A stretch of 20,512 bases of DNA from a virus. Position 1 is the first letter of the stretch; each line of letters starts with the position of its first letter. The position numbers and the translations under genes were made by a program. The stretch spans positions 1-20,512 of the IMG/VR virus record IMGVR_UViG_3300049846_000151; one strand, 5' to 3'. The notes below the pieces were generated by a model that was not told the DNA's origin, did no database searches, and worked only from the letters and a program-made list of their open reading frames with translations. This document shows positions 1 to 20,512 of the stretch, in pieces.

Positions 1-357
1 TCCCAGAGGTTCGACATCAAGGATCTGTTGTCGTGGTTGTTCACCGACAAGGAGGCTGGCGACGGCGAGGTGTCCAACTGGGGTGAGGAGCTGCGCCGGC
101 AACAGGCACGGCGGCAGAAGATCCTGGCCGACCGGGCCGAGGGCAAGGTGGTGGACATCGAGTGGGTGATCGATGTCATGTCCAGGGTGGCTGCTGGTGT
201 GAAATCGGAGGGGCAGCGCTTTGAGAACGAGGGGCCTTCACAGCTGGCTGGCTTGTCAGTGGCCGAGGCGCGCCAGGTGATCAAAAAGTTCGAGGACGCA
301 CGCAACCGGGAGTGGCAACGACTTGCCGACGAGTTTTCAAAGGAAACAACTAGCTGA
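1..357 (+). CDS. Terminase small subunit, Nu1-like (5' partial)
   Basis: The reading frame is open from the first base, so the N-terminal DNA-binding part lies outside the window; about 118 residues are visible. They are mostly charged and helical. One segment (ELRRQQARRQKILADRAEGK, followed by a V-D-I-E-W stretch) resembles the middle of Nu1-type small terminase subunits, where a basic helix leads into a conserved 'gk.v....v' turn. In that family the protein recognises the packaging site and recruits the large subunit for DNA cutting and head filling. The stop codon overlaps the start of the large terminase by 35 bases, so the two are probably translationally coupled. A TTG at base 28 is a possible in-frame start, but the frame continues upstream in keeping with the domain. 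The assignment rests on position and general character more than on diagnostic residues. Confidence 0.75.
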   Translation, partial: SQRFDIKDLLSWLFTDKEAGDGEVSNWGEELRRQQARRQKILADRAEGKVVDIEWVIDVMSRVAAGVKSEGQRFENEGPSQLAGLSVAEARQVIKKFEDARNREWQRLADEFSKETTS

Positions 358-2155
358 CGCCTGGGACAGATTGTTCGCTCCTCGAGACCGGCGCCCGATC
401 TGGCAGTGGGCTGAGGAGAGCATCTTCATGCCGCCGGGTTTGACTCGGCGCGTGTTCGAGGCTTCTACCAGTCGGCACTTCATTCCAATATTCGACGCGC
501 TGCAGGACGACGCCGTGCGCCAGGTAGTCATAGCCAAGCCGGTGCGCGGTGGCGGCACGTTGATCTCGGACATCTGGCACTGCTGGACGCGGGCGAACGA
601 CCCGGGTCCGGCGATGGCTATTCTGCAGACTGACGACATCGCCAAAGACCACTTCCAAGACCGGCTGCGGATGATGATGCTGAAGAGTCCGGTGTTGCAG
701 TCGTTGCTTCCCGAGGACAGGCACGGAGTCACCAAGAGCGAGATCCGGTTTCGAGACGGGCTGCCTATGTTCGTCACTGGCCCGTCGATCAGCAACCTGC
801 AAACTAAGGGCCTGCGCTACGTGTCGTGCGACGAGGTGTGGCTGTATAAGCCGGGCACCGTTGTGGAGGCTGAGGGTCGGCTTGGCGACTTTACCAAGAT
901 GGGTTTGTCCAAGCTGCTGCTGATTTCGCAGGGCGGCGTCGAGGACGACGACTTTGACCGCAGGTTCAAGGATGGTTCGTGTGAGGAGTGGGAGGTGGCG
1001 TGCGTCGGTTGCGGAAGCTACTTCCAGCCACGGTTTAAGTGGGGCGAGCAGGAACCGTATCGAGGGTTGCGCTGGGACGAGCACAAGGACGACAAGGGCT
1101 TTTGGAATATCGAGGCGTGCCTGGCATCGATCCGCTACGAGTGCCCGCACTGTGGACACGCGCACAAAGACGGGGCGTCCACAAAGCAGGCATGGAACCG
1201 TAGCGGGCGGTATGCGGTTACTAACGGTAACGCACCGAAATCGAAGCGGTCATTCCATTGGCCGGGAACCATCGATTGGCCGTGGGACAAGTTGGTCGAG
1301 TTTTATCTGTCCGCCCGTAACGCGCTGCGGATGGGCATGGTCGAGCCCACGATTCAGTTCTGGCAGAAGTACATGGCCGAGCCCAAATCCGAGAAGTCAG
1401 CTTTGGACGGTGGCGCCGAGATCAAGCGTGTTGACGCCCACGACAACAGCAACGAGTTCATCCGGTGCCTGTGCTGCGACCGTCAGGCTGAGGGCCTGTA
1501 TTGGGCGGCTGTGTATTCCATATCCAAGCTGGGCAACATATCGGTGCTGTGGTTCGGGAAGCTGTATGGTGGCGCCGCATTGAAGGCCAAGGCGGATGAG
1601 TTCCGGTGCCACAACGTCCTGATTGATTCAGGGTTTGAGGCCAAGGGGCCGCACGGTGTCTATGCGTTGTGCTGTGAGCATGGATCGCCGGCCCAGCACT
1701 GGATCGCCACCAAGGGTGAGGACACGACGTTCTTCTGGCACCAGGTCGCCAAGGGCAAGCGCGTGATGCGGTCTTACTCGGAACGGACTAAGGGCGATCC
1801 TGAGGCCGGATCTCAAGAGGGCGGGAAGCGGTTCGCTACACTCATCCGGTTCAGTTCTGACGTGATGAACGAGCGGCTGGATGCGATGATCTCGAGGTCT
1901 CAGTTCAGCGTGGCTGCCGAGCAACCGACTGCGGACCATGAGGAGTTCAAGCGGCAGATAGGGTCTGAGTATCGGAAGCGGAAGGAGGACAAGTTCACCG
2001 GCAGGATGCGGTGGGTGTGGGTGTGTCCATCGAGGAACAACCACCTGCGAGACTGCTCAAAGCAGGCCGTCTTGGCGGCGATTATGGGCGGCGTTTTGGT
2101 CGACCAGGCCGACTCCGCGCATACCGAGCCCCACAATGATTTGCCGGCCACTTAA
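323..2155 (+). CDS. Terminase large subunit, GpA family
   Basis: This is the ATP-driven DNA packaging motor and head-filling nuclease of the phage. The GpA pattern is clear. A PIWQWAEE start lies near residues 25-32. A lambda-style ATP-binding segment (AKPVRGGGTLIS, about 71-82) has its lysine at the beginning rather than in a GKT/S end. The Walker B is YVSCDEVW at 166-173. A zinc-ribbon has CVGC at 227-230 and CPHC at 274-277. A nuclease segment, VLIDSGFEAKG, lies at about 432-442. The length (610 residues from TTG) fits the family. The start is uncertain: no ATG exists before the conserved N-terminus, and TTG at 323 is the first candidate after an upstream stop, with GGGAG about ten bases before it; TTG at 371 is possible. 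The 3' end overlaps the oppositely oriented gene by 74 bases. Confidence 0.95.
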   Translation: MPTSFQRKQLADAWDRLFAPRDRRPIWQWAEESIFMPPGLTRRVFEASTSRHFIPIFDALQDDAVRQVVIAKPVRGGGTLISDIWHCWTRANDPGPAMAILQTDDIAKDHFQDRLRMMMLKSPVLQSLLPEDRHGVTKSEIRFRDGLPMFVTGPSISNLQTKGLRYVSCDEVWLYKPGTVVEAEGRLGDFTKMGLSKLLLISQGGVEDDDFDRRFKDGSCEEWEVACVGCGSYFQPRFKWGEQEPYRGLRWDEHKDDKGFWNIEACLASIRYECPHCGHAHKDGASTKQAWNRSGRYAVTNGNAPKSKRSFHWPGTIDWPWDKLVEFYLSARNALRMGMVEPTIQFWQKYMAEPKSEKSALDGGAEIKRVDAHDNSNEFIRCLCCDRQAEGLYWAAVYSISKLGNISVLWFGKLYGGAALKAKADEFRCHNVLIDSGFEAKGPHGVYALCCEHGSPAQHWIATKGEDTTFFWHQVAKGKRVMRSYSERTKGDPEAGSQEGGKRFATLIRFSSDVMNERLDAMISRSQFSVAAEQPTADHEEFKRQIGSEYRKRKEDKFTGRMRWVWVCPSRNNHLRDCSKQAVLAAIMGGVLVDQADSAHTEPHNDLPAT

Positions 2156-2507
2156 GCCCGGTCTTCCGGCGCCATTCCCGGGCGATGGAGGACATGAACT
2201 CGGGGTTCGTTTTGAATACGCTGGCGAATGAGGACAGGTTGTGACCGTTGGCGACGACGGGCTCGAGCATTAGCGACACAACAGCGAACCTCATTGCCGC
2301 CCGCTTAACGTCTGCCGTTTTGCCGTAGGGCGCGGTCCAGCAGAACTCCAAAACGAACCGCAATGCATCTGCAAGGACGGCAAAGCGCTGGTCTGTAGAT
2401 AGTTCGTCCCAATCGGGCACAGATATTGGCTCTTCCTGCTCTGTTACAGGCAGTTCCGCAGCCTCGCTTGTGCCGTCCCACTTAACTACGACGGTTTTGT
2501 CAGCCAC
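2082..2507 (-). CDS. Small helix-turn-helix DNA-binding protein, divergent
   Basis: This is the only leftward gene I accept in the window; it fills an otherwise empty gap between terminase and gpW. The 141-residue protein has an acidic N-terminus, a helical middle, and a segment at about 89-119 (NLSSFASVFKTNPEFMSSIA, then R-E-W-R-R-K-T-G-L-K) laid out like a helix-turn-helix. It ends in a basic tail (ARSRPGRPKRRP) suited to DNA contact. It starts with GTG and has no visible Shine-Dalgarno sequence. Its 3' end is antisense to the last 74 bases of the large terminase. A divergent promoter region and a copy of the CTGAAATTCAGC palindrome lie just upstream, so autoregulation and control of the late genes is a reasonable inference. 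It could instead be a small-terminase-like or host-derived regulator. The protein does not look like a mirror-frame shadow, but coding support is moderate. Confidence 0.68.
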   Translation of the reverse strand: MADKTVVVKWDGTSEAAELPVTEQEEPISVPDWDELSTDQRFAVLADALRFVLEFCWTAPYGKTADVKRAAMRFAVVSLMLEPVVANGHNLSSFASVFKTNPEFMSSIAREWRRKTGLKWPANHCGARYARSRPGRPKRRP

Positions 2508-2568
2508 TTTTGCACTGTATCAGCAATGCGCTTGCAATACAAGCGTCTGAAATTCAGCATGTAATTGG
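2508..2568. promoter_or_regulatory. Divergent intergenic region with candidate promoters
   Basis: This is the only divergent gap in the window and so the obvious place for promoters. Leftward, TTGTAT (2542-2537) and TACAGT (2519-2514) are separated by 17 bases. Initiation would fall at about the GTG start of the regulator, giving an almost leaderless message and fitting the missing ribosome site. Rightward, TTGCAC (2510-2515) and TGCAAT (2533-2538) are also 17 bases apart but match the consensus poorly. Neither promoter is better than suggestive, and phage late promoters may not use the host consensus. Confidence 0.35.
2547..2558. promoter_or_regulatory. Palindromic repeat CTGAAATTCAGC, copy 1
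   Basis: The core CTGAA-A-TTCAG is an inverted repeat with a single-base centre. This copy lies 10 bases before the ATG of the gpW-like gene and 39 bases upstream of the start of the divergent helix-turn-helix gene. The same 12 bases recur exactly at 9071 and 17602. The symmetry and position suit an operator for a dimeric regulator, but a role as an RNA hairpin near the start codon is not excluded. Confidence 0.6.
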
Positions 2569-2853
2569 ATGGCTGTCGACTATTTTATCGGCTGGACACA
2601 GGTCGAACTCGAGACCGAGCTGCGTCGCAGCCAGGAGGAGTTGGCGCGGGGGAAGTCCATTACCCAGGCGTCCGCCGGCGACTCCTCGTTCCAGTTCAAG
2701 CTGGAGCAGACCATTCGGGAGCGGATTTCCATGCTGCTTTTCAAGCTGAACCAGCTGGACCCGGACACCTATCCCACGTCGAGCACCCGGCCAATCCGCA
2801 GAACCCAAGTCGTGTTTCCTGCCACGTTTGGTGAGGCCCCGGCAGACGAGTGA
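2569..2853 (+). CDS. Head-completion protein, gpW-like
   Basis: The 94-residue protein sits between the large terminase and the portal, exactly where lambda has gpW, which enters the head after packaging and forms the site for tail attachment. The N-terminal helix (TQVELETELRRSQEELARGK, residues 10-29) is followed by a turn with ASAGDSS and a second helix ending in LNQLDPDTYP. This helix-hairpin-helix layout is common to gpW-like head-tail joiners; the proline- and threonine-rich C-terminus is extra. Its ATG follows the palindromic repeat closely and lacks a good Shine-Dalgarno sequence. The stop is one base before the portal ATG, so the two are coupled. The assignment is by context and helix pattern. 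Confidence 0.78.
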   Translation: MAVDYFIGWTQVELETELRRSQEELARGKSITQASAGDSSFQFKLEQTIRERISMLLFKLNQLDPDTYPTSSTRPIRRTQVVFPATFGEAPADE

Positions 2854-2854
2854 T

Positions 2855-4369
2855 ATGCCGACAGAACCCGTCCAAGTAACCCCCGGCTACCGGGTCATTG
2901 ATCGGCGCGGCAAGATGCCGTGGGCGGGACATTCTGCTCCGAACAGGATGATCGAGGGGGCCACGCCCACTACCCAGCGAGCGCGGATCCCGCAGCTCGA
3001 CCAGGACATGCACCGGAACGTGTCCGCGATGGGCCGGAAGCAGCTGCTCACGCTTGGGCGCTGGCTCTTTTGGAACTTCCCGGCTGTGTCTGGAGCCATT
3101 CTCGAGCAGGCAATGCTGGCGACCGAGAACTTCAAGCCGCAGTATTACGGTGAGAGTAAGCGGTGGGGCGATAAGGCCGAGGAGTATCTGCTCAACTGGG
3201 AGAAGACAGCTGACATCGCTGGTTGGCCCTATGACATGGACTACTACCGGAACAACCTGGTGATCCATGAGCTTAGGGACGGCGACGTTGGGACCATAAT
3301 GACTCGGGGTGAGGGTGGAGTGCCGAGGATCCAGGTCATTGCCGGCCACCGCATCTACAACCCGACCGGAGAGCCTTTTGTCCGCGGTGGTCCGTTCGAT
3401 GGTTCGCGGATTTGTGATGGCGTGATCATCGATGACTACCGGGCTCCGATTGCGTATCGGGTGGTCGATGAGGACGGCGAATCGTTCACGGACATCCCGG
3501 CGTCGAACATGTTCCTGTCGTTTACGCCAAAGGCGTGCGACCAGGTTCGTGGCATTTCCGCTCTGGCCACTGCTGTTTTCGACTGGCAGGACATCAAAGA
3601 GTCCAGGCACTACGAGTTGATCGCACAGAAGGCCGCCAGTGCGGTTGCGTTGATCGAGGAGAACGAGGCTGGCGAAGCTGACCCGGCTGATGGGATTATC
3701 AAGACTGCCGCAACATTCGATTCTTCCGGCAACAAAACCGCACTGGACACGCAAGAGGTGGCTGGGGGTCTTTACCGCTATTTCAAGGCTGGGACGAACG
3801 CCAAGCTGCAGGCTTTCAGCTACGACAGGCCAGGCACCAGCGTCCAGCAATACCAAGAGACCATTATCCGAGACGCATTCCAGGGTATGGAGTGGTCATA
3901 CTTCTTCAGCCACGACCCGTCCAAGATTGGCGGTGCATCGATGCGCGTGGTTGTCGAGAAGATCAACCGCGTCATACGAAAGCGGCAGAAGATGGTGTCG
4001 CAGGCGATGGCACGCCTGCACGGGTGGGTGATCAGCGTGGCCGTCCTGCGCGGCGAGCTGCCGTTCAACAAGGACTGGTGGAAGTGGGAATATCAGCTGC
4101 CGCCCGAGATCACCGCTGACAAGAAATACGACAGTGATGTCGACCTGCAGGAATACGAGGCCAAGTTTACCACGCTGAGGGACATCTGCGCCCGGCGCGG
4201 CAAGTATTGGGAGGAAGTCCAAGACCAATACCTCCTCGAGCAGAAACGGCTTCAGGAAAAGGCAGAGGAGATGGGCGTTGCAGTCCCTGGTGTGGCTATG
4301 CCAGAAGATCCAGAATCAGAGGATCCTGAAGCTGAAACGGAGGACGAAAATGAAGCAAGCAAGGATTAG
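2855..4369 (+). CDS. Portal protein, lambda (gpB) family
   Basis: The 504-residue protein forms the ring at one head vertex through which DNA enters and leaves and to which terminase and then the neck bind. Family features include the early segment of alternating basic helices leading to ALGRW-like FPAVSGAILEQ (about 75-92), the RDGDVGTI strand (about 142-149), the QVIAGHRIYNP segment (about 160-170), a loop with a wing around FTPKACDQVRGIS, and a long C-terminal helix region. The tail is very acidic (repeated E-D-P-E). I chose ATG at 2855, one base after the gpW stop; an in-frame TTG at 2828 would add nine residues overlapping gpW and is less likely. The 3' end overlaps the protease start by 20 bases. 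Confidence 0.93.
   Translation: MPTEPVQVTPGYRVIDRRGKMPWAGHSAPNRMIEGATPTTQRARIPQLDQDMHRNVSAMGRKQLLTLGRWLFWNFPAVSGAILEQAMLATENFKPQYYGESKRWGDKAEEYLLNWEKTADIAGWPYDMDYYRNNLVIHELRDGDVGTIMTRGEGGVPRIQVIAGHRIYNPTGEPFVRGGPFDGSRICDGVIIDDYRAPIAYRVVDEDGESFTDIPASNMFLSFTPKACDQVRGISALATAVFDWQDIKESRHYELIAQKAASAVALIEENEAGEADPADGIIKTAATFDSSGNKTALDTQEVAGGLYRYFKAGTNAKLQAFSYDRPGTSVQQYQETIIRDAFQGMEWSYFFSHDPSKIGGASMRVVVEKINRVIRKRQKMVSQAMARLHGWVISVAVLRGELPFNKDWWKWEYQLPPEITADKKYDSDVDLQEYEAKFTTLRDICARRGKYWEEVQDQYLLEQKRLQEKAEEMGVAVPGVAMPEDPESEDPEAETEDENEASKD
4339..4343 (+). promoter_or_regulatory. Shine-Dalgarno site that fixes the protease start
   Basis: GGAGG lies six bases before ATG 4350, inside the end of the portal gene. 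It supports this start over the TTG at 4278, which would add 24 residues that merely read the portal's acidic tail in another frame. Confidence 0.7.
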
Positions 4370-5246
4370 CTCTTTTGCGGTGGCCAACGGCAACGTCAAC
4401 CGGGACTCCGGGATGATCATGGGCGTGTCGGTCATTACGGCTGGCGTCGTGCGCGGCCATGGAATGTTTGCCGACGAAACCACCATCGCCCAGGTCTACG
4501 GACTGATGAAGGAGATGGGAACCGTCAAGGTCAAGGCCGACCACTACAGTGGATTCGACAAGATAGTCGGCGCACTGGTTAACCCGACCATCGACGGCGA
4601 CCGTGTGCGTGCCGACTTCCAGCTCATCCAGGCACATGAGATGTATCCAGTGATTCTCGAGCTGGCTGAAAAACAGCCTGAGACGTTCGGTTTTAGTATC
4701 GCCTTCAGCGGTGTTCCTGAAGAGCGCGACAAGATGCTATACGCAAGGGCATCAGAGCTTTACAGCGTGGATTTGGTGGATTCGCCCGCCGCCAATCCGT
4801 CCGGTCTGTTCGAGGGCGGCCCTGAAATTAACCCTATACATAGGAACAAGATGATCGACCAGATCAAAGAACTGTTGGGGTTTGCCGCCAAGACCAACGA
4901 GAGTTTGTCGGCGCTGCAAGCCGAGGTCGCCAAGGTTGTTAGCCTCGAGGCGAAAAACAAGGAACTGTCGGACGCTTTGGCTGCGAAATCCGCTGAGTGC
5001 GCCGAGATCCAGGCCAAGCTGGACGCCGCCAACAAGGCTGCGGTGTCCACTGAGGAGCTGGCATCGAAGAAGGCCATTGAGATCACCGCTGCCCAGGGTG
5101 TGCCGCCTGTTCAGGCTGGCGCCCCGAACGCTTCCGGCAAGGATCTGCTGGAGCAGCTTGAGTCCATCGTGGACTCCAACGAGCGGACGGCCTTTTTCCG
5201 CAAGCACCGCAACGAACTGCTCGCCCTTCGTCGGGCGCGTAAATAA
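4350..5246 (+). CDS. Prohead protease fused to scaffold domain
   Basis: The 298-residue protein has two parts. Residues 1-155 look like a herpesvirus/HK97-type head maturation protease. A histidine lies in VKADHYSG (His65) followed by KIVGAL. A serine lies in ETFGFSIAFSG (Ser116). The domain closes with YARASELYSVDLVDSPAANP at 131-150, the ending typical of prohead proteases. Residues 165-235 are a heptad-like alanine- and glutamate-rich coiled coil, followed by a flexible Pro/Gly/Ala linker and a basic C-terminus (FFRKHRNELLALRR) suited to capsid binding, as in scaffolding proteins. The protein probably guides capsid shell assembly and then digests the scaffold, possibly itself. It overlaps the portal gene and sits 28 bases before the capsid gene. 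The third catalytic residue cannot be named with certainty. Confidence 0.87.
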   Translation: MKQARISSFAVANGNVNRDSGMIMGVSVITAGVVRGHGMFADETTIAQVYGLMKEMGTVKVKADHYSGFDKIVGALVNPTIDGDRVRADFQLIQAHEMYPVILELAEKQPETFGFSIAFSGVPEERDKMLYARASELYSVDLVDSPAANPSGLFEGGPEINPIHRNKMIDQIKELLGFAAKTNESLSALQAEVAKVVSLEAKNKELSDALAAKSAECAEIQAKLDAANKAAVSTEELASKKAIEITAAQGVPPVQAGAPNASGKDLLEQLESIVDSNERTAFFRKHRNELLALRRARK

Positions 5247-5262
5247 CCGATAACAACCCCAC
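5243..5262 (+). promoter_or_regulatory. 20-base leader shared with the tail-tube gene, capsid copy
   Basis: ATAACCGATAACAACCCCAC begins inside the stop codon of the protease gene and ends 12 bases before the capsid ATG. It matches the sequence before the tail-tube gene (10872-10891) at 17 of 20 positions, with no coding reason for the match. In this copy it is followed by GGAG, eight bases before the ATG. Confidence 0.55.
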
Positions 5263-5274
5263 GGAGTACATTCT

Positions 5275-6159
5275 ATGGCGACATACACCAACCTCGACAA
5301 TGAGATCTTCGCGCAGAGTGCGCTGCAAGCGTTCACGAAGACGCTTCTGCCGCTGAGCGCTTTCTCGACCAACTTCTCGCCGGATCCGGTGCAGAAGGGC
5401 AACAACGTGCTTGTGCCGTTGATTGCTGCGCTCACGGCCACCACGTTTGGCGGCTCTTACGTCAGCACGGCTGGCAGCAAGACCGTAATCACCGTTGCCA
5501 TCAACCGGCACAAGGTGGTCCTGATCGGCCAGAGCGACCTGGACGCTGCGGGCAGTTCCGAGGCGTCCCTTGAGTCGTTCGGGTGGCAGCAGGGCCGGGC
5601 TCTTGCACAGGCCGTGCTCGAGGACATCTTTACCCTCGTAACCACTGCCAACTTCAGCATCGTCAGCACGGTCGCCTCGACGGCCTTGAACGTGCCCGAG
5701 CTGCGCAAGGCTCGGCTGGCGCTGAACCAGGCCAACTGCCCGCCCGAACCGCGCTCTGCGATCATCGACTGCGTGCCGTATGACGCGCTCCTGTCGGTGA
5801 CTAACTTCGTTCAGGCGCACATGTTCAACGACAGCCAGGTGCTGTCCGAGGGGCGGCTGATGCGGGCGCTCGGGTTCAACTTCTACGAGGTGAACTCGGT
5901 GTTCGTGTCCGGCGCGTCCATCAACGGCTTCTTCTGCCATCCGCAGGCGGTCGCGGTTGCGATGCGTTACCTGCAGCCTCAACCCGGCAACACCTACCTC
6001 AACGCTCGCCCCGTGTCGGATCCGCAGACCGGGTTCACCATGGGGCTGCGCGACTTCTTCGATAACGCGACCGGCTACCGCTACATCGCGCTCGAGGCCA
6101 ACTACGGATACAGCGCTGGCATCACCAATGCCGGGCGCATCGTCGGTCGCACTGACTAG
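5275..6159 (+). CDS. Major capsid protein
   Basis: The position directly after the protease/scaffold, the length (294 residues) and the composition (few charges, many small and beta-prone residues, no cleavable extension evident) fit an HK97-fold major capsid protein. The segment QSALQAFTKTLLPLSAFSTN near the N-terminus resembles the N-arm, and the central stretch with IGQSDLDAAG, a long helix (GRALAQAVLEDIFTLV) and later NFYEVNSVFVSGASINGFF is typical of the spine helix and P-domain. The ending, YIALEANYGYSAGITNAGRI, is the usual hydrophobic capsid C-terminus. No delta domain is apparent, because scaffolding is supplied by the upstream gene. A GGAG site lies eight bases before the ATG. Two terminators follow. 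Confidence 0.9.
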   Translation: MATYTNLDNEIFAQSALQAFTKTLLPLSAFSTNFSPDPVQKGNNVLVPLIAALTATTFGGSYVSTAGSKTVITVAINRHKVVLIGQSDLDAAGSSEASLESFGWQQGRALAQAVLEDIFTLVTTANFSIVSTVASTALNVPELRKARLALNQANCPPEPRSAIIDCVPYDALLSVTNFVQAHMFNDSQVLSEGRLMRALGFNFYEVNSVFVSGASINGFFCHPQAVAVAMRYLQPQPGNTYLNARPVSDPQTGFTMGLRDFFDNATGYRYIALEANYGYSAGITNAGRIVGRTD

Positions 6160-6182
6160 TTTACCGCATAGGTCATAACGAG

Positions 6183-6216
6183 ACAGGCGGCGTGATTGGA
6201 CCGCCTGTTTGCTTTC
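6183..6216 (+). terminator. Intrinsic terminator 1 after the capsid gene
   Basis: ACAGGCGG (6183-6190) pairs perfectly with CCGCCTGT (6201-6208) around a ten-base loop, and TTGCTTT follows. It lies 23 bases after the capsid stop. The U-run is interrupted, so termination may be partial. Confidence 0.75.
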
Positions 6217-6234
6217 CACAACCCGGGAAGTGGG

Positions 6235-6270
6235 CGGCAGCGGCACCAATCACCGCTGCCGTTTTCTTTT
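6235..6270 (+). terminator. Intrinsic terminator 2, abutting the glycosyltransferase start
   Basis: CGGCAGCGG (6235-6243) pairs with CCGCTGCCG (6253-6261) as a nine-base, almost all G-C stem, followed by TTTTCTTTT (6262-6270). The U-run ends at the base before ATG 6271. This is the stronger of the two hairpins. Together they should cut transcription of the next genes from the capsid side unless it is overridden. Confidence 0.82.
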
Positions 6271-8493
6271 ATGAACAATAAACTGAGCCTGTGCATGATT
6301 GTGGGCAACGTCGAGAACTACATCGACCGTTGCCTGTCCAGCTTCAAGGTAATCGCGGACGAGATCGTCGTGGTCCGCGCCATCGGCAACCAGAAACCCG
6401 ACAAGACGCTGGACATCGCCAGGGACAAGTTCGGTGCCATCACTGGGGAGTATTTCAACGCGCCGGAACACTCCGATTGGCCCCATGTGGATAGCTTTGC
6501 TGCGGCACGACAGAAGTCGTTCGACATGGCCACCAACGACTACTGCATGTGGTGCGACTCGGACGACGTTCTCGAGGCCGGAGCCGACGTTGTTCGCGAC
6601 CTGCTAGACCGAGCCGAGTTCGCGGCCTACGTGTTCCCCTACAAGATTTTCGGGCGCGGAGTCAGTGTTCCGAGGGAGCGCATGATGCTCAAGTCGTCCG
6701 GGTATTGGAAGAACCCAGTGCATGAGTGCTTCGAGTTCCACGTCAAGAACCCGACAGCAACCATGGATGACAGGGTTGTGATCACGCACCTGCCTTACTC
6801 TGGCGGCAAGGGGGACAGTCATTCGCGCAATCTGAGGATCCTGCGGTCCATTCCAGAGGATCAGATGACCGGGGGGCAATGGTATCACATGGCCGGAGAG
6901 CTTGCCGCCATCGGCAAGGAGACTGAGAGCCTCGAGGCGTGCAAGAAGGCACTGGCTGACCCGACGCTTGGGAAGCCGGAGAAATACGAGATCTACATGA
7001 ACCTGGCGCGGATCTCGGAAGAGCCAAACACCCGCGCCGCACTGCTCCACCAAGCCTACGCCGCAGACCCGGAGAGGCGCGAGGCGTTGGGGCTTCTCGC
7101 GCACCATGAGATGGACTACGGGACCCCTCGAGCTGCACTGGCCTATGCGCGGCAGATGATGGCGACGATCCGGCCCAATAACGGGGACTGGAACGAGCGT
7201 GCCGGCGCCTATGGTTGGCTTGGAAACGACATCTACTGCCAGGCCCTGCGCTGCAACGGGGCCTTTGAGGCTGCCGAGGACATCAGGAAGGCAACCTTGG
7301 CGGAAGCGGGTGGCGCTAGGATTACGCTCATACACGCCACACGCGGTAGGCCGCAGCGTGCCGCCATCGCCAGGAAGCTGTGGCTGGACATGGCAGCGCA
7401 GCCGGAGCGGATAGAGCACATCTTCTGCATCGATGCGGATGATAAGGAATCTTACCCGCTGCGCCGGATGCACCATGTCATGGTGCCTTATCCTGACGCC
7501 GGGTGTGTGATGGCGTGGAACGTCGGGGCTGGGATGTCGTCCGGCCAGGTTCTGGTTCAGATGTCCGACGACTTTGTTCCGCCGGCACAGTGGGACAACC
7601 TAATCTGCGACCGCATTGGCGACTTGAACAAGGAGGCGGTGCTGGCTGTCAGCGACGGTCTGCGCGCCGACAAGCTGATGTGCATGGCGATCTGCACAAG
7701 GAAGTATTGGCAGCGCGACTACCTGCTGCTGCACCCGGACTTCAAGTCCATGTATTCGGACAACTGGTTTACGGACCAGGCATACAAGCGAGGGTGCGTC
7801 ATCGAGGCCCGGGACATCGTGTTCCAGCATGATCACCCGATCCTGCACGGCAAGTGGGACGAGACCTACGTGAAACAGAACGCGCCCGAGCGTTACGAGG
7901 ACGGAGCCAAGATCCTGCAGCGGTTGCGGGATGGCAAGGACTGGTCCGCTTGCCACGGCTGGTTCAACTACTATCCGCTGTATTGGCGCCAGTCCCAGTT
8001 ACTGAAGGACGGAGACTCCATTGTTGAGATCGGCGTGTGGCAGGGGCGCTCGCTGATCTACATGGCGCAACGCCTGAAGCAGATGGGCAAGAAGGTGAAG
8101 ATCTACGCCGTCGACACGTTCAAGGGTGATCCTGGAGTCGAGGAGCACATGAACACCGTGGCCAGCCATGGCGGAAGCATCCGTGCGGCATTCGAGGCCA
8201 ACCTGAAGCGGTGCGAGGTGGACGACATGGTCGAGATCATCGAGAGCGATAGCGCTGCTGCGGCATCGAGGCTGGAGGACAAGTCGGTGGCGTTCTGCTT
8301 CATCGACGCCTCCCACGACTACGACAGCGTCAAAAAGGACGTGGCCGCATGGCTTCCCAAGATTAAGACCGGCGGAACCATGTCTGGACACGACGCCCAG
8401 CATGAGCCGGTTCGGAAGGCTGTCAGAGAAGTTCTCGGCGGGAAGGCGAGGATCTTCGACGTGGTCTGGATCGCAGAAAACCTGAACACATAA
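6271..8493 (+). CDS. Fused glycosyltransferase-glycosyltransferase-methyltransferase
   Basis: The 740-residue protein has three parts. Residues 1-195 are a family 2 glycosyltransferase: KLSLCMIVGN at the start, a DEIVVVRAIG strand, WCDSDDV at 94-100 as the nucleotide-sugar/metal site, and WKNPVHE at 146-152. Residues 200-345 are helical and resemble tetratricopeptide repeats. Residues 350-540 are a second GT-A-like domain (ITLIHATRGRP at 351-361, FCIDADDKES at 385-394, MSDDFVPP at 431-438). Residues 580-740 are a class I SAM methyltransferase of the Methyltransf_24 kind (VEIGVWQGRS at 585-594, AVDTFKGD at 613-620, CFIDASHDYDSV at 676-687, GGTMSGHD at 701-708). It probably builds and methylates a glycan; the acceptor is unknown. 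The ATG follows a terminator U-run directly and has no Shine-Dalgarno sequence; an in-frame ATG at 6295 would cut into the first strand. The stop overlaps the next gene as TAATG. Confidence 0.88.
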   Translation: MNNKLSLCMIVGNVENYIDRCLSSFKVIADEIVVVRAIGNQKPDKTLDIARDKFGAITGEYFNAPEHSDWPHVDSFAAARQKSFDMATNDYCMWCDSDDVLEAGADVVRDLLDRAEFAAYVFPYKIFGRGVSVPRERMMLKSSGYWKNPVHECFEFHVKNPTATMDDRVVITHLPYSGGKGDSHSRNLRILRSIPEDQMTGGQWYHMAGELAAIGKETESLEACKKALADPTLGKPEKYEIYMNLARISEEPNTRAALLHQAYAADPERREALGLLAHHEMDYGTPRAALAYARQMMATIRPNNGDWNERAGAYGWLGNDIYCQALRCNGAFEAAEDIRKATLAEAGGARITLIHATRGRPQRAAIARKLWLDMAAQPERIEHIFCIDADDKESYPLRRMHHVMVPYPDAGCVMAWNVGAGMSSGQVLVQMSDDFVPPAQWDNLICDRIGDLNKEAVLAVSDGLRADKLMCMAICTRKYWQRDYLLLHPDFKSMYSDNWFTDQAYKRGCVIEARDIVFQHDHPILHGKWDETYVKQNAPERYEDGAKILQRLRDGKDWSACHGWFNYYPLYWRQSQLLKDGDSIVEIGVWQGRSLIYMAQRLKQMGKKVKIYAVDTFKGDPGVEEHMNTVASHGGSIRAAFEANLKRCEVDDMVEIIESDSAAAASRLEDKSVAFCFIDASHDYDSVKKDVAAWLPKIKTGGTMSGHDAQHEPVRKAVREVLGGKARIFDVVWIAENLNT

Positions 8494-9074
8494 TGAGCGC
8501 ACAAGACATCATTTTATCAGTCCTCACCCCGGCTGTGCCGTCTCGCTGGGAACAGCTTCGCGACCTTATGGGCGAGCTGTGCCGGCAGATTGGAGACCGC
8601 CCCGTCGAGCACCTTGTGTTCGTGGACAACAAGCGCAGAACGGTTGGAGAGAAGCGTGACGCTCTGCTGCGTGCCAGCCGGGGTAGATACGTGGCCTTTT
8701 GTGACGACGACGACTGGGTTGCGCCGAACTACATCGACAGGATTCTGGCCGGCATCGCCACGGGCGCAGCCGTGGTGACTTTTCGTCAGGAAGCCAGTGT
8801 CGATGATTTGGTGAGCACGGTTGAGTTCAAGCTGGCCAACGACAACGGTCCATTCATCCCGGGTGGAGTCACCAAACGGTCGGCCTGGCACATCTGCGCC
8901 TGGCGCCGGGATTACGCGATCCAGTCCAAGTTCCCGGCGACCAACTATGGGGAGGACTGGTCTTGGGCAGAGTCTTTGTGCCGGATGAAGTGCCTCGAGG
9001 AGCACCACATCCCAGAGGTGCTGCACTATTACCGGCACTCGAGCAAACACACCGAGGCGCCCCCACTAAGCTGA
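8493..9074 (+). CDS. Family 2 glycosyltransferase, small
   Basis: The 193-residue protein is a compact GT-A-fold glycosyltransferase. It begins ILSVLTPAVPSRWEQL, has TVGEKRDALL before a GRYVAFCDDDDWV segment (64-76) whose aspartates bind the nucleotide-sugar and metal, and contains NYGEDWSWAE (151-160), the usual place of the catalytic acidic residue. The ending HYYRHSSKH is also common in this group. It is coupled to the preceding fused enzyme by a TAATG overlap, so both probably act on the same glycan. The stop codon lies within copy 2 of the palindromic repeat. The sugar donor and acceptor cannot be read from the sequence. Confidence 0.88.
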   Translation: MSAQDIILSVLTPAVPSRWEQLRDLMGELCRQIGDRPVEHLVFVDNKRRTVGEKRDALLRASRGRYVAFCDDDDWVAPNYIDRILAGIATGAAVVTFRQEASVDDLVSTVEFKLANDNGPFIPGGVTKRSAWHICAWRRDYAIQSKFPATNYGEDWSWAESLCRMKCLEEHHIPEVLHYYRHSSKHTEAPPLS

Positions 9075-9082
9075 AATTCAGC
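9071..9082. promoter_or_regulatory. Palindromic repeat CTGAAATTCAGC, copy 2
   Basis: This copy is extended to GCTGAAATTCAGCCAAT, which shares the CCAAT flank with copy 3. It begins in the stop codon of the small glycosyltransferase and lies 43 bases before the GTG start of the head-closure-like gene, at the point where the structural operon resumes after the glycan cassette. Confidence 0.6.
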
Positions 9083-9091
9083 CAATTAGAG

Positions 9092-9119
9092 AGGGGTAAA
9101 GCCGACCCCTAAACTCGGC
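9092..9119 (+). other. Two mutually exclusive hairpins before the neck genes
   Basis: AGGGGT (9092-9097) can pair with ACCCCT (9105-9110), while GCCGA (9101-9105) can pair with TCGGC (9115-9119). The two stems share bases, so only one can form. No U-run follows either, so this is not a classical terminator; a switch or leader structure is possible but unproven. Confidence 0.35.
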
Positions 9120-9125
9120 CACTTT

Positions 9126-9506
9126 GTGCCTGAATCCGTCGCCGTCAAAGACTTAACGCTTGGACTCCAAGACCTTGAGTGGGTCATGGGGACTCCGACG
9201 TTTACGTGGAAGGGCGCCGAGGTTGACTGCGTTCCATCGTCGCTGCGTTACGGGACGGTCCTGTCCGTTGGCGGGTTTGAATACAGCGTCCAGCTCACGC
9301 TTTACGTCAGGAAAAGTCACTGGCTCACGGTGGACACGACCTTGGTTACTGTGGATTCCATCCTCTACACCAGCGACAACGACATGGTCGTGCCGGTGAC
9401 GGGACGGAAATGCACGTTCCGGGGGAAGGTCTACAGGGTGGTGGGATGCCGCGAGTCTGGGCCGCGCAGCCATTACGAACTGGATCTGGCCGACTCCAAG
9501 CAATGA
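9126..9506 (+). CDS. Head-closure (neck) protein, gpFII-like
   Basis: The 126-residue, beta-rich protein is the first structural gene after the glycan cassette. The order head closure, minor tail, tail terminator, tube is usual in siphoviruses. Alternating strands with GGFEYSVQLTLYV and, near the end, GRKCTFRGKVYRVVGCRES and HYELDLAD follow the pattern 'g..i.i.g..Yrv.......g....l.L' common in small head-closure and head-tail joining proteins. Such proteins seal the filled head and connect it to the tail. The start is uncertain: GTG 9126 has no Shine-Dalgarno sequence, and an in-frame ATG at 9186 would give 106 residues starting MGTPTFTWKG. The stop overlaps the next ATG (ATGA). Function is inferred from position and strand pattern. 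Confidence 0.65.
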   Translation: MPESVAVKDLTLGLQDLEWVMGTPTFTWKGAEVDCVPSSLRYGTVLSVGGFEYSVQLTLYVRKSHWLTVDTTLVTVDSILYTSDNDMVVPVTGRKCTFRGKVYRVVGCRESGPRSHYELDLADSKQ

Positions 9507-10417
9507 CTCCGACCATCCATCTGAACACGAATGAGTTCCTTCGGGCTACGAAGGAATACATGTCCTATTTCCGCATCGACGTTGCCGACATGAACAACCA
9601 GAACGCACACGACGTTCTGGATAACGCCGCCACCTATTGGTCCCGGTATAAAGGCGGATACGATGCCCGGCGAGCGGCTGTTAGGGCCTACATGTGGCAG
9701 GTGTTGGCCTACAACATCAGGATGAAGCGCACCGACGAGGGCAACAGGATCGGGTTGCGTGCGTCTGGTGCCATCAAGATCGGGAAGACCGTCGTCAACA
9801 AGAGGACCGGCGAGAGTGAGATCAAGTTCCAGACGCCGCGCGTCAGGCCGAGCCGAGTCAAGGATCTTGGCAAGTTCAGGCACTACGGAAGAACGCGCCG
9901 GACATCGAATGGATACGGTCAGCAGCTGCATCGCGCCAACCTGATCGTTCAAGCCAGGCAGCGGGCGCAGGGCAAGCCGGGGTTGTGGGGCAAGAAGATG
10001 GCCAAGGCAGCCGGCAAACTGGCAGGTGGAGCCGCCCGATCTGTCGGGTCTGTTGTCATACCAATCCTGATGTCTCTGGACGGGTTCCGTAACGTGGCCA
10101 AATACAAGCGGAGAGGCGGATACGCGATCCTATCCAAGGGCATTAGCAGGTGGGGTCAATCCAGGTCTTTCGGTGGATCTCAAGTTGCCAGGGGATCAAG
10201 CACGCAATCCACGGCAACGGCTACTATGGAGTGGAACATCAGGGCGTCCATTCTGCGCGACAACAGTGGCTGGGCTCGGCAGATGATCATCAGCGTGTTT
10301 AACGCCGCACTGGCCGAGCGTGCAGGCAAGCTGTTGCGAGCCGTTGAGCGCGAGTTTCAGCGTCGTGCCAACCGCTACAACGCCAGAAAGGCCGAGCTGT
10401 CGTCGTTTGGTGTATGA
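9503..10417 (+). CDS. Basic minor tail/neck protein
   Basis: The 304-residue protein starts at ATG 9503, overlapping the previous stop. It is strongly basic throughout, with a helical N-terminus containing aromatic residues (EYMSYFRIDVADMNNQNAHD), a middle rich in Lys/Arg/Gly with tracts such as GKKMAKAAGKLAGGAARS, and an amphipathic C-terminal helix (LLRAVEREFQRRANRY). The place between head closure and tail terminator is where HK97 gp10-like or lambda gpZ-like tail-completion proteins are found. Its N-terminus could be such a domain, but it is about twice the usual gp10-like length and no diagnostic motif is visible. It overlaps the next gene by four bases (ATGA). The precise role is uncertain. 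Confidence 0.6.
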   Translation: MTPTIHLNTNEFLRATKEYMSYFRIDVADMNNQNAHDVLDNAATYWSRYKGGYDARRAAVRAYMWQVLAYNIRMKRTDEGNRIGLRASGAIKIGKTVVNKRTGESEIKFQTPRVRPSRVKDLGKFRHYGRTRRTSNGYGQQLHRANLIVQARQRAQGKPGLWGKKMAKAAGKLAGGAARSVGSVVIPILMSLDGFRNVAKYKRRGGYAILSKGISRWGQSRSFGGSQVARGSSTQSTATATMEWNIRASILRDNSGWARQMIISVFNAALAERAGKLLRAVEREFQRRANRYNARKAELSSFGV

Positions 10418-10872
10418 GCAGTGAGATCACAGCACTGTGCGAAAGGGCAGCCGCGGAATATCTGCGTACGCTCACTCTTACCGTGCCGTCAACCAACATC
10501 TACGAGGGGATATACAACGAGATCGCGCTCGAGAACGAAACGACCGAGGTGATCAAGGATCTTCCTCGCATCGAGTGCGCCTGCCAGTCGGCAAACCAAT
10601 ACGCATGGCCAGCCAACAACTGGGAGTGCGAGCTGATGGTTGTCCTTACCGTGAGCGGAGATGACAACACGTCAGCAGAGTTCCGAACCATGGCCGGCGA
10701 GCTGTCAGACGCACTTGCCGACACGGACTTGCCGTCACTGCTCAGTTCATCGTTGTCGGGGTTCACATGCTTCCACGTCGTCCCAGGCACCCAAGGTTGG
10801 AGCGTGGATGGCAGGAACTGGCAGATGACCACAGGTCTGACCGCATTCTGTGCTCCGGCTGACATCAGTTGA
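10414..10872 (+). CDS. Tail terminator-like protein
   Basis: The 152-residue protein lies immediately before the tail-tube gene, the usual place for the protein that caps the tube and joins it to the head (lambda gpU and its relatives). It opens with a helix of a length seen in that family, has a strand ending in DLPRIECAC, an alternating strand WECELMVVLTVSG, a helix FRTMAGELSDALADTDL, and a last strand WQMTTGLTAFCA. This alpha-beta order fits tail terminators. Start and stop both overlap or adjoin neighbours: ATG sits in the previous TGA, and the stop touches the shared 20-base leader. No direct motif proves the call. Confidence 0.68.
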   Translation: MSSEITALCERAAAEYLRTLTLTVPSTNIYEGIYNEIALENETTEVIKDLPRIECACQSANQYAWPANNWECELMVVLTVSGDDNTSAEFRTMAGELSDALADTDLPSLLSSSLSGFTCFHVVPGTQGWSVDGRNWQMTTGLTAFCAPADIS

Positions 10873-10891
10873 TAACCGTTAACTACCACAC
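10872..10891 (+). promoter_or_regulatory. 20-base leader shared with the capsid gene, tail-tube copy
   Basis: ATAACCGTTAACTACCACAC starts at the last base of the previous stop codon and ends three bases before the tail-tube ATG. It is the partner of the element at 5243-5262. Here no Shine-Dalgarno sequence separates it from the ATG, so it may act in translation itself or carry a promoter. Confidence 0.55.
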
Positions 10892-10894
10892 ACT

Positions 10895-11356
10895 ATGGCA
10901 ACACAAATCGCAAAAGCTCACGTTTTTGGGCTCGGGACTTTCGTCTGCAAGACCATTGCCGGCGTCACTATCGGCGGCAACTCGACAGGTGGCAGCCTGT
11001 CCCACGAATCCGAGGTGGACAAGATCAAGGGACTAGACGGAGAGGTAACCAGCCTCATCGCGCACGGGGACAGCTTGGCGTGCGAGTTCAACATGATCCC
11101 AGAGGCGACGACGCAAGCCGGAGCCAAGGTGGCCTGCAATCTTCCGGCCACGCTGACTGGAGTGTCCATCGGTGGACTTCCGATTGTTGCAAGTGGACCG
11201 TTCTCTGACGCACTGAACACAAACGGCAGCAACACTCAGCCTTGGGTCTATGAGGGCGGCGGGAAGATCAACCTGTCCAACTCTGAGAAGTGGACAATGA
11301 CTTTGCCGCTCAAGCGTTATTACGGAATCACCGACACGACCGGCATCACGACCTAA
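10895..11356 (+). CDS. Major tail tube protein
   Basis: The 153-residue protein is beta-rich, low in charge and rich in Gly, Ser and Thr, as expected for the subunit of a siphovirus tail tube. Features include GGSLSHESEVDKIKGLDGEV early on, an extended loop, a strand ACEFNMIPEA, and the closing WTMTLPLKRYYGI. Its place between a terminator-like gene and a chaperone/tape-measure pair supports the role. The shared leader suggests high expression, parallel to the capsid. It has no Shine-Dalgarno sequence. The stop overlaps the next start as TAATG. A minor tail protein is the alternative. Confidence 0.72.
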   Translation: MATQIAKAHVFGLGTFVCKTIAGVTIGGNSTGGSLSHESEVDKIKGLDGEVTSLIAHGDSLACEFNMIPEATTQAGAKVACNLPATLTGVSIGGLPIVASGPFSDALNTNGSNTQPWVYEGGGKINLSNSEKWTMTLPLKRYYGITDTTGITT

Positions 11357-11901
11357 TGAGGTCAGACTTCCAGCGGGCGTTTATCCGTCCTGAGACCAGG
11401 GTGTTTGGGCTCGAGCTACAGCCATTGACGGTTGGGCACCTGCTTCACCTGTTTCGATCTGATCTGCCGCCATTCGCCTCTGCCGGGCCAGCAGAGCTGT
11501 TGCAAGCCGTGTTCTACTGTTCACAGCCGTGGCGCGACAGTGAGCGCGACAAGAACAAGTGGTGGGCAAGGCTGTTCTGCAGGTTCTGGTGGTCGCGTGT
11601 TAAGCGGATGAAGTATCTTGACCACCTGGCCGCGTTCAATGACTACATCACGGACGGGCTATACATCCCGCAGACCAAGCACGACCCGCAGACTGCAAGG
11701 ACTGTCGAGTCGCCGTCACCTGTGCGGTTACTTGCCGCCGGAATGGCGTACTTTGGGATGTCTTATGACGAGGTGTTGGACGCCCCGGTGAAAGAGCTGT
11801 GCGCCATTTACATTGCCTACATGGAAATGGAGGGCCGCGCAGAGCTGTGGACGGAGGACGATGAGCAGCTGTGGCTGGCGGCACAGGGGAGGAACAACTA
11901 A
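11356..11901 (+). CDS. Tail assembly chaperone-like protein
   Basis: The 181-residue protein lies between the tube and tape-measure genes, where tail assembly chaperones are usual. The start is ATG 11356 in the TAATG overlap. The N-terminus carries LELQPLTVGHLLHLFRSDLP, the 'L.pLtlgH...L' pattern seen in such proteins, and the middle is tryptophan- and arginine-rich (KWWARLFCRFWWSRVKRM). A later helix reads LLAAGMAYFGMSYDEVLD, and the end is acidic (WTEDDEQLWLAA). The motor chaperones G and GT of lambda arise by frameshift; I see no slippery heptamer at the end of this gene, so a single product is expected. Function is inferred by position. Confidence 0.62.
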   Translation: MRSDFQRAFIRPETRVFGLELQPLTVGHLLHLFRSDLPPFASAGPAELLQAVFYCSQPWRDSERDKNKWWARLFCRFWWSRVKRMKYLDHLAAFNDYITDGLYIPQTKHDPQTARTVESPSPVRLLAAGMAYFGMSYDEVLDAPVKELCAIYIAYMEMEGRAELWTEDDEQLWLAAQGRNN

Positions 11902-12602
11902 TGGCCCTGCTGCGTCTGATGGGCGTGTTCGGCATGGACACGCGCCCGTTCCATTCTGCGATGGGACAGGCGGAAACCCGCGTTGTCAGGGCACGCGGCA
12001 AGATCGGGTCAGGCATCAGCACACTGGTCGGCGGCATCGGAATCCGGTCCATGCTGACAATGGTGACGCAGCTAGGTGACACCGCAGACGAAATCAGGGA
12101 GAAGTTCGACAAGGTTGGAATCAACATCTCAGAGGAGGAGATCAAGAGAATCGTTGAGGTCAACAACATGATCGAGCAGACCGGGATGCGCCTAAAGAAG
12201 GCGATGGTCTCGGTTGTTGATTGGATTTACAGATACGTTGTCAAACCGTTCATCGATGGTGTTGAGTTGATTTCTAGGATGTGGGGTGCATTTAGTGCCG
12301 GCGGGCTCGAGGCAATGTATAGGGAGGTTGACGCGGTGCTCGAGGACAAGCAAAAGGAAGAAGAGGAGACAGCAAAGGCTGTCGAGGAGAAGATGAAGCC
12401 GGAAGAGAAGGATAAGAGTCGCGGGCAGGCCAAAGAGGATGCTAAGATCCTTTTGACCGGCGCCGTTCGCGGTGCCGGCGAGCTTGCCGCAATCGGCGGG
12501 TTCAGCCAGTTCGACGCCGGCCCTAATGGTGTTCAGAGCAAGCAGCTTCGCGAGCTGCAGCGCATCACCAAGAACACGGAGTCTCTAAAGATCAACCTAT
12601 GA
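11901..12602 (+). CDS. Short tape-measure-like protein
   Basis: The 233-residue protein starts at ATG 11901 (TAATG overlap). Its N-terminus, MGVFGMDTRPFHSAMGQAET, resembles tape measures, which begin with a 'g.D...f..al......' helix. Hydrophobic stretches lie around 38-58 and 103-118. A long, highly charged coil spans about 139-180 (KQKEEEETAKAVEEKMKPEE and onward). The end has ELAAIGGFSQF and QLRELQRITKNTESL, a pattern I associate with the C-termini of tape measures. If fully helical it would span about 35 nm (233 x 0.15 nm), far shorter than the lambda tape measure of over 800 residues. It may be a true short tape measure or an internal tail protein. The stop overlaps the next ATG. Confidence 0.6.
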   Translation: MALLRLMGVFGMDTRPFHSAMGQAETRVVRARGKIGSGISTLVGGIGIRSMLTMVTQLGDTADEIREKFDKVGINISEEEIKRIVEVNNMIEQTGMRLKKAMVSVVDWIYRYVVKPFIDGVELISRMWGAFSAGGLEAMYREVDAVLEDKQKEEEETAKAVEEKMKPEEKDKSRGQAKEDAKILLTGAVRGAGELAAIGGFSQFDAGPNGVQSKQLRELQRITKNTESLKINL

Positions 12603-13450
12603 GCACCCTTGTAGGTGAAGCCACACTAAAAGTCGGCAGCTCGCTGGTCTATGACCCGGTGCGCGGCCCAGAGCTGCGAGAGACCTACAAAGGAACCGAG
12701 ACCGGACTAAACGCCCTAGCCAGCGCGTTCTCGTTGTCTGGCAACCGCACCGAGATGTCCAATGACGGCGGCACATGGACCCTGGTTGTCACGTTTGCAA
12801 CCGAAACCAACGACGGGTCTGGTTCCGAGACGCCGGTAGACAAGTGGGATATATCGAGGGACTACTACCTCGAGCCAATCTGGGCGCATCCTAATGTGCA
12901 TTCGCTGGCCAAGAACATGAACACGGCAGTGAGTGCCATGGACAACCTGGCCGCGATCCGGCGCGACATCGAGAACGCATTGAACGGTAAGATACCGACA
13001 TCACAGGACAACAGTGGGAACTCGGTGACTTACGAGGAATACACAGAAGGGCCTGTTCCGCCAACGTATTTTGAGACTTCTCCAGCACCATGGTCTGCAG
13101 CAAAGCTGCGCCTCTACAAGCTGATGGTGCGCGGGCTCGAGTCGTTTGAGACCGAACGGTGCGTGATCAGCCGGGTTCGCTCGTTCAGCATCGGCTATCC
13201 AACCAGGATGAAGCTGGACGCAATCCCGGTTGTGTATACAACGAATAGCCTGATCTCGACGTTCGATGTGCCTGCTGTGATTCAGGCGCAGCTGCCAGAC
13301 GAACCTTCATCTGACCAGACACCGGACGGGACGCAGTGGGCGTGGAAGTTGAGGAAGGATCATTCCACGATCAACTACTACGGCAAGGTCGAAGAGACAA
13401 GGGAATGGGTCTATTCCGCCTGGTCAACCGACGTCTACAACGTGATCTGA
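12599..13450 (+). CDS. Tail tip/distal tail protein, unclassified
   Basis: The 283-residue protein follows the tape-measure-like gene and precedes the large tail proteins, the usual place for distal tail or baseplate hub proteins. It is beta-rich with many Asn, Thr and Ser. The segments EMSNDGGTWTLVVTFATET, EPIWAHPNVHSLAKNMN and PVVYTTNSLISTFDVPAVIQ alternate strands and loops, and the end reads WVYSAWSTDVYNVI. I recognise no family motif. The overlap of ATG with the previous stop (ATGA), and of its own stop with the next start (TGATG), place it in the same operon. Confidence 0.58.
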   Translation: MSTLVGEATLKVGSSLVYDPVRGPELRETYKGTETGLNALASAFSLSGNRTEMSNDGGTWTLVVTFATETNDGSGSETPVDKWDISRDYYLEPIWAHPNVHSLAKNMNTAVSAMDNLAAIRRDIENALNGKIPTSQDNSGNSVTYEEYTEGPVPPTYFETSPAPWSAAKLRLYKLMVRGLESFETERCVISRVRSFSIGYPTRMKLDAIPVVYTTNSLISTFDVPAVIQAQLPDEPSSDQTPDGTQWAWKLRKDHSTINYYGKVEETREWVYSAWSTDVYNVI

Positions 13451-13686
13451 TGCCAACGCCAGTTCCACAAAAGCTACCAGAGGTGACCGGGACAGGATCC
13501 TTGGCTAAAGGGTTCCGAATGGTCTTCAGAACTGTGAACGCACTGATTGAATGCGTTGAGAGCCTGCAGCCAAGACCTGGCGCCGATGATGAATACTTCA
13601 GCCACACCGGCATCGGCACAACCAGGAAGTCAAGATCGGCGGGCTCCGGCACCAGCAATGGAGACGGAACCGCTCGATGGGCCTGA
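13450..13686 (+). CDS. Small protein of unknown function between tail genes
   Basis: The 78-residue frame starts at ATG 13450 in a TGATG overlap and ends ten bases into the next gene. The protein has a proline-rich N-terminus, a helical part (SLAKGFRMVFRTVNALIECV) and a Gly/Ser/Thr-rich end. Tight coupling on both sides and the absence of any other frame support it being expressed. It may act with the large tail protein. I do not recognise a family. Confidence 0.6.
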   Translation: MPTPVPQKLPEVTGTGSLAKGFRMVFRTVNALIECVESLQPRPGADDEYFSHTGIGTTRKSRSAGSGTSNGDGTARWA

Positions 13687-16600
13687 CCTTCACCACCGCG
13701 CCGACCGTTGAGGCCGGCGACCGCATCACGTCGGAGCAGTTCTCGCTGCTGGCGCGGGCGTTCAATGACCGCATCAAGTCCGGCGTGGCTGACGGTGCGT
13801 GGCGGATCGCGTATTACAATGTCAACCTTTTCCGGCAGGTCCGCAATCCGGCGCAGGGTGGGTGGGTGTTCCCGACACAGGCCGAGTTCTTCGACCTTTA
13901 CCAGCACCTGGCACCGGAGAACGACCCGCAGATAACGTGGCCGGTTACGGGCCCGGGCGAATACGAGGGCGCCAATCTTGCCAACCCGATGATGCAGTTC
14001 GTGTTCGGCGTGGCGCCGGATCTGGACTCGGAGGACATCCGCCTAGCTGACGATGTGTCGTGGTCGTTGGGGTCGACTCCGACAACTCTTGGCGACTGGT
14101 GGGAGCTGGGCAAGCATCAGCGCGGCGGGTATGACCCCAGCACGGGCGGTCAGGTGACGCCGGCATGGGACGCGGCAACGTCGTTTTTCAGGATCTCGCA
14201 GCCCTACTGGTCACCCCACGGCAAAAGCTACGGTGGGTTCTTTCCGACGCCGACGATACTTAGCAACAACTGCGACTGCGCTTCTGGTGGAGGCTGCGGA
14301 TCTGATCCCGACTTGGGCGCTGGAGTGCCATCATACCAGATCAAGTTCACGGCGCTGCGTGACGACGTGACCTACGGCGGCAGCTACGGCACGGCATCCG
14401 GTACGCCGCAGGTCGTTACCTATCCAGGGTCGTGCCCAGATTGGACTGCCGACAGTGCGTCCGGCCACGTTCTGGCAATCGCGCGGTACCCGTTTGCTTA
14501 CTACGTGTATGTAAACGACGGTGCCGGCGGCGTCGATGTCGAGGTGCTAAGGACGGCAGACTGGCTTGAAGGGCCATACACCGGACAGGGTTACCTTGCC
14601 CACGCGGACGGCCAGCAACTGCACCGGGCCGTCCATGCGTTCGTATCCGAGTTCTGCGGGACTTCTGCCCAACGGGATCCCGACACCTACAGGATCGAGA
14701 CGCTTGCGGCAGACTTCCAGGCGTTCTTTACCAGTCAGCACCAGCTATCCCCAGCCAAAGGTTCACAGGTTGGGAATGAGATCATTCTGGATTACCCAAG
14801 CGTTACGTTCCAGGGGCCAACCGTTGATCCTGGGTTCGGTAGCTGGAACACGGGCGGCACCGGATACCAGATTGCCGAGGACTTTGTGCTGGGCGGCATC
14901 TACGCCAAGGCCGAGAAGCTGTCGGCACCTGTCACGCTGACAGTCTACAACGGCACCACAGCCATCGAGACGTTGACGTTGACACCGGACGCTGACGGGT
15001 TTGCGGAAGCGTTGGCAACGGTTAGGAACGGCGGCGAATACAACGTCAAGGTTGGTCTGAACAGTCGGGCCAGCTTTGACGACGGGACAGGTTATATCCG
15101 CGTCGAGATTTCGGAGCTGTATGGATACCGTCCGCAGTATTGGGACGCTTACCTGCTCTGCCGGTTCGCGGCCACGGCTGGTGGCGATGCGTTTAACGGT
15201 GGCGTGGACGGTTCGGGTGTGGACTACACCACCGCCAAGCAGATCACGGATGATTACCTTTACTATGGCTGTCTGGTCAACAGATCCGGCGCCGAGGGTC
15301 CACGCACCATTCTGGAATGGGTGACGGATAACCCCGTGTATCAGGCTGCCAGGCGAATGTGCCGGGAACAGTTCCGGCTGATCCGCCGCAACAACTTTGA
15401 TTCCGTCGAGGTGACAGGTGGTAAGACGGTCCTGTATTTCAAGCGATACGCCTACGGGATGGATCGGGCGCGGGCCGATATGTTCGACGGCATCGCGCCA
15501 CCTATTGATCCGGTAGCCTCTGGTGAGCTGGAGGTTGGCGAGACCTACGTGGTGCAGTCCACGGACGGCACCGGTACCATCGTCTATGACGGCAACTGGC
15601 TGACCAATGGTGACACGTTTACAGTCACCACAGAGACGGAATACCAGACCAACGGCGACGCGCTAGTCTATGTCTACGACGGCATCCGAACGGCAGCTAG
15701 GAAGAAGGGATATAGCAACGAGTGGGTCATGTTTCTGGAAACCAAGTGCTACCATCTGAGCCCGACCAGCATCTGGAAGCCGGAAGCATATTCGGATTAT
15801 TTCGCGTTCAACAACCGCTGCCACTTTTACAGCGCCACAGCCGACGACGAGGTGCGCCGGTTCATGGCGTACAATCACAGCACCGAACTGGACGGAGATT
15901 ACAACCCGACCCTGAACGACCTGCAACTACAGGCCGTCATGGTGTCACCCGAGGCGCCGACCGGGTACAACTATGTTGACGACACAAACCGCCTGTATGG
16001 ATCCGCAGACTTCTATTCATCCTGCCGAATCTATGAAAAGCCATACGTTGTCGAATCCTGCACCGTGGACCGTTTTGGCGCAGATGCAGTGGTTAAGGTC
16101 ACACTCACGGAGAGGCTGCGAAGTCACCCGGACGCACCCGCTACGGTTGACAGAACCGTTGCCAACTGGGACACCACCGAAAAGGACAACCTCGGTCTGG
16201 AGGACTACCGCACCGACGACAACGCGGTGAGGGAATACGCGCTCTGGAACTACGACAACAACGAGAACTGCACGCAAAAGACTGGCGACGCCGGCACGGG
16301 ATCCGGCGTGTTCGGCCTGGCTGACAACCCGTGGGGATCCTGCTTCCCGACATTCTTCTTCGTCAAACTGGTGCCGGAACCCTACGAGGACGGTAACAAC
16401 ACGCAGCAGACCACTGACACGCGCTGCACGGTTCGGTCGTTCCAGCAGATGGAAACCTACCTGAAAGCGATGTGCGAGGGCTACGTGGACGGCACGACAA
16501 GCCTGGACATCATCTGCGACTCTGGGACCGGCGGCCTGTTCGATTACACTTTCGAGAATCTGTGCTTTGAGGCGTTCGGCGGCACATCGGTCGGTGCGTT

Positions 16601-17396
16601 CAGCCTGACAGACAGGTCTGATGAACCCGCCGGCTTTGGTCCGCTGCCGAACACGAAGATGTATGCGGACGTTTTCAACCGTCTATCCAGTGCCGTCAAC
16701 CTGTTAACCAAGGCGCGGCTAGAGGTGCCGGTGACGTTCGATTACCGCACAGTTACCTATCCGCGCACGTACCGGGAGGAGTCGTTCACCGATACGGACG
16801 GTTCCAGTGGGTGCAGCACCTCCAGCTTTTATGCCGCCATCCGCGATAGTGCCGGGCCGGTGGACGCAGTGGGCTCGCCTTCATACAGCTCATGGTCAAC
16901 TTGGACATCAGTTAGCGCCAGCAAGTCCACCATTGCCGACGCCTGCCCGTCAAAGCTGGCCGGCGACAGGGTGGACGTGGAATACAAGGTCAGTATAGAC
17001 ACCGCCTTTGCCAACGCCGTCCCGAGCCATATCCAAGACCTAGTGGATAACCTGTTTACCGGGTTCGTGGCCACACAGACGGACAACCAAAACCGGGATT
17101 TCAGGGAAGCTGTCACGGCGGGCAGCGGGGATTCATGCAGCGGCACCGCAGACCACTGGCACGTCGGAACCGACTATTACCGCTGGACGCTGGACGACGT
17201 AATCACCAGCACGGACTGCGTAATCATCAACTCCGGAACCCTCGTCGCGCCGGCCCTGTTAACCGCCGACTACGGTGTCGGGCACGCCGCTGGATCACCG
17301 AACGGGACTGTCTGCAACGCAGGCGGCACCAGCTCCGACCGCACCCTCGACCTGCTGACTGGATCCATCGCTTACGTGGAGGTGCCGCTAGTGTGA
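13677..17396 (+). CDS. Large cysteine-rich tail protein
   Basis: This is the largest gene in the window, 1239 residues, almost certainly a tail-tip or central-fibre protein. It is rich in Gly, Asp, Thr, Tyr and Trp, as virion proteins exposed to solvent are. The N-terminal 150 residues include several Trp/Pro segments (RNPAQGGWVFPTQAEFF). About 23 cysteines are spread along it, including a CDCASGGGC cluster near 200. Near 417-460 a beta-sandwich-like stretch begins PVTLTVYNGTTAIETLTL. A module at about 617-668 (ELEVGETYVVQSTDGTG, then VYDGNWLTNGDTFTV) matches a repeating 'GE.Y.V...g.i.Y.G..y..G..F' pattern that I recall from phage tail and adhesion proteins. No enzyme motif was recognised. 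Codon-pair use differs from upstream genes (no CTCGAG). Confidence 0.75.
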   Translation: MGLTFTTAPTVEAGDRITSEQFSLLARAFNDRIKSGVADGAWRIAYYNVNLFRQVRNPAQGGWVFPTQAEFFDLYQHLAPENDPQITWPVTGPGEYEGANLANPMMQFVFGVAPDLDSEDIRLADDVSWSLGSTPTTLGDWWELGKHQRGGYDPSTGGQVTPAWDAATSFFRISQPYWSPHGKSYGGFFPTPTILSNNCDCASGGGCGSDPDLGAGVPSYQIKFTALRDDVTYGGSYGTASGTPQVVTYPGSCPDWTADSASGHVLAIARYPFAYYVYVNDGAGGVDVEVLRTADWLEGPYTGQGYLAHADGQQLHRAVHAFVSEFCGTSAQRDPDTYRIETLAADFQAFFTSQHQLSPAKGSQVGNEIILDYPSVTFQGPTVDPGFGSWNTGGTGYQIAEDFVLGGIYAKAEKLSAPVTLTVYNGTTAIETLTLTPDADGFAEALATVRNGGEYNVKVGLNSRASFDDGTGYIRVEISELYGYRPQYWDAYLLCRFAATAGGDAFNGGVDGSGVDYTTAKQITDDYLYYGCLVNRSGAEGPRTILEWVTDNPVYQAARRMCREQFRLIRRNNFDSVEVTGGKTVLYFKRYAYGMDRARADMFDGIAPPIDPVASGELEVGETYVVQSTDGTGTIVYDGNWLTNGDTFTVTTETEYQTNGDALVYVYDGIRTAARKKGYSNEWVMFLETKCYHLSPTSIWKPEAYSDYFAFNNRCHFYSATADDEVRRFMAYNHSTELDGDYNPTLNDLQLQAVMVSPEAPTGYNYVDDTNRLYGSADFYSSCRIYEKPYVVESCTVDRFGADAVVKVTLTERLRSHPDAPATVDRTVANWDTTEKDNLGLEDYRTDDNAVREYALWNYDNNENCTQKTGDAGTGSGVFGLADNPWGSCFPTFFFVKLVPEPYEDGNNTQQTTDTRCTVRSFQQMETYLKAMCEGYVDGTTSLDIICDSGTGGLFDYTFENLCFEAFGGTSVGAFSLTDRSDEPAGFGPLPNTKMYADVFNRLSSAVNLLTKARLEVPVTFDYRTVTYPRTYREESFTDTDGSSGCSTSSFYAAIRDSAGPVDAVGSPSYSSWSTWTSVSASKSTIADACPSKLAGDRVDVEYKVSIDTAFANAVPSHIQDLVDNLFTGFVATQTDNQNRDFREAVTAGSGDSCSGTADHWHVGTDYYRWTLDDVITSTDCVIINSGTLVAPALLTADYGVGHAAGSPNGTVCNAGGTSSDRTLDLLTGSIAYVEVPLV

Positions 17397-17398
17397 GG

Positions 17399-17605
17399 AT
17401 GCCGGTTACAAGGAACGCCCGTTTCCAGCCACGGCAACCCAAGCCGAGGCGCATCCGTGGACTGGGTGACGTAGTGGCTGAGGTGGCGGAACCGATTAAG
17501 CGACAGGCACTAAAGCACGGTCCACAGTGGGTTAAGGAGGCGTTGAGAAACTGTCGGTGTGAGGCGCGGAGGGAGTTCCTGAACCGGCTCGTCCCGTTTT
17601 CCTGA
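17399..17605 (+). CDS. Small basic protein with C-terminal cysteine pair
   Basis: The 68-residue protein starts at ATG 17399, just after the large tail protein's stop; GTGAGG before it includes the stop and a GAGG ribosome site, and GTG 17393 is an in-frame alternative. It is rich in Arg/Pro at the start (TRNARFQPRQPKPRRIRG), then has GDVVAEVAEPIKRQALKHGP and ends with NCRCEARREFLNRLVPFS. This pattern of a helical core followed by a cysteine pair and 'R...LNRLvP' reminds me of short phage proteins placed after tail genes, of unknown function. A zinc- or metal-binding knuckle is possible, but two cysteines alone would not complete it. The stop codon falls in palindrome copy 3. Confidence 0.72.
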   Translation: MPVTRNARFQPRQPKPRRIRGLGDVVAEVAEPIKRQALKHGPQWVKEALRNCRCEARREFLNRLVPFS

Positions 17606-17613
17606 AATTCAGC
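17602..17613. promoter_or_regulatory. Palindromic repeat CTGAAATTCAGC, copy 3
   Basis: This copy shares the CCAAT flank with copy 2. It begins at the stop of the preceding small gene and ends 18 bases before the ATG of the 138-residue gene, with AGGAAG in between. As with copies 1 and 2, it stands at the head of a new rightward gene group. Confidence 0.6.
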
Positions 17614-17631
17614 CAATATCTAGGAAGACCT

Positions 17632-18048
17632 ATGGCCAACGAAATTTCCTTTACCGCGAAGCTGACCGTTACCAAGAACTCAGCCAGCGTCACGCAGAAA
17701 ACCAGCACCAAAACGCAGACGATGTCGACCACGTCTGAGAAGTTGCATTACACCATTCAGGACGTCGGAACGAGCGCGGAGGACTTGTCCACTGGTGACG
17801 TGGATCTGACAAAGGAATACCTCGTTCTGCTGTATAACCGTGACGCCACCAACTATGTGGACGTTATCTGCCGGAAGGACGGCACGCCGACTGACGTGAC
17901 CGTGGGGCGGATGCGTCCCGGCGAACCTTTCGGGCCGTTCCGCGCAACGCTTCAAACTGCCGGCTATCCCAAGCTGCGGCTCCAGGCCAACACCGCCGCC
18001 TGTGACGTGGAGGTGACGGTTACTGACGCCGGCGACCCTGCCACTTAA
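17632..18048 (+). CDS. Small beta-rich virion-like protein
   Basis: The 138-residue protein has an SD (AGGAAG, 17622-17627) four bases before its ATG. It is Thr/Ser-rich at first (TKNSASVTQKTSTKTQTMST), then has QDVGTSAEDL, a strand YLVLLYNRDATNYVDVICRK (residues 63-82), RMRPGEPFGPFR (93-104) and LRLQANTAACDVEVTVTD. The order 'q.vGt..e.....d....g.l.l.N.d.tNyV..g......... l.pGe' recalls small beta-sandwich proteins seen beside phage tail and capsid genes; I cannot name a family with confidence. It could be a decoration or fibre-associated protein. It is separated from the fibre gene by two bases, so it is probably co-translated. Confidence 0.72.
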   Translation: MANEISFTAKLTVTKNSASVTQKTSTKTQTMSTTSEKLHYTIQDVGTSAEDLSTGDVDLTKEYLVLLYNRDATNYVDVICRKDGTPTDVTVGRMRPGEPFGPFRATLQTAGYPKLRLQANTAACDVEVTVTDAGDPAT

Positions 18049-18050
18049 TC

Positions 18051-20512
18051 ATGCTTAGACACCTGCTGGCGCTCCTGCTGGTGTGCGCTCCGGCATGGGG
18101 CGCACAGCTAGTTGTCAACACCGGGACCACTGCAAACGACGGCACGGGGGACACCCTGCGCACGTCGATGCAGAAGATCAACACCAACTTCACCGAGATT
18201 TACACCGCGTTCACTAACGCGCAGGTGTTGTTCTGGGGGCAGACCAGTTCCGTTTACAAGGCCGGCAAGGTCATCACAGCCGGCAGCAACGTCACCCTTT
18301 CCACCAACGGGAACGAACTGGTCATAGCTGCTTCTGGTGGTGCTGGAGGTGGCGCCACGAACATTCCGGTTGCCAACACGGTGTTTGTTGACGCTACGAG
18401 CGGCAACGATTCCACCGGAACCAGAGGACGGCAAGACCTTCCGTTCCTAACCGTCAGCAACGCATTCAACGCGCTTCAGTCTGGCGACCGGTTACAGATC
18501 AACCCTGGCACCTACAGTTTCACCGGGCCGAGCAAAGGTGCGACCTATCCTGGCAACCAGTATGTCCTTCTCAGTGGCAAGACAAACGTGGTTATCAGTG
18601 GATATGGCGCTATCCTGCGAGCAGCCAACCACACCACCACGCTGAAGGTCGGCACCAACTCCAGCCATGTCCGCATCGAGGGCATCCAGTTTGAAGGGCC
18701 CGGAATGCACGGTGCCACAGATGGCGTGCTATTCGGCCTGGTCCGCATCGAGGACGGGGCGCACAACGTCACCGTCCAGGACTGCGTGTTCAAGAACTTC
18801 GGCAACCACGGCATCGTCAGCCTTTGCGGTTCCGGTGTGGGTTGGAATAACTACATCAACAACAAGTTCCTGAACGGCGGCAGCACCAATGTCCCCACGC
18901 TCACGGCAGACGGCGCCGGCATCGCGGTCGGTGGCAATGACCAGTTCTTTGCCGGCAACACGTTCAGCAACGTATTCCGTGGGATAGAGCTGGAGAGCAG
19001 TGCGTCGCCTAAGATTCCCGCGCGCAACCGGATCATCGGAAACAACTTCTTTGGCTGCTGGGGTGAGGCCATTGTGTTCATTCCTACCATCGGGAACGTT
19101 ACTTCCTTTGCTGACAATCTGATCGTCGCCAACGAGGTGTTCGGGCCATCGTCCGACATCTACCCGCAGATTCCGACCCACCCGTTCGGCATCAGCATCC
19201 TTGGCGGCTACCGTTACCAGATCGCGGCCAACTCAATCCGCTACATGCCCGGTGGCGGCGGCATCCAGTTGTCGCCAGGGTATGGCAAAATCTGGGATTC
19301 ACTGATCGAGGCGAACAAGATCGTTGACGTGGGCCAGCGGGCTATTCAGGCGTACGATTCCGCTACCAACGGCGTCTACGGCATCCAGATCCGCAACAAC
19401 TACATCGACACCACCAGCGCCGCGAACCCTGGAATCTGGGTCGCATCGAGCCAGGTTCAGATCCTCGGCAACTACATCACCAACGCAACCGGTGCCGGTA
19501 TCCAGATCACCAAGGCCGGCGCCAGCGGAACAAACATTTACGTTGCCGACAACCTGATTACCAAGGCAGGCACTTATGGTGTGCTCATTGATTCCGGCGT
19601 GGTCGGAGCCAGCCTGCGCGACAACGTGGGTGTGTCCAACACTTCCGGCAACATTAGCGATTCCGGCACTTCCACGGAGAAGGCAATGGCGTTCGTTGAC
19701 GCGACGGCAATCCCTTTTAACCAAATCACCGACCCGACCGCGAACGTGACCATCAATCAGGGCGGATGGCGGACGACGATTACAAGCACGCTGGATTCGC
19801 TTGGGCAGGCCGTGCTCAAGATCCAGAACACCGACGCCGACACAGTCAACGCGACATCGTTCATCCAGCTTGAACACAACGACGGTGCCGACGCTGACAT
19901 TGCCTACTTCCGCGCATTGGGTGACGCAGATGGGACTCCGACCACAGATTACTTCCTTGGCCAGACTAGGTTCACCATTGACAGCGCCATCCCGCTTCAG
20001 GCCACGACGGCACAGCTAAACAGCGTGACTGTGAGTAACGTCGCCGCGTCCAGCCTGTTGCGGACTGACGCCAACAAGGCGTTGGCGGCTGTGACCATCG
20101 GAAGCAACCTATCCTTTGACGGGACCACGTTGAGCGCGTCTGGTGGCGGCACCAATGCCAGCAACGTCTACATCAACGGCTCACTGGTTGCCGCTCCCAA
20201 CTTCCAAGACAGCAGCACGGCTTTGATCCGGGTTGCGTCTGCGGTGACGAACATCGCGGTCTACCCGACCAACTTGGCGAACGCGCAGATTGACCCGTCA
20301 GCCAACATCGCATCCTCTAAGCTGGCGTCGGACGTGATCCTATCCACCGAGATCGACACGTCCAGCGAGGTTGCCGGGATTGTGGGTGACGAGACTGGGA
20401 CGGGTGCGATGGTGTTCAGCAGTGCGCCAAATCTGACGAATAGCGTCGCCTATACGCTTCTAAACGTCACAAATGGTGTCTTGGCGATGTCTGGTCCGCT
20501 GCAATATACCAG
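18051..20512 (+). CDS. Tail fibre/spike with signal peptide and beta-helix (3' partial)
   Basis: The frame is open from ATG 18051 to the end of the window, about 820 codons, with no stop, so the C-terminus is missing. Residues 1-18 (MLRHLLALLLVCAPAWGA) look like a Sec signal peptide. Residues 23-53 contain GTTANDGTGDTLRTSMQKIN and NFTEIY, the N-terminal motif of many phage fibre and virion-attached proteins. Residues 111-157 (VDATSGNDSTG, DLPFLTVSNAFNAL, GDRLQINPGTYS) are the classic entry to a right-handed parallel beta-helix, which runs to about 545 with many Asn-ladder rungs (NKFLNGG, NTFSNVF, NNFFGC, NNYIDT). Fibre-type repeats follow (LRTDANKAL at 670-678, DETGTGAMVF near 780). It probably binds or degrades a host surface glycan. 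No lipobox is complete (LLVC has Val before Cys). Confidence 0.85.
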   Translation, partial: MLRHLLALLLVCAPAWGAQLVVNTGTTANDGTGDTLRTSMQKINTNFTEIYTAFTNAQVLFWGQTSSVYKAGKVITAGSNVTLSTNGNELVIAASGGAGGGATNIPVANTVFVDATSGNDSTGTRGRQDLPFLTVSNAFNALQSGDRLQINPGTYSFTGPSKGATYPGNQYVLLSGKTNVVISGYGAILRAANHTTTLKVGTNSSHVRIEGIQFEGPGMHGATDGVLFGLVRIEDGAHNVTVQDCVFKNFGNHGIVSLCGSGVGWNNYINNKFLNGGSTNVPTLTADGAGIAVGGNDQFFAGNTFSNVFRGIELESSASPKIPARNRIIGNNFFGCWGEAIVFIPTIGNVTSFADNLIVANEVFGPSSDIYPQIPTHPFGISILGGYRYQIAANSIRYMPGGGGIQLSPGYGKIWDSLIEANKIVDVGQRAIQAYDSATNGVYGIQIRNNYIDTTSAANPGIWVASSQVQILGNYITNATGAGIQITKAGASGTNIYVADNLITKAGTYGVLIDSGVVGASLRDNVGVSNTSGNISDSGTSTEKAMAFVDATAIPFNQITDPTANVTINQGGWRTTITSTLDSLGQAVLKIQNTDADTVNATSFIQLEHNDGADADIAYFRALGDADGTPTTDYFLGQTRFTIDSAIPLQATTAQLNSVTVSNVAASSLLRTDANKALAAVTIGSNLSFDGTTLSASGGGTNASNVYINGSLVAAPNFQDSSTALIRVASAVTNIAVYPTNLANAQIDPSANIASSKLASDVILSTEIDTSSEVAGIVGDETGTGAMVFSSAPNLTNSVAYTLLNVTNGVLAMSGPLQYT

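Follow-up and report, generated by a model that had tools for sequence, protein, structure and literature searches.

Repeated Upstream Sites in Described Phages

In P2-like phages, the late-gene activators Ogr/Delta switch several late operons through inverted-repeat sites lying upstream of them; Ogr is a zinc-finger protein with no helix-turn-helix (HTH), and its sites are found near −55 of mapped late promoters, with no proximity to the start codon. The stoperators, another group of dispersed phage sites, are placed in short intergenic regions. In cluster A mycobacteriophages, the stoperators are repressor sites dispersed across the phage genome; they lack symmetry, and the repressor binds them as a monomer (PMC9283540). 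In cluster K mycobacteriophages, repeated words (SAS/ESAS) stand just upstream of the start codons of a subset of genes; SAS is a 13-bp asymmetric word of the GGGATAGGAGCCC type with AGGAG, located 3–7 bp from the start and present in 11–19 copies at non-structural genes, and about half of the SAS are accompanied by an inverted repeat, regarded as a site for a protein, the consensus of which varies from one subcluster to another (PMC3203893).

A further case is the isolated Verrucomicrobia phage P8625 (KP792622, L195), whose genome paper contains no palindrome, promoter or regulation terms (PMC4642752). In its genome, GTATCCAnTTATTGGATAC-like palindromes of ~19 bp, about GTATCCA-N5-TGGATAC, were found just before six structural starts, at 5426, 9634, 10750, 11267, 15573 and 17515, and one further copy lies inside a gene (8089). 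TTGACA is located upstream of several of these palindromes, at some starts with a distance of about 36 nt to the start codon. For P8625_13, the start in the annotation (9620) is probably too far upstream.

Gene Layout of the Window

The window, that is, the whole stretch of DNA analysed here, is the 20,512-base virus fragment IMGVR_UViG_3300049846_000151, from a Verrucomicrobia-type phage. Its terminase is of the GpA type, with the widest match among named phages to P8625, and relatives of its portal occur in one Verrucomicrobium MAG and in 23 of the 289 genomes of its phylum. The genes are arranged in the order of small terminase-like gene, terL, leftward gene, gpW-position gene, portal, protease-like gene and capsid, followed by a glycosyltransferase/methyltransferase pair, neck, tail genes and fibre.

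Three rightward blocks are relevant here. The first is headed by a small head gene (2569–2853, plus strand) between terminase and portal, which the earlier note called gpW-like; its position agrees with this name, but profile searches with it gave no hit. The rest of the block (2828–6159, plus strand) consists of the portal (from about 2828), a protease/scaffold-like gene and the major capsid protein. After the capsid gene there is a terminator-like hairpin, ACAGGCGG-N10-CCGCCTGT followed by TTGCTTT (6183–6208, plus strand), which fits separate transcription of the blocks. The second block is headed by a head-closure/neck-like gene (9126–9506, plus strand; phrog_161, a weak match at E 0.032), and the third by a small gene (17632–18048, plus strand), next to which stands the fibre-like gene (18051–20510).

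As a separate observation, the region directly 3′ of the capsid gene (6196–9074) holds a glycosyltransferase–methyltransferase fusion gene and a second glycosyltransferase. Dozens of related phages (L035–L052, L113–L173) have the same pair after their capsid gene, mostly at 53–62% identity, and the conservation of these genes exceeds that of most structural genes.

The Palindrome and Its Placement

The record contains three exact copies of the 12-mer CTGAAATTCAGC and no others, starting at 2547, 9071 and 17602, and each copy is located in one of the rare intergenic gaps ahead of a rightward gene, as the earlier note had reported. Its description as an exact palindrome needs to be qualified: the symmetry is that of an odd palindrome of 11 bp, CTGAA-A-TTCAG, whose central A is unpaired, and the 12-mer itself is not self-complementary. 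Copy 1 (2547–2557, plus strand, with C at 2558) lies in a 61-bp divergent gap, directly beside a second inverted repeat, CGCTTG-CAATA-CAAGCG (2529–2545), which is present once. Copy 2 (9070–9082, plus strand) is the only one whose arms are lengthened, to GCTGAA-A-TTCAGC, after which comes CAAT; copy 3 (17602–17612, plus strand) is followed by CCAAT. The CCAAT flank is therefore indeed common to copies 2 and 3, and copy 1 is followed by GCATGTAATTGG instead. Also correct are the positions of the upstream stop codons within these two copies: the TGA of the motif ends the glycosyltransferase gene in copy 2 (9072–9074) and a short ORF in copy 3 (17603–17605), but the latter ORF (17402–17605) is weakly supported, being missed by a codon-based caller.

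From the start of the motif to the start codon there are 22 nt in copy 1 (start at 2569), 55 nt in copy 2 (9126) and 30 nt in copy 3 (17632). Only 11 nt (copy 1) and 19 nt (copy 3) separate the end of the motif from the start codon, which leaves no room for a sigma-70 promoter downstream of it, and a search around the three copies gave no match to the sigma-70 consensus. On the basis of this search and this geometry, a sigma-70 promoter reading was dropped; a site overlapping the promoter or the early transcribed region fits the proximity to the start.

Like SAS of cluster K, the window word is a short repeated word upstream of starts that may contain the upstream stop codon. Unlike SAS, it is palindromic, lacks an SD core, lies 22–55 nt away and precedes structural genes, so it is not a member of that class. 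It also differs from the stoperators in its near-symmetry, in its number and in its early/late context. In P8625, also a Verrucomicrobia phage, a phage-specific palindrome likewise precedes head, neck, tail and fibre starts, but the word there is different, about 19 bp long and nearer to the start codon.

The Leftward Gene and Its Helix-Turn-Helix Protein

The leftward gene (2082–2507, minus strand) encodes a candidate regulator of 141 aa, and its own start shares the 61-bp gap with copy 1. When the protein was searched as a single sequence, no homologue was found in viral contigs, phages, PDB, Pfam, PHROGs or NCBIfam, and a first hhalign run of the protein singly against nine sequences gave a probability of 3.9%. 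A profile was then built by synteny from the genes in the terL–gpW slot of the relatives, with the window protein left out of training. This profile gathers 44 members, the family being present in more than 40 related phages, and it finds the window gene at E 0.0005–0.007 over four hmmsearch rounds (27,653 frames). Moreover, the window protein forms a 110-residue gap-free alignment with the L031 member, 15.7 sd above shuffles, and the next closest are the HTH proteins of L061–L063 and L111, with pairwise z of 7–10. In the AlphaFold model, helices 91–97 and 102–116 form a confident HTH with pLDDT near or above 90; none of the Foldseek matches to this model was significant, many of the weak ones being LuxR-type and sigma-factor HTHs. 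The earlier note was thus right that the leftward gene encodes an HTH protein, and the product of 2082–2507 is a divergent member of a verrucophage HTH family. The gene context is also that of the family, which adjoins terminase and head genes and is often divergent from the small head gene. P8625 encodes a weak match to the family, and prophages of two host genomes (G129 and G141) encode members too.

In the family the turn is commonly, not invariably, G-V-T-K/R, whereas KTNPEF stands at the position of GVTKxA in the window protein. With the loss of this turn, the specificity has probably changed.

With regard to the slot itself, the gap between terL and gpW is a variable cargo slot in relatives. 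In one of them, a small gene between terminase and head genes (L056:2748–3062, minus strand) resembles the Acb2/Tad1 anti-defence hairpin domain at E 1.5e-4, below the Pfam cut-off.

A Candidate Operator for Three Late Groups

CTGAA-A-TTCAG may be a cis-regulatory DNA site just upstream of the first gene in three late (structural) groups, namely an operator for a dimeric HTH regulator, for which the product of 2082–2507 is the best candidate. By binding, this protein would set the transcription of all three groups (head, neck/tail and fibre), together with that of its own gene, as one regulon. To judge from the sequence, the prospects that the word is such a phage-specific operator, probably bound by this protein, are about even. 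Binding of the protein to the word, action as DNA rather than as RNA and the sign of the regulation are what we infer here. As in a dimeric operator, an inverted-repeat site is repeated ahead of the putatively regulated genes.

P8625 independently has a palindrome ahead of six structural genes. In addition, the phages L061–L063 and L111, whose HTH proteins rank among the closest to that of the window, have AGTTG-W-CAACT in such gaps, likewise an odd palindrome of 11 bp and with the same 5-1-5 geometry as in the window.

Repeats of other kinds were noticed in the gaps of some relatives. In L136, the hairpin GCCGAC-TGCC-GTCGGC is repeated in gaps at 4396–4489, 6469–6569 and 10996–11020, two of its copies preceding the small head gene. 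Seven-base tandem repeats, for example of the GGCAATC and AAGCTCC types, occur in several gaps of L092 (12617–12700 and 18350–18395) and of L086 (549–660, 2992–3033 and 4960–5070).

The TTGAC Element of Related Phages

About 150 relative loci were scanned, and CTGAANTTCAG was absent from the gaps of all of them. The earlier note had counted lack of conservation in relatives against its own model, and for the word itself lack of conservation is what was found, though the proteins of even the nearest relatives show a likeness of only 40–73%. An exact search for the 16-mer CTGAAATTCAGCCAAT across IMG/VR gave 22 hits, among them several near-duplicates and many rich in A+T; as no window gene among the queries used was shared by any of the hits, these look like chance and were set aside.

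What is shared is the arrangement. In about ten relatives (L067–L070, L073, L075/76, L078/79 and L084), an HTH gene likewise points leftward, away from the same small head gene, and a gap of 53–93 bp separates the two, compared with 61 bp in the window. In this gap GTTGAC lies 19–22 nt before the head gene, and copy 1 of the window lies at −22. That is to say, the arrangement of genes and gap is conserved, and the slot is occupied by another element.

The words repeated in the gaps of each relative share TTGAC. Among non-redundant gap-led starts, 125 of 599 carry it at −24 to −18, against 7.3 expected from the upstream background, where the genes were called by a simple codon model and kinship inflates the counts though near-duplicates were removed. 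In the same interval, the reverse complement GTCAA and other control words showed no excess, except for TGACT, which overlaps TTGAC. The flanks carry almost no further information. By slot, TTGAC was found at gpW in 21/27, protease 7/10, fibre 3/6, neck 2/9, portal 1/25 and capsid 0/25, so it marks the heads of groups. The element was sought in host genomes as well: only 2 of 483 gap-led host starts in three genomes have it (1/224, 0/151 and 1/108), while in the prophage stretches of two of these three genomes, scored over the slightly wider window of −26 to −13, it is present at 4/10 and 4/11 starts (Fisher p about 1e-5 each). In unrelated phage contigs treated with the same gene caller it was found at 0/146 starts. 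The host genomes rule out a host signal, and the unrelated contigs an artefact of the home-made gene caller; TTGAC is therefore a phage signal. TTGAC-led genes were seen in the prophage loci L230 and L242 and in phage loci L023–L173.

The link between TTGAC and the HTH family can be considered per locus: TTGAC is present at 95/382 gap-led starts in loci with the HTH and at 2/33 in loci without it, a comparison confounded by fragments, and loci with other terminases have TTGAC with the HTH undetected. In the window itself, TTGAC leads 0/8 gap-led starts, and positional equivalence holds for copy 1 only.

These data keep alive the main rival of the operator reading, in which the word is a start-associated element for RNA polymerase (a phage promoter box) or for the translation machinery, its palindromic look being incidental and the HTH protein unrelated or a sigma-like partner. 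TTGAC in the relatives is directional, keeps a near-fixed 19–23 nt from the start codon and has no partner box; this asymmetry suits recognition by RNA polymerase or ribosome better than a dimer operator, and copy 1 occupies the very slot of TTGAC. SD-like sequence is rare at TTGAC-led starts (3/126), and the weak Foldseek list includes sigma factors. Against this speak the near-symmetry of the window word and the distance to the start in copy 2 (55 nt) and copy 3 (30 nt). Strong translation is expected of the capsid gene, yet this gene is without TTGAC in 25/25 relatives, which argues against a general translation signal. The spacing of TTGAC is too short for a −35 box, and a −35 reading would put the start of transcription inside the gene. 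On balance, a start-associated element is conceivable but unlikely.

Chance, Linkers and RNA Structure

Chance could have produced the repeat most easily through A+T-rich gaps and TGA stop usage, and there are three copies only, two of them containing stop codons. In the window, two 12-mers have three copies, CTGAAATTCAGC being one of them (tied as most repeated), whereas the mean number of such 12-mers in dinucleotide shuffles is 0.1 and the maximum 1. With two or fewer mismatches allowed, the word has 8 matches, 3 of them being opposite-strand readings of the palindrome; the shuffles have 1.3 matches on average, and none has as many as 8. Only about 1.5% of window positions touch a gap of at least 15 nt, yet all three copies do so, which has a probability by chance of ~3e-6 if the A+T bias of gaps is left out of account. 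Other gaps of at least 15 nt are without the motif (5247–5274, 6160–6270 and 10873–10894). A chance repeat is thus improbable.

Still less probable is a linker at module boundaries, that is, a homologous word at group borders that aids or records phage recombination and has no regulatory role. The copies do border modules, the terL–gpW gap of relatives takes variable cargo, and the upstream stop codons fall within copies 2 and 3; however, a word present in no relative cannot serve recombination with the sampled phages, and the slot of the relatives holds a functional-looking element. As for an RNA hairpin or processing site in each block leader, a stem of 4–5 bp with a 3-nt loop can be drawn, but the three leaders are predicted to fold differently, and the stem appears in the minimum-energy fold of copy 2 only, so this reading is very improbable indeed.

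For the operator reading, then, there are the repeat and its placement in gaps, both beyond chance, and an HTH protein recognised by profile, pairwise score and model. On the other side, there are only three copies, known from a 20.5-kb fragment, and their distances to the start vary (22, 55 and 30 nt) while the relatives keep 19–23; the absence of the word from the relatives and the negative outcomes with the sigma-70 consensus and with Foldseek also count against it. Related viruses keep the protein and have a different word at the same place, so the word probably acts as a late-gene switch and is not a product of chance.

Significance for Verrucomicrobia Phages

Gene control in Verrucomicrobia phages seems hardly described, and no description of such a signal in them was found in the open literature. 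More broadly, and tentatively, Verrucomicrobia phages may mark the heads of late groups with a phage-specific element close to the start, read by the terminase-adjacent HTH family: it would be TTGAC ~20 nt before the start in most phages and phage-specific palindromes in some, with host genes lacking it, and in the window the protein would have diverged and the element been replaced by CTGAAATTCAG. In this way, one odd palindrome leads to a testable system, consisting of a terminase-adjacent family of candidate late regulators and a start-proximal element. As the element is present in phages and prophages and not in host genes, it could help to find prophages, and it could also mark transcription units in metagenomic phage contigs.
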